Source of the DNA: a virus
Reading direction: 5' to 3' (one strand)
IMG/VR virus record: IMGVR_UViG_3300017782_003844
Span: 1 to 38,046 of that record
Length of the DNA: 38,046 nucleotides
The position numbers and the translations under genes were made by a program. The notes beneath the pieces are model-generated. The model was given only the letters and a program-made list of their open reading frames with translations, had not been told where the DNA came from and ran no database searches. This document shows, piece by piece, positions 1 through 38,046 of this stretch. Position 1 is the stretch's first letter. Every line of letters begins with the position of its first letter.

Positions 1-1
1 A

Positions 2-3000
2 GAGGGTGGAGAGTATATTATAAGAGTACGTACTGTGTCTACTTCCGGTAACTATTCTGATTTTAAATCTACTACATATATATATGATGATATCTTTGAT
101 GAAAATATTGTTCGTATGCCTCTGGGTATTCCCAAAGGAGCAATTTCTACTGCTCAAGGGTCTCTTTCAACTACTAGCCCAATAACATATTCATTCCCTG
201 CAGATGCTCGAATGGCTTCTTTAGCAGACCCCTTTAACCCTGTAGTCTTATCGTCAGTTAGTCAAGATGTATCTCAGATTTCTGCAGATATAGACCATTT
301 TCTACTATTAGATCACTCCGTACCAGATGTAATACTTGTGCGACTTGATGATTCAACCTTTAATAATACTCCATTTTATAGAGATGCAGGCGATGGTAGT
401 GCCACTATTGCAAGCTCTATGACTTCTATTGGTACTGTAAGTATAGATGCCAATAGTAGTAATCTTACGGGATCGGGTACTTCTTTCCTTTCTACTATTA
501 AACAAGGCGATGTAATAAATTTAAGCGGCTCTGACTCTCCTACTTCAGGGGACTCTGCAATTGTAACAGCAATAGCCAATGATACAAGCCTTACTTTAGA
601 CAGAGGATTTAGTACTGCCAAATCTTCTATTACAGGATATAGAGCAGGACTGCGATTAGATCCAGAGAAAGACACTATCTTTGCGAGAGTACTAAAAACA
701 GGTAGTACAATAACGCTTGAAAATTTTATAAACACTAATTATGAGTTTGACGGCACAAGTCTTACTGTAGACAGTGCGGGCACTATTTCTATTCCTGATG
801 GTGGAGTTGATACAGATCAACTTGCAGCGAATGCTGTTACTACAGCAGAAATAGAGTCTCAAGCTATTACTAGTGCACTACTAGAGGCCACTCTTGCGGC
901 TAGTATCTCTAGTACAGCGGTACAAGTAGAATCATTATCTGCGGCGCTTGGAAGTGCTGAAAGCGCGGCATCCGCCGCAAACGCTGCATCAATAGCAGCC
1001 GCTGCAGCTTTAGTTTCTCAATTGGCTGCTTCAACTTACAACACTGCAGTAGCCGCCGCCGCAGATTCCGTATCTGCCACTCGAGTTTTAACTGAGTGTG
1101 CCGCAACTTCTGCCTCTATATTTGCAGCAGCAGCAGCTGCCTCTGCATCAATAGCAGAGATATCCAAAAACACGGCATCGGCGGACAAAGTTGCTGCTTC
1201 AGCGTTTGCGGCATCCGCATCGGCATTTGCAACAGCATCAGAAGCAGCTAAGAATAGCGCAAGCGGTCATGTAGTTACAGCATCCTCTTTTGCTACAAGT
1301 GCTTCTGATGATGCAACAGCAGCAGCTAGCTCTGCCTCTTCATCTTTGGCATCTGCGTCTACTGCTACAGTGCAAGCAGCAGCAGCAGCTAGTTCTTCTA
1401 CTTTATCTGCTAACTCTCGTTCGGCTGTTGATGCAGCTAAGATAGAGGCCGAGATGGTTCTTGCTAACCTTATGCCCTCTATTGTTAAATCTCCTACTAC
1501 CTCTTGGGCAGATGACCCACATAGTGCAAGCGTTGGCTTAAACAGCGATAATACTGTACTGAATGATCAAAGTTTCCATGGATCTTTTGTAACAAATGAT
1601 GCTACGTTTGGAGAAGCATACGTATTTACTGCAGGGAACAATAATTCTTTTGGACCTTCACAGCTTGTTCCCTTTGATGATGATAAAGTTTATCGACTTA
1701 CAGTACAGCACAGAGTTTCTACAGACAATAGTCAAGGCTCGACTACCACCAGATTTACTCTTGGCTTTACAGAGTACACTGATGGCGTTGCAGATAGCAC
1801 CAACGATAATGTACAACCTTTATTCCTAGACAGAACTTCCGCTCAAGGAGCACAAACTTCTATACTATATGTCAGTAGAAGAGATTTGTCTGGAGTTACA
1901 GGGTATGTACAAAGTAGTTCAAACAATGAGTGGTGGCACCAAAATGCACAATCAAATAATACTCAGATAGGATTCCAAGTACGAAATCTTACTAGCTCTT
2001 TTCATAATGGAAGCGGTTCTCAAAACGGAGCAAATGCGGTACATGAGATGCTGGTGGAAGATGTCACTGCTGTGATAGATGCAATTCAACAAGCTGATGA
2101 TGCTGCAACTTCTGCCGCTGCATCTCTTTCTAGTTCACAAGCAGCCTCTGCGAGCCGTTCATCGGCCTCTGCGAGTGCTACAGCTGCTGAGAGTTCAAGG
2201 CAGTCTGCTTCTACTCAAGCAGCGAATGCAGCTAACTCTAGTTCATCTGCTGTTGTAGCTAAAGAGACTGCTTCGAGTTCAGCAGCTTCTGCGGCTTCAT
2301 CAGCCACACTGTCTGCTACAGCTAAAGACAACTCTGTATCAGCAGCGGGTGCTTCAGCTAACTCAGCCTCAGCAGCTCTTTCTAGTTCACAAGCGGCCTC
2401 TGCTAGTCGTTCATCGGCCTCTGCGAGTGCTACAGCTGCAGAGAGCTCAAGACAGTCTGCTTCTACTCAAGCAGCAAGTGCAGCTAACTCTAGTTCATCA
2501 GCTGTTGCAGCAAAAGAAACTGCCTCATCTGCAGCAGCTACTGCAGCTAGCTCTGCTACACTAGCAGCAGCAGCTAGAGATACGATCGTTTATCAAAGCT
2601 ATGCGTTTGATGGTACTTTCCCAGATTCTACAAAGCCACAATGGACAGGAGGTACTACAGATTCGTCAATTTCTAGCACCTATGCTAAATTTGGCTCAAA
2701 TAGTTTGACAGTAGGTGGAACCAACACTGCATCTGTAGATATTTTTGATAGTACTAGAATTCCTGATCAGTTTCCTGCACTTTCTATTGGAGATACTTGG
2801 ACATGGGGATTCTGGGTATACATTGACGGAACAGGAACAACTAATGAAACTTTCGGATTTGCAGGAGACGGGGGCTGGGCTACAGCTACAACAGCTACTC
2901 GTAACCAGTGGGTGTTTGTTACTGGAACAGGTACCGCAGCTAACCAAGCAGCAAATACATTAGGAGTTAAACTCGAACTGCGCTCTTCTCCTCTTGCAAC

Positions 3001-6000
3001 AAACGATACCGCTATCTATATAGATGGTGTAATCGTAGTAAAAGGAGATGTTGATCTCACAAATGTATCTGTAGATGATACTGCAGTAAAATCAGCTTAT
3101 GACGCCGGACTATCAGCCTCAGCAGCTCTTTCTAGTGCTCAAGCAGCGTCAGCCAGTAAATCTTCTGCTTCTGCGAGTGCTACAGCTGCAGAAAGCTCAA
3201 GACAGTCTGCTTCTACTCAAGCGGCGAATGCGGCTAACTCTAGTTCATCCGCTGTTGCAGCTAAAGAAACTGCGTCCTCAGCGGCGGCTAATGCAGCTAG
3301 CTCTGCTACTTTATCTGCTTCTGTCAGGGACTCAATTGTATCTCAGAATTTAGTGGGAGACTCCGAAGTTACTATTGATGGCTTACTCAATATAACTGGA
3401 GAAGGCTGGGCAACAAATTATTGGGAGCGCTCAAGTACTCAGGCTAAGAATGGTACTTATAGCGCTAAAGGCAAGACTGCTTTGTTCGCAGATCAATTCG
3501 CAGAAATTTATGATACCGACATACCCATGGTTACAGGAGATAAGTTCACTTGGAGTGCTTGGGTATATAAAGATTTTTCTCAAGATGTAACCTTACAGTT
3601 CCAGCAGTTTAGTGGATGGGCTGCTGACACAGTAGATACTACTAACCAGTGGCAGTTTGTTACAGGAACAGGGACTGTTCCTTCAGGTAGCGGTGTAGGC
3701 AACCCCTTAATATTAGATTTACGAAACCATGATTCTCTTAGCTCTGGTGGTATATTTGTTGATAATCTTACAATTGTGCGTGGAGATCAAGATTTATCTA
3801 CAATTTTAACGGATGATAGCGCTACCACAAATAGACTACTTGGTATCAATAGTGAATCTTCCGCGGCAGCGTCTGCCACTGCATCTCTTTCTAGTTCACA
3901 AGCAGCCTCTGCGAGCCGTTCATCGGCCTCTGCGAGTGCTACAGCTGCTGAGAGCTCAAGACAGTCTGCATCAACTCAAGCAGCGAATGCAGCTAACTCT
4001 AGTTCATCTGCTACTGTAGCTAAAGAGACTGCGTCAAGTTCAGCAGCGGGTGCAGCTTCATCAGCTACACTGTCTGCTGCAGCCAAAGACAACTCTGTAT
4101 CAGCAGCAGGTGCTTCAGCTAACTCAGCCTCTGCAGCTCTTTCTAGTTCACAAGCAGCCTCTGCGAGCCGTTCATCGGCCTCTGCGAGTGCTACAGCTGC
4201 TGAGAGTTCAAGGCAGTCTGCATCAACTCAAGCAGCAAATGCGGCTAACTCTAGTTCATCTGCTGTTGTAGCTAAAGAGACTGCTTCGAGTTCAGCAGCG
4301 GGTGCAGCTTCATCGGCTACACTGTCTGCCGCAGCCAGGGGTCAATCTTTGCTAGATTCTCAAGGTATTGCTAATGCTGGTTTTGAATTTGGTGAGACAG
4401 GCGTAGATACAGTTCCTGCTGGATGGGAAGCAGAAGGTCAACGCTCTGACTTCCCTAATGATATGGGATTCTTTACTAGTCCTGTAAATACAAATTCTAC
4501 TTATGGTTCTACAAAAGCCTATGGTGCAAATGATACTAATGCACAGTCAGGGCATTGGATTCGTTTAAGTAAGTACTTTTTAGCGGAAGCAAGCCAAACA
4601 TTTACTGCAAGTTTAGATGTGTATTTTGCAGATACAATGGCAAATGCTAATAACAGAGACCCTGAATGGATTGATGAAGATGATGTATTCAAGATCTATA
4701 ACTGGTATGACGCAGATGGTGCACTTCTTTCACAGACTGCCGTTAGTAGTGCGACCTCTCAATATAACCAAGATAATTCAAGTTGGGTAAGTGGTAGTTC
4801 TAAGGCTCCACAGGATACTTGGTTTACTTATACTTCTTCTACTGTTACTGCACCTGCAAATACCGCCTCTGTAAGAATTGATCTTATTCTGATTGATGAT
4901 CAGCCTGGAAACGTTGGTGGTGATGCTCTTGTAGATTACGCCACTTGGGCGGTCGGTGGTAACTTCCGTGGGTATATTGATGACTTTGTTTTAACTTCTT
5001 CAGGTGGAGTTGTTGAGATTAATAAAGGCAATATCGATGTTGTTCTCTCAGCCGCTGCATCTCTTTCTAGTGCACAAGCAGCCTCTGCAAGCCGTTCATC
5101 GGCCTCTGCGAGTGCTACAGCCGCGCAGTTATCAAGACTAGCTGCGTCCACTGCACAAACTGCGGCAGAAGCGGCAGAGACAGCCTCTGTAAGTGCAAAG
5201 AATACTGCTTCGAGTGCTGCAGCAAGTGCTAGTCAAAGTGAGTCTCTAACTTCTACTGCAGTTGTAGAAGCCCGAACAGAAGTCGCGGCTATTGGTGAGT
5301 ACTTGTTTGTTAATCCAGAGACTTGGATTCACACTCCTCAGAGCTACGGTTTAGGTACTGATAAGCGATTTATTGGAAACTCGTCAAATATGACAAGTAC
5401 CTATGCAGATTTCTTTGTTACAAATGATACTGAGTTTGGCAATGCTTATCTCCCTACTAAAGCACTCAATGATTCTATATCGCTTCGTAAAGTATTCACT
5501 TATGCCTCTGATAAAGTGTGGCTTGTTAAAGCAAAAATGCGTACAGTTGATGACGGGGACACAACAGGAACTGGAGTTTACTCTACTTTTGGAATCAATG
5601 GCTGGACTGCTGACGGTACTCGAATTACTGCCAATCCTGATTTAAATAATTCGCAGTATTTTGCTTGGACCGATACCGTAAGTGATGGTGTACAAGAGCA
5701 TGCCCATGTTTTTGCAGGTAGCGACTACGTTGATGCAGATTTAGAAGCATTGCCTGGGATTATCGCTCAAACTCAAACTAGCCCACAAGGTGGATGGGGC
5801 CGTGTTGTTGTTGTCAGTACGGGCAGTAATACCCCAAGTTTTATAGGGTTCCAAATACGTCACAATGGTTCAAGTACAACTGACGGTCAGTCTGCGATTG
5901 GTTCTTTTGAAATAATTGATATTACAGAATCAGTAAAAGCCGAAATAGAGGGAGTTGCAGCAGCAGATTCTGCGTCTTCAGCTGTTATTTCTGCAGCGAG

Positions 6001-8932
6001 TGCTTCTAGCCAGTCTACAGCTGCAGGTAACTCTGCGAGCGCTGCAAATGCTTCTAAACTGTCAGCGAGTGCGGCTGAAACCGCTGCGGAGCTTGCTGAA
6101 ACCAATGCAGTTGCTGCAAAAAATACTGCATCAAGTGCAGCTGCCTCTGCATCCTCTAGTAAGGTGTTAGCTGCTAGTTCTGCAACTACGGCGGACAATT
6201 CTGCAAGCGCCGCAGAAGCAGCAAGAGACTCTATGGTTCTGCACAACTATGCTTACAATGGGGATGCGGCAAAGGATCAACTACCTGAATATTTTCAGAG
6301 TAGTGCATGGGAAACCACTACGGCTCAAGCAAAAGTAGGAAGTAGATCTTTTAGATTGTCATCTAGTGGCTTAACTACAACTAACCCAGATATATTCCAT
6401 AGTCCATCCGCTGTTGATTTTCCTGCGATTGCAACAGGAGATAAATTTACTTGGGGTGCTTGGGTATATGTAGATGGGTCCGATACTGGTAATATTTCTA
6501 TTGGCTTTGCAGGAGATGGCGGTTGGGGTACAAGTGCGGCGGGGGTTCGTAATCAGTGGGTGTTTGTTACTGCAACAGGTACTGCAGGCACTTATCCTGT
6601 CACAAACCAATTAGTAAGGTTGGAGATTAGAGAAAATATAAATACTAATCATCCTAATGATAATAATGTATATATTGATCATCTTCAAATAGTTGCGGGA
6701 GAGGTAGACTTAACAACGGTAACTACTAGCTACGGAGCTTCTCAAGGTTCCTATGAGGCAACTCTTTCTGCTTCAGCTGCAAATACGTCTGAAAGCAACG
6801 CAGCAACAAGCGCAAGCTCTGCTTCTGCCTCTGCAGCTGCATCGAATAGTAGTGCTCTCTCAGCGGTTGCTTCTAGAGATACTGCTTCTTCTGCAGCAGT
6901 AAACTCTGGTAACTCTGCAAGTGCGGCAAATACCTCGAAAGAAACAGCATCTGCTAGTCAGACTGCTGCGGCTAACTCCGCTTCTGCGGCTAACTCATCC
7001 AGACTTGCTGCATCTGCATCTTTCACTGCTGCATCAAACTCAGCTTCTTCGGCTAACTCATCTAGAGTTGCTGCTGGAGTTTCCGCAGGGGCATCAAACG
7101 ATAGTGCTTCAAGCGCCGCGGCTAGTGCCAGTGCTGCTGGAGCATCTGCTACTGCGTCTAACTCATCGAGATTAGCCGCATCGTCACAGGCTACTACGGC
7201 TGGTAATTCAGCTTCTGCGGCTCTTGTGTCTAAACAAAGTGCCTCTTCTTTTGCAACAAATGCTGCATCTTCGGCTCAAGCAGCTATCTTTGATGGAAAA
7301 TTACTCGAAGCCCGAGTTACGAGTGGACTAAACGGACATTATGTAGACAGCGATTGGTTCTTGTGTACACTAGGGACTACAAGCGTTCCTGCTTATGTTG
7401 TTTCTTTTATAGATAATGTAAATATCTATATGGAGAATATGTCAAGCGGAACTGTTTATACTGTTAAACTAGAAGCAGCTAAATATACAAACTATAATAT
7501 CCCAACTGAGAGCGGTCAGAGTGGAACCGGACCCTGGAGAGTTTTTGCTTCAGGACCTATTGTATGTAAGCATGGAGACGGGTATATGGGTGCTCCTGCT
7601 AACTTCTCTGGCCAGTTCTTAGGGCAGTATGCAAACCGATACTATCCAGTTGATATATTTCTATTTAGTCCCCAAGGAAAGGCTACAGTAGATGTATATT
7701 TCAGTGAAACCCTAACAGGGTTTGATGAAAACTCTTCGGTGCATCATACAATTACTATCCCTGACGGTGGTTATTATCAGTGGCAACAGGATGTGGATGC
7801 AAGTAGCTCACAAACTTCTGGTAATGCTACATACTTATTTAAGTCTGATGTAAAAATCTCTGGAATATTTAAGCCTGATGGCGGAGATTATCAGCTAATG
7901 GTTCCTTTGACTAATGGGGAAGTAGTAGGTAATGATTACTCTGATAACGGTGGGTATCCTTACTTTGATAATAATGCTACTAATACTACAGTTACTAATA
8001 CTGCTGCTGATGGCGGAGCACGGTACTATGTAAACGATGATGAGAACTTCTGGTTTATGAGTTCTAACACAGCAGACGGTGCTGGTGGTGACGCAGAATT
8101 CGGTGTACCTAGGCAAGGATTATCAGATTACTACATATGGGCAGAGCCTGATCTTTCTAACTTCCGTCTTTCTTCGGCAGAGCCTGCTGAGATTGTAGTT
8201 ATGAAAGCAGATGGAACAGTTTTATATAATATAGATCACAGTGCTGCAAGTACTACAGCTCCTTTATTCCATCAAGAGGGTTCAGCGAGCGGTAATACCA
8301 ACATTAATACAGGAGGTGGCCCTTACCGATTCATAGGTACGGCACCATTCCATCTTACTGCACAGGAAGGCGGAGATGATGACGAAACAACTCTTTTAGG
8401 GGCTCGTCAAGATAAACTAGATCAGGGATCTGGTGCGATTAAAGCAATAGCACAGCAGTCTCTCACTCTAACATCTGCTGTTGATAGTAATGTTACTACT
8501 ATTTCTGCGCAAGCGACTACTATAAATGGATTAGAAGGTCAGTATACTGTTAAGATTGATAACAACAATCATGTATCTGGATTCGGACTTGCAAGTACCA
8601 ACACAAACGGTACCCCTACATCTGCATTTATGATTAGAGCAGACAGGTTTGCAGTAGTAGACCCAGCATCTAGTGGCAGTCTTACTACTTCTCCCGATGC
8701 GGCAGATATACCTTTTGAGATAGTGGGTGGAGTTACTAAAATTAAGAATGCTAACGTAGGTTCTTTAAGTGCTGGAAATATTGCTGCTGATGCTATTCGA
8801 TCTAGTGAATTACAGATATCAGCAAATACAGACAACCAAAGTTCTAGTATGTTCTTTGATGGTACCAATAATTCTATTAAGATATATGATAGTAGTGGTA
8901 ATATTAGAGTTAGGATAGGTGCTTTGTCATAA
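2..8932 (+). CDS. Giant J-like tail tip / host-specificity protein, 5' partial
   Basis: The reading frame is open to the left edge of the window, so the GTG at 35 is probably internal. The first visible residues (GEYIIRVRTVSTSGNYSDF) look like the end of a fibronectin type III domain, as in lambda J-type tail tip proteins. About 2,975 codons follow. Long Ala/Ser-rich, probably coiled-coil segments (nt about 850-1450, 2100-2580, 3110-3330, 3860-4340, 5050-5290, 5950-6230, 6750-7290) separate beta-rich modules. Three modules share the signature GD-x-(F/W)-TW-x-x-WVY and NQW-x-FVTGTGT (nt about 2590-3090, 3340-3830, 6240-6745); they resemble carbohydrate-binding jelly rolls. Two others (about 1480-2080 and 5290-5940) resemble each other (FVTND-TFGEAY against FFVTND-TEFGNAY). 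The C-terminus (about nt 8530-8930) resembles the DUF1983 end of J proteins (YTVKIDNNNHVSGFGLAS, then IRADRFAVVDP). Probable role: host recognition at the tail tip. Receptor binding by the beta modules is inferred. Confidence 0.82.
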   Translation, partial: EGGEYIIRVRTVSTSGNYSDFKSTTYIYDDIFDENIVRMPLGIPKGAISTAQGSLSTTSPITYSFPADARMASLADPFNPVVLSSVSQDVSQISADIDHFLLLDHSVPDVILVRLDDSTFNNTPFYRDAGDGSATIASSMTSIGTVSIDANSSNLTGSGTSFLSTIKQGDVINLSGSDSPTSGDSAIVTAIANDTSLTLDRGFSTAKSSITGYRAGLRLDPEKDTIFARVLKTGSTITLENFINTNYEFDGTSLTVDSAGTISIPDGGVDTDQLAANAVTTAEIESQAITSALLEATLAASISSTAVQVESLSAALGSAESAASAANAASIAAAAALVSQLAASTYNTAVAAAADSVSATRVLTECAATSASIFAAAAAASASIAEISKNTASADKVAASAFAASASAFATASEAAKNSASGHVVTASSFATSASDDATAAASSASSSLASASTATVQAAAAASSSTLSANSRSAVDAAKIEAEMVLANLMPSIVKSPTTSWADDPHSASVGLNSDNTVLNDQSFHGSFVTNDATFGEAYVFTAGNNNSFGPSQLVPFDDDKVYRLTVQHRVSTDNSQGSTTTRFTLGFTEYTDGVADSTNDNVQPLFLDRTSAQGAQTSILYVSRRDLSGVTGYVQSSSNNEWWHQNAQSNNTQIGFQVRNLTSSFHNGSGSQNGANAVHEMLVEDVTAVIDAIQQADDAATSAAASLSSSQAASASRSSASASATAAESSRQSASTQAANAANSSSSAVVAKETASSSAASAASSATLSATAKDNSVSAAGASANSASAALSSSQAASASRSSASASATAAESSRQSASTQAASAANSSSSAVAAKETASSAAATAASSATLAAAARDTIVYQSYAFDGTFPDSTKPQWTGGTTDSSISSTYAKFGSNSLTVGGTNTASVDIFDSTRIPDQFPALSIGDTWTWGFWVYIDGTGTTNETFGFAGDGGWATATTATRNQWVFVTGTGTAANQAANTLGVKLELRSSPLATNDTAIYIDGVIVVKGDVDLTNVSVDDTAVKSAYDAGLSASAALSSAQAASASKSSASASATAAESSRQSASTQAANAANSSSSAVAAKETASSAAANAASSATLSASVRDSIVSQNLVGDSEVTIDGLLNITGEGWATNYWERSSTQAKNGTYSAKGKTALFADQFAEIYDTDIPMVTGDKFTWSAWVYKDFSQDVTLQFQQFSGWAADTVDTTNQWQFVTGTGTVPSGSGVGNPLILDLRNHDSLSSGGIFVDNLTIVRGDQDLSTILTDDSATTNRLLGINSESSAAASATASLSSSQAASASRSSASASATAAESSRQSASTQAANAANSSSSATVAKETASSSAAGAASSATLSAAAKDNSVSAAGASANSASAALSSSQAASASRSSASASATAAESSRQSASTQAANAANSSSSAVVAKETASSSAAGAASSATLSAAARGQSLLDSQGIANAGFEFGETGVDTVPAGWEAEGQRSDFPNDMGFFTSPVNTNSTYGSTKAYGANDTNAQSGHWIRLSKYFLAEASQTFTASLDVYFADTMANANNRDPEWIDEDDVFKIYNWYDADGALLSQTAVSSATSQYNQDNSSWVSGSSKAPQDTWFTYTSSTVTAPANTASVRIDLILIDDQPGNVGGDALVDYATWAVGGNFRGYIDDFVLTSSGGVVEINKGNIDVVLSAAASLSSAQAASASRSSASASATAAQLSRLAASTAQTAAEAAETASVSAKNTASSAAASASQSESLTSTAVVEARTEVAAIGEYLFVNPETWIHTPQSYGLGTDKRFIGNSSNMTSTYADFFVTNDTEFGNAYLPTKALNDSISLRKVFTYASDKVWLVKAKMRTVDDGDTTGTGVYSTFGINGWTADGTRITANPDLNNSQYFAWTDTVSDGVQEHAHVFAGSDYVDADLEALPGIIAQTQTSPQGGWGRVVVVSTGSNTPSFIGFQIRHNGSSTTDGQSAIGSFEIIDITESVKAEIEGVAAADSASSAVISAASASSQSTAAGNSASAANASKLSASAAETAAELAETNAVAAKNTASSAAASASSSKVLAASSATTADNSASAAEAARDSMVLHNYAYNGDAAKDQLPEYFQSSAWETTTAQAKVGSRSFRLSSSGLTTTNPDIFHSPSAVDFPAIATGDKFTWGAWVYVDGSDTGNISIGFAGDGGWGTSAAGVRNQWVFVTATGTAGTYPVTNQLVRLEIRENINTNHPNDNNVYIDHLQIVAGEVDLTTVTTSYGASQGSYEATLSASAANTSESNAATSASSASASAAASNSSALSAVASRDTASSAAVNSGNSASAANTSKETASASQTAAANSASAANSSRLAASASFTAASNSASSANSSRVAAGVSAGASNDSASSAAASASAAGASATASNSSRLAASSQATTAGNSASAALVSKQSASSFATNAASSAQAAIFDGKLLEARVTSGLNGHYVDSDWFLCTLGTTSVPAYVVSFIDNVNIYMENMSSGTVYTVKLEAAKYTNYNIPTESGQSGTGPWRVFASGPIVCKHGDGYMGAPANFSGQFLGQYANRYYPVDIFLFSPQGKATVDVYFSETLTGFDENSSVHHTITIPDGGYYQWQQDVDASSSQTSGNATYLFKSDVKISGIFKPDGGDYQLMVPLTNGEVVGNDYSDNGGYPYFDNNATNTTVTNTAADGGARYYVNDDENFWFMSSNTADGAGGDAEFGVPRQGLSDYYIWAEPDLSNFRLSSAEPAEIVVMKADGTVLYNIDHSAASTTAPLFHQEGSASGNTNINTGGGPYRFIGTAPFHLTAQEGGDDDETTLLGARQDKLDQGSGAIKAIAQQSLTLTSAVDSNVTTISAQATTINGLEGQYTVKIDNNNHVSGFGLASTNTNGTPTSAFMIRADRFAVVDPASSGSLTTSPDAADIPFEIVGGVTKIKNANVGSLSAGNIAADAIRSSELQISANTDNQSSSMFFDGTNNSIKIYDSSGNIRVRIGALS
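2124..2375 (+). repeat. Ala/Ser linker repeat, copy A
   Basis: A 252-base unit begins with ctctttctagttcacaag and encodes SSSQAASASRSSASASA followed by ATAAESSRQSAS-type sequence. It is directly followed by copy B with the same start, so A and B form a tandem pair with an 84-residue period. The DNA itself is nearly identical between copies, which suggests recent duplication rather than selection on protein composition alone. Confidence 0.85.
2376..2575 (+). repeat. Ala/Ser linker repeat, copy B
   Basis: Second copy of the linker unit. It starts exactly 252 bases after copy A and ends where the first jelly-roll-like module begins. It differs from copy A by scattered third-position changes, for example agtcgt for agccgt. 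Confidence 0.8.
3126..3325 (+). repeat. Ala/Ser linker repeat, copy C
   Basis: A single copy of the linker, lying between the first and second jelly-roll-like modules. It is more diverged at its 5' end (agtgctcaagcagcgtcag) but closely matches the others through the AAESSRQSASTQAANAANSS part. Confidence 0.75.
3885..4136 (+). repeat. Ala/Ser linker repeat, copy D
   Basis: This copy and copy E repeat the A-B arrangement with the same 252-base spacing. The first 80 or so bases read as in copy A apart from rare changes. The A-B pair as a whole therefore seems to have been duplicated to D-E. Confidence 0.85.
4137..4340 (+). repeat. Ala/Ser linker repeat, copy E
   Basis: Second member of the D-E pair. 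It ends where a different beta-rich module begins (GFEFGETGVDTVPAGWEAEG), so the same linker connects to different downstream domains in copies B, C and E. Confidence 0.82.
5061..5140 (+). repeat. Ala/Ser linker repeat, partial copy F
   Basis: Only about the first 65-80 bases of the unit match the other copies (ctctttctagtgcacaagc onward). After that the linker continues with unrelated Ala-rich sequence, which suggests a truncated or diverged copy. Confidence 0.7.
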
Positions 8933-8936
8933 ATAA

Positions 8937-8961
8937 AAAAGGGGCTGTAATAGCCCCTTTT
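8937..8961. terminator. Bidirectional intrinsic terminator
   Basis: A perfect 10-bp stem, AAAAGGGGCT / AGCCCCTTTT with loop gtaat, is followed by a T-rich tract on the plus strand (8958-8968). On the minus strand it is also followed by a T-rich tract (TTTTTTATTT). It lies in the 34-base gap between the converging tail gene (stop at 8932) and nrdB (stop at 8967), and should end both transcripts. Confidence 0.93.
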
Positions 8962-8966
8962 CTTTT

Positions 8967-9929
8967 TTACTTAAATATGTCTTGCCAGTTTCCTGTAGTA
9001 CTTGCTTTGGAATACTCTGTAGCACGATTCTCAAAGAAATTTGTATGTTCAACAGCATTTAGCATATAGTCTAACCAAGGTAATGGATTATCTTCACTAC
9101 CAAAAATCTTCTTCATACCTAAACCTAGTAGTCTACGGTCTGCAATATAGCGAATATAATCTTTTACTTCTTTAGGGGTTAGATCAGGCACTTCTGCACC
9201 TTCAAAACATAAATCAATAAATGCATCTTCAAGTTCTACTGTTCTTTCCGCAGCACAATAAATTTCATACTTTAACTCGTCATTCCACAATTCTGGATTC
9301 TCTTGAATGAATGTGCGGAATAGCTGCGACATGCCTTCAACGTGGAGACTTTCATCTCGAATAGACCAAGTAACGATCTGACCCATACCCTTCATTAAGT
9401 TGTGACGGGGGAAGTTCAACAGAATAGCAAAACTACTAAACAACTGCACACCTTCGGTAAAACCGGAGTAGATAGCCATTGTTTTTGCAATATCCATCTT
9501 TGTACCCATACCGAAGTTACTTAGATGCTCGTGTTTGTCCATCATTGCTTTATGTTTCATGAACTCTTTGTACTCATCATCCCCGTATCCAAGTGTTTCT
9601 AGCAGCAAAGAATACGCTTCCTGATGTACTGCTTCCATTGCTGCAAACGCAGACAGCATCATTCGTACTTCTGGTTGCTTGAATGTTGGCAGGTAGTGTT
9701 TAGCATAACCACAGCACACATCTACATCAGCCTGAGTAAAGAAGCGGAAAATCTGTGATAGCAATTTTTTATTGCCTTCACTCAAGTTCTCACGAAAATC
9801 TTTTAGGTCATCCGCTAGATTCACTTCGTCAGGCAACCAGTGCATATGCTGCTGTGACTTGTAATGTTCAAATGCCCAAGGGTAATTGAACGGCTTATAA
9901 TATTCTCTTTCTTCTAGCAAATTACTCAT
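8967..9929 (-). CDS. nrdB: Class I ribonucleotide reductase, beta subunit
   Basis: 320 residues, slightly shorter than bacterial NrdB. The protein houses the diiron-tyrosyl radical cofactor that starts reduction of ribonucleotides by NrdA. Visible ligands fit the family: an aspartate in TQADVDV (residues 68-70), E99 and H102 in EAVHQEAY with the candidate radical tyrosine Y106 four residues after the histidine, and E/H in RDESLHVEGM. It is the last gene of the P1 unit and overlaps the thioredoxin gene by 8 bases (ATGAGTAA), so translation is probably coupled. It runs into the bidirectional terminator. Together with nrdA and the thioredoxin it forms a self-contained dNTP supply system. Confidence 0.96.
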   Translation of the reverse strand: MSNLLEEREYYKPFNYPWAFEHYKSQQHMHWLPDEVNLADDLKDFRENLSEGNKKLLSQIFRFFTQADVDVCCGYAKHYLPTFKQPEVRMMLSAFAAMEAVHQEAYSLLLETLGYGDDEYKEFMKHKAMMDKHEHLSNFGMGTKMDIAKTMAIYSGFTEGVQLFSSFAILLNFPRHNLMKGMGQIVTWSIRDESLHVEGMSQLFRTFIQENPELWNDELKYEIYCAAERTVELEDAFIDLCFEGAEVPDLTPKEVKDYIRYIADRRLLGLGMKKIFGSEDNPLPWLDYMLNAVEHTNFFENRATEYSKASTTGNWQDIFK

Positions 9930-10167
9930 TTATAAACTCCTCTATCTCGGCTTTAGTTTTAACACCAACTAAACGACCTACTTCTTTATCATTATCATCT
10001 ACAAGTACCATAGTTGGTACTCCTCTAACTCTATAATCTTGGGCTAAGTTTGGACTATCCTCTATGTCAATACTTGAGACAGTATAGGGGACGTCAATCC
10101 CCTCCAAGGTTTTTGCCAATATCTTACAAGGCTGGCACCATTCTGCACTAAACTTTAATAATCTCAT
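9922..10167 (-). CDS. Thioredoxin-like protein
   Basis: 81 residues with a redox motif WCQPC near the N-terminus (FSAEWCQPCKIL) and the cis-proline region RGVPTMVLVD. This is a small thioredoxin/glutaredoxin-type fold, shorter than the roughly 108 residues of E. coli TrxA. The variant CQPC in place of CGPC is common in phage thioredoxins. It lies between a small membrane protein gene and nrdB, so its likely job is to re-reduce the C-terminal cysteine pair of the phage NrdA. A role as a polymerase processivity factor, as in T7, cannot be excluded but there is no direct sign of it. The start is preceded by a G-rich GGGGG five bases upstream, a weak ribosome-binding site. Confidence 0.92.
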   Translation of the reverse strand: MRLLKFSAEWCQPCKILAKTLEGIDVPYTVSSIDIEDSPNLAQDYRVRGVPTMVLVDDNDKEVGRLVGVKTKAEIEEFINE

Positions 10168-10168
10168 A

Positions 10169-10339
10169 CTACCCCCAATTGTGTATTATGTTTGCCATAA
10201 TCATGATGGCGCAACCAAGATTTAAGAGTAAAATAATACTTCGTACTATAGTTATATAGGTATCGTACTCTTCCGTTTTTTCATCTGCATAACTACCTAA
10301 CGAGTATTTCCAGACTTTAATAAACTTACTATCCTTCAC
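10169..10339 (-). CDS. Small membrane protein between nrdA and thioredoxin
   Basis: A 56-codon frame from a GTG that overlaps the end of nrdA by 11 bases (GTGAAGGATAG). It stops two bases before the thioredoxin ATG and so fills exactly the only gap in the nrd cluster. The N-terminal half is polar (KDSKFIKVWKYSLGSYADEK). The C-terminal half is one hydrophobic helix (SIILLLNLGCAIMIMANII). A purine-rich AAGGA lies about 12 bases upstream. It is probably a single-pass inner membrane protein. I do not recognise its function; the position suggests co-expression with dNTP synthesis. Confidence 0.7.
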   Translation of the reverse strand: MKDSKFIKVWKYSLGSYADEKTEEYDTYITIVRSIILLLNLGCAIMIMANIIHNWG

Positions 10340-12104
10340 AAGCCACACATCCTTCTTCGTCCATAGATTCGAAGATTCTTTCTCTAAGCACTTCGTCAGA
10401 TACTGTCTCTGCTCTTTTCATAGCTTCACTTCGTAAATAGTACAAAGTTTTTAGCTTTTTCTTCCACGCCATCATATGAACAGAGTGTAGCTCCTGCTTG
10501 GACACATTTGCAGGAAAGAATATATTTAATGACTGACTTTGACAAATTTCTTCTTGTCTGTCAGCTGCCATATCAATTACCCATCTTTGGTCAATCTCTA
10601 CTGCAGTTTTAAATACATCTTTAGTCCAATCGTCTAGAAAATCCAGATGCTGTACTGAGCCGCCTTTAGTGATAATATCTTTCCACACTTCTTCTGTATC
10701 CATGCCTATATCGCGTAAAACATCTTCTAGGTACTCATTCTTCTGTAGGCTAGTGCCACTTTTTGTCTTTTGAGCAAATGCATTTGCACGATACGGCTCG
10801 ATACTTGGACTTGTATTTCCGCAAATAATACTAGAAGAAGCGTTTGGAGCAATCGCCATAAGATGACAATTTCGTACGCCAGTACCCACAGCATCGGGGG
10901 CTTCGCCTCTTTGCATTGCCAAGTCTTTAGTTGCACGTACTGCTTCGGCTTTGATATGCTTAAACATTGCCATATTCTTGCCTTTTGCCATTGCACTTTC
11001 AAACGGAATATTTAACCTTTGTAAGTACGCGTGGAACCCCATCGCACCCAAGCCAATACTTCTTTCTCTCTCTGCACTAAATCGTGCTTTTTCAAGCTGA
11101 GAGGGGGCATTTCTGATAAAGTGTACAAGAACATTGTCAAGCATTCGCACTAAATCAGGAATAAAGTCCTCATTGTGTTTCCACTCATCGTATTCTTCCA
11201 AATTTACACTTGATAGGCAACAAACTGCTGTTCTTTCCTCGTTTGTTGCAAGCGTAATCTCACTACACAAATTAGACTGAGTTACCTCAAGTCCTAGTGA
11301 TTTTTGGCAGTCAGGCAACCCCGCCTGGACTGTATCACCGAACATTACATAGGGCTCTCCTGTCTCTACTCGATTCTGGATCAATTTTACCCAAAGTGTC
11401 TTAGCGGAAACAGTCTTAGTAACTTTACCACTGTGTGGATCTACTAGATCCCATGAGTCATCGAAACCTTCCACTTTAGTAGCATTTTCGATAATTTCCA
11501 TAAATTTATCAGATATTACAACTCCGTGGTGAAGATTAGTGGACTTGCGATTAACATCCCCGCCTGTGGGCTTACGAATATCAAGAAACTCTTCAACCTC
11601 TGGGTGTGAGATGTCCAAATATGCTGCATAACTACCTCTTCTTGTTACACCTTGCGAGAAAGCAAGCATTTCTGCGTCAACCACTTTCAAGAAGGGAATT
11701 ACTCCAGTTGACTCTGAACCGCTTGATGTTTTAGATCCTACACTTCGTACAGAACTCCAAACTCCTCCGACCCCGCCACCGACTGAAGAAAGAAAAGCAT
11801 TCTCAGTATAGTGATCAGTAATACCTTTTCTAGAATCATCTACATAATTCAAGAAACAACTAATAGGCAGACCTCGTGTTGTACCTCCATTGGAAAGTAT
11901 AGGAGTACTAAACATAAACCACAATTTACTAGCATAGTCATATAGTCGTTGGGCATGACTCTCATCGTCTGCAAACGCCATCGCAGCTCGGGCAAATGCC
12001 TCTTGGGGAGATGTTTCGTCCCCTACCATATATCTGTCCTCTAGTGTTTTAATACTAAATTCTGATAGGTATCTATCTCTACGATAGTCAATTTTAATAT
12101 TCAT
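10329..12104 (-). CDS. nrdA: Class I ribonucleotide reductase, alpha subunit
   Basis: 591 residues, against about 760 for E. coli NrdA. The protein starts directly with the catalytic barrel region and has no recognisable N-terminal ATP-cone, so dATP feedback inhibition is probably absent. Catalytic features are present: the cysteine in LPISCFLNY (C83), NLCSEI (the Asn-Cys-Glu site), the partner cysteine in AVCCLSSVNL, the tyrosine pair in LYYLRSEA, and a C-terminal redox pair CVAC (C586, C589). It reduces ribonucleoside diphosphates to deoxy forms together with NrdB. It overlaps the exonuclease gene by 11 bases (ATGAATATTAA), consistent with coupled translation. It lies far downstream of P1. 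Confidence 0.96.
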   Translation of the reverse strand: MNIKIDYRRDRYLSEFSIKTLEDRYMVGDETSPQEAFARAAMAFADDESHAQRLYDYASKLWFMFSTPILSNGGTTRGLPISCFLNYVDDSRKGITDHYTENAFLSSVGGGVGGVWSSVRSVGSKTSSGSESTGVIPFLKVVDAEMLAFSQGVTRRGSYAAYLDISHPEVEEFLDIRKPTGGDVNRKSTNLHHGVVISDKFMEIIENATKVEGFDDSWDLVDPHSGKVTKTVSAKTLWVKLIQNRVETGEPYVMFGDTVQAGLPDCQKSLGLEVTQSNLCSEITLATNEERTAVCCLSSVNLEEYDEWKHNEDFIPDLVRMLDNVLVHFIRNAPSQLEKARFSAERERSIGLGAMGFHAYLQRLNIPFESAMAKGKNMAMFKHIKAEAVRATKDLAMQRGEAPDAVGTGVRNCHLMAIAPNASSSIICGNTSPSIEPYRANAFAQKTKSGTSLQKNEYLEDVLRDIGMDTEEVWKDIITKGGSVQHLDFLDDWTKDVFKTAVEIDQRWVIDMAADRQEEICQSQSLNIFFPANVSKQELHSVHMMAWKKKLKTLYYLRSEAMKRAETVSDEVLRERIFESMDEEGCVACEG

Positions 12105-12936
12105 GTAACGTCCTCTTTATATTTGCAATGTTATCTTGCCCTATTGCGTCATCGCAATATGTTATTAAATCCATTAGTTCATAGTTCTGAAGAATCTGAT
12201 CAGCATTTGCATTCAGCTCTTGTATATACTTATACTTTCCATCTAATGGCACATTATCGTAGATATTCATTGCGTCTCCGTACTGACTAATTAGATCTAC
12301 TGCACGTTTAGGTCCAATACCTGTGATTCCAGGAACATTATCCCCTTTATCTCCAGTTAAGCACTTAAACGATATAAACTGCTCAGGAGCTACATCGTAA
12401 TGCTCCTTCCAGTTACTAAAGGTTACTTCTTTTCTATTAACATAGGAAAATCTACTTACTTTTTCTTGTATTAGAAGATCCCAATCTCGGTCACTAGATA
12501 TAAGCCATATATACTCTAGTCCATAATTATCTTTATCTTTTACAAGGTGGGCTGCAATATCGTCTGCCTCTACCCCTTTATAGCGTAGGATGGGATACCC
12601 TTGCTCTTCTAGTACATCCAGAGACGCTTCGAACTCTTCAAAAAACTCTTCAAAAGCTGCTTTCTCTTCGTCTGTCTGGTCTGCAAACTTCTCTTTTCTG
12701 TTTTGCTTATACTCAGGATTGATCGACTTGCGGTACGTTGAAGATCCCCAGTCCGCAGTAATAATAATTTTTTTACAGTCATATGACTGAGCTAGACTTT
12801 CTACTGTTCTCTGGTATTCATACCTAAAATCTGTTCTGCCTTGATGCTTCCAGCGAAAGGCTAAGTTCAAAGCATCTACTACCAGCGTAGCATTTAGATC
12901 TGGATTAATCATTTTATCTGTTAAATTAAAAGCCAC
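12094..12936 (-). CDS. 5'-3' exonuclease / flap endonuclease
   Basis: 280 residues of the FEN-1/T5 exonuclease superfamily. Visible motifs are the N-terminal metal aspartate (ATLVVDALNLAFRW), the arch-region YKGVEADDIAAHL, the acidic SSDRDWDLLI, and the helix-hairpin-helix stretch CLTGDKGDNVPGITGIGPKRA at about residues 194-214. It should remove RNA primers and 5' flaps during lagging-strand synthesis, working with the phage polymerase and ligase. I accept the GTG start because a GGAG lies seven bases upstream. The gene overlaps the preceding nuclease gene by 11 bases. Confidence 0.93.
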   Translation of the reverse strand: MAFNLTDKMINPDLNATLVVDALNLAFRWKHQGRTDFRYEYQRTVESLAQSYDCKKIIITADWGSSTYRKSINPEYKQNRKEKFADQTDEEKAAFEEFFEEFEASLDVLEEQGYPILRYKGVEADDIAAHLVKDKDNYGLEYIWLISSDRDWDLLIQEKVSRFSYVNRKEVTFSNWKEHYDVAPEQFISFKCLTGDKGDNVPGITGIGPKRAVDLISQYGDAMNIYDNVPLDGKYKYIQELNANADQILQNYELMDLITYCDDAIGQDNIANIKRTLHEY

Positions 12937-13372
12937 TTATAAACTCCGTTTGCTCTGATTCTAACCAATCCTCTGCTAAAAGTACATAACAATCTAAAAA
13001 CCTTATATACAGATACTCATCTGTAGTTTTAGGTTTATTTTCTGTTACTACAAATACTTTTGATCGGTCATATTTAAAGAATAGCAAGGGCTTTTGATCT
13101 CCCCCTGCTGCCTGTACTACGACTTTTTTCCACCACTTAATAAGATTATTTGTCTTGGGCTGGGTGAATATCTTATCTGTAAGAGGAGAATCTTTGTAGT
13201 TTTTAACCTCTATACAGTAAAAGTTTCTTTGATTGGGGACATATAAGTCCCCTTTCAAATATTCAAGTGCACCAGATGCGGGTACTCTTTCAAACTGCAA
13301 ACTCGTAGCCTGTCGCAGCATATCTCTTACTAAGTACTCACCTCTAGCTCCTTTAGCTCTACTATCAACCAT
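12926..13372 (-). CDS. Holliday junction resolvase-like PD-(D/E)XK nuclease
   Basis: 148 residues. The N-terminus KGARGEYLVRDML resembles the conserved KGxxxE region of archaeal Hjc-type resolvases. It is followed by KGDLYV (metal aspartate) and FYCIEVKNYKD (the ExK half of the active site). This layout fits the PD-(D/E)XK superfamily and the Hjc group in particular. It sits between exonuclease and SbcC genes, as expected for branch processing during recombination-dependent replication. It overlaps the upstream 73-residue gene by 8 bases. Substrate specificity is inferred; another structure-specific nuclease of the same fold is possible. Confidence 0.78.
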   Translation of the reverse strand: MVDSRAKGARGEYLVRDMLRQATSLQFERVPASGALEYLKGDLYVPNQRNFYCIEVKNYKDSPLTDKIFTQPKTNNLIKWWKKVVVQAAGGDQKPLLFFKYDRSKVFVVTENKPKTTDEYLYIRFLDCYVLLAEDWLESEQTEFISGF

Positions 13373-13586
13373 ATTGTCTTAAAGTCTCCTTCAGCTGATC
13401 TAACTTTTCAGAATAGTCAGCTGCTTTAGAGAGTTCTTCCTCAATAGTTCCCATAATATCGCTATGTTCTCCAATACCGGCAGGGTATTCAAGATAGATC
13501 ATCACATTCGCCTGGTGAAAGTTCATCTTTCCCGTCAGGTATCTCGTCATGTTCTCTATCATTATCTCTTTTACTGAATTGCTCAT
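13365..13586 (-). CDS. Conserved small phage protein
   Basis: 73 residues with the string EYPAGIGEHSDIMGTIEEEL. I associate this with a widespread small phage protein (pattern P-x-GIGEH-x-D-I) of unknown function. No membrane segment is seen and the C-terminus looks helical. An AAAGGAGCGAGAAGAAA leader provides a good ribosome-binding site. Its 5' part overlaps, in a different frame, the 3' half of the 58-residue gene upstream. It is encoded among recombination genes but nothing in the sequence fixes its role. Confidence 0.85.
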   Translation of the reverse strand: MSNSVKEIMIENMTRYLTGKMNFHQANVMIYLEYPAGIGEHSDIMGTIEEELSKAADYSEKLDQLKETLRQYG

Positions 13587-13665
13587 TTTCTTCTCGCTCC
13601 TTTAGCATACGGTGAATTAACCGCCTGCGACTGTGTTGCATTCTAGTGCGCATCACTCGTCTCAT
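13489..13665 (-). CDS. Small basic-acidic protein, overlapping frame
   Basis: A 58-codon frame whose ATG directly follows the sbcC stop (TAAATG), with a strong GGAGAAG seven bases upstream. The N-terminus is very basic (MRRVMRTRMQHSRRRLIHRM) and the C-terminus is acidic (DELSPGECDDLS). It shares 98 bases with the next gene in another frame, so one of the two may be overprinted. The ribosome-binding site and exact adjacency argue that it is translated. At minimum it would carry ribosomes to the start of the next gene. Function unknown. Confidence 0.55.
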   Translation of the reverse strand: MRRVMRTRMQHSRRRLIHRMLKEREENEQFSKRDNDREHDEIPDGKDELSPGECDDLS

Positions 13666-15459
13666 TTACTTCTCCAAAGTACTAACGTTTCCTTCTTTGA
13701 CTACCTCTACTTTTTCTAATAGAGGATGAGTCCATCCATGACTTACTACATAAGTATTTAAGGGCTCTCCTAGCAATACTTCTACTAGCTTTTCTCGCCC
13801 GCTTTCGTCTAATACGTTGATAACTTCATCTAAAAATAAAATATTGATTTTAGACTTAGATATGCTACTCATAAGTTTACGAATAGCAATTAGCGTAGCA
13901 GTGTTCACCCTTGCCAGTTCTCCTGAGGAGAGAGCTAGAATATCTACTATGTTACCATTATCAGTAATTTGTACATTTAGCTTATCATTTGATACTACAA
14001 ACTCAAGAGTGAATCTGCCATCTGAAAGCTCTGCTAGATAATGATTTGTTAAATCTTCTAACTCTTTTACAAGATTTTCGATTTTATACGCTAATAATCC
14101 GTTTGTACTAAAAGACTTTTTTAACACCTCTAGGTTGCTTGCGATCTCTCGCTCTGCGTCCCACTGATGTAAAGCTTCATTAAGTTCAGACTGAAAGCTC
14201 TCAGTTTGCTCAAGTATTACTTGGATTCTGGTGTTTCTTTTAGTGATTTTTTCATTGTTTCGTAATGTTTCTTGTAGTCTTGCTTTTGCATCCGATATTC
14301 TTGAAAGAATTCGTGCGCTGCGCTCTTCAAGCTCTCCTTTATCCAACAGCTGCGTCTGAAGCCCTCGGTCAATAGAGCGAAACAAATCTTCCCACTCTTT
14401 TTTAGTACTTTCACAACGCTCATACTCGCTGTTTTCAGATTGGATAGAGATAATTTCTTGTTTAAGAGCATCAAGTCGTCTTGTAGCTTTTTCATACGTC
14501 TCCTCTTCCGTTTCTTTCATAGCCTTCTCGACAGAACTGTCGATAGGCTGCTCGCACGTAGGGCAAGTATCTCTAATTTCCCCTAATTGCTTTAAAGTTC
14601 GTTGAGCACCCGCCGCGACTGCTCTTACTGAACCTACCTCTTCCTTCAAATTATCGTAAGATTTATACTGTGCTTTTGAAGAATTAGCACTATCAATGTC
14701 TATATCAGACAGCATAGTTTTATATTGATTATTTTTTGAGATTTTTTTATTTTTTTCTGAAATATTTTCAATTTCAATCATAAGCTGGGCGAGTTCTTTC
14801 TCATCATCTTCCGTGTCAATTATCTCATTTGACAGTGGGAGTATGGAAGTATCACTCAATTTGTTGTCTTTCAACCATTTCTCAACGGTCGCTATCCTTG
14901 CTTCTATGCCTGTTAGTATAGTAGCGCGGGCTCTTGCTTCAGCCTTGAACAGCTCAAATAATTTTATATAGTGATCCAACTGTAATAGATCAATAAGAAA
15001 CTTCTTGCGATTAGTATCAGTAGCAGTTAGAAACTGCAAACTACTATTAGTATTTTGATAGACTAATTGTGAGAATGTTTTAAAATCTATACCTATTATT
15101 TCTTGGAGTGTTTTGTAAGTATTTGTAGCTGTATGACTGCTTATATCTTCATTGTTTTTTAGAAGTTTTAGTTTGATACTAGACTTTCTATCAATGATTA
15201 CAGAGTACCTATCAGAATCTTTTGTAAAATCCAGTGTTATATGGTATCCTTCATTCACATAACGATTTGGTATATCTGCTTTTTTGATGCCTTTAGAGTT
15301 TTTATTGTATAAAGCTTCTTCAATAATTAACGGAATGGATGACTTACCCATTCCGTTAGTACCGATTAATTGAGTTACAGTATTATCACTTAAATCTAAC
15401 TCATTATCTGCTCCATAGCTAAAACAATTACTCCATTTCAATTTTTGAAGCGTAATCAT
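13666..15459 (-). CDS. sbcC: SbcC/Rad50/gp46-like recombination ATPase
   Basis: 597 residues, close to T4 gp46 and much shorter than E. coli SbcC. The N-terminal Walker A is GTNGMGKSS (residues 33-41). Two coiled-coil arms flank a zinc hook CPTC near residue 300 (DTCPTCEQPID). The ABC signature region is LSSGELARVN and Walker B is NILFLDEVI. With SbcD it forms an SMC-type nuclease that processes DNA ends for recombination and replication restart. The ATG has AGGAA upstream and the gene overlaps sbcD by 32 bases. The pair belongs to the P1 unit with SSB, resolvase and flap exonuclease. Confidence 0.95.
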   Translation of the reverse strand: MITLQKLKWSNCFSYGADNELDLSDNTVTQLIGTNGMGKSSIPLIIEEALYNKNSKGIKKADIPNRYVNEGYHITLDFTKDSDRYSVIIDRKSSIKLKLLKNNEDISSHTATNTYKTLQEIIGIDFKTFSQLVYQNTNSSLQFLTATDTNRKKFLIDLLQLDHYIKLFELFKAEARARATILTGIEARIATVEKWLKDNKLSDTSILPLSNEIIDTEDDEKELAQLMIEIENISEKNKKISKNNQYKTMLSDIDIDSANSSKAQYKSYDNLKEEVGSVRAVAAGAQRTLKQLGEIRDTCPTCEQPIDSSVEKAMKETEEETYEKATRRLDALKQEIISIQSENSEYERCESTKKEWEDLFRSIDRGLQTQLLDKGELEERSARILSRISDAKARLQETLRNNEKITKRNTRIQVILEQTESFQSELNEALHQWDAEREIASNLEVLKKSFSTNGLLAYKIENLVKELEDLTNHYLAELSDGRFTLEFVVSNDKLNVQITDNGNIVDILALSSGELARVNTATLIAIRKLMSSISKSKINILFLDEVINVLDESGREKLVEVLLGEPLNTYVVSHGWTHPLLEKVEVVKEGNVSTLEK

Positions 15460-16387
15460 TATATGTTCCTAATATATTAGATATTTTATTCTCAGGAAGT
15501 TCTAGTATATAAGTTAAGTACTCTGAAAGCTCTTCTTGAACAGTCATTCCCTCACTAATTACTAGAGTAGCTTCGCTACTTCGCTTAACTACTTTTTTAT
15601 CTAGTAGATCGTTGTTCTTTACATCTGCAAGCTCTTGTATATCGCCTTCTATCTCATAGATAGTATGATGGTACTCTGTAGGTATCATCTCTTCTGGGCT
15701 GTCCACAGTTTTTCTAATAAGTTGAGGCAGATCAAAACTGCTCCATTGCCAGCTCCAATCAGCTGGATCAATCCACAAAAATCCTGTTGATACTTCCGTT
15801 CGGTGAAAGGATGTAGTCATAGGACTGCCTGGATATACTATATTTCTTTGTGTGTTACTATGAGCGTGCAAATCTCCTGCAAATACTACAGGGAAATCTT
15901 CAAACCTATCTAGATCTACTTCGGGCTTGACATGAGGAGGTATCTCTCCTCTTACATGGGTAAATAAAGGCTTAGAGAAGTCAAACTTTTCTATGCTTTC
16001 TTTTCTATGTAAGTCAGCGTAGGGCAGTACTCCGAAACCCCAATCTTCATCAATATAAGAAGTAGTTTGTATATGCACTAGAGGATTAATATCTCTTGAG
16101 ACTTGTTTTAAATTATCGAAGAAAGTCTTGTTTTTCTTCGTAGCTTCATGATTACCATCGTATATAAGAGTTGGAATCTTTACTCCACGAATAAACTTGA
16201 AGTAAAGTTCCAGTTCTTCCATACTAGGCAGACGATCAAATAAGTCACCACCAATAATATGCATTTCAGCATTGTGCTCCAAGTCATAAATATACTCGAA
16301 GAACTTATTGTAGCGATTTATTGCCCACTTAACTGGGACATTTTTCTGTCCCAGTTTGATGTGCCAGTCTGCTGTAAATAAAATCAT
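15428..16387 (-). CDS. sbcD: SbcD/Mre11/gp47-like nuclease
   Basis: 319 residues of the calcineurin-like phosphoesterase fold. The metal-binding motifs appear in order: ADWHIKL (D-x-H), GGDLFDR, YDGNHEA, THVRGE and AGDLHAHS. It supplies the nuclease activity of the SbcCD (gp46/47) complex. The gene begins with an ATGA overlap with the SSB stop codon and runs into sbcC with a 32-base overlap, so stoichiometric expression of the pair is likely. The C-terminal part (about residues 215-319) is probably the capping and SbcC-binding region. Confidence 0.95.
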   Translation of the reverse strand: MILFTADWHIKLGQKNVPVKWAINRYNKFFEYIYDLEHNAEMHIIGGDLFDRLPSMEELELYFKFIRGVKIPTLIYDGNHEATKKNKTFFDNLKQVSRDINPLVHIQTTSYIDEDWGFGVLPYADLHRKESIEKFDFSKPLFTHVRGEIPPHVKPEVDLDRFEDFPVVFAGDLHAHSNTQRNIVYPGSPMTTSFHRTEVSTGFLWIDPADWSWQWSSFDLPQLIRKTVDSPEEMIPTEYHHTIYEIEGDIQELADVKNNDLLDKKVVKRSSEATLVISEGMTVQEELSEYLTYILELPENKISNILGTYNDYASKIEME

Positions 16388-17010
16388 GCGATGTTGAACT
16401 CGTCTTCAATGCTTTCGTCAATATCACCTACGGATTCTTCTCGAATTTCATCTAGCAATGCTTTCTGTGCATCAGGAGTAGGTCGTGCCATAACATCATC
16501 CATAGACTTCAGGTCGGCAATAGCTTCTTTCTCTGAGTCAGACAGTACGCGGTGCTTGCACTTCAGTACTTGCAGTTGATATTCTACGTTATAAGGCAAA
16601 GGCCCAGTCTTTACTCGCTTGAACTTAACGTCCCAGCCAGTATCAGGATCGGTAGGATCACCAAGATCTTCAGCTGCAGTTAGAATTGCTTCAAATAGCT
16701 TCTTTTTCAAGTTAATAACTTTAACTTGACCGCCGTCAATGCACTGCATAGCGTAGCTCCAGCCACACTTTAGATCTGGGTAGTACTCACGAACCCAATC
16801 TTTTTCTTTATTGTTGAATCGCTCTTCGTTGCGATCAAATGATAGACACTCAAAAGGAATGTTCTTACCATTTTTACCTTCCAGCCAGTATACATAGCGA
16901 GCGAGTACATCGCCAACTAAGCGTACTTCGTTGTCTCCATCTCGGTAAGAGTAAGATGAAATTGAGGATTTTTGGGCAGCGCCCTTTGATTTGTTAAATG
17001 AAATTGCCAT
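16384..17010 (-). CDS. Single-stranded DNA-binding protein
   Basis: 208 residues. A basic N-terminus (MAISFNKSKGAAQKSS) precedes a core with many aromatic and basic residues (RYVYWLEGKNGK, GWDVKFKRVKTGPLPYNVEY). The protein ends in an acidic tail (DIDESIEDEFNIA) like those by which phage and bacterial SSBs recruit partners. No zinc motif like that of T4 gp32 is seen. The architecture and its place directly upstream of sbcDC support an SSB that coats unwound DNA. The gene overlaps the preceding stop by one base (TAATG). The family assignment rests on overall pattern rather than a single diagnostic motif. Confidence 0.75.
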   Translation of the reverse strand: MAISFNKSKGAAQKSSISSYSYRDGDNEVRLVGDVLARYVYWLEGKNGKNIPFECLSFDRNEERFNNKEKDWVREYYPDLKCGWSYAMQCIDGGQVKVINLKKKLFEAILTAAEDLGDPTDPDTGWDVKFKRVKTGPLPYNVEYQLQVLKCKHRVLSDSEKEAIADLKSMDDVMARPTPDAQKALLDEIREESVGDIDESIEDEFNIA

Positions 17011-17414
17011 TAGTGTGTATTCTCCGTTCTGGCTTCTTCGTATTTGAAGTGAAGTCGTCCTTCCTCATCAATAAGAAGTAGTCTGTTGTTTTCGTAAAGA
17101 CCTATGTCCACATCACAGTGGAAAAGGTCGAGGGTTGTTGTCCCAGTAGCTTTATAATCTGCGAGGGAACGCAGAGAAGCTAAGGCGAGATACTGGGCGA
17201 TCTCACTATAGCTATATCTATATGCGTGGAATAAGAGGACTTCAGGATTCACAAGGAAAGAGTGCCCTACAAAACTGGTAAGAGTATACTTATACATCTT
17301 ATCGTGTCTGTTGAGGGGTATCTGTTTTGTTGTCATCATTTTAAAGATAAGGAAGATAGCAAGGGAATTTCCTGCCGTCTTTTCAAATATCTTTTTCCAA
17401 TCAAATAGAAGCAT
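17010..17414 (-). CDS. Conserved phage protein, function unknown; start overlaps promoter P1
   Basis: 134 residues from the first ATG. I cannot assign a function. The body contains HAYRYSYSEIAQYLALASLRSL, which looks helical. The start is a problem. The ATG (17412-17414) abuts the -10 box of promoter P1, so RNA from P1 would begin inside the gene. The ATG has no ribosome-binding site, and no other in-frame ATG, GTG or TTG exists before ATGATG at residue 26. Either the gene is read from RNA coming from the upstream helicase unit, or translation starts at residue 26 (17339). The first 25 residues (FDWKKIFEKTAGNSLAIF) look like genuine protein. Confidence 0.72.
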   Translation of the reverse strand: MLLFDWKKIFEKTAGNSLAIFLIFKMMTTKQIPLNRHDKMYKYTLTSFVGHSFLVNPEVLLFHAYRYSYSEIAQYLALASLRSLADYKATGTTTLDLFHCDVDIGLYENNRLLLIDEEGRLHFKYEEARTENTH

Positions 17415-17443
17415 ATTATATCAAAATCCGTTGTAATTGTCAA
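17415..17443 (-). promoter_or_regulatory. Promoter P1
   Basis: Read on the minus strand: TTGACA, a 17-base spacer, TATAAT, a perfect sigma-70 match. It is preceded by the shared upstream element AAAATAGTTC (to 17455). It should drive SSB through nrdB, ending at the terminator at 8937-8961. The predicted start is near 17408. Confidence 0.9.
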
Positions 17444-17460
17444 GAACTATTTTTCTATGT

Positions 17461-18744
17461 TCAAAGCTCTTTTATGTGATAGCCTTGTTTCATGTAGTAC
17501 CCAATTCTGTTAGAAGCCTGTTTTTGGGCTGTTTTACCTTTTAGGTGAATATCAATTACAACAGGGTCTTTTTTACCTTCTTGCTTTCGTATTACCCTAC
17601 CTACTAGCTGTGTAAGAAGTGGTTCATTATTTATAGGAGTACCAAGTATTAAGCAGCTTAGTGTATTTACTGATATTCCTTCAGAGAATATAGCTTGTGT
17701 ACCATAAAGAACATTAGCATCTCCATAGAGTATTTCATTCACTAATGTTTCTCTGTCCTCGTGAGCAACCTCGCCCGTAACACATACAGCTTTTTCACCT
17801 GTCAGTTCGGCGCAGCTCTTTAAAAAATGAACTCGATCTGACACCACTAACACCTTATGACCTTTTGCGGCATAAGCAGCTGCTAACATAGCTACTGAGT
17901 GGCGATACTCGTCATTGTTTGCTAAGTTATTTACCCTATTCGCCCAAGGTATGTTAGCGCCGTCCATAAAACGCACCTCAGATCTATACACATGAATACT
18001 AGGAGTCATGAAGTTCTCTTTTGGTGGTTTAAAAACTTTTGAGCCAAAGTAATCACGAAATACTACATGTTTTCCGTCCTTTCGCTCAATAGTTCCAGAC
18101 AATCCAATCTTATATCTAGCATAGTTTGTATCTAAGATTTTGGAAAAAGTCGGGCTACTTACATGATGCATCTCATCAAGAATTATAGTTCCGAATTCTT
18201 TCCGTATCTTGTCAACATTCCTATAAAGAGTTTGAGTGTTTCCAATAACAATAGGGCTATCGGTATCAAACCTACCACTTCCAATAATTCCAGGTTCAAA
18301 TCCATAAACTTTTTCCACTTCCTTGGCCCACTGGTTTCGTAACGACACAGTATGTGTTACAACTAGTGTTTTTTGACCAAGCTTGCCAGCTATTGCTAAC
18401 CCCGTGAAGGTTTTACCCCAACTTACCCACGCATTAATAATAGAATTATCTTCTATTTCATCATATACATCTTGTTGGCTCTGTCGTAGGTCAAACTTAA
18501 ACTTAGGGAAGACTACTGGCTTTTCTATACGCTTATCTACAATCTCGTAATCAGATGGAATTAAATCTGTGCGACCTATAGGAATAGTTACTAGCCTTTC
18601 ATTGATCCGCTGCATATTTTTAATTACTTGTGGAGGATCATTCGGATTTCTAGGCGGAATAACATACGTAAGCTCTTTACTTAGAACTTCTTTGTATTCT
18701 CTAGTGCACTCAATATAAATTCTATTACTTATTACTGCTTTCAT
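17461..18744 (-). CDS. UvsW/Rad25-like superfamily 2 DNA helicase
   Basis: 427 residues. Helicase motifs are visible in order: an unusual P-loop WVSWGKTFTGLAIA, motif Ia LVVTHTVSLRNQW, the DEMH box (IILDEMHHVSS), motif III LSGTIERKDG, then the second domain with LVVSDRVHFLKSC, VTGEV, QAIFSEGISV and QLVGRVIRKQ. The P-loop has SWGKT where most helicases have GxGKT. The class covers branch migration and R-loop unwinding (UvsW of T4) and T5 D10-like helicases. The gene overlaps the HNH gene by 20 bases and has no ribosome-binding site of its own, so it depends on translational coupling. Confidence 0.9.
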   Translation of the reverse strand: MKAVISNRIYIECTREYKEVLSKELTYVIPPRNPNDPPQVIKNMQRINERLVTIPIGRTDLIPSDYEIVDKRIEKPVVFPKFKFDLRQSQQDVYDEIEDNSIINAWVSWGKTFTGLAIAGKLGQKTLVVTHTVSLRNQWAKEVEKVYGFEPGIIGSGRFDTDSPIVIGNTQTLYRNVDKIRKEFGTIILDEMHHVSSPTFSKILDTNYARYKIGLSGTIERKDGKHVVFRDYFGSKVFKPPKENFMTPSIHVYRSEVRFMDGANIPWANRVNNLANNDEYRHSVAMLAAAYAAKGHKVLVVSDRVHFLKSCAELTGEKAVCVTGEVAHEDRETLVNEILYGDANVLYGTQAIFSEGISVNTLSCLILGTPINNEPLLTQLVGRVIRKQEGKKDPVVIDIHLKGKTAQKQASNRIGYYMKQGYHIKEL

Positions 18745-19210
18745 AGTGGTAGTAGTGAGAGTTCTCTCTTCCTGTAGCGTATCTTAAATTAGATACAGTT
18801 GCATTATTTTTGTCCCCATCAATATGGTCTACTTGATAGGACAGCCTAAGGGTTGCTTGCTGTTCGGGATCCATAAGATCCCAGATACGTACATCACGAC
18901 CCCCAACAGGTACTGTCCTTTTCCAAATATTAGGGAGATTATCTTCAAACGGTAAATGGGCATCAACTACCGCAATATGTAGCCTTATATACACAGGAAC
19001 AGTTGTTGCTTCTTCCTTCTTGCTCACATAATGAGGAAATAAATCCCTAGGGGCAGAGATTTTACAACGAGGGTAGTTCCCTGAGTTATTTAAGTTTCTT
19101 TTTAGTATCCCACCTCTTTTGCCTAGTATATTACCTAAGTTTGAGACGGTATATCCAGGAACTTCTAACCCTTGGTGAATAAGAGGTTTCCATATTTCTT
19201 TATCAGTCAT
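18725..19210 (-). CDS. HNH homing endonuclease with NUMOD4-like N-terminus
   Basis: 161 residues. The N-terminus (EIWKPLIHQGLEVPGYTVSN, then LGNIL) fits the NUMOD4 DNA-binding motif common in homing endonucleases. The C-terminal half carries YQVDHIDGDKNNATVSNLRY (HNH core with its zinc/metal histidine and asparagines) followed by TGRENSHY. It is a free-standing mobile gene inserted between phoH and the helicase in an otherwise ordinary replication block. It begins four bases after the phoH stop with only a weak upstream GGGC, and its last 20 bases are shared with the helicase gene. The likely target is an intronless allele of a neighbouring gene in related phages. Confidence 0.92.
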   Translation of the reverse strand: MTDKEIWKPLIHQGLEVPGYTVSNLGNILGKRGGILKRNLNNSGNYPRCKISAPRDLFPHYVSKKEEATTVPVYIRLHIAVVDAHLPFEDNLPNIWKRTVPVGGRDVRIWDLMDPEQQATLRLSYQVDHIDGDKNNATVSNLRYATGRENSHYYHYESSNK

Positions 19211-19212
19211 TT

Positions 19213-19872
19213 TTATAAGCCCAAGTCGGTTTTTGCAGTTATATAAGCTTTAACAAAGTCACTTCGTACTATGTCGTTAATTTCAAAGTCTACTAGATCG
19301 AAGCTTTCCATTACTTTTAAGATTCGTACAAAGTCCTTCAATCCGTTTGTTCTTAGATCTGCTTGTCTAAAATCTCCGCAGAATATAACTCTACAGCCTT
19401 GACCTACTCGTGTAATTATAGAGTCTAACTCATGAAAAGACATATTCTGACATTCATCAATCAAAATAGTGGCGTTTCTTAATGTAACTCCTCGAATAAA
19501 AGATGTTGTCATAAAATGAACAAGACCTTTTGTTTTTAGGATCTCATACGCATCCCCTCTTTGAAAAAGCTCTATACAAATATCTTTGTAAGGCTCTTCA
19601 TATACAGAGGCTTTCTCCTTTTCTGATCCCGGTAGGAATCCAATGTCTCTTGTTGACACCGCACTTCGTATAATTACTAGCTTTTCGTATTCTTGTTTTG
19701 ACATATCATCAAAAGCAAGATAGCAAGATATAAAAGTTTTTCCGGTACCGGCAACCCCGTGTAGAATTAAATTCTTGTCGCTTTCAAATGCCTTGACTTG
19801 ATTCTTTGTAAGGGGCTCTATTTGTTGAAGTTCTAAATTAGCGCCTGCTAGTGTTTTAGATCTTTTTCCCAT
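19213..19872 (-). CDS. phoH: PhoH-like P-loop ATPase
   Basis: 219 residues. Walker A is LHGVAGTGKTFI and Walker B is ATILIDECQNMS; the sensor region is VIFCGDFRQADL. The block VIIRSAVSTRDIGFLPGS and the Y-x-EPYKDI string are typical of PhoH, a helicase-like ATPase common in marine phages. Its biological role in phages is not settled. It may act on RNA or on phosphate-stress pathways. The gene sits three bases after the 164-residue gene and directly upstream of the HNH insertion. An AGGAAAG leader about 12 bases before the ATG is a moderate ribosome-binding site. Confidence 0.95.
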   Translation of the reverse strand: MGKRSKTLAGANLELQQIEPLTKNQVKAFESDKNLILHGVAGTGKTFISCYLAFDDMSKQEYEKLVIIRSAVSTRDIGFLPGSEKEKASVYEEPYKDICIELFQRGDAYEILKTKGLVHFMTTSFIRGVTLRNATILIDECQNMSFHELDSIITRVGQGCRVIFCGDFRQADLRTNGLKDFVRILKVMESFDLVDFEINDIVRSDFVKAYITAKTDLGL

Positions 19873-19875
19873 AAT

Positions 19876-20370
19876 TTATACTTTCCTTCGTGTATCCTTG
19901 AGTTTCTCTGAGGAGTATTCATACAATAACCATGGAAGATCTTCATAAAGCAGAACTCCAGCGTATAAAGCCTCCGAGGGAGGAGGGCGAGGTATAGTGA
20001 ACTCAATCTTTACCCCACTTAGTTTTAGTAAACAAGCTACATCTTTTTTGTTTACTGATTTAATTCTGTAATACCGTAACTTACAGAATTTTGTTTTTTC
20101 GTAAATAAAACATCTTCCTTTCGTATCTATAAAATAGTTACCGGAACACTTGAGTAATCCTCTGAAATCATCTATCTGTTTATCTAGTCTAAATAAGTTT
20201 TTTTGAGGGGACTGTATTCTACGAATACCGAGAGTGTCCCCGCCCATGTTATTATCATCTAATATTATGCCATCTAAGAACAAGAGCCCGTCCTGTGAAT
20301 ACCAATTATCCGAAGGCAACTGGTACACAGGAAAGGATACATTTCTTATATGTCTATACTGAATCACCAT
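19876..20370 (-). CDS. Phage protein of unknown function
   Basis: 164 residues, rich in basic and aromatic residues, with no motif I recognise and no membrane segment. Two short patterns stand out: a CxK-type stretch (KTKFCKLRYYRIKSVNK) in the middle and a proline run (TIPRPPPSEALYAG) near residue 130. It overlaps the polymerase stop by 17 bases, so the two are translationally coupled. Its position between polymerase and PhoH suggests a replication accessory role, but this is inference only. Confidence 0.75.
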   Translation of the reverse strand: MVIQYRHIRNVSFPVYQLPSDNWYSQDGLLFLDGIILDDNNMGGDTLGIRRIQSPQKNLFRLDKQIDDFRGLLKCSGNYFIDTKGRCFIYEKTKFCKLRYYRIKSVNKKDVACLLKLSGVKIEFTIPRPPPSEALYAGVLLYEDLPWLLYEYSSEKLKDTRRKV

Positions 20371-22627
20371 ACATTTTTACAAACTTACCCATAGAGTAGT
20401 CTTCATCAATTTCAAAGTCACAGCCTACCGGAGCACCAGGAATAATAAGTCCTCTGTCCATCTGAATAAACTGTTGTAGTTTCTCGCAATAAATATCAAT
20501 CTCGTCCTCAGGCACTTCTGCCAGAATGGAGTCATGGACTAGAGCAAAAATACGAGACTTCATCTTTGTTGTCTGTATAAATGACTCCATATCTATAGCT
20601 CCAAGCAAGTTAATATCAGAAGCAGCGGACTGAACCAAAAAATTAAGACCAGACCTAACGCTATGACTTCTGACCCCTGCATCGGTACTTTTAACATTAG
20701 GTAATCTCCTCTTTCTGCCATAGAAGCTGTATATAAAACCATTATGCTCAATGAACTTTTGGTTATCATCAATCCACTTCTTTAGGCGATGGAATGTCGT
20801 AAAGTATTCTTTAATAACCTCTACGGCTTCCTGCTTGGAAAAATATTTTCCACTATCTTTAGTAACTTGCTCACTGATCTTCTTTGGGCCTGCTCCATAC
20901 ATGATACCAAATGTCACGGCTTTAGCAGCTTGACGTTTGTCGGGAAACAGCTCTGCTACTTCTCCGGCCTCACAAGGTAATCTAAATACTCTCTTTGCAA
21001 TCTGGGAGTGAAAATTACCACCAGATTTAAATACATCCATCAAGGCTGTGTCTTTCGCTAGAATAGCGGCAACATATACTTCTGCAGTTGTCAAATCCAT
21101 CGCAACAATCTTGTGTCCTGGAGAAGCTTTGATACAACCCTTTACAGTAGGGTTATCTCTAGGCAACTGCTGCATGTTTAGTTTGCCACTAGAAGATAAG
21201 CGACCGCTAGTAGTACCATGTAAGTTAAACCCTGTACGGAGACGAGAATCCCTATCGAGTTGTGGTATGATTTTATCAAGGTATGTATTCTTGATTTTTG
21301 ATTTTTGTCGTATATCGAGAATAAGTCCGGGCACTGTGGATTGCGAAGATAACTCATTGAGGACTTCAGCATCTGTAGAGTCAGCGCCCGTTCCAGTTTT
21401 CTTTCCAGTCGGGTTAAGGCCCAAGAAATCAAACATGAGACTACGAAGCTGCACAGTAGAATTTGGATTAAAAGATTTTCCATTTACTTCCTCAAATTTA
21501 CGGATTTTGTCATTTTCATACAAAGTATCAATAGCTGTATTGATATCAGTTTGCATGGATTCTTGACCTAGTAAAAGTCTGGTTCGATCAAAAGGTACAC
21601 CATTATCTTGTGCGTTGATTAAGAATCGAGTGCCGGGAATAAGAATATTATCGTATACCCAAGCTAGCTTTTTGTTCTCTTTAATCTTTACGAACTTCTC
21701 ATAGAGAATAAACGTACACATAGCATCCATACCTGCGTAAGTTTTCATAATATCAAAAGGGATCATATCCCAACTAAACTGTTCTTTCAGTATCCCATGT
21801 TCTTTCTTATACTGCTGGATCCAGTCGTACATAGGCTTCTCGTAGTCGCCCCAAGGGGTGTACTTCATAGTCAACTGCTTTAGACCATGAGTACCTGGAT
21901 TCTCATTAATTAAATAATGTAACAGCATGGTATCTTCGAACTTAGGAAACTTAAAGTTAAAGTGGTACTCAAAAAATGCAATATCAAACTTTGCATTATG
22001 AAATATTACTGTTTTTTCGTCAAACAATCTTTGTAGAAGAGCTTCAGTCCTTGAGTCGAAACAATCAGTATCAATGTAAGCCCCACAAGTACCATCATAA
22101 GACAGGCTAATGCCCAACATATAACCGTTTCTAGGATAGAGACCAGTTGTCTCAGAGTCGAGCGCAACGTATGGGTGGGGATCTCTGATAGCTTTTTCAA
22201 TAAACTCATTGGCTGTTTCCGTATCTGTTATCCCAAAAGAAATAGTCTCATCAATTACTACGTCTTCGATCTCGCCAGAAATGTACTTAATAATACTATC
22301 CTTGGAGCTTTCCCAAGTCTTTTTTGCTTCTGGCTTAAATGCTAACATAGCAGGGTTAATTACAGGTAGAAATTTACCTTCTACTTTCTTTCCGGAATAT
22401 TCCGTGACTGAATTGATGGGGGTGAAGTACTTTAACGCATCACTACCTACTAGAATAATCCAGTCATAATCATCTGTGTTAATTTGGATGTCACAGTCCC
22501 TCTTCAAGACTTTCTTGACAGCAGGGTCTGAACATAGCTGATATTGATCGAACTCAAAAGCTCCATCAAATTCAGACTTAAAATTTGTTCTACTTACTTT
22601 AGTTTCTACTAATGCAACTTTAGGCAT
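20354..22627 (-). CDS. polA: Family A DNA polymerase with 3'-5' exonuclease
   Basis: 757 residues. Residues about 1-118 resemble a degenerate uracil-DNA-glycosylase-like domain (DWIILVGSDALKYF, FLPVINPAMLAFKP), a fusion seen in some phage polymerases. Proofreading motifs follow: ALDSETTGL (about 155-163), NAKFDIAFFEYHF and TYAGMDAMCTF. Polymerase motif A is VAMDLTTAEVYVAA, keeping the metal Asp and the Glu at +5 but otherwise unlike E. coli DYSQIELR. Motif B is RQAAKAVTFGIMYG, with phenylalanine at the position of E. coli F762. Motif C is ALVHDSILAE (about 697-700). There is no 5'-nuclease domain; the separate flap exonuclease supplies it. The gene overlaps the primase stop by 8 bases. Confidence 0.97.
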   Translation of the reverse strand: MPKVALVETKVSRTNFKSEFDGAFEFDQYQLCSDPAVKKVLKRDCDIQINTDDYDWIILVGSDALKYFTPINSVTEYSGKKVEGKFLPVINPAMLAFKPEAKKTWESSKDSIIKYISGEIEDVVIDETISFGITDTETANEFIEKAIRDPHPYVALDSETTGLYPRNGYMLGISLSYDGTCGAYIDTDCFDSRTEALLQRLFDEKTVIFHNAKFDIAFFEYHFNFKFPKFEDTMLLHYLINENPGTHGLKQLTMKYTPWGDYEKPMYDWIQQYKKEHGILKEQFSWDMIPFDIMKTYAGMDAMCTFILYEKFVKIKENKKLAWVYDNILIPGTRFLINAQDNGVPFDRTRLLLGQESMQTDINTAIDTLYENDKIRKFEEVNGKSFNPNSTVQLRSLMFDFLGLNPTGKKTGTGADSTDAEVLNELSSQSTVPGLILDIRQKSKIKNTYLDKIIPQLDRDSRLRTGFNLHGTTSGRLSSSGKLNMQQLPRDNPTVKGCIKASPGHKIVAMDLTTAEVYVAAILAKDTALMDVFKSGGNFHSQIAKRVFRLPCEAGEVAELFPDKRQAAKAVTFGIMYGAGPKKISEQVTKDSGKYFSKQEAVEVIKEYFTTFHRLKKWIDDNQKFIEHNGFIYSFYGRKRRLPNVKSTDAGVRSHSVRSGLNFLVQSAASDINLLGAIDMESFIQTTKMKSRIFALVHDSILAEVPEDEIDIYCEKLQQFIQMDRGLIIPGAPVGCDFEIDEDYSMGKFVKMYGDSV

Positions 22628-23453
22628 ATAATCTACTCTTTAATTTTGTTATTTGATTTAGGGTGAGGGCTCCAGCATCCATATATTTATCTCCAAACTT
22701 AATGGTTCTGGAATCGAGACCAACTTTCTCACATAGCCCTTTTATCTTCTCTGCTCCTTGATGTCCCGCGTCATCATTATCTAGGAAAATGTCAACTCCG
22801 GAAACTCCTTGTACTGATAATATTGATAGCCTATCTTCATCTACGTTATTTACTCCAAAGCAACATATTGCATTTGTAAGTCCTTTGTCATGAAGGTTAA
22901 GCATATCGTAGATACCTTCAACCAATAGTACACGACCCTTCAAAGGCTGTACTACAGGGAACAATGGCATCTTAGCCCCAGGAGGGCTGTTTAAGTATTT
23001 TGGAGTCTCTACTCCAGTGGCTCTACCCACAAATGCAACAATTCTACCTGCTCTATCACAGATAGGAAACACAATCCTACCTGCAAAATCCTTATCACTG
23101 TGGATAAAAGCATTAAACTCTTTATATGTTCTAGGGCTAATATCTCTCCAGTTTCCTGCGTAAGGCATATAGTCTTTGGGCATTAGTAACCCCGTACTTT
23201 CTGCTCGCTTCTCTTGTATTTTCTTTTTAAGAAGCTGCCTACGCATTTCTGACTTATCTGCTTTTTCTCCGTAATAGGTGAATAAATTACCTTTATATCC
23301 GCAAGAAAAACAATTAAATATACCAGTGACCTGATCCACTCTCATACTAGGATTTCTATCAGGGTGCTCAGGATTAAGACAACTTATCTCATAGTCTTTG
23401 CCTTTGGGGGTGTACTTAATTGTTTTACTTAATAAAAGATCTTCTACATTCAT
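22620..23453 (-). CDS. DnaG-type primase
   Basis: 277 residues. The N-terminal zinc-binding domain shows C-x4-H (CLNPEH) and C-x2-C (FNCFSCGYKGN), as in CHC2 fingers. A Toprim catalytic domain follows with LLVEGIYDML (catalytic Glu) and DIFLDNDDAG (metal aspartates). It is shorter than bacterial DnaG and lacks a helicase-binding C-terminal domain of normal size. It makes RNA primers for the phage fork, with the separate DnaB-like helicase. It is in the P2 unit and overlaps the preceding gene by 4 bases (ATGA). Confidence 0.94.
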   Translation of the reverse strand: MNVEDLLLSKTIKYTPKGKDYEISCLNPEHPDRNPSMRVDQVTGIFNCFSCGYKGNLFTYYGEKADKSEMRRQLLKKKIQEKRAESTGLLMPKDYMPYAGNWRDISPRTYKEFNAFIHSDKDFAGRIVFPICDRAGRIVAFVGRATGVETPKYLNSPPGAKMPLFPVVQPLKGRVLLVEGIYDMLNLHDKGLTNAICCFGVNNVDEDRLSILSVQGVSGVDIFLDNDDAGHQGAEKIKGLCEKVGLDSRTIKFGDKYMDAGALTLNQITKLKSRLYA

Positions 23454-23758
23454 ACTAAATTAATCCAATCGGTAGTTTCGTCTAGCATTGTTACCTCCGA
23501 GAAGGTTTCTACTAGCTTCTGGTATATACCTGCATTATTCATTTTCAAACCGTAACTATCCTTGTGACAAGTATATGTGCTACCTGATACGCCATGAAAA
23601 ATAAAGTAATCTTGTTCAATTTCCACTTTCGTAATGCCACTATTGAGCTGCCAACCCTCGCCTTGTGTATAACCGCCCGACCAGCCAGCAAGTACCTTGT
23701 ACGTCACGCTGTCGAACGAACATTTCAAAACAACCCAGTTATCAGGAGTGTTATTCAT
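23450..23758 (-). CDS. Phage protein of unknown function upstream of primase
   Basis: 102 residues, probably beta-rich (DNWVVLKCSF, YKVLAGWSGGYTQGEGW, YFIFHGVSGSTYTCHK). I see no catalytic motif. The recurring glycines and aromatic residues suggest a small compact fold. ATGA overlaps at both ends join it to the 92-residue gene and the primase, so it is translated with the replication genes. Confidence 0.82.
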   Translation of the reverse strand: MNNTPDNWVVLKCSFDSVTYKVLAGWSGGYTQGEGWQLNSGITKVEIEQDYFIFHGVSGSTYTCHKDSYGLKMNNAGIYQKLVETFSEVTMLDETTDWINLV

Positions 23759-24033
23759 CGACCGATATCCTTGATGTTCTCTCTACTGATTACTTGATAC
23801 GCTCCTTTGTTGTAAGCAGGTGCGATAGTATATGTAGAATCTAGCTGAGGTGTTTCTGTTTTAGTTGTGTTATGAGTACCACCGTCATAAGAAGTGTACT
23901 GAGGAGTCTCACGTCTATAGGGTTCAGATTGCTTTAGCTCGACAAAAGGACGAGTGTATTTCTTAGATTTAGGAAGAGGCTTACGCTTCCTACCAGAGGG
24001 CGTGTGCTTTAAACTGCCGAATGTAATTGCCAT
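23755..24033 (-). CDS. First gene of the P2 unit, function unknown
   Basis: 92 residues. The N-terminus is strongly basic (HTPSGRKRKPLPKSKKYTRP), the middle is polar and probably disordered, and a more ordered C-terminus reads YNKGAYQVISRENIKDIGR. An ideal AAGGAGAATAGCAA leader precedes the ATG, and the predicted transcript from P2 gives an untranslated leader of about 20 bases. It is the promoter-proximal gene of the primase-polymerase unit. The basic tail suggests nucleic acid contact; nothing more can be said. Confidence 0.85.
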   Translation of the reverse strand: MAITFGSLKHTPSGRKRKPLPKSKKYTRPFVELKQSEPYRRETPQYTSYDGGTHNTTKTETPQLDSTYTIAPAYNKGAYQVISRENIKDIGR

Positions 24034-24059
24034 TTGCTATTCTCCTTATATAAGCGTAT

Positions 24060-24088
24060 ATTATACAGAATTTGGGAATAAATGTCAA
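24060..24088 (-). promoter_or_regulatory. Promoter P2
   Basis: Minus-strand TTGACA, 17-base spacer, TATAAT, with the upstream element AGATAGTTC. It drives the 92-residue gene through primase, polymerase, PhoH and the UvsW-like helicase. The stop codon of the DnaB-like gene lies ten bases upstream of the -35 box. Confidence 0.92.
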
Positions 24089-24098
24089 GAACTATCTT

Positions 24099-25448
24099 CT
24101 ATAAGTCGTCTATATCTTCATCAGACTTATATTGAGAATCCTCTTTTTCCTGTGGAGTTAATGCAGTCTCTGGGCCCATCTTTAGACTTTCCCAGTCCAT
24201 TTCAGAGGTAAAAGATCGCATACTGGCTGCACGCATTTTCACACAGTTAAACGTCACACACTTATCTTCTTGTTCCCAAGTTTCAAGAGTATATGCGGCA
24301 TCTGCGGCATCTAGGATACCTTTTGCGAAACGCGCTTCACCAGTAGCGTCTGTTTGATAGGGTGAAAAAACTGTACACTCATATTCTTGTGCCATTGATT
24401 TTAGTGCCTTACTTACTTCGATCTGCTCAGTCCAGTCATACTGCCCTCCCCGAGAGGGTGCGGCAGAACGCTTTACTTGGTTGATGTAGTCTACAATAAT
24501 TACACCAGCGTCAATCTTTTTAACTTTCTTATCGAGCTCTGCTCGAATCTTCGCAATAGTTAGCGAAGGATCATAAACAACATCTAACTGCTGAGTCGGG
24601 AGAAGCTCATGGTTAGTTTTTAGTTTATAATGAAAGTCTTGGAAATTGCGGTGTTCTCTGTATTCCTTCAACCTATCCTGCCCCTGTTGGTAGCGGCTCG
24701 CCCACCAACCAGCCACTTTCTCCCACTCTGTTACACTCAGATTCTGAGTGCGTAGGCGAGAAAAGGGCACACCAGTAGCAATCGAACAACATCTTTGTAG
24801 AATAGACCGACTGTCCATTTCAATTGTAAAATAGATGGCTGAACGACCAGATGCGACAACATTATTAGCAATATTTGCACAAGTCAACGACTTACCAGAA
24901 CCTCTTTTACCGCCGACCAAAACTAGGTCTTTAGGTGAGAACTTAATTTCGTGATCATACTCGTCATTTAAGCCTAGGCCAATGTACTTTCCTATCTCTT
25001 CTTCAGGTTCAAAGAGTTCGATATTCTGCATACTCTCTTGAGGAGCCTGGAGATCGACCTTATCTTCAACGTCAAGGACAATCTGGTGCAACTGCTGTAC
25101 TGACTCTTCTGCATCTGAAAACAGAACGGAGTTGTCAATATAGTTGTCTAGAGAGTTTAGAATTTCTTTCTGGGTGTACTCGTTTTTCAAATACTCAAGC
25201 AGAGTATCCGCATCAATATCTATATCTATAGACTCGATAGCGTATACCTTATCACGGGTGTCTGCGTGACGAATACTTAGCTTGAGATCTTCGAAGGTGG
25301 GGAACTCATGAAACTTTTCACAATGCTTGTCAATATGACCATAGAGCAGGTGATATTCTACAGGCAAGTACTCTCTACGCAGATAACTCCACGTTTCAAA
25401 GTCTTGCAGTACAATACACTGCTTTATTAAAGCACTAGAAATATTCAA
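24099..25448 (-). CDS. DnaB-like replicative DNA helicase
   Basis: 449 residues of the RecA-fold DnaB/gp4 group. Walker A is GGKRGSGKSL (about 179-188), followed by the DnaB-typical IYFTIEMDSRSILQR. Walker B is GVIIVDYINQVKR, with a glutamine (Q-T-D) in VFSPYQTDATGEARF at the H4 region and an arginine-rich end (KMRAASMRSF). The N-terminal 150 residues are helical and may be the hexamer-forming collar. The start is TTG, supported by GGGGGA six bases upstream; no better ATG lies nearby. A hairpin sits just upstream, so expression may be tuned relative to the preceding gene. Confidence 0.92.
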   Translation of the reverse strand: MNISSALIKQCIVLQDFETWSYLRREYLPVEYHLLYGHIDKHCEKFHEFPTFEDLKLSIRHADTRDKVYAIESIDIDIDADTLLEYLKNEYTQKEILNSLDNYIDNSVLFSDAEESVQQLHQIVLDVEDKVDLQAPQESMQNIELFEPEEEIGKYIGLGLNDEYDHEIKFSPKDLVLVGGKRGSGKSLTCANIANNVVASGRSAIYFTIEMDSRSILQRCCSIATGVPFSRLRTQNLSVTEWEKVAGWWASRYQQGQDRLKEYREHRNFQDFHYKLKTNHELLPTQQLDVVYDPSLTIAKIRAELDKKVKKIDAGVIIVDYINQVKRSAAPSRGGQYDWTEQIEVSKALKSMAQEYECTVFSPYQTDATGEARFAKGILDAADAAYTLETWEQEDKCVTFNCVKMRAASMRSFTSEMDWESLKMGPETALTPQEKEDSQYKSDEDIDDL

Positions 25449-25471
25449 ATCGTTCCCCCGAACATAAAGTT

Positions 25472-25495
25472 GGGCAGACCCCGTGAGGTCTACCC
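25472..25495 (-). other. Hairpin upstream of the DnaB-like gene
   Basis: On the minus strand GGGTAGACC, loop TCACGG, GGTCTGCCC forms a 9-bp stem with one mismatch, followed by AACTTTATG. The T-tract is too poor for a strong terminator. It may act as a partial terminator or RNA-processing site between the abundant-looking HTH-repeat gene and the helicase. Confidence 0.6.
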
Positions 25496-25537
25496 GATTG
25501 GAGCTACCGAGTATTCGATAGCTTACACTAAGTTAGA

Positions 25538-26257
25538 TTAAGCGGAAGCTTTTTCTTTCTTAGCTGCGCCATCATAGTCAGAGGCAGTGAGTCCACGACG
25601 AGTAAGCATAGTTTTTACGCCTCGTGCAGTCTTGCCAATGGTTTCTGCGATAGCTTCTACAGTCATACCGGTAACATCAATATCTTCCAACGGATCAGCT
25701 GCAGCGCCTTTAGTATTCTCTTGACGAGGAATAGCAGCGATATCACCTGAACGAAGCAAAGACAAAGCCTTACCACGGATGCTGTTTACAGAGCGGTCAA
25801 GTGCTTCGGCGATTTGCTCAACGAAAGCACCATCAGATACCATGCTAACGAAAGTAACTTCTTCGTCAGATGAGTAAGTGCGGACAGCCTCTACCTTAGG
25901 TGCAGGCTTAACATGACCAGTCAGTTCCATAGACAAAATCTTGCCTTGGATTGACTTAGGGGAAAAGTTTCCACCTTCAAAATGCTCAGCGATTTGAGCA
26001 TAAGTGTACTCACCGCTATTGTCAGAGACAAAAGCTGCAAGGGTTGCTTCTTGAGCATCGGTAAAAGATTTACCGCCAGCTGCTGAAGCGAGTTCTACAT
26101 CGAAGCCCATCTTGCGAAGTTTGCTAGATACGGAACGAGTAGAAGTTTCAAGGCTTTCTGCTGCGCCAGCAACAGTAGCTTGAGATACAGGTGATTCATC
26201 ACCTACGAAAGTTGTAAGAGCATCGGTACGCTCATCAGTCCACTTAGGAAGTGCCAT
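25538..26257 (-). CDS. Multi-repeat Myb/HTH-like DNA-binding protein
   Basis: 239 residues from the ATG at 26257, which has GGAG nine bases upstream; the TTG 15 bases earlier is inside that site and is rejected. The protein is built of about four diverged units of 45-60 residues. Examples are PKWTDERTDALTTFV with SVSSKLRKMGFDV, KSFTDAQEATLAAFV with KSIQGKILSMELTG, TYSSDEEVTFVSMV with NSIRGKALSLLRSG, and MTVEAIAETI with RGVKTMLTRRGLT. Each looks like a three-helix Myb/SANT-type or other HTH unit ending in a recognition-like helix. It is placed between ligase and helicase genes. Likely a DNA-binding structural or regulatory protein; no homologue is asserted. Confidence 0.75.
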   Translation of the reverse strand: MALPKWTDERTDALTTFVGDESPVSQATVAGAAESLETSTRSVSSKLRKMGFDVELASAAGGKSFTDAQEATLAAFVSDNSGEYTYAQIAEHFEGGNFSPKSIQGKILSMELTGHVKPAPKVEAVRTYSSDEEVTFVSMVSDGAFVEQIAEALDRSVNSIRGKALSLLRSGDIAAIPRQENTKGAAADPLEDIDVTGMTVEAIAETIGKTARGVKTMLTRRGLTASDYDGAAKKEKASA

Positions 26258-26261
26258 TTGT

Positions 26262-27011
26262 TTATTCTCCAATAAAATCTAATAGATTAGTTATGATTTG
26301 TATGCCAGACTCTCTGGCTTTTTTAGTTTTAGCTGACTCAGTGCCTGATTCATTAATCAAGTGAGTACAGTCTTTAGTTAAACTGCTTTTAACAGTATAG
26401 CCAAGGGCTTGTAAAACTTCAGTAGCTTGCGCTTTGGTTTTATAGCTAGAGAGTTTGCCTGAAATACAAACTGTCCCTGCCGAAACGGCAGACTTAGTAG
26501 AAGTAATACTGAAAGTATAATCAAAAGGAAAATCTCCTTCTTGAAAATCCCAGTGATACCAATCTAACAAGTTTTGGGTTGCTGTTGGGCCTAGGCCTGC
26601 TTGCTCACACGTGTCCTTGCTTAACTCAAATAAGTTATTAATTGTGCATGACAGCTTTTTTGTAGCACTGCTACCTATCAACGGGATACCCATTGCTGGT
26701 AACACAAGCTCTAGCGGAGCAGAACGAGATTTCGTAATCTCTGCGTAGAGCTTGGTTGCCAATTTCTCGGAACCTAGACGCTCAATAATGGCTTCTTCTG
26801 TCAATCCGTAGATTTCAGATGCTTGACCTAGTTCGAGCTTAGATATAGAAGAAGGCCCTAAGCCTTTGATTTTCAAAACCTTAGCGAAATGCTCGATAGA
26901 CTTTTGTAACTTAGAACCACAACTTACATTATGGCAGTACAGTAAATCATTTATAAACACAAGATCAGAACTACAGCTAGGGCAGATCGTGGGGGCTTGT
27001 ATCTCGCGCAT
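26262..27011 (-). CDS. NAD-dependent DNA ligase, C-terminal subunit
   Basis: 249 residues matching the C-terminal half of bacterial LigA. A four-cysteine zinc finger opens the protein (CPSC, then CHNVSC). Helix-hairpin-helix repeats follow (LKIKGLGPSSISKL, AMGIPLIGSSATKKL, AGLGPTATQNLL). A BRCT domain ends it (GTVCISGKLSSYKTKAQATE, then SLTKDCTHLI). The adenylation half is a separate gene immediately upstream, so ligase activity should need both proteins, as known for T5, which also has a two-gene ligase. P3 lies just upstream of the start, and GGAGAAG gives a good ribosome-binding site. Confidence 0.93.
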   Translation of the reverse strand: MREIQAPTICPSCSSDLVFINDLLYCHNVSCGSKLQKSIEHFAKVLKIKGLGPSSISKLELGQASEIYGLTEEAIIERLGSEKLATKLYAEITKSRSAPLELVLPAMGIPLIGSSATKKLSCTINNLFELSKDTCEQAGLGPTATQNLLDWYHWDFQEGDFPFDYTFSITSTKSAVSAGTVCISGKLSSYKTKAQATEVLQALGYTVKSSLTKDCTHLINESGTESAKTKKARESGIQIITNLLDFIGE

Positions 27012-27038
27012 TATTTCTTCTCCGAAAAATGAAAGTAT

Positions 27039-27067
27039 ATTATATTAAAAATCAGAATAAAAGTCAA
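27039..27067 (-). promoter_or_regulatory. Promoter P3
   Basis: Minus-strand TTGACT, 17-base spacer, TATAAT, preceded by AAAATAGTTC. The -35 box contains the TGA stop codon of the ligase adenylation gene (27064-27066). It drives the ligase C-terminal subunit, the HTH-repeat protein and possibly the helicase. Confidence 0.9.
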
Positions 27068-28005
27068 GAACTATTTTTTGGGAGGTCAACCCTGGACAAA
27101 ATCCGAGGTATAATTTCTCCGCTCCGAATAACCTCTACTGTACATCCGATCTCTAAATCTAACGAACGAATATACTCGATGTTGTGTAGAGTGGCACGAC
27201 TAACAGTAGCCCCACCTACCTCTACAGGGTCAAGTATGGCTACGGGAGATACAACTCCTGATTTACCTACTTGCCACACAACATCCAGTAATTCTGTCGA
27301 CACGCCTTTCTGTTGTGTCTTTAAAGCAAATGCACCACGAGGATGCTTGCTTGTGTGTCCTAGCTTATTATACTCTCTGTTACAACGAAGGCGGTATACA
27401 GTGCCATCGGTAGGATACGCACGCGCATCGAACTTATCTACTGTAAGTAACCTCCAACGTCTTAACTGAGCAAGAGTATCCTCGTAAGATACACCAAGGT
27501 GCGGTGTAGCATCATATGCTACAAACACAAGTGGTCGAGTTTTAAACTCTTCCAAGTCATTGAGGCCTAGCGACCCCGATGCGAAGTTACGAGAGTTAGG
27601 AACACTACTTGGAGCAACAACTTCGCCAGTAACTTGAACAAGACCAGTATCATTGATCTCGGTCTCTACTAACTGACGCATCTTATCTGTAATATCACGA
27701 CCTTGAACACCATCTCCCCGAGTGAGTGCGAGTTCAAGATTGCCGTCAACGTACAGAAGAGATACTGCTGCACCATCTAGTTTAGGAGTACTTATACAAT
27801 CATCCAAAAATAAGGGAGCTTTTGCTAAATCAAAACACTTCTGCAAAGAATACATCTGGTACGCGTGCGAAACCGCATCTGTAACAGTGTAGCCCACTTT
27901 ACTATAGTTGTGTTTATCTGCTAGAAGATCGAACTCAGCATCAGAGATAGCTGGAGTCCCTTCATAGTACAACTTGCTCATCTTATCTAAAAAATCTTGT
28001 ATCAT
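27064..28005 (-). CDS. ligA: NAD-dependent DNA ligase, adenylation and OB subunit
   Basis: 313 residues covering the N-terminal half of LigA. A shortened NMN-binding (Ia) region contains YYEGTPAISDAEFDLL. The nucleotidyl-transfer core holds the adenylated lysine in TPKLDGAAVSL, then TRGDGVQGRDIT and VTGEVVAP. The OB fold contains DPVEVGGATVSRATLHN and GCTVEVIRSGEIIPRI. The protein stops right after the OB fold; zinc finger, HhH and BRCT parts are in the next gene. It seals nicks using NAD+. AGAGG upstream of the ATG and promoter P4 support this start. Confidence 0.95.
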   Translation of the reverse strand: MIQDFLDKMSKLYYEGTPAISDAEFDLLADKHNYSKVGYTVTDAVSHAYQMYSLQKCFDLAKAPLFLDDCISTPKLDGAAVSLLYVDGNLELALTRGDGVQGRDITDKMRQLVETEINDTGLVQVTGEVVAPSSVPNSRNFASGSLGLNDLEEFKTRPLVFVAYDATPHLGVSYEDTLAQLRRWRLLTVDKFDARAYPTDGTVYRLRCNREYNKLGHTSKHPRGAFALKTQQKGVSTELLDVVWQVGKSGVVSPVAILDPVEVGGATVSRATLHNIEYIRSLDLEIGCTVEVIRSGEIIPRILSRVDLPKNSS

Positions 28006-28031
28006 AATATTCCTCTCATTTAGAACTATAT

Positions 28032-28060
28032 ATTATACGGAAAACAACGACAAAAGTCAA
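28032..28060 (-). promoter_or_regulatory. Promoter P4
   Basis: Minus-strand TTGACT, 17-base spacer, TATAAT, with upstream AAAATAATTC. It lies four bases from the end of the glycosyltransferase-methyltransferase gene and drives the ligase adenylation subunit. Confidence 0.9.
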
Positions 28061-28063
28061 GAA

Positions 28064-29254
28064 TTATTTTCTACTAATCTCTAATTCTACTGAATGATTT
28101 TTTATAATACGAGTGTCTTCAATATTAAAATAGTGTTTTACTGTATCTATCCACCACTGTGGCTCTTGTACTATTAAGTGCGCATTTCGTCCATCATTTA
28201 GGATTCTTTGTGCAGGTATAGTAGAGATACTAAGAAATCCATTCTTTTTAACAAGAGATTGCATATGTTCAAATACATTACCTAAGAGATCTGGCTCTAC
28301 GTGTTCCAACACATCTATACAGACTAAGAAGTCCGCAGGATTTGGAGGAATAGCGAGTGCAGGAACTCCTGGATCATACTCGATAACTGTAATACCCTTG
28401 CCCTTAGCTTTCAAACTTTGTCTAAATCCACACTGACCAGCTCCGTAGTCAATAGTTTCAGTGACACTATACTTATCCAGTATAGGTATAATTCTATCAA
28501 TCATAGAAGCTGCTGCAACGCCCCACTTTGTGGTTGCGTGCTCTTTAATCAAAGTAGATCTATACTCAGGAGAAGCAAGAGTACTTAAAGTATTCTTGTT
28601 CGCCTCTTGTAGAAACCTCCACCAAAGCTCAGTAAGATCTTTTCTAGGATGCTCTTTGGCGGTAAAAGGAATGTCGTGCTTAGCGTGCACAGTAGAAGCC
28701 CACGAAGGACTCCACGGCTGAGTAGGCATATGAGTAAAATGTAAGTGATAGATATCAAAGGGGTTGAGATCTTCTCCATCTAAGCAGTTCCATCTAGTGT
28801 CATATGTGGTAGCATACTTTATAAATTTTTGAAAAGCATACGTAGCGTAGTCTGCTCGCTGTCTAATGACAGAGACAGGGTCTACAATTTCTTTCATTTT
28901 AGCACAGTCCATGACCATGACGCAGGTGCGCCCTCCAGGCTTACATGCAAAAGCCGCATCGCCTAGATCCATGTTCCATAGTTCTGATATGTCTCGAAAG
29001 TTGACTTGATCTACATCCATATAAATAGCTCTGCCCTCGAAGTTGCACAACTCAGGTATGCACCAACGAAAAGCAGAGAATGGAGTAAACCATTCGCTAT
29101 CATCAAAGCCAGAGAAAAAACCTTCAGACTCTTTACGCATAAAAGTTAGTTCCACAGGGAGAGAGGAGTTCTTCTTTAAAGAATACTCCAACACTCTTTC
29201 TGCAGGTACATCGTCTGAACCCGGAGAGGTTCCTACAAATATTCTAACTGTCAC
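28064..29254 (-). CDS. Glycosyltransferase-methyltransferase fusion protein
   Basis: 396 residues with two domains. Residues about 1-210 resemble a GT8-type nucleotide-sugar glycosyltransferase: IFVGTSPGSDD at the N-terminus and a DxD metal motif in IYMDVDQVNFRD (D80, D82), then DAAFACKPGG. Residues about 230-396 form a Rossmann-type SAM methyltransferase: motif I TIDYGAGQCGF (268-277), acidic VIEYDPG (290-295) and FLVCIDVLEHVEPD (309-322). The GTG start overlaps the upstream PC4-like gene by 11 bases. Target unknown: modified DNA bases, phage proteins or host surface glycans are all possible. Both domains keep their key motifs, so an active bifunctional enzyme is likely. Confidence 0.8.
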   Translation of the reverse strand: MTVRIFVGTSPGSDDVPAERVLEYSLKKNSSLPVELTFMRKESEGFFSGFDDSEWFTPFSAFRWCIPELCNFEGRAIYMDVDQVNFRDISELWNMDLGDAAFACKPGGRTCVMVMDCAKMKEIVDPVSVIRQRADYATYAFQKFIKYATTYDTRWNCLDGEDLNPFDIYHLHFTHMPTQPWSPSWASTVHAKHDIPFTAKEHPRKDLTELWWRFLQEANKNTLSTLASPEYRSTLIKEHATTKWGVAAASMIDRIIPILDKYSVTETIDYGAGQCGFRQSLKAKGKGITVIEYDPGVPALAIPPNPADFLVCIDVLEHVEPDLLGNVFEHMQSLVKKNGFLSISTIPAQRILNDGRNAHLIVQEPQWWIDTVKHYFNIEDTRIIKNHSVELEISRK

Positions 29255-29549
29255 TATATAAATCCTCTAGTAGATCTTTAAAATGTTCTTCGATAATAGA
29301 CTTACTCTCTGCTAAAGAGAGTATCTCCACCAAACCAGAAAACAACTCCCTAGAATTATTAAAGTCTAGTTGCATTGCTATACCCTCAGAAGAAGGCTTC
29401 CACTCTTCGGAAAAATCCATATAATACTTACGAATATGTAGATACTCGATGCCTCGGAAGGTACTTACAGTCAACCTAACCTGTACATCTTTAACTGCAT
29501 CATAATGTATTACTTTCTCGTAGATTTCTGGCGACTCATGAAGTTCCAT
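29244..29549 (-). CDS. PC4/p15-like ssDNA-binding transcription cofactor
   Basis: 101 residues from the ATG at 29549, with GGAG seven bases before the start codon. Residues about 20-90 match the PC4 pattern: a beta strand VRLTVSTFRGIEYLHIRKYY, then EEWKPSSEGIAM and a C-terminal helix LFSGLVEILSLAE. In PC4 proteins the FRG-x-x-YLxIRxY and W-x-P-x-x-x-GI elements form the ssDNA-binding face. Phage T5 is known to encode a PC4 homologue linked to recombination-dependent replication, which suits this gene set. It joins its upstream neighbour by a one-base TGATG overlap. The match is by pattern only. Confidence 0.68.
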   Translation of the reverse strand: MELHESPEIYEKVIHYDAVKDVQVRLTVSTFRGIEYLHIRKYYMDFSEEWKPSSEGIAMQLDFNNSRELFSGLVEILSLAESKSIIEEHFKDLLEDLYSDS

Positions 29550-29818
29550 CACCGTTCTCCATTCTTTAGAATAGAGGCCATAGGTACGACACTGGTGACG
29601 TTCTTAGCTTTCAAAAGTCTAAAAGAGTCAGTGTCCCAGCAGAACATCAATAATGTACTTGATGACTCCTTGGCACGATTCTTTTTATTGCGAATATAGG
29701 GCGTACTAAAGTCCAATGTACAAACATTGTATTTTAGTTTTTTACTATTTTCACTTCGGTAGGTAATCACAGCATCGCCGTATTCTTCGACAAGCTGTGC
29801 TAGTTCCTCTTTTTTCAC
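29549..29818 (-). CDS. Phage protein of unknown function
   Basis: 89 residues from a GTG preceded by AAGGAG at five bases. The central VCTLDFSTPYIRNKKNR and FCWDTDSFRLLKAKNVTSV look beta-rich, with a basic loop between. The C-terminus VVPMASILKNGER ends at the start of the PC4-like gene. I find no catalytic motif. A hairpin separates it from the upstream HTH gene, so it may be expressed at a lower level. Confidence 0.75.
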   Translation of the reverse strand: MKKEELAQLVEEYGDAVITYRSENSKKLKYNVCTLDFSTPYIRNKKNRAKESSSTLLMFCWDTDSFRLLKAKNVTSVVPMASILKNGER

Positions 29819-29869
29819 AGGTACTCCTTGTGGGCAGGTTAGCAGAATCTTCTACTGTACAATCCAAAA

Positions 29870-29916
29870 GGAGGGGGACATCGTTGTTTTGATAAAGCAG
29901 GCGATGTCAAGCCTCC
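29870..29916 (-). terminator. Long imperfect hairpin, terminator-like
   Basis: On the minus strand GGAGG, internal loop, GACATCG, an 18-base loop, CGATGTC, CCC-type internal loop and CCTCC form a two-part stem. TTTTGG follows directly. It lies in the 113-base gap between the 148-residue HTH gene and the next gene. The large loop makes it a weak intrinsic terminator at best; an RNA-processing or attenuation role is equally possible. Confidence 0.45.
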
Positions 29917-29931
29917 TGCCGAGGGAATACC

Positions 29932-30378
29932 TTAGCCGTTATTAATAGCGGCAATAATACCTGCAAAATACTGGGCTGCTTTGCCAGTCAGCTTGCTCAA
30001 GATCTCTTCGTCTGCTTCCTGACCTGCGTCAGTAATAGCACCTGTAAGAGTCTCAATAGCTGCTGCTTTAGATACGCGGCCACCGCCAGTTGAAGCTTTA
30101 GCTGCTCCACCACCTGATACAGGTGCTTTTTTGACGTATACGCCGGCTTTGGTGAGAATCATGCGAACCCCGTTAGGGCTCTCACTATATTCTTCTGCTA
30201 GTTCTTTTACAATTTCCATGCTGGTTTCAGGAGTCGGTTCTGAGTTTTCATATGCTGCAATAACCGCTGCTTTTTTATCATCATCCCAAGCCATTCTTCG
30301 TTTCCTTTTATTAGGGGTTTTATTTCCAGGACAGTTACCTGTCGCTGCTAGTTGTTGTTGGTAGAACCTATCGCCCAT
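29932..30378 (-). CDS. HTH-like protein with Ala/Gly-rich linker
   Basis: 148 residues. The N-terminus is polar and basic (NKTPNKRKRRMAW). Residues about 27-85 form one unit like those of the 239-residue protein: MAWDDDKKAAVIAAYENS, then VKELAEEYSESPNGVRMIL and TKAGVYV. A Gly/Ala linker (VSGGGAAKASTGGG) follows, and then a helical C-terminus (SKAAAIETLTGAITDAGQEA). This suggests a DNA-binding head and an oligomerisation tail. The ATG overlaps the stop of the small membrane gene (ATGGGCGATAG, 11 bases). Function unknown. Confidence 0.75.
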   Translation of the reverse strand: MGDRFYQQQLAATGNCPGNKTPNKRKRRMAWDDDKKAAVIAAYENSEPTPETSMEIVKELAEEYSESPNGVRMILTKAGVYVKKAPVSGGGAAKASTGGGRVSKAAAIETLTGAITDAGQEADEEILSKLTGKAAQYFAGIIAAINNG

Positions 30379-30472
30379 CGTTATTAAACTTATATTCGAT
30401 GTAGCCTAGGTAGCCAAATAGGGTGTATGTACACGTTCCAAGTACTGCTAATCCGATTAAAAATTCTATCAT
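30368..30472 (-). CDS. 34-residue membrane protein, first gene of the P5 unit
   Basis: A short frame beginning MIEFLIGLAVLGTCTYTLF, followed by a few polar residues. It is one hydrophobic helix with a short charged tail, so a single-pass membrane peptide is likely. AAGGAAACC lies about ten bases before the ATG. It is the first frame after P5 and overlaps the HTH gene by 11 bases, which supports translation. Function unknown. Confidence 0.6.
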   Translation of the reverse strand: MIEFLIGLAVLGTCTYTLFGYLGYIEYKFNNDGR

Positions 30473-30500
30473 TTCTTGGTTTCCTTATTTTGAAGTATAT

Positions 30501-30530
30501 ATTATAACAGCATATACCAAAAAATGTCAA
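30501..30530 (-). promoter_or_regulatory. Promoter P5
   Basis: Minus-strand TTGACA, 18-base spacer (one longer than the others), TATAAT, with upstream AAAATACTTC. It drives the small membrane gene, the HTH protein and, past the hairpin, the PC4-like and glycosyltransferase genes. Confidence 0.88.
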
Positions 30531-30539
30531 GAAGTATTT

Positions 30540-31238
30540 TTAGATACGTGATAGATTGACTCCATACTGTTCAAGGTGGGTAAGCTTGCCGAGATCATAC
30601 GCAAGAGTATAAGCGGAGTAACCACCCTGACTTACTCTAGCCCATTGATCCTCTAACTCTCTAACTTCTTCTAATACATAGATAGCATAGCATTTACTAC
30701 TATACTTACTTTCATAGTTTACGTCAGAGAAACCCATGCGCTCTGCTTGATAATCTATAGATACCTCTTTATCTACTATTGCAGGGCAGTGGTGACGAGC
30801 TGACCACACGATTTCACCTTCCTCAAAATCATCAGACCTACACTCATCTGGCAAGAAGTCGATGCCTTCATCACTTTTCTCGGGCACACCTACTCTGTTG
30901 ATGACTCCTCGGACGAACGAAGGTGATCGAAAGAGGGATCTTGCGATTTCTGCAACGCTTGATCCAGAGAGGAATTGTGTAACTGCTTCAGATATTTCTT
31001 GGCTTGAAGCTGCTCTTCCTCTATTCTGTGATTTACGAAGTTTAATATAATCTTTTTTATCGTTGTAATCATCAATAATTCTCTGGAGCCTGGCTGTGTT
31101 ATATGAAATATTTAACATCTCACAGGCTTCTTTTTTGGTGATAGCCTTATCTGAAGTATCTGGGGCCAGCAGGGATATCACTTTCTCTATGTTCGTTTCG
31201 CTTAGATTCTCGTAATCTTTCTTCTTCACTCTTGGCAA
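30540..31238 (-). CDS. Helix-turn-helix phage protein
   Basis: 232 residues from a TTG start with AGGA eight bases upstream. Two HTH-like stretches are visible: ITKKEACEMLNISYNTARLQ (about 33-52) and GSSVAEIARSLFRSPSFVRG, ending IINRVGVP (about 92-115). The basic KLRKSQNRGRAA lies between them. The second half contains FEEGEIVWSARHHCPAIV and GGYSAYTLAYDLGKLTHLE, probably a separate beta-rich domain. The protein could be a transcription or replication regulator. Its first 92 bases overlap the pyrophosphohydrolase gene in another frame, an unusually long overlap for this window. Confidence 0.75.
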   Translation of the reverse strand: MPRVKKKDYENLSETNIEKVISLLAPDTSDKAITKKEACEMLNISYNTARLQRIIDDYNDKKDYIKLRKSQNRGRAASSQEISEAVTQFLSGSSVAEIARSLFRSPSFVRGVINRVGVPEKSDEGIDFLPDECRSDDFEEGEIVWSARHHCPAIVDKEVSIDYQAERMGFSDVNYESKYSSKCYAIYVLEEVRELEDQWARVSQGGYSAYTLAYDLGKLTHLEQYGVNLSRI

Positions 31239-31512
31239 TTAATTTATCCTCCAGTTTAAACATTAAACAGCATATGGCATGAGCAATGTGGCTCAGATCC
31301 GTTTCTTCATCTTCTTCTTCGCCTGCCATATCAGCAAGCAAGTGTCTTAGTGCAGCACTAGTATATCTTTCTTGTAGCTTATCTAGCCGTCTCCAATTAT
31401 CAGGACTATACTTAATTGCGCCATAAGTTAATACTTTTCCTACCTCTAAAGTGGCTAGAGGAGGTAGTAAATACATATCAGGTTTATTCCCATCATATTT
31501 AATTCCAGTCAT
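31147..31512 (-). CDS. DUF5664-type dNTP pyrophosphohydrolase (MazG-like fold)
   Basis: 121 residues. The start KYDGNKPDMYLLPPLATLEV, followed by VLTYGAIKYSPDNWRRL, RYTSAALRHLLADMAGEEED and EETDLSHIAHAICC, matches the phage family annotated as dATP/dGTP diphosphohydrolase (DUF5664). The E-E-x-x-D and downstream helix carry the metal-binding acids of all-alpha NTP pyrophosphatases. Likely role: trimming of the purine dNTP pool. It overlaps thyX by 14 bases. No purZ-like gene is present here, so there is no evidence for 2-aminoadenine DNA. Confidence 0.82.
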   Translation of the reverse strand: MTGIKYDGNKPDMYLLPPLATLEVGKVLTYGAIKYSPDNWRRLDKLQERYTSAALRHLLADMAGEEEDEETDLSHIAHAICCLMFKLEDKLIAKSEEERLRESKRNEHRESDIPAGPRYFR

Positions 31513-32185
31513 CTACTTCCCACTCCACAGCTTCTGCAACATCAGGAAAGTGCCCAGAAATAATTCTCCACGCTTGTTTTGCAATTAACTGGTGTTCTTT
31601 CTGAGTACCATTGCCAGTACGCAACTGACAGTAGTGAATCCAGCTTCGTAGCGACCCCGCCATGTAGAGAGTAGTCTCTGTGTTTCCTTCAGGAAGAACG
31701 GCACGGGCTTGCTCTTTTGCAATACCATTATCGAGTGCCCACTTATAGACTTCCTGAGATTTTTCAATAACTTCGTACTGAGCACGTCTCCATCGGGCAT
31801 CTAGTATAGAGTGTGCATCCATTTCTGGATCGAGGTCAATACTGTTCTGACGATTCTTCTCGTCTTGTATTCTAGCCGTTCGTGGAACGTAGTTCTCTGC
31901 AACAGCATAGCGTTGACTGAACTCTTGAAAGGCAAAAGAGCGATGTCGAATAATCTGACGAGAAATATCTCTCGTAGTAGTAATACCTAAGGTAATGTGC
32001 ACCATCTCAAAAGGAGACCAGTGCTCGTGTTGAATTAAATAACGAATAAGCTTAGGAGCACTCATAACATTATTTTGGTTTCCTGGATTACTTACTCGTG
32101 CTACATAAGCAATAAATTGGTTAGCATTGGCAGTTCCTGTCGTTGCACTTGGGTGCGACATTGCTACCAGTTCTACATCACTCAT
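31499..32185 (-). CDS. thyX: Flavin-dependent thymidylate synthase
   Basis: 228 residues. The ThyX signature RHR-x7-S is complete in IIRHRSFAFQEFSQRY. Other family features are HEHWSPFEMVHITLGI near the N-terminus and LPEGNTETTLYMAGSLRSW with the conserved Arg near the C-terminus. It makes dTMP from dUMP with FAD and methylenetetrahydrofolate, complementing the phage ribonucleotide reductase. The ATG follows a purine-rich AAGGAAAAC leader. It is the second gene of the P6 unit. Confidence 0.97.
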   Translation of the reverse strand: MSDVELVAMSHPSATTGTANANQFIAYVARVSNPGNQNNVMSAPKLIRYLIQHEHWSPFEMVHITLGITTTRDISRQIIRHRSFAFQEFSQRYAVAENYVPRTARIQDEKNRQNSIDLDPEMDAHSILDARWRRAQYEVIEKSQEVYKWALDNGIAKEQARAVLPEGNTETTLYMAGSLRSWIHYCQLRTGNGTQKEHQLIAKQAWRIISGHFPDVAEAVEWEVDDWN

Positions 32186-32214
32186 TTTGTTTTCCTTTAT
32201 AGATTAGTGTTGGG

Positions 32215-32814
32215 TTACTTAGCCGTAATCCTTTTGTCGTAGTCAGCATAGTCTTCGTTCCACCACCCAGGTTTTTCTCTACCGGTCCAACTAGCAAAAG
32301 TAGCTTTATCAAGATGATAGTAGTCACGATATGATTGTATGGGATTGTCATAGTCCTTTAGTTCCTCGGGCATTGCGAGTCCGAATTCGGTGAATCCAAG
32401 TCTCGGTAAATTCCGCGGCTCTGGTAGCTTGTTAACCACTTCCACAATCGACTTGTGTTGTTTCGCATAGCGATAATGATATTCGTCATTAAGAGCGTTA
32501 CCATAGCAGTGTGTCCATTCAAAATTATCTAGTGACGAACGTACCCAGATAGTGCAAGGGTGGTTGTACATCATTGGTAGATAAGGGGTTAGTGGTCGTT
32601 CTTCCATAGGAAGATGTTTAATATCTTTCTTCAAAGCATTGAGATGATCGCGCTCTTCTTTGTTGAGAGCACGAGGTACAAAGCCTAGGTGTTCGTCTAC
32701 CCAGATAGCAGTACACATTAGCTGTGCTACTTCTAAGGGCATTTTTACAATATGTTTGTCAACATGATACTCGGCACACTTGTCGAGGTCATTGTCAAGG
32801 TAAAAAAGATTCAT
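32215..32814 (-). CDS. Conserved phage protein of unknown function
   Basis: 199 residues. The N-terminus MNLFYLDNDLDKCAEYHVDK, continuing HIVKMPLEVAQLM, is a pattern I associate with a widespread family of uncharacterised phage proteins. Other conserved-looking blocks are YNHPCTIWVRSSLDNFEW and YRDYYHLDKATFASWTGRE. Several His, Cys and Asp residues (C13, H17, H21) could bind metal. It is first in the P6 unit, next to thyX, which suggests nucleotide or DNA metabolism. I cannot confirm an enzymatic activity. Confidence 0.85.
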   Translation of the reverse strand: MNLFYLDNDLDKCAEYHVDKHIVKMPLEVAQLMCTAIWVDEHLGFVPRALNKEERDHLNALKKDIKHLPMEERPLTPYLPMMYNHPCTIWVRSSLDNFEWTHCYGNALNDEYHYRYAKQHKSIVEVVNKLPEPRNLPRLGFTEFGLAMPEELKDYDNPIQSYRDYYHLDKATFASWTGREKPGWWNEDYADYDKRITAK

Positions 32815-32837
32815 GTAAAGTCTCCATTAATTTATAT

Positions 32838-32866
32838 ATTATACAGCCTATAGTATCTAATGTCAA
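32838..32866 (-). promoter_or_regulatory. Promoter P6
   Basis: Minus-strand TTGACA, 17-base spacer, TATAAT, with upstream AAAATAAGTC. The TGA stop codon of the ParB-like gene (32863-32865) lies inside the -35 box. It drives the 199-residue gene, thyX, the pyrophosphohydrolase and the HTH gene. Confidence 0.9.
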
Positions 32867-33381
32867 GACTTATTTTGCACCTTCTTATCATCTCTTAGAG
32901 GCCAGTGTAACTTATTACCCCCTTCTTCAAAATCCAGCATAGGCACTCCACTATTATCAGTTTCAGGCATATACACTGTTTTGAACACTACTTCACACAT
33001 TTGGAAATAAATTTGTACACACTCTTGGCCTTTCTCTTGATTATACCAATTAAAAAATGGTTGCCAATAAGGTTTGTCAAACTTACATATTCTTATTTTT
33101 GTTTGTGCTAGTATCTCATCCGGCAGTTCCATAGCTGCTCGAAGTCGTTGCGACCCCGTGATAGGATACCAACTATCTGTAGTAAGAAAGGGAGACTGAA
33201 AGCCATTCTCTCTTATACTTTCTAGTAGAGGTTCGTTGAGAGGAACCTTCTTTACATTCTTTTGATTTGTAGGCTGCTGCAGTAACCATAGTACCGATCT
33301 TTCATACCAACGGTGAGGAGGCCATGATTCCATGAGCCTCTCTGCTTTACCCTTATCTATCCTTGCGAATAAATCGCCCAT
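32863..33381 (-). CDS. ParB-like domain protein
   Basis: 172 residues. The middle part, VPLNEPLLESIRENGFQSPF, then DSWYPITGSQRLRAAMELP, fits the ParB N-terminal fold: the 'I-x-x-G-x-x-x-P' strand-helix followed by a GSQRLRAA motif in place of GERRxRA. The C-terminal third is aromatic-rich (KPYWQPFFNWYNQEKGQE) and unlike ParB. No partition partner is nearby. Phage proteins with this fold include nucleases, CTP-binding switches and modification enzymes, so the role is open. It is the last gene of the P7 unit, after the lysozyme gene. Confidence 0.65.
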   Translation of the reverse strand: MGDLFARIDKGKAERLMESWPPHRWYERSVLWLLQQPTNQKNVKKVPLNEPLLESIRENGFQSPFLTTDSWYPITGSQRLRAAMELPDEILAQTKIRICKFDKPYWQPFFNWYNQEKGQECVQIYFQMCEVVFKTVYMPETDNSGVPMLDFEEGGNKLHWPLRDDKKVQNKS

Positions 33382-33385
33382 AACT

Positions 33386-33832
33386 CTATACCTGTTCTAG
33401 TCTAACCATTAATCTTTCTGCTCGATTGGTAACTTGTTTATGCCAACGAGAGTCCCTGCCTTCTACTGCTGCATCTTTGTAGTTTCGCAATAGAATATGC
33501 TTGTTCATGTTCTTAAATTTACTGAGACGAGTACGCCCCATATTAAACATCATATTAACCAAGATTTGCTGGACTTCATCAGGTAAACTTGTAAAGTTCC
33601 CTTCTCCGTATAAAGCGTGACATTCTGAGATGGAAGTGTCAAGGTCTCGATCAAAACATGCCCGGACTCTTGCTTCGTCAACTGGAGTTCCAACTGGCCT
33701 TCCGAATTCCTCGTCACCCTCTTTGATAAGGTGACCGACTCCAAATGTTGCATACCCGAGGTGGTCATTGTATATGACGTATTCAACTCCTTCATCTATC
33801 TTCAACTGTTCGTACACTGCTTGTCGGTTCAT
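33386..33832 (-). CDS. T4-type lysozyme (GH24 endolysin)
   Basis: 148 residues. The catalytic triad spacing of T4 lysozyme is exact: E14 (KIDEGVEY), D23 (YNDHLGY) and T29 (ATFGVGHL), that is E-x8-D-x5-T. The C-terminal lobe contains LVNMMFNMGRTRLSKF and SRWHKQVTNRAERL, both typical. It cleaves the glycan strands of peptidoglycan. It has no signal peptide or membrane segment, so it needs a holin for release. The ATG is preceded by GAGGAAGTAG and lies inside the end of the outer spanin-like gene (41-base overlap). Confidence 0.96.
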   Translation of the reverse strand: MNRQAVYEQLKIDEGVEYVIYNDHLGYATFGVGHLIKEGDEEFGRPVGTPVDEARVRACFDRDLDTSISECHALYGEGNFTSLPDEVQQILVNMMFNMGRTRLSKFKNMNKHILLRNYKDAAVEGRDSRWHKQVTNRAERLMVRLEQV

Positions 33833-34187
33833 CTACTTCCTCCGTAGTTACCTTGCGATAATATACAATAACTTCATTCATCTGTCGTATATATCGCTTG
33901 ATTTCCTGCATATTATATGCCATTAGTTCATAGTCTCCTGGAGTCATCGCAAAGAAAACTAAAGTGTCTGTTTCCTTCTCAACTCTCTCCATAAACTCAT
34001 CAAAATTTCTTTCTGATACTACATACCACACAGGCTCTTTTAGATCTATGGCAGCAGGCAGTACCGGTTGCGTGATTTTACGCAATACTGGTTTTGTTAT
34101 TATCTCTACTTCTCTAGGGGGAAGTAGGCTGCAGCTCGATAGTAGCATTGAGCTCGCTAAGAGCAGCGCTATCTTTTTCGATTCCAT
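33792..34187 (-). CDS. Outer-membrane lipoprotein, probable o-spanin
   Basis: 131 residues from the ATG at 34187, which has an ideal AAGGAGG seven bases upstream. The N-terminus is a lipoprotein signal: KK, a hydrophobic core IALLLASSMLL, then the lipobox LSSC with the acylated Cys at residue 19. A proline-containing spacer (SLLPPREVEIITKPVLRK) and a helical end follow. The gene starts inside the coiled-coil gene in another frame (74-base overlap), and the lysozyme follows. That nested order is the classic spanin arrangement, so an outer spanin is the best guess. Confidence 0.75.
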   Translation of the reverse strand: MESKKIALLLASSMLLSSCSLLPPREVEIITKPVLRKITQPVLPAAIDLKEPVWYVVSERNFDEFMERVEKETDTLVFFAMTPGDYELMAYNMQEIKRYIRQMNEVIVYYRKVTTEEVDEPTSSVRTVEDR

Positions 34188-34524
34188 CAAACACCTCCTT
34201 GGTGGCTTTGTTGACTCTAGTTTCTATCAACCCAGGTTTTGCAGCTGCAAGTTTTGTAAGATTATGTCTCTTGAAAATATCCAAGTATCTATTCATCTCG
34301 CTCTGTATTTCATTATTCTTAGTAGCCATGTTATTCAATGCTTCTGTTTGAAGAGTAAAGTCCTCTTGCAGAGCATCATAAGCAGCTACTTGTTCTTGAT
34401 GACGTAGCTCAAAAGCCATGTTTAATTGTTCTAATTCATACAATTTATTCTGAGTTGTTTTGTAGTACAACCCACCGACGACAACGCCCGTAATCATTAT
34501 ACCTGTCATAAAAGAATTAAGCAT
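34114..34524 (-). CDS. Membrane coiled-coil protein, probable i-spanin
   Basis: 136 residues from the ATG at 34524, chosen because GGAGAAAACT precedes it; the longer frame upstream has no such site and crosses a hairpin. One N-terminal membrane helix (FMTGIMITGVVVGGLYY) is followed by a long periplasmic coiled coil (LYELEQLNMAFELRHQEQV onward) and a conserved-looking RHNLTKLAAAKPGLIETRVN. The type II topology, the coiled coil and the overlapping lipoprotein gene fit an inner spanin. With the lipoprotein it would fuse the two membranes at lysis. Confidence 0.75.
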   Translation of the reverse strand: MLNSFMTGIMITGVVVGGLYYKTTQNKLYELEQLNMAFELRHQEQVAAYDALQEDFTLQTEALNNMATKNNEIQSEMNRYLDIFKRHNLTKLAAAKPGLIETRVNKATKEVFDGIEKDSAALSELNATIELQPTSP

Positions 34525-34540
34525 AGTTTTCTCCAAAGTT

Positions 34541-34562
34541 GCGGGGCTCGTTAGAACCCCGC
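34541..34562. other. GC-rich hairpin between small membrane gene and i-spanin
   Basis: GCGGGG, a partly paired middle (plus-strand CTCGTTAGAA), then CCCCGC form a strong 6-bp GC stem that can extend by TC/GA. No T-tract follows on the minus strand (AACTTTGG). It lies 17 bases upstream of the i-spanin start, whose ribosome-binding site follows closely. Probably an RNA stability or attenuation element rather than a full terminator. Confidence 0.6.
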
Positions 34563-34568
34563 GGTGGT

Positions 34569-34676
34569 TTAAAGTAGTGGTCTGATGGCTAAAGCAACAG
34601 GGGTAAATACTAAACACAGTATCCCTGCTGACCAAGCTAGATGCCCGCCCACTTCTTTGATACTAGTAGTATCCAT
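34569..34676 (-). CDS. 35-residue membrane protein, holin candidate
   Basis: A short frame with an excellent AAGGAGATAAA leader. It begins MDTTSIKEVGGHLAW and continues as one hydrophobic segment (SAGILCLVFTPVALAI) ending in RPLL. It lies directly upstream of the spanin-like and lysozyme genes and there is no other obvious holin in the lysis block. It is smaller than most known holins and has one membrane helix, so the holin call is tentative. Confidence 0.62.
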   Translation of the reverse strand: MDTTSIKEVGGHLAWSAGILCLVFTPVALAIRPLL

Positions 34677-34685
34677 TTTATCTCC

Positions 34686-35090
34686 TTATGAAATTGTAAC
34701 CTTTACTGGTTGCAATTCAAGAGGAATTTCTTCATGCAAATCAATGCAAAGCAATCCGCGTTCCATGTAGGCTTTTTCAAGCTTTACATGCTCGCTTACA
34801 CCAAACTGTCTAGTAAAACATTTACCAGACAACCCCTTATACATATAGGACTCATTTTCGTTTTCTAACTGCTTTTTCTTACCATTTACAGTTAAGATCC
34901 CCTGATGGAGTATTATTTCAACGTCGTTCTTGTCCCAGCCAGGTATGGCTAGTTCTACTCTAAACCCATCTCCACCTACACGTACAATATTAAATCTAGG
35001 GTATTCCCCTTTTGGAATTTGTGTGCTGTCTACGAAACGGTCAAAACCTAGCCAGAATTTCTGGAGGTCAGCCAATGCTAAATTAGTCAT
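34686..35090 (-). CDS. Hsp20 small heat shock protein
   Basis: 134 residues. The N-terminal arm (LQKFWLGFDRFVDS) is typical of phage and bacterial Hsp20. An alpha-crystallin domain follows: PRFNIVRVGGDGFRVELAIP, then GWDKNDVEIILHQGILTVNG, and LEKAYMERGLLCIDL (the GxL-type strand). A short C-terminal extension ends in VKVTIS. It acts as an ATP-independent chaperone, perhaps for virion proteins late in infection. AAAAGGAGAAC gives a strong ribosome-binding site. Two tandem GNRA-type hairpins occur in its leader. Confidence 0.94.
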   Translation of the reverse strand: MTNLALADLQKFWLGFDRFVDSTQIPKGEYPRFNIVRVGGDGFRVELAIPGWDKNDVEIILHQGILTVNGKKKQLENENESYMYKGLSGKCFTRQFGVSEHVKLEKAYMERGLLCIDLHEEIPLELQPVKVTIS

Positions 35091-35109
35091 AAAGTTCTCC
35101 TTTTATGAA

Positions 35110-35147
35110 TTGCGTCCTTTCGGTACGCTTGCGCTCTTTCGATACGC
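35110..35147 (-). repeat. Tandem 19-base repeats forming GAAA-loop hairpins
   Basis: On the minus strand GCGTATCGAAAGAGCGCAA is followed at once by GCGTACCGAAAGGACGCAA. They differ at three positions. Each can fold with a GAAA loop closed by TC/GA or CC/GG; the C-G to T-A pair change between copies is compensatory. They lie 20 bases upstream of the Hsp20 start codon region, in an otherwise gene-free leader. Confidence 0.7.
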
Positions 35148-35160
35148 TATTAAGTTTAAG

Positions 35161-35205
35161 TTAAATGAGATCTACGGCTAGGAACTCCCAACCCTGAGGC
35201 TTCAC
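35161..35205 (-). CDS. Possible 14-residue peptide
   Basis: A GTG start overlaps the TGA of the preceding gene (GTGA) and opens a frame VKPQGWEFLAVDLI before TAA. The overlap style matches other coupled genes here, and no other use of this stretch is seen. It is too short to judge by coding statistics. It could be a micro-peptide, a remnant of a longer C-terminus, or chance. Confidence 0.25.
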   Translation of the reverse strand: MKPQGWEFLAVDLI

Positions 35206-35486
35206 TCTTTGCCTTTCCACTTCTTATACAACTCTTTGGCTGCTTGAACTGGGTATTCTTGTAAGTCAATATTTTTTAGAAAGTTTAGTAAAGCTACTTC
35301 TCTTTCTGTAAAATTATCTTCAAAGTCAAAACTTACCTGAAAGTTTTCAACTTCTTGCCACTCTGGTACGTTTACCACTATAGGCTCTTCTTTTCCGAAA
35401 ATATTTTTCCAGTTATTCTCGTACTTAGTTCTATCTGATCCCACTCGAGGCTTATCGCCTTTTCCACCATGCCATTGATCGCTCAT
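35202..35486 (-). CDS. Phage protein of unknown function
   Basis: 94 residues from the ATG at 35486, with GGAG five bases upstream; the earlier ATG lies in front of that site. The N-terminus is basic and glycine-rich (MSDQWHGGKGDKPRVGSDRT), the middle is acidic (FQVSFDFEDNFTEREVALLN) and the end is basic (LYKKWKGKE). It overlaps the zinc-ribbon gene by 4 bases (ATGA). The H-G-G-K-G-D-x-x-R start is a pattern I have seen in small phage proteins, but the function is not known to me. Confidence 0.8.
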   Translation of the reverse strand: MSDQWHGGKGDKPRVGSDRTKYENNWKNIFGKEEPIVVNVPEWQEVENFQVSFDFEDNFTEREVALLNFLKNIDLQEYPVQAAKELYKKWKGKE

Positions 35487-35740
35487 ACTTTCTCCATAGT
35501 CCATCGACTAAATTCTGATTTACATACTTGACACTGCCATAGAGATACGCCATCGTACTCTGGTGTCTCAATTCCTACTACATTTTTTCCAAAGTGTTTA
35601 GGGCTCTCTGGTTTGCACCCATATAAAGCTGCAGTCTGAAATGCTTTACGATGACTATAGCCTTTTCTTTCAAAGTATTCTGTTATGGTTTCTTCTTCTT
35701 CCCACGCAGTATTACAGTGAGGACAATTCTTAGGAGTCAT
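35483..35740 (-). CDS. Small zinc-ribbon protein
   Basis: 85 residues. CPHC near the N-terminus and CQVC near the C-terminus (SLWQCQVCKSEFSRW) form a likely four-cysteine zinc site that brings the two ends together around a helical middle (SHRKAFQTAALYGC). Such ribbons bind nucleic acid or protein partners. It begins three bases after the stop of the small membrane gene and is coupled to the next gene by ATGA. Confidence 0.8.
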   Translation of the reverse strand: MTPKNCPHCNTAWEEEETITEYFERKGYSHRKAFQTAALYGCKPESPKHFGKNVVGIETPEYDGVSLWQCQVCKSEFSRWTMEKV

Positions 35741-35743
35741 GTC

Positions 35744-35893
35744 CTACTCCTCGTCTTCTACTTCTAGCACACCCGTGGATATTAGGTAGTTCACTGCTGC
35801 TTCTATACCCGTTTGACGTCCTAGGTGGAAAGCAGTAAGTGCGCACCCAAACATACAGAAAGCGTAAACGGCAAAGCCGCTCATTGTAGTCAT
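35744..35893 (-). CDS. 49-residue membrane protein, first gene of the P7 unit
   Basis: A short frame starting MTTMSGFAVYAFCMFGCALT, with one hydrophobic helix. It continues AFHLGRQTGIEAAVNYLI and ends in an acidic tail EVEDEE. The leader CGAGGAGATATT is an ideal ribosome-binding site, and P7 lies directly upstream. Probably a single-pass membrane protein with a cytoplasmic tail. Function unknown; as first gene of the unit it should be well expressed. Confidence 0.75.
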   Translation of the reverse strand: MTTMSGFAVYAFCMFGCALTAFHLGRQTGIEAAVNYLISTGVLEVEDEE

Positions 35894-35925
35894 AATATCT
35901 CCTCGGTTTATGAATTTCTGTGTAT

Positions 35926-35954
35926 ATTATAACAAAATAAGGAATTCATGTCAA
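35926..35954 (-). promoter_or_regulatory. Promoter P7 (leftward)
   Basis: Minus-strand TTGACA, 17-base spacer, TATAAT, with upstream AAAATATTTC. It drives the small membrane gene, zinc ribbon, Hsp20, lysis genes and ParB-like gene. It is divergent from P8, with the two -35 boxes 36 bases apart. Confidence 0.92.
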
Positions 35955-35990
35955 GAAATATTTTTGAAAACCTCTTTGGAAAAAAATCTC

Positions 35991-36019
35991 TTGACTTTTC
36001 ATTCATTATCCACTATAAT
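35991..36019 (+). promoter_or_regulatory. Promoter P8 (rightward)
   Basis: Plus-strand TTGACT, 17-base spacer, TATAAT, preceded by AAAAAAATCTC, the same extended pattern as the leftward promoters. It is the only plus-strand promoter of this type in the window. The first ATG lies at the predicted transcription start (36026). Confidence 0.9.
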
Positions 36020-36025
36020 AGAACC

Positions 36026-36211
36026 ATGAAAGAATATAAGAAGCGACCATGGACGCACGATGAACGAACGCTCCTCCGGAGTACATATCATATCGTCGAC
36101 AAAGAAGTGCTACAGAATCAATTCCCAGACAGAACTATGAACTCGATTAGAAAGCAGGTTCATTACTTAAAAAAACGCGGTTGGACATTTGACAAGAGGA
36201 AACTAATATAA
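36026..36211 (+). CDS. Small Myb-like HTH protein, probably leaderless
   Basis: 61 residues. RPWTHDERTLLRSTY, then VLQNQFPDRTMNSIRKQVHY, then LKKRGWTF form a compact three-helix unit resembling the Myb/SANT-like repeats of the two HTH proteins on the minus strand. The ATG lies six bases after the -10 box of P8, so translation would start at or next to the first base of the mRNA. There is no ribosome-binding site. A longer frame back to 35948 would cross the promoter and is rejected. As the first gene after a divergent promoter pair, it may be an early regulator. Confidence 0.75.
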   Translation: MKEYKKRPWTHDERTLLRSTYHIVDKEVLQNQFPDRTMNSIRKQVHYLKKRGWTFDKRKLI

Positions 36212-36417
36212 TGCCTATTAAATTTAAAGAATCAGTAAAAAGACGTGATGGATCTATCGACAACTATTATATCAAGGACACATCACTAAAGGAGCTACGA
36301 GCAGCTTTGGAGAATAGCAACACCAAACCTAAAGTTAAACAAAAAGTTAGAAATGAGTTAGTTCGTAGAGGAGCGAGTTTTACCTCCCCGGAGTTAGAAA
36401 AGGAAAGCAATGGCTAA
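36211..36417 (+). CDS. Small basic phage protein
   Basis: 68 residues starting MPIKFKESVKRRDGSIDNYY, continuing IKDTSLKELRAALENSN and ending in a basic helix (PKVKQKVRNELVRRG). The ATG overlaps the previous stop by one base (TAATG) with GAGG upstream. It is likely a small nucleic-acid- or ribosome-associated protein, judging only by charge and by its overlap with the bS21 gene. Function unknown. Confidence 0.8.
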   Translation: MPIKFKESVKRRDGSIDNYYIKDTSLKELRAALENSNTKPKVKQKVRNELVRRGASFTSPELEKESNG

Positions 36418-36592
36418 AGTAGTTGTAAAAAATAATAATGTAGAAGCAGCACTCAGATTACTTAGAAAGAAAACATCTGATATGCTGTACGAGGTGAGGG
36501 AGCGAGAGTATTATACTACTCCCTCTGAGAAACGAAGGTTAGCAAAACAAGCAGCTGTAAAGCGAGCCAAGAAAAAAGGAAAACAAGTATGA
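36410..36592 (+). CDS. rpsU: Ribosomal protein bS21 homologue
   Basis: 60 residues. The pattern VKNNNVEAALRLLRKKTSDM, then LYEVREREYYTTPSEKRRLA, then KQAAVKRAKKKG follows E. coli S21 (VALRRFKR, LAEVRRREFYEKP, AVKRHAKK) over nearly the whole length. It lacks the last ten or so residues of the E. coli protein. bS21 sits on the 30S platform near the anti-Shine-Dalgarno region and affects initiation. Phage-borne bS21 is known from aquatic phages, where it may replace the host protein to favour phage mRNA. It overlaps the preceding gene by 8 bases and the MazG-like gene by 4. Confidence 0.9.
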   Translation: MAKVVVKNNNVEAALRLLRKKTSDMLYEVREREYYTTPSEKRRLAKQAAVKRAKKKGKQV

Positions 36593-36972
36593 CACAGATT
36601 ACAAATTTTGAACTTGTAGGCGACTTCATGGAAGCATTTGGACAAGAGGTGTTAGATCAACCTACCTGGCCCGACTTTGAAACTAGAATGCTGCGCCTTG
36701 ATCTAATTGAAGAAGAGTATAACGAGCTGGAAACAGCTATTCATGAAAAAGATATGGTAGGAGTTGCAGATGCCCTTACGGATTTATTGTATGTTATCTA
36801 TGGAGCAGGTCATGCCTTTGGCCTCGACCTTGACGTATGTTTTAATGAAGTTCATAGAAGTAATATGAGCAAACTCGGAGAAGACGGACGTCCCATTTAT
36901 AGAGAAGATGGTAAGGTACTAAAAGGACCGGACTATTTTGAACCTAACTTAGAAGAACTTATTGGAGAATAA
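36589..36972 (+). CDS. MazG-like nucleotide pyrophosphohydrolase
   Basis: 127 residues of the all-alpha NTP pyrophosphatase group (MazG/HisE). The metal-binding acids are seen in RLDLIEEEYNELETAI (E-E-x-x-E) and VADALTDLLYVIYGAG (D-x-x-D). The C-terminus EVHRSNMSKLGEDGRPIYRE, then VLKGPDYFEPNL, is typical of phage members, as in cyanophage-type enzymes. It may remove non-canonical or excess (d)NTPs or alarmone-like nucleotides. It is the second pyrophosphohydrolase in the window. Start coupled to bS21 by ATGA. Confidence 0.9.
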   Translation: MTQITNFELVGDFMEAFGQEVLDQPTWPDFETRMLRLDLIEEEYNELETAIHEKDMVGVADALTDLLYVIYGAGHAFGLDLDVCFNEVHRSNMSKLGEDGRPIYREDGKVLKGPDYFEPNLEELIGE

Positions 36973-36973
36973 T

Positions 36974-37171
36974 ATGTTTGAAGATTTTAAAGACGTAGAC
37001 AAAGATTCAACGTTTGAGATTGTATCGAATGGCTGGATACTTCGTGTGAATGGTAGAAACCATGATGATGAATGGATTGACTTAGCCTGTGTATTTTCTA
37101 GTCGTGCGGATTTTGTAGCCGCTTTAGTCAAGCTAGAGCAAAAGATCAAAGGTGAGCCTCGTGTTATTTGA
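36974..37171 (+). CDS. Phage protein of unknown function
   Basis: 65 residues from the ATG at 36974, with GGAG six bases before the start codon; the TTG at 36962 lies before that site. The sequence FEIVSNGWILRVNGRNHDDE, then WIDLACVFSSRADFVAALVK, suggests a small alpha-beta fold of strands followed by a helix. The last 11 bases overlap the membrane protein gene. No known motif. Confidence 0.78.
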   Translation: MFEDFKDVDKDSTFEIVSNGWILRVNGRNHDDEWIDLACVFSSRADFVAALVKLEQKIKGEPRVI

Positions 37172-37310
37172 TGCAGTAGCGGGCCTTGCTTTTATCTGTG
37201 TAACAGCCTTACTGATCGTAGGGCTTTGGCAACAAACACAAGATGAGCAAAGAAGATGGGAACTCAGACGCAAGGAGAAGCGTGATAATGACACCTCAAG
37301 AAATAGTTGA
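37161..37310 (+). CDS. 49-residue membrane protein
   Basis: A GTG start (another GTG lies in frame at 37152) with AAAGGTGA five bases upstream. The hydrophobic helix AVAGLAFICVTALLIVGLW is followed by a strongly charged tail (DEQRRWELRRKEKRD). This is a typical single-pass protein with a basic cytoplasmic tail. It overlaps both neighbours (11 and 23 bases), as expected for a packed phage operon. Function unknown. Confidence 0.7.
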   Translation: MLFDAVAGLAFICVTALLIVGLWQQTQDEQRRWELRRKEKRDNDTSRNS

Positions 37311-37536
37311 TTATAAAAATAAATGGATGAGCAAAGCCCACTTTGAGGCTATGATTCATTCAGATCTACGATACATTTGCCAGAAGTGGTGTAAGCTATC
37401 TGTGGGTCAAGAGAAGTTTAAATATGTTAAGTTTACGAATGTATATGAAGATACTGTACACTTTCAGACTGAGTGTGATTGGAATAGGTTCAACACTTGG
37501 TACATTGAGCGACAAACTTATGAAAAAAAGAATTAA
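37288..37536 (+). CDS. Phage protein of unknown function
   Basis: 82 residues from the ATG at 37288, which has AAGGAG about ten bases upstream; the frame also runs back to 37243 but that start has no such site. Cysteines occur in YICQKWCKLSVGQEKF and TECDWNRF, with many aromatics. It overlaps the next gene by 17 bases. No motif that allows a functional call. Confidence 0.75.
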   Translation: MTPQEIVDYKNKWMSKAHFEAMIHSDLRYICQKWCKLSVGQEKFKYVKFTNVYEDTVHFQTECDWNRFNTWYIERQTYEKKN

Positions 37537-37687
37537 ACTAAAAGGTGGAGACGAGTACGATGTACATACTGGCTGGAGAAAGTTACTTCAACCTTCTCGG
37601 CGTATGATACTCGGTGCGAAGCGTTCTTATAACAAGAGATTCCGAAAGGAGGGAAGAAAAGATGTCAGAAGAGAAAGCAACGACTAA
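37520..37687 (+). CDS. Small very basic phage protein
   Basis: 55 residues from the ATG at 37520; the frame extends back to 37424 only as a shadow of the previous gene. The sequence MKKRIKLKGGDEYDVHTGWR, then RRMILGAKRSYNKRFRKEGR, is strongly positive. The KLKGGDEYD start is a pattern I have seen in phage genomes. The charge suggests RNA or DNA contact. It overlaps both neighbouring genes. Confidence 0.75.
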   Translation: MKKRIKLKGGDEYDVHTGWRKLLQPSRRMILGAKRSYNKRFRKEGRKDVRRESND

Positions 37688-37811
37688 AGTATGCCCTAAC
37701 TGTGGAAATACTCATCTTGTTTGCCTTTACAGTATGAAACTTAAAATCTGCACTGACTGCAGAACTGAAATACCTTGGTTCTTAGAGCCAGGACAAAAAC
37801 CACTACTTTAG
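37662..37811 (+). CDS. Zinc-ribbon protein
   Basis: 49 residues from the ATG at 37662, with AAGGAGGG upstream. VCPNCGNTHLVCLYSMKLKI, then CTDCRTEIPWFLEPGQKPLL, gives CxxC...CxxC, a small zinc ribbon like those in transcription-associated proteins. It starts 26 bases before the end of the previous gene. Possible roles include modulating host RNA polymerase or binding RNA, but neither is shown by the sequence. Confidence 0.82.
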   Translation: MSEEKATTKVCPNCGNTHLVCLYSMKLKICTDCRTEIPWFLEPGQKPLL

Positions 37812-37822
37812 AAAGGGAAGAT

Positions 37823-38046
37823 ATGAACTACTTTGATATAAAAAACAAAACTCGTTTTGACTTGGAGCAAGAGATTATGGCTTGCTGGTCAGTTGTTGAC
37901 GATCTCGATACTGTATTTCACCATGAGCGATTGTATAACAATGAAGATGATATGATGAATGTTCTTCTTGGGCTTAAAACTATGTATCAGATTAAGTTTG
38001 AGAGGTTGTGGGATACATTTGAAAAGAACAAGGACATACAATGGTA
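37823..38046 (+). CDS. Phage protein, 3' partial
   Basis: The frame starts at an ATG with AAAGGGAAGAT upstream and runs off the window after about 74 codons. It begins MNYFDIKNKTRFDLEQEIMA, then CWSVVDDLDTVFHHE, and looks helical and acidic. It continues the series of small plus-strand genes. I do not recognise its function and the C-terminus is missing. Confidence 0.82.
   Translation, partial: MNYFDIKNKTRFDLEQEIMACWSVVDDLDTVFHHERLYNNEDDMMNVLLGLKTMYQIKFERLWDTFEKNKDIQW

Follow-up and report, generated by a model that had tools for sequence, protein, structure and literature searches.

An apparent variant of the T5-type promoter, with a conserved upstream element and a candidate class-distinguishing base, in a lineage of uncultivated phages

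The window analysed here, a whole viral record of 38,046 bases, carries eight promoter-like sites whose properties are probably captured by a single explanation: they would be early promoters of the host sigma70 RNA polymerase, with a UP half-site upstream, a base at -6 that marks their class, and a subset that gives rise to leaderless messages. The observations behind this explanation are the sites themselves, their conservation in related contigs, the inseparability of the upstream element from the promoter core, a split between A and T at -6 across two promoter classes, and a bimodal spacing between the -10 box and the start codon.

The window encodes a D5-like regulator, a split NAD ligase (LigA/LigB), PolA, a primase and a DnaB-type helicase, along with a D10-type helicase, SbcCD, an exonuclease, NrdAB, thymidylate synthase and PhoH. 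This gene content marks it as the early-gene arm of an uncultivated T5-like phage, membership being indicated by D5, LigA/LigB, SbcCD and PolA. Among cultured phages, T5-like ones give the best matches to its PolA and D5, with identities of about 45-50%; no near-identical phage was found in INPHARED. Relatives of the window D5 are encoded in at least 596 IMG/VR stretches, which points to a large uncultivated lineage. These relatives are mostly partial contigs, for which bin names, and only these, suggest a marine setting. A host call from MAG contigs carrying the pattern was dropped, as the bins represent conflicting bacterial and archaeal taxa and many matches in AT-rich Firmicutes resemble chance. 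One relative, G002, has direct terminal repeats of 4.9 kb, and no match to an RNA polymerase gene was recovered among its larger ORFs that were scanned.

All eight TTGAC[A/T]-17(18)-TATAAT sites listed in the initial annotation are present (Table 1). Perfect cores number eight in the window as against 0.06 expected from first-order Markov shuffles (maximum of 1 in 500), and -35/-10 hexamers at a spacing of 16-18 nt are thus above chance. The -35 box reads TTGACA in five sites and TTGACT in three, while the -10 box is TATAAT in 8/8; the sole other high-scoring site (TTGGCA-16-TATAAT, minus strand, 33067) has no upstream element. The sequence AAAAATARTTC is matched at 8-11 of its 11 positions upstream of every one of the eight, against a window background of 3.3 matches, with 0.4% of positions reaching 8; the strong uniformity remarked on in the initial annotation is thereby borne out. 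Its finer description needs some adjustment: the (A/G)-x-(T/G)TC motif fits seven of the eight sites but not P8, which reads ..ATCTC, and the A-rich tract, generally present, is interrupted in P2 (GAAGATAGTTC). That annotation also lacked a conserved feature 3' of TATAAT, where A follows immediately in 8/8 and TATAATAT in 7/8.

Seven of the promoters point leftward (17-36 kb) and one rightward. P7 and P8 form a divergent pair whose -35 boxes are 36 nt apart, and a gap of 33-38 nt between them is kept in seven related contigs. The eight sites had been taken to define the transcription map; they do suggest its starts, but the transcribed strand has few terminator-like sites, so that read-through probably makes the units overlap. 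P3 lies upstream of both LigB and D5, P5 of a 34-aa ORF and the gene at 29932-30378, and P7 of a 49-aa ORF starting at 35893. A family search with the 61-aa protein encoded first after P8 gave no confident match; its PWT..ER motif resembles a D5 repeat. The bS21 of the same cluster has 25 tblastn matches in related loci.

Table 1. Positions in the window of the eight promoters and of genes associated with them
Feature	Coordinates	Strand	-35/-10	Sequence or product
P1	17415..17454	-	17443-17415	AAAAATAGTTC-TTGACA-17-TATAAT
P2	24060..24099	-	24088-24060	GAAGATAGTTC-TTGACA-17-TATAAT
P3	27039..27078	-	27067-27039	AAAAATAGTTC-TTGACT-17-TATAAT
P4	28032..28071	-	28060-28032	GAAAATAATTC-TTGACT-17-TATAAT
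P5	30501..30541	-	30530-30501	AAAAATACTTC-TTGACA-18-TATAAT
P6	32838..32877	-	32866-32838	CAAAATAAGTC-TTGACA-17-TATAAT
P7	35926..35965	-	35954-35926	AAAAATATTTC-TTGACA-17-TATAAT
P8	35980..36019	+	35991-36019	AAAAAAATCTC-TTGACT-17-TATAAT
P1 gene	17010..17414	-		phrog_4258, 134 aa
P2 gene	23755-24033			92 aa; P2 also upstream of primase/PolA genes
D5-like regulator	25538..26257	-		phrog_323 (5.6e-45); four predicted helix-turn-helix repeats
LigB	26262..27011	-		gene after P3
LigA	27064..28005	-		gene after P4
P6 gene	32215-32814			phrog_624, DNA-binding; weak Pfam Pyr_excise match
P8 first gene	36026..36211	+		61-aa basic protein, PWT..ER motif
bS21, P8 gene cluster	36410..36592	+		ribosomal protein; Pfam Ribosomal_S21 (8.6e-13)

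To survey conservation we used 80 relatives, collected by D5 protein similarity without reference to the motif. The same upstream element occurs in them at 234 distinct core sites, a count that, like the other promoter counts given here, overstates independence, since the sequences are related; the sites were chosen for a perfect core. Across the 223 sites with a 17-nt spacer, A occupies -44 to -42 in 96%, T -41 in 88% and A -40 in 92%, followed by T at -38 (87%), T at -37 (89%) and C at -36 (95%). G at -13 is conserved in the relatives' sites; an extended -10 (TGn) is not. A perfect core precedes orthologues of the promoter-linked genes in 228/245 cases, as compared with 1/595 for orthologues of control genes (D5, DnaB and PolA included). 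By promoter, the figures are 24/25 for P1, 36/36 for P2, 50/50 for P3, 49/50 for P4, 27/34 for P6 and 12/12 for P8; P5 orthologues have a perfect core in 30/38 and a relaxed core in 38/38, and the first gene of P7 has a core upstream in 14/15. The D5 gene has no promoter of its own, with 0 perfect cores upstream of 60 orthologues. The initial annotation would have been undercut had the upstream element been missing from other copies; this check, run in the relatives as well, left it standing. On long contigs the same element and core also precede the genes for the terminase small subunit and the tail assembly chaperone and the gene preceding portal, and the module recurs before a gene resembling those for tail-fibre assembly and, in the same arm, before one of 504 aa. 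The labels 'early' and 'late' used throughout follow gene function and do not stand for time.

Comparison with the T5 record (AY543070 annotation) and with the published account of T5, in which all promoter classes are transcribed by the host sigma70 RNA polymerase (PMC7472727), indicates that the sites represent this lineage's variant of the established T5-type promoter for host sigma70. The two share the 17-nt spacer, TATAAT, the A-tract at -46 to -42 and, in T5 early promoters, the ATAT-type discriminator; moreover, the T5 annotation and our orthologue test place promoters at the same genes, ligA and ligB. They differ in that T5 mostly has TTGCTW after AAAAATTYAT or similar, whereas the present sites have TTGACW after AAAAATARTTC. 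It is on account of this departure from the -35 of most T5 early promoters that we class them as a variant. The Vibrio phage VCPH is intermediate, having both TTGCTT and TTGACT.

The upstream element had been put down initially as either an alpha-CTD site or a site for a phage regulator. Non-redundant relatives totalling 423 kb hold 76 copies of AAAATARTTC, of which 73 run directly into TTGAC and three are free, as against 5.9 free copies expected. The element hence belongs to the promoter, and a free-standing operator was rejected on the same count; nor does it behave as a regulator's site might, neither occurring apart from the core beyond chance nor distinguishing the classes. The relatives' logo, the orthologue test and these element counts strongly support the original description, in which the sites are strong promoters of the sigma70 type that share an upstream element. 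With the 17-nt spacer the A-tract falls at -46 to -42, in register with the proximal subsite of a UP element (PMC2613000). This register and the likeness to T5 make alpha-CTD the better fit, and the scarcity of free copies and the presence in both classes disfavour a separate regulator site; an alpha-CTD site is therefore the favoured reading, and the element is most likely a proximal UP half-site that alpha-CTD would contact. Its likeness to the proximal subsite lies in an A-rich block that immediately precedes -35 and is in the correct register. It departs from AAAAAARNR, the UP consensus, in having T at both -41 and -38 and in the fixed TTC by the -35 box, whose conservation before TTGAC (87-95%) is stricter than the known need of alpha-CTD or sigma70.

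This strictness is one reason to consider that the block might instead serve a phage regulator as its operator; the likeliest candidate is D5, which would bind the -35 region and shut off early genes or activate late ones. The T5 record annotates its D5 as a DNA-binding protein that late transcription requires and that takes part in shut-off, the window D5 combines a marginal Pfam match to Sigma70 region 4 with four predicted helix-turn-helix repeats, and the TARTTC part, already stricter than a UP element needs, is stricter in early than in late promoters (C at -36 in 95% versus 64%). We nevertheless judge this unlikely: copies of the element outside promoters are very rare and both classes carry it, so by itself it would exert no class-specific control, while D5 has no confident fold match and its binding to the element is putative. 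A role for D5 as a sigma region 4-like binder of the -35 box was set aside, given that the Pfam match is at the cut-off and no fold match is confident, and is kept as a rival. Being common to early and late promoters, the element, as the probable UP half-site, cannot alone carry timing.

The position of the start codon behind these promoters is bimodal. The first open ATG after the -10 box lies at 6-8 nt in 38 sites, at 9-21 nt in nine and at 22-30 nt in 135, with 4-5 nt and 9-21 nt avoided; a Shine-Dalgarno-like triplet is present in 2/65 sites at 8 nt or less versus 146/161 of the others. The geometry is strictest in the terminase small subunit, where the ATG is 6 or 7 nt after the -10 in 59/60 distinct upstreams, often behind a pyrimidine-rich discriminator (e.g. 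TCTCTC directly before ATG), and it is the same in the more distant contigs G006 and G012. At P8 the ATG follows at 6 nt, and at 6-8 nt in 17/21 orthologues; LigA and the P6 gene have leaderless-type spacing in many relatives. At the T5 promoter N25, +1 comes after 6 nt past the -10, as given by an oligonucleotide spanning -12 to +2 (PMC7472727). With this geometry, messages of genes with ATG at 6-8 nt should begin at the AUG. From these inferred start points we predict a leaderless mRNA wherever the ATG lies 6-8 nt past the -10 box and lacks a Shine-Dalgarno.

Such genes could alternatively be translated from read-through transcripts, the promoter serving downstream genes only. P1 is apparently a case of this type: its start codon abuts the -10 box (TATAATATG) and lies -2 to +3 nt from it in 51/52 orthologues, GTG/TTG variants included. 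Since this is upstream of any plausible start point, P1 messages would miss the start codon of the first gene, and the leaderless scheme does not account for its placement. For the sites at 6-8 nt read-through is improbable, as the spacing clusters precisely where +1 would be the A of the ATG and the Shine-Dalgarno expected for translation from a longer message is missing. The predicted leaderless messages recall the lambda cI mRNA, whose promoter is set such that the message would start at AUG without a Shine-Dalgarno (PMC9031893); unlike cI, they are predicted here for terminase, ligase and other genes, and the arrangement is conserved across a phage lineage. A literature search for reports of leaderless terminase messages or of transcripts from T5-like phages returned nothing relevant, and in T5, VCPH and AhSzq-1 no promoter was seen to have an open ATG 4-10 nt past its -10.

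Early and late promoters differ in the base directly after TATAAT. Of 165 distinct early promoters, 98% carry A at this position (-6); the late promoters have A in 0/101 and T in 91%. Wider sampling of two late families gave T in 14/17 and 14/16, and across late promoters overall A occurs in about four of 130, with about 97% being non-A, mostly T. The late exceptions are three TAC promoters and one phrog_1084 promoter; among early promoters, P8 in G011 has T. Sites with A and sites with another base occupy separate genome arms, with few exceptions, across seven long contigs; with the locus as the unit, the split is 7/7 versus 0/5 (Fisher p = 0.0013). From gene function, the two classes would correspond to early and late timing. 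As they coincide with genome arms, the base at -6 could be a by-product of base composition in the structural arm or of strand. This is decidedly unlikely, in that the A-tract, -35 and -10 are constant between arms, each class is found on both strands among the contigs, and five late families agree on the base. An earlier proposal for T5 puts the main difference between early (ATATT) and late promoters in the discriminator, and the mechanism of the T5 early-to-late switch, with host sigma70 RNA polymerase throughout, was called unknown while the discriminator was pointed to (PMC7472727). T5's own late promoters, in distinction, lack T at -6. A tblastn search, a weak test, found no relative of gpT5.026.

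Finally, the near-identity of the 11-mers at several sites within one genome could reflect recent copying of one promoter cassette in the absence of selection, an extremely improbable origin which we reject, because spacers, flanks and downstream sequences are unlike between sites and the same positions are kept at orthologous loci across relatives whose spacers have diverged.

Under the explanation we favour, the host sigma70 holoenzyme would recognise TTGACW and TATAAT at P1-P8, and AAAAATARTTC, comprising an alpha-CTD half-site and the bases by -35, would give these promoters their strength with no phage activator involved. Late genes would reuse this strong module, with class set by the discriminator, chiefly at -6: A in early promoters, and T, sometimes C or G, in late ones. 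Some change to the polymerase during infection would then have to read this base at the early-to-late switch. In a large subset of genes (P8 in the window and, in many relatives, the terminase small subunit, LigA and the P6 gene) +1 would be the A of the ATG. We more tentatively entertain, as a possibility rather than an expectation, that this holds lineage-wide: one module for early and late genes, class residing in the -6 base, and a leaderless terminase small subunit message whose translation the phage bS21 may aid. A lineage with a near-constant A-tract, -35 and -10 and one class-separating base would constitute a natural experiment, by which the discriminator idea for the T5 switch might be reduced to a one-base test. 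Likewise, the conserved 6-7 nt geometry would supply many cleanly defined candidates for leaderless phage mRNAs, in phages that encode a bS21 of their own.

At P1, the promoter of a 134-aa gene, the start codon directly adjoins the -10 hexamer (TATAATATG), an arrangement kept in 51 of 52 orthologues of that gene. This start codon lies 5' of the point where transcription is expected to begin. An in-frame internal methionine is present in about 79% of the orthologues.

Features of the window
Feature	Coordinates	Strand	Remark
2965-aa ORF	35-8932	+	weak tail-fibre matches
P1 -10/start-codon junction	17410-17420	-	
PC4-type single-stranded DNA-binding coactivator	29244-29552	-	
Spanin and lysozyme-like genes	33386-34635		
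Hsp20-type small heat-shock protein	34686-35090	-	
Phage-encoded ribosomal protein bS21	36410-36592	+	P8 gene cluster

The related genome G002 (82,805 bp; stretches L321-L325) is probably complete, since it carries direct terminal repeats of ~4.9 kb; its early and late arms are clearly separated. In the window, the 2965-aa ORF runs convergent to the early arm, and the corresponding position in T5 is occupied by the L-shaped tail fibre gene. Contig 44 of a Halieaceae metagenome-assembled genome (24.8 kb; L333-L334) places the window's phage lineage in a bacterial bin; further bins holding contigs of this lineage belong to different taxa, and therefore contig 44 is not firm host evidence.

The spanin and lysozyme-like genes adjoin the Hsp20-type gene. 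A gene annotated similarly to the PC4-type coactivator adjoins the DNA ligase of Vibrio phage VCPH. The bS21 protein has 25 matches in related loci; that it is connected with leaderless translation, from mRNAs beginning at the start codon, is only a guess.

Follow-up and report, generated by a model that had tools for sequence, protein, structure and literature searches.

A viral bS21 gene set behind a predicted leaderless HTH-like gene in a group of related phages

The bS21 operon and the identity of its ribosomal protein

The stretch of DNA analyzed here (the window) comprises the 38,046 bases of an IMG/VR virus record that is classed as linear and carries phage replication and lysis genes. 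Toward its end, on the plus strand, lies an operon in the order HTH-like gene, 68-aa gene, bS21 gene, and MazG-like gene. It is headed by a sigma70-type promoter with one mismatch in 12 positions (-35 TTGACT, 35991-35996; 17-bp spacer; -10 TATAAT, 36014-36019), and a gap of 6 nt (36020-36025) separates the -10 box from the ATG of the first gene (36026-36211), which encodes a 61-aa Myb/HTH-like protein with a predicted leaderless start. The second gene (36211-36417) is SD-led, encodes a 68-aa protein with no Pfam match at 0.01, and overlaps the start of the bS21 gene (36410-36592); the latter is followed by a gene for a MazG-like nucleotide pyrophosphohydrolase (36589-36972; PHROG 671, E 5.7e-40; PF01503, 2.8e-20).

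On the minus strand, the promoter scan placed a divergent perfect promoter, TTGACA-17-TATAAT, at 35926-35954, with a gene that by eye appears small membrane-protein-like (35744-35893; 32-nt gap, GAGGAG leader); similar ORFs are found at the corresponding place in relatives of the window. The same strand carries an Hsp20 gene (34686-35090; PF00011, 1.4e-11; PHROG 432), and Hsp20 is a frequent neighbor of phage bS21 elsewhere (PMC9723584). The neighbors identified for bS21 are HTH, MazG, Hsp20, and lysozyme genes, the record ending 1.5 kb downstream of bS21. Guessing from its host-type sigma70 promoter, the operon is probably early; late bS21 expression is described for another phage group (Chen 2022, PMC9723584).

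The 60-aa product of 36410-36592 (plus strand; ATG start, TGA stop, with AAAAGGAAAGCA directly 5' of the ATG) had been read as bS21 over its length, and profile searches bear this out, with PF01165 matching residues 3-53 (E 8.6e-13; 48.2 bits against a cut-off of 27) and the NCBIfam equivalog TIGR00030 S21p scoring E 4.6e-15 (55.2 bits against a cut-off of 28.95). The PHROG match was 21469, 'ribosomal protein S21'. When PDB chains were searched by phmmer, 34 distinct sequences were recovered at E<=1 (best E 4.6e-6), all of them named S21/bS21 or mitochondrial S21. The AF2 model, built with 18 sequences, contains helices at residues 11-33 and 38-59 (pLDDT 83.6, pTM 0.39); in Foldseek it gave 4 weak matches (E 0.17-2.1), all to chains of ribosome structures, i.e., 6i7v_AU and 8a22_Bt (both named S21/bS21m), 8a3l_U, and 6xyw_Bs. 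As judged from these sequence matches, the product is a genuine bS21.

The bS21 proteins of this virus group have diverged from the 26 distinct cellular bS21s compared, and the window protein and many of its relatives are 2 residues shorter between the helices than the cellular proteins. By reading the sequence, the last aromatic residue of the window bS21 is Tyr35, and its N-terminus has what we take to be an alphaproteobacterial look. In a tree of 69 rows and 73 columns, 36 rows of the virus group came together, with a support of only 87/70, and the window protein occupied a long branch of 0.94 changes per column. Such a branch could indicate a bS21 homologue that now works elsewhere than in the ribosome, but the near-full-length match above both curated cut-offs, the retention of the basic C-terminal helix, and the wide conservation of the protein within the group make this highly improbable.

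Among the best 30 of 4,162 matching phage records, identity to the window DNA polymerase is 43.6-45.3%; these come from Vibrio and Aeromonas phages, which we take to be T5-like. When 50,697 phage records were searched by tblastn, the window bS21 had no match at 0.01 and one, at E 9, under a limit of 10, and the HTH protein had 5 matches with E values of 0.1-7 only. A first scan of genome contigs gave no match; a second gave one contig (L060) in a Halieaceae MAG. Because this contig also carries the small membrane-protein gene, it looks like phage DNA, and it is no sure guide to the host. The window contains no tRNA and no Rfam match at gathering, and its GANTC sites (113 versus 137 expected) were uninformative. 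A 2,976-aa open frame with many Ala/Ser-rich repeats (2-8932, plus strand), cut by the window start, is by eye perhaps a tail or fibre protein.

A predicted leaderless start among SD-led genes

Assignment of the first operon gene is weak. Among 14 homologues of its product, the Pfam model Myb_DNA-binding matched 5 (best E 2.2e-4) and the RuBisCO_small model 6 (best only 0.013), while the window protein itself passes no Pfam cut-off. Its AF2 model has three helices (pLDDT 87.5) and found no Foldseek match at E<=0.001; PHROG 323, 'D5-like', matched with E 0.0034. From these profile matches and the model, we infer that the gene may encode a Myb/HTH-like DNA-binding regulator. Two further weak matches were seen, one in Foldseek to the alphaproteobacterial regulator GcrA (PDB 7ye1_G; TMq 0.55, E 6.6) and one (H36) to a protein of a Brevundimonas phage named 'cell cycle regulator' (E 3).

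By the distance usual between a -10 box and the transcription start, the first base of the mRNA would be the A of the HTH ATG or a neighbor of it. Because this ATG stands 6 nt after the -10 box of a near-perfect sigma70 promoter, the HTH mRNA should have no 5' leader, and the leaderless start, as a prediction from promoter spacing, is well supported. The SD duplex energy at the HTH start, -0.2 kcal/mol, was the weakest of 38 starts scored. An in-frame upstream ATG at 35948 was rejected as the HTH start; in the ten relatives in which the HTH gene was seen, it is the TTG within the -35 box that opens the longest frame.

Translation signals were scored for ORFs chosen by hand, each with the start given in the ORF list, leaving out 10169-10348, 17010-17414, 25538-26272, 34114-34635, 35202-35504, 35744-35893, as well as the genes beyond 37171 on the plus strand. 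On the minus strand, 24 of 33 starts have an SD tetramer, as do 4 of 5 on the plus strand, compared to 25 of 157 internal ATGs; 25 of the 33 minus-strand starts pair with the 16S tail at -4 kcal/mol or stronger, compared to 30% of the 157 internal ATGs. The original prediction had noted that several minus-strand genes lack ribosome-binding sites. Nine of the 33 indeed have no tetramer, and the pairing of 8 falls short of -4 kcal/mol, but a tetramer is present at most of these starts. SD-less mRNAs as a trait of the phage are not supported by these counts, on which the idea of a general leaderless or SD-less translator was likewise rejected. Because its starts pair with the 16S tail above the internal-ATG control, the phage seems to be suited to hosts in which SD pairing is used. 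All four scored window genes after the HTH gene have an SD tetramer, but only 66 of the 114 bS21 starts called by script in relatives do (mean duplex energy -5.5; best 80 loci per scan).

For an ordinary SD user of this kind, bS21 might serve as supply, in that the phage would top up a loosely bound, exchangeable protein and thereby keep the ribosomes of the infected cell complete, with no selectivity among mRNAs, in keeping with the tendency of viruses to encode dynamic ribosomal proteins (Mizuno 2019, PMC6375957). However, the divergence of the group bS21s and their two-residue shortening are more than a plain copy needs, and we consider this account rather unlikely.

Nine promoters with at most one mismatch were found in the window, eight of them on the minus strand; shuffled sequence gave a mean of 0.4 such sites on one strand. 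Behind the minus-strand promoters at 35954, 32866, 30530, 28060, 27067, and 24088 is a start codon with an SD-like leader (the ORF downstream of 30530 having only 34 codons), and the minus-strand promoter at 33067 lies inside a gene. As a promoter control, 128 other distinct TTGAC[AT]-17-TATAAT promoters in the loci covered at that stage were examined: 95 had a gap of at least 12 nt, 77 of these 95 with an SD-like tetramer; 20 had a gap of 6-8 nt; and 13 gave no start. Leaderless starts thus recur in the group and are no private feature of the bS21 operon.

Several other starts and genes were observed in the course of this survey. At 17443-17414 (minus strand) of the window, the -10 box of a perfect promoter runs straight into an ATG. 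Two neighboring minus-strand ORFs, at 26262-27011 and 27064-28005, read by eye like two halves of a DNA ligase, each with a near-perfect promoter of its own. The minus-strand gene at 32215-32814 is weakly pyrimidine-dimer-glycosylase-like (PF03013, E 0.0032, below cut-off) and SD-led; its counterpart has TATAAT+6+ATG in some relatives (L063, L065, L069, L071, L073, L077, and L093 are involved) and is led in others, the family by this spacing apparently switching between led and leaderless modes. In L089, L109, L112, L113, L116, and L120, a minus-strand family that is MazG-like by eye (MNKEKVLIITMEECGEL / MKKLTQLVVTMEECGEL) also shows TATAAT+6+ATG.

Conservation of the promoter-to-ATG spacing in related viral loci

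Homologues of the window bS21 were found in twelve viral contigs at 53-61% identity, and in 46 contigs with an alignment. Among the twelve, the HTH gene precedes bS21 in ten (L008 is cut off, and L013 is without HTH), a MazG-like frame follows bS21 in all twelve, and an Hsp20-like gene lies on the opposite strand in six. Three scans with HTH alignments, the seeds of which came largely from loci found through bS21, gave 342, 167, and 167 overlapping loci, and the best 80 of each were analyzed. Merged, these amount to 117 loci distinct by their 210-nt sequence, or 121 together with the window, L045, L052, and L053, all reached through bS21. Because all loci are related by descent, the counts below are of non-independent events.

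In the first scan (best 80 of 342), 6 or 7 nt separated the -10 box from the ATG in 80 of 80 loci, and bS21 followed within 783 nt in 77, the other three being cut off within 742 nt. The ATG was 5-8 nt after the -10 box in all 117 distinct loci (best 80 per scan). Across the 121 loci (best 80 per scan plus four), the spacer was 17 bp in every case, and the -35 and -10 boxes together were perfect in 79 and carried one mismatch in 42; the gap was 5-8 nt in 120, i.e., 119 called by script plus L292, in which the match began at residue 8 and an ATG at gap 8 was recognized on reading the sequence. An ATG start was present in all 120 loci of this set whose match reaches the first codon. With its TTGACT-17-TATAAT promoter and ATG at 36026, the window is one of the 120, and the earlier impression that the operon starts with a leaderless gene holds as a prediction.

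This spacing is kept amid considerable variation. The loci analyzed encode 111 different HTH proteins (first 56 residues; best 80 per scan), and 54 different leader strings occur among the 119 script-called leaderless loci (best 80 per scan plus four). For gap-6 (n=57) and gap-7 (n=58) loci, respectively, and leaving out L316 (-10 TATACT), L052, and loci with gaps of 5 or 8, mean pairwise identity was 1.00 and 1.00 in the -10 box, 0.99 and 0.93 in the -35 box, 0.42 and 0.44 in the spacer, and 0.53 and 0.60 in the leader. The sequence of spacer and leader changes fast while the promoter-to-ATG spacing stays. A pyrimidine precedes the ATG in 46 of 57 gap-6 and 53 of 58 gap-7 loci, which gives mild support only, because gap-6 leaders are pyrimidine-rich throughout positions 2-6.

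The bS21 gene lies downstream of the HTH gene in 111 of the 117 distinct loci (best 80 per scan) and in 115 of the 121 (best 80 per scan plus four), a linkage that might reflect feedback from the state of the ribosome: the HTH mRNA, being independent of SD pairing, would be translated by ribosomes without bS21, or by those with phage bS21, and the HTH level would report the take-over. In favor of such feedback, ribosomes without bS1, uS2, and bS21 are reported to translate leaderless mRNAs selectively (PMC4929434), and Flavobacterium johnsoniae bS21 to autoregulate through ribosomes without bS21 (PMC9976891). In the same direction, L051 has, at the place of the HTH gene, TATAAT+6+ATG and an ORF of 9 codons immediately preceding bS21; there, at L051:2927-2994, a perfect promoter and 6 nt are followed by the ORF MKKINKEPI, which stops 3 nt short of the bS21 ATG and might be an eroded HTH gene keeping its leaderless start.

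Other loci, however, carry one partner without the other. L052, reached only through bS21, is the led exception among the 121 loci (gap of 25 nt, AAGGAAG), and L013 (=L043) has bS21 with no HTH gene and a led first gene. Conversely, six loci are without a downstream bS21, and a search of the whole records found none in any of these six contigs; the contigs of L087, L123, and L190 end within 1,126 nt, while L277, L280, and L288, themselves fragments, have a leaderless HTH gene with more than 2,660 nt present, L277 resembling its relative L195 minus bS21. Moreover, operon conservation alone would explain the linkage, and the HTH proteins from which the scans were built had themselves come from beside bS21. 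Weighing both sides, we find ribosome-state feedback quite unlikely, and give as little credence to the broader idea of an operon built around ribosome composition, in which a leaderless regulator gene, translated without need of bS21 or the anti-SD, would be locked to a phage bS21 that takes over the ribosome, so that the regulator would read the ribosome state and time the infection program. The loci with only one of the two features (L277, L280, and L288; L052 and L013) argue against an obligatory coupling of the leaderless HTH gene and bS21 and make mutual dependence less likely.

Proposed roles and comparison with known systems

We find it fairly probable that the operon joins two separate parts on one mRNA, the phage bS21 retuning or replenishing host ribosomes and the leaderless start mainly keeping the regulator low; this reading is preferred because acuR is the closest parallel to the leaderless start. 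The bS21 identity, the operon layout, and the conserved promoter-to-ATG spacing are established at the sequence level, and the following steps may be proposed. The host-type sigma70 promoter would drive the operon, probably early, with transcription presumably starting at the HTH ATG. Poor translation of the leaderless start would keep the putative DNA-binding regulator low, as for acuR or lambda cI, and bS21 and MazG would be translated from their own SD sites. The viral bS21 would then become part of host 30S subunits, close to the 3' end of 16S rRNA, where it would either alter the choice of mRNAs or maintain a full complement of bS21 in the ribosomes of the infected cell.

Entry into ribosomes has a precedent in pelagiphage HTVC008M, whose bS21 was incorporated into Escherichia coli 70S ribosomes; these were only about 5% active in vitro (PMC6375957), so that a phage bS21 may enter ribosomes and yet not retune them productively. 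Nor need the addition of bS21 favor leaderless mRNAs, because it is the loss of bS21, along with bS1 and uS2, that has been linked to leaderless translation (PMC4929434); the direction suggested by the original prediction, in which more bS21 brings more leaderless translation, is doubtful. Altogether, the virus group offers a compact natural test, with one promoter, leaderless and SD-led cistrons on one mRNA, and a bS21 that may change how ribosomes treat the two kinds of cistron. The spacing behind the predicted leaderless start is kept over wide phage divergence, and the layout could serve as a test bed for the viral retuning of bacterial protein synthesis.

Phage bS21 itself is known. It is reported in 1,310 phage genomes and large contigs and makes up 88% of the ribosomal proteins detected in uncultivated phages (Mizuno 2019, PMC6375957), and a survey found it in 900 published phages (Chen 2022, PMC9723584). 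Redirection of ribosomes by phage bS21 has already been proposed in both reports. The bS21 of Pelagibacter phage HTVC008M resembles that of the window in its N-terminus, VVVKNNNVE, and in having a heat shock protein gene nearby; it differs in belonging to a 147-kb myovirus in which a CobS gene comes before bS21 and no HTH gene is annotated in the preceding 1.5 kb, and it is so distant that a search with the window protein does not recover it at E<=10. A CobS/AAA/ClpX-type gene precedes bS21 in HTVC008M, PA5oct, and SCTP-2; in Mosig, one short ORF stands between the two; and in Melnitz-3, bS21 follows a tRNA gene. By annotation, none of these five cultivated phages has an HTH-type regulator in the 1.5 kb before bS21.

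The bS21 of phages of lake Bacteroidetes is likewise proposed to redirect ribosomes, but it is described beside capsid and terminase genes (PMC9723584), whereas the window bS21 shares an operon with HTH and MazG genes and has no core structural genes among its identified neighbors up to the record end 1.5 kb downstream. Those proteins also have an aromatic residue where F. johnsoniae bS21 has Tyr54, and the window protein, read without alignment, has none after Tyr35. Occlusion of the anti-SD of the Bacteroidetes type was rejected, the window bS21 having no Tyr54-like residue and the phage using SD sites. In the open-licence literature on phage bS21, leaderless mRNA, and MazG, covered through titles and opening abstracts, the leaderless-HTH/bS21 module was not found, and the available portions of PMC11926189 and PMC9004378 held nothing bearing on it. 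What appears new, as far as that literature goes, is the setting of bS21 behind a predicted leaderless HTH gene, and the proposed leaderless link.

The bS21 content of ribosomes can select mRNAs in Flavobacterium and Francisella, according to excerpts of PMC10931766 and PMC9976891. Autoregulation of F. johnsoniae rpsU (PMC9976891) shares with the arrangement considered here the use of ribosomal bS21 content as an initiation signal, but there it acts through an unusually strong SD carried by the bS21 mRNA, whereas in the window the unusual start would be leaderless and on another gene. Closer is the acuR-acuI-dddL operon of Rhodobacter sphaeroides (PMC3017554), in which a leaderless regulator gene comes first and SD-led genes lie downstream; the 5' end is mapped to the acuR AUG, translation of acuR is much weaker than that of the SD-led genes that follow, and lambda cI and Tn1721 tetR are named beside it as leaderless. 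AcuR is a TetR-type repressor with a mapped 5' end, whereas the window gene is Myb/HTH-like with a predicted start and has bS21 in its operon. With -0.2 kcal/mol at the HTH start and an SD tetramer at each of the four scored genes downstream, the window follows the acuR/cI pattern as regards its SD sites.
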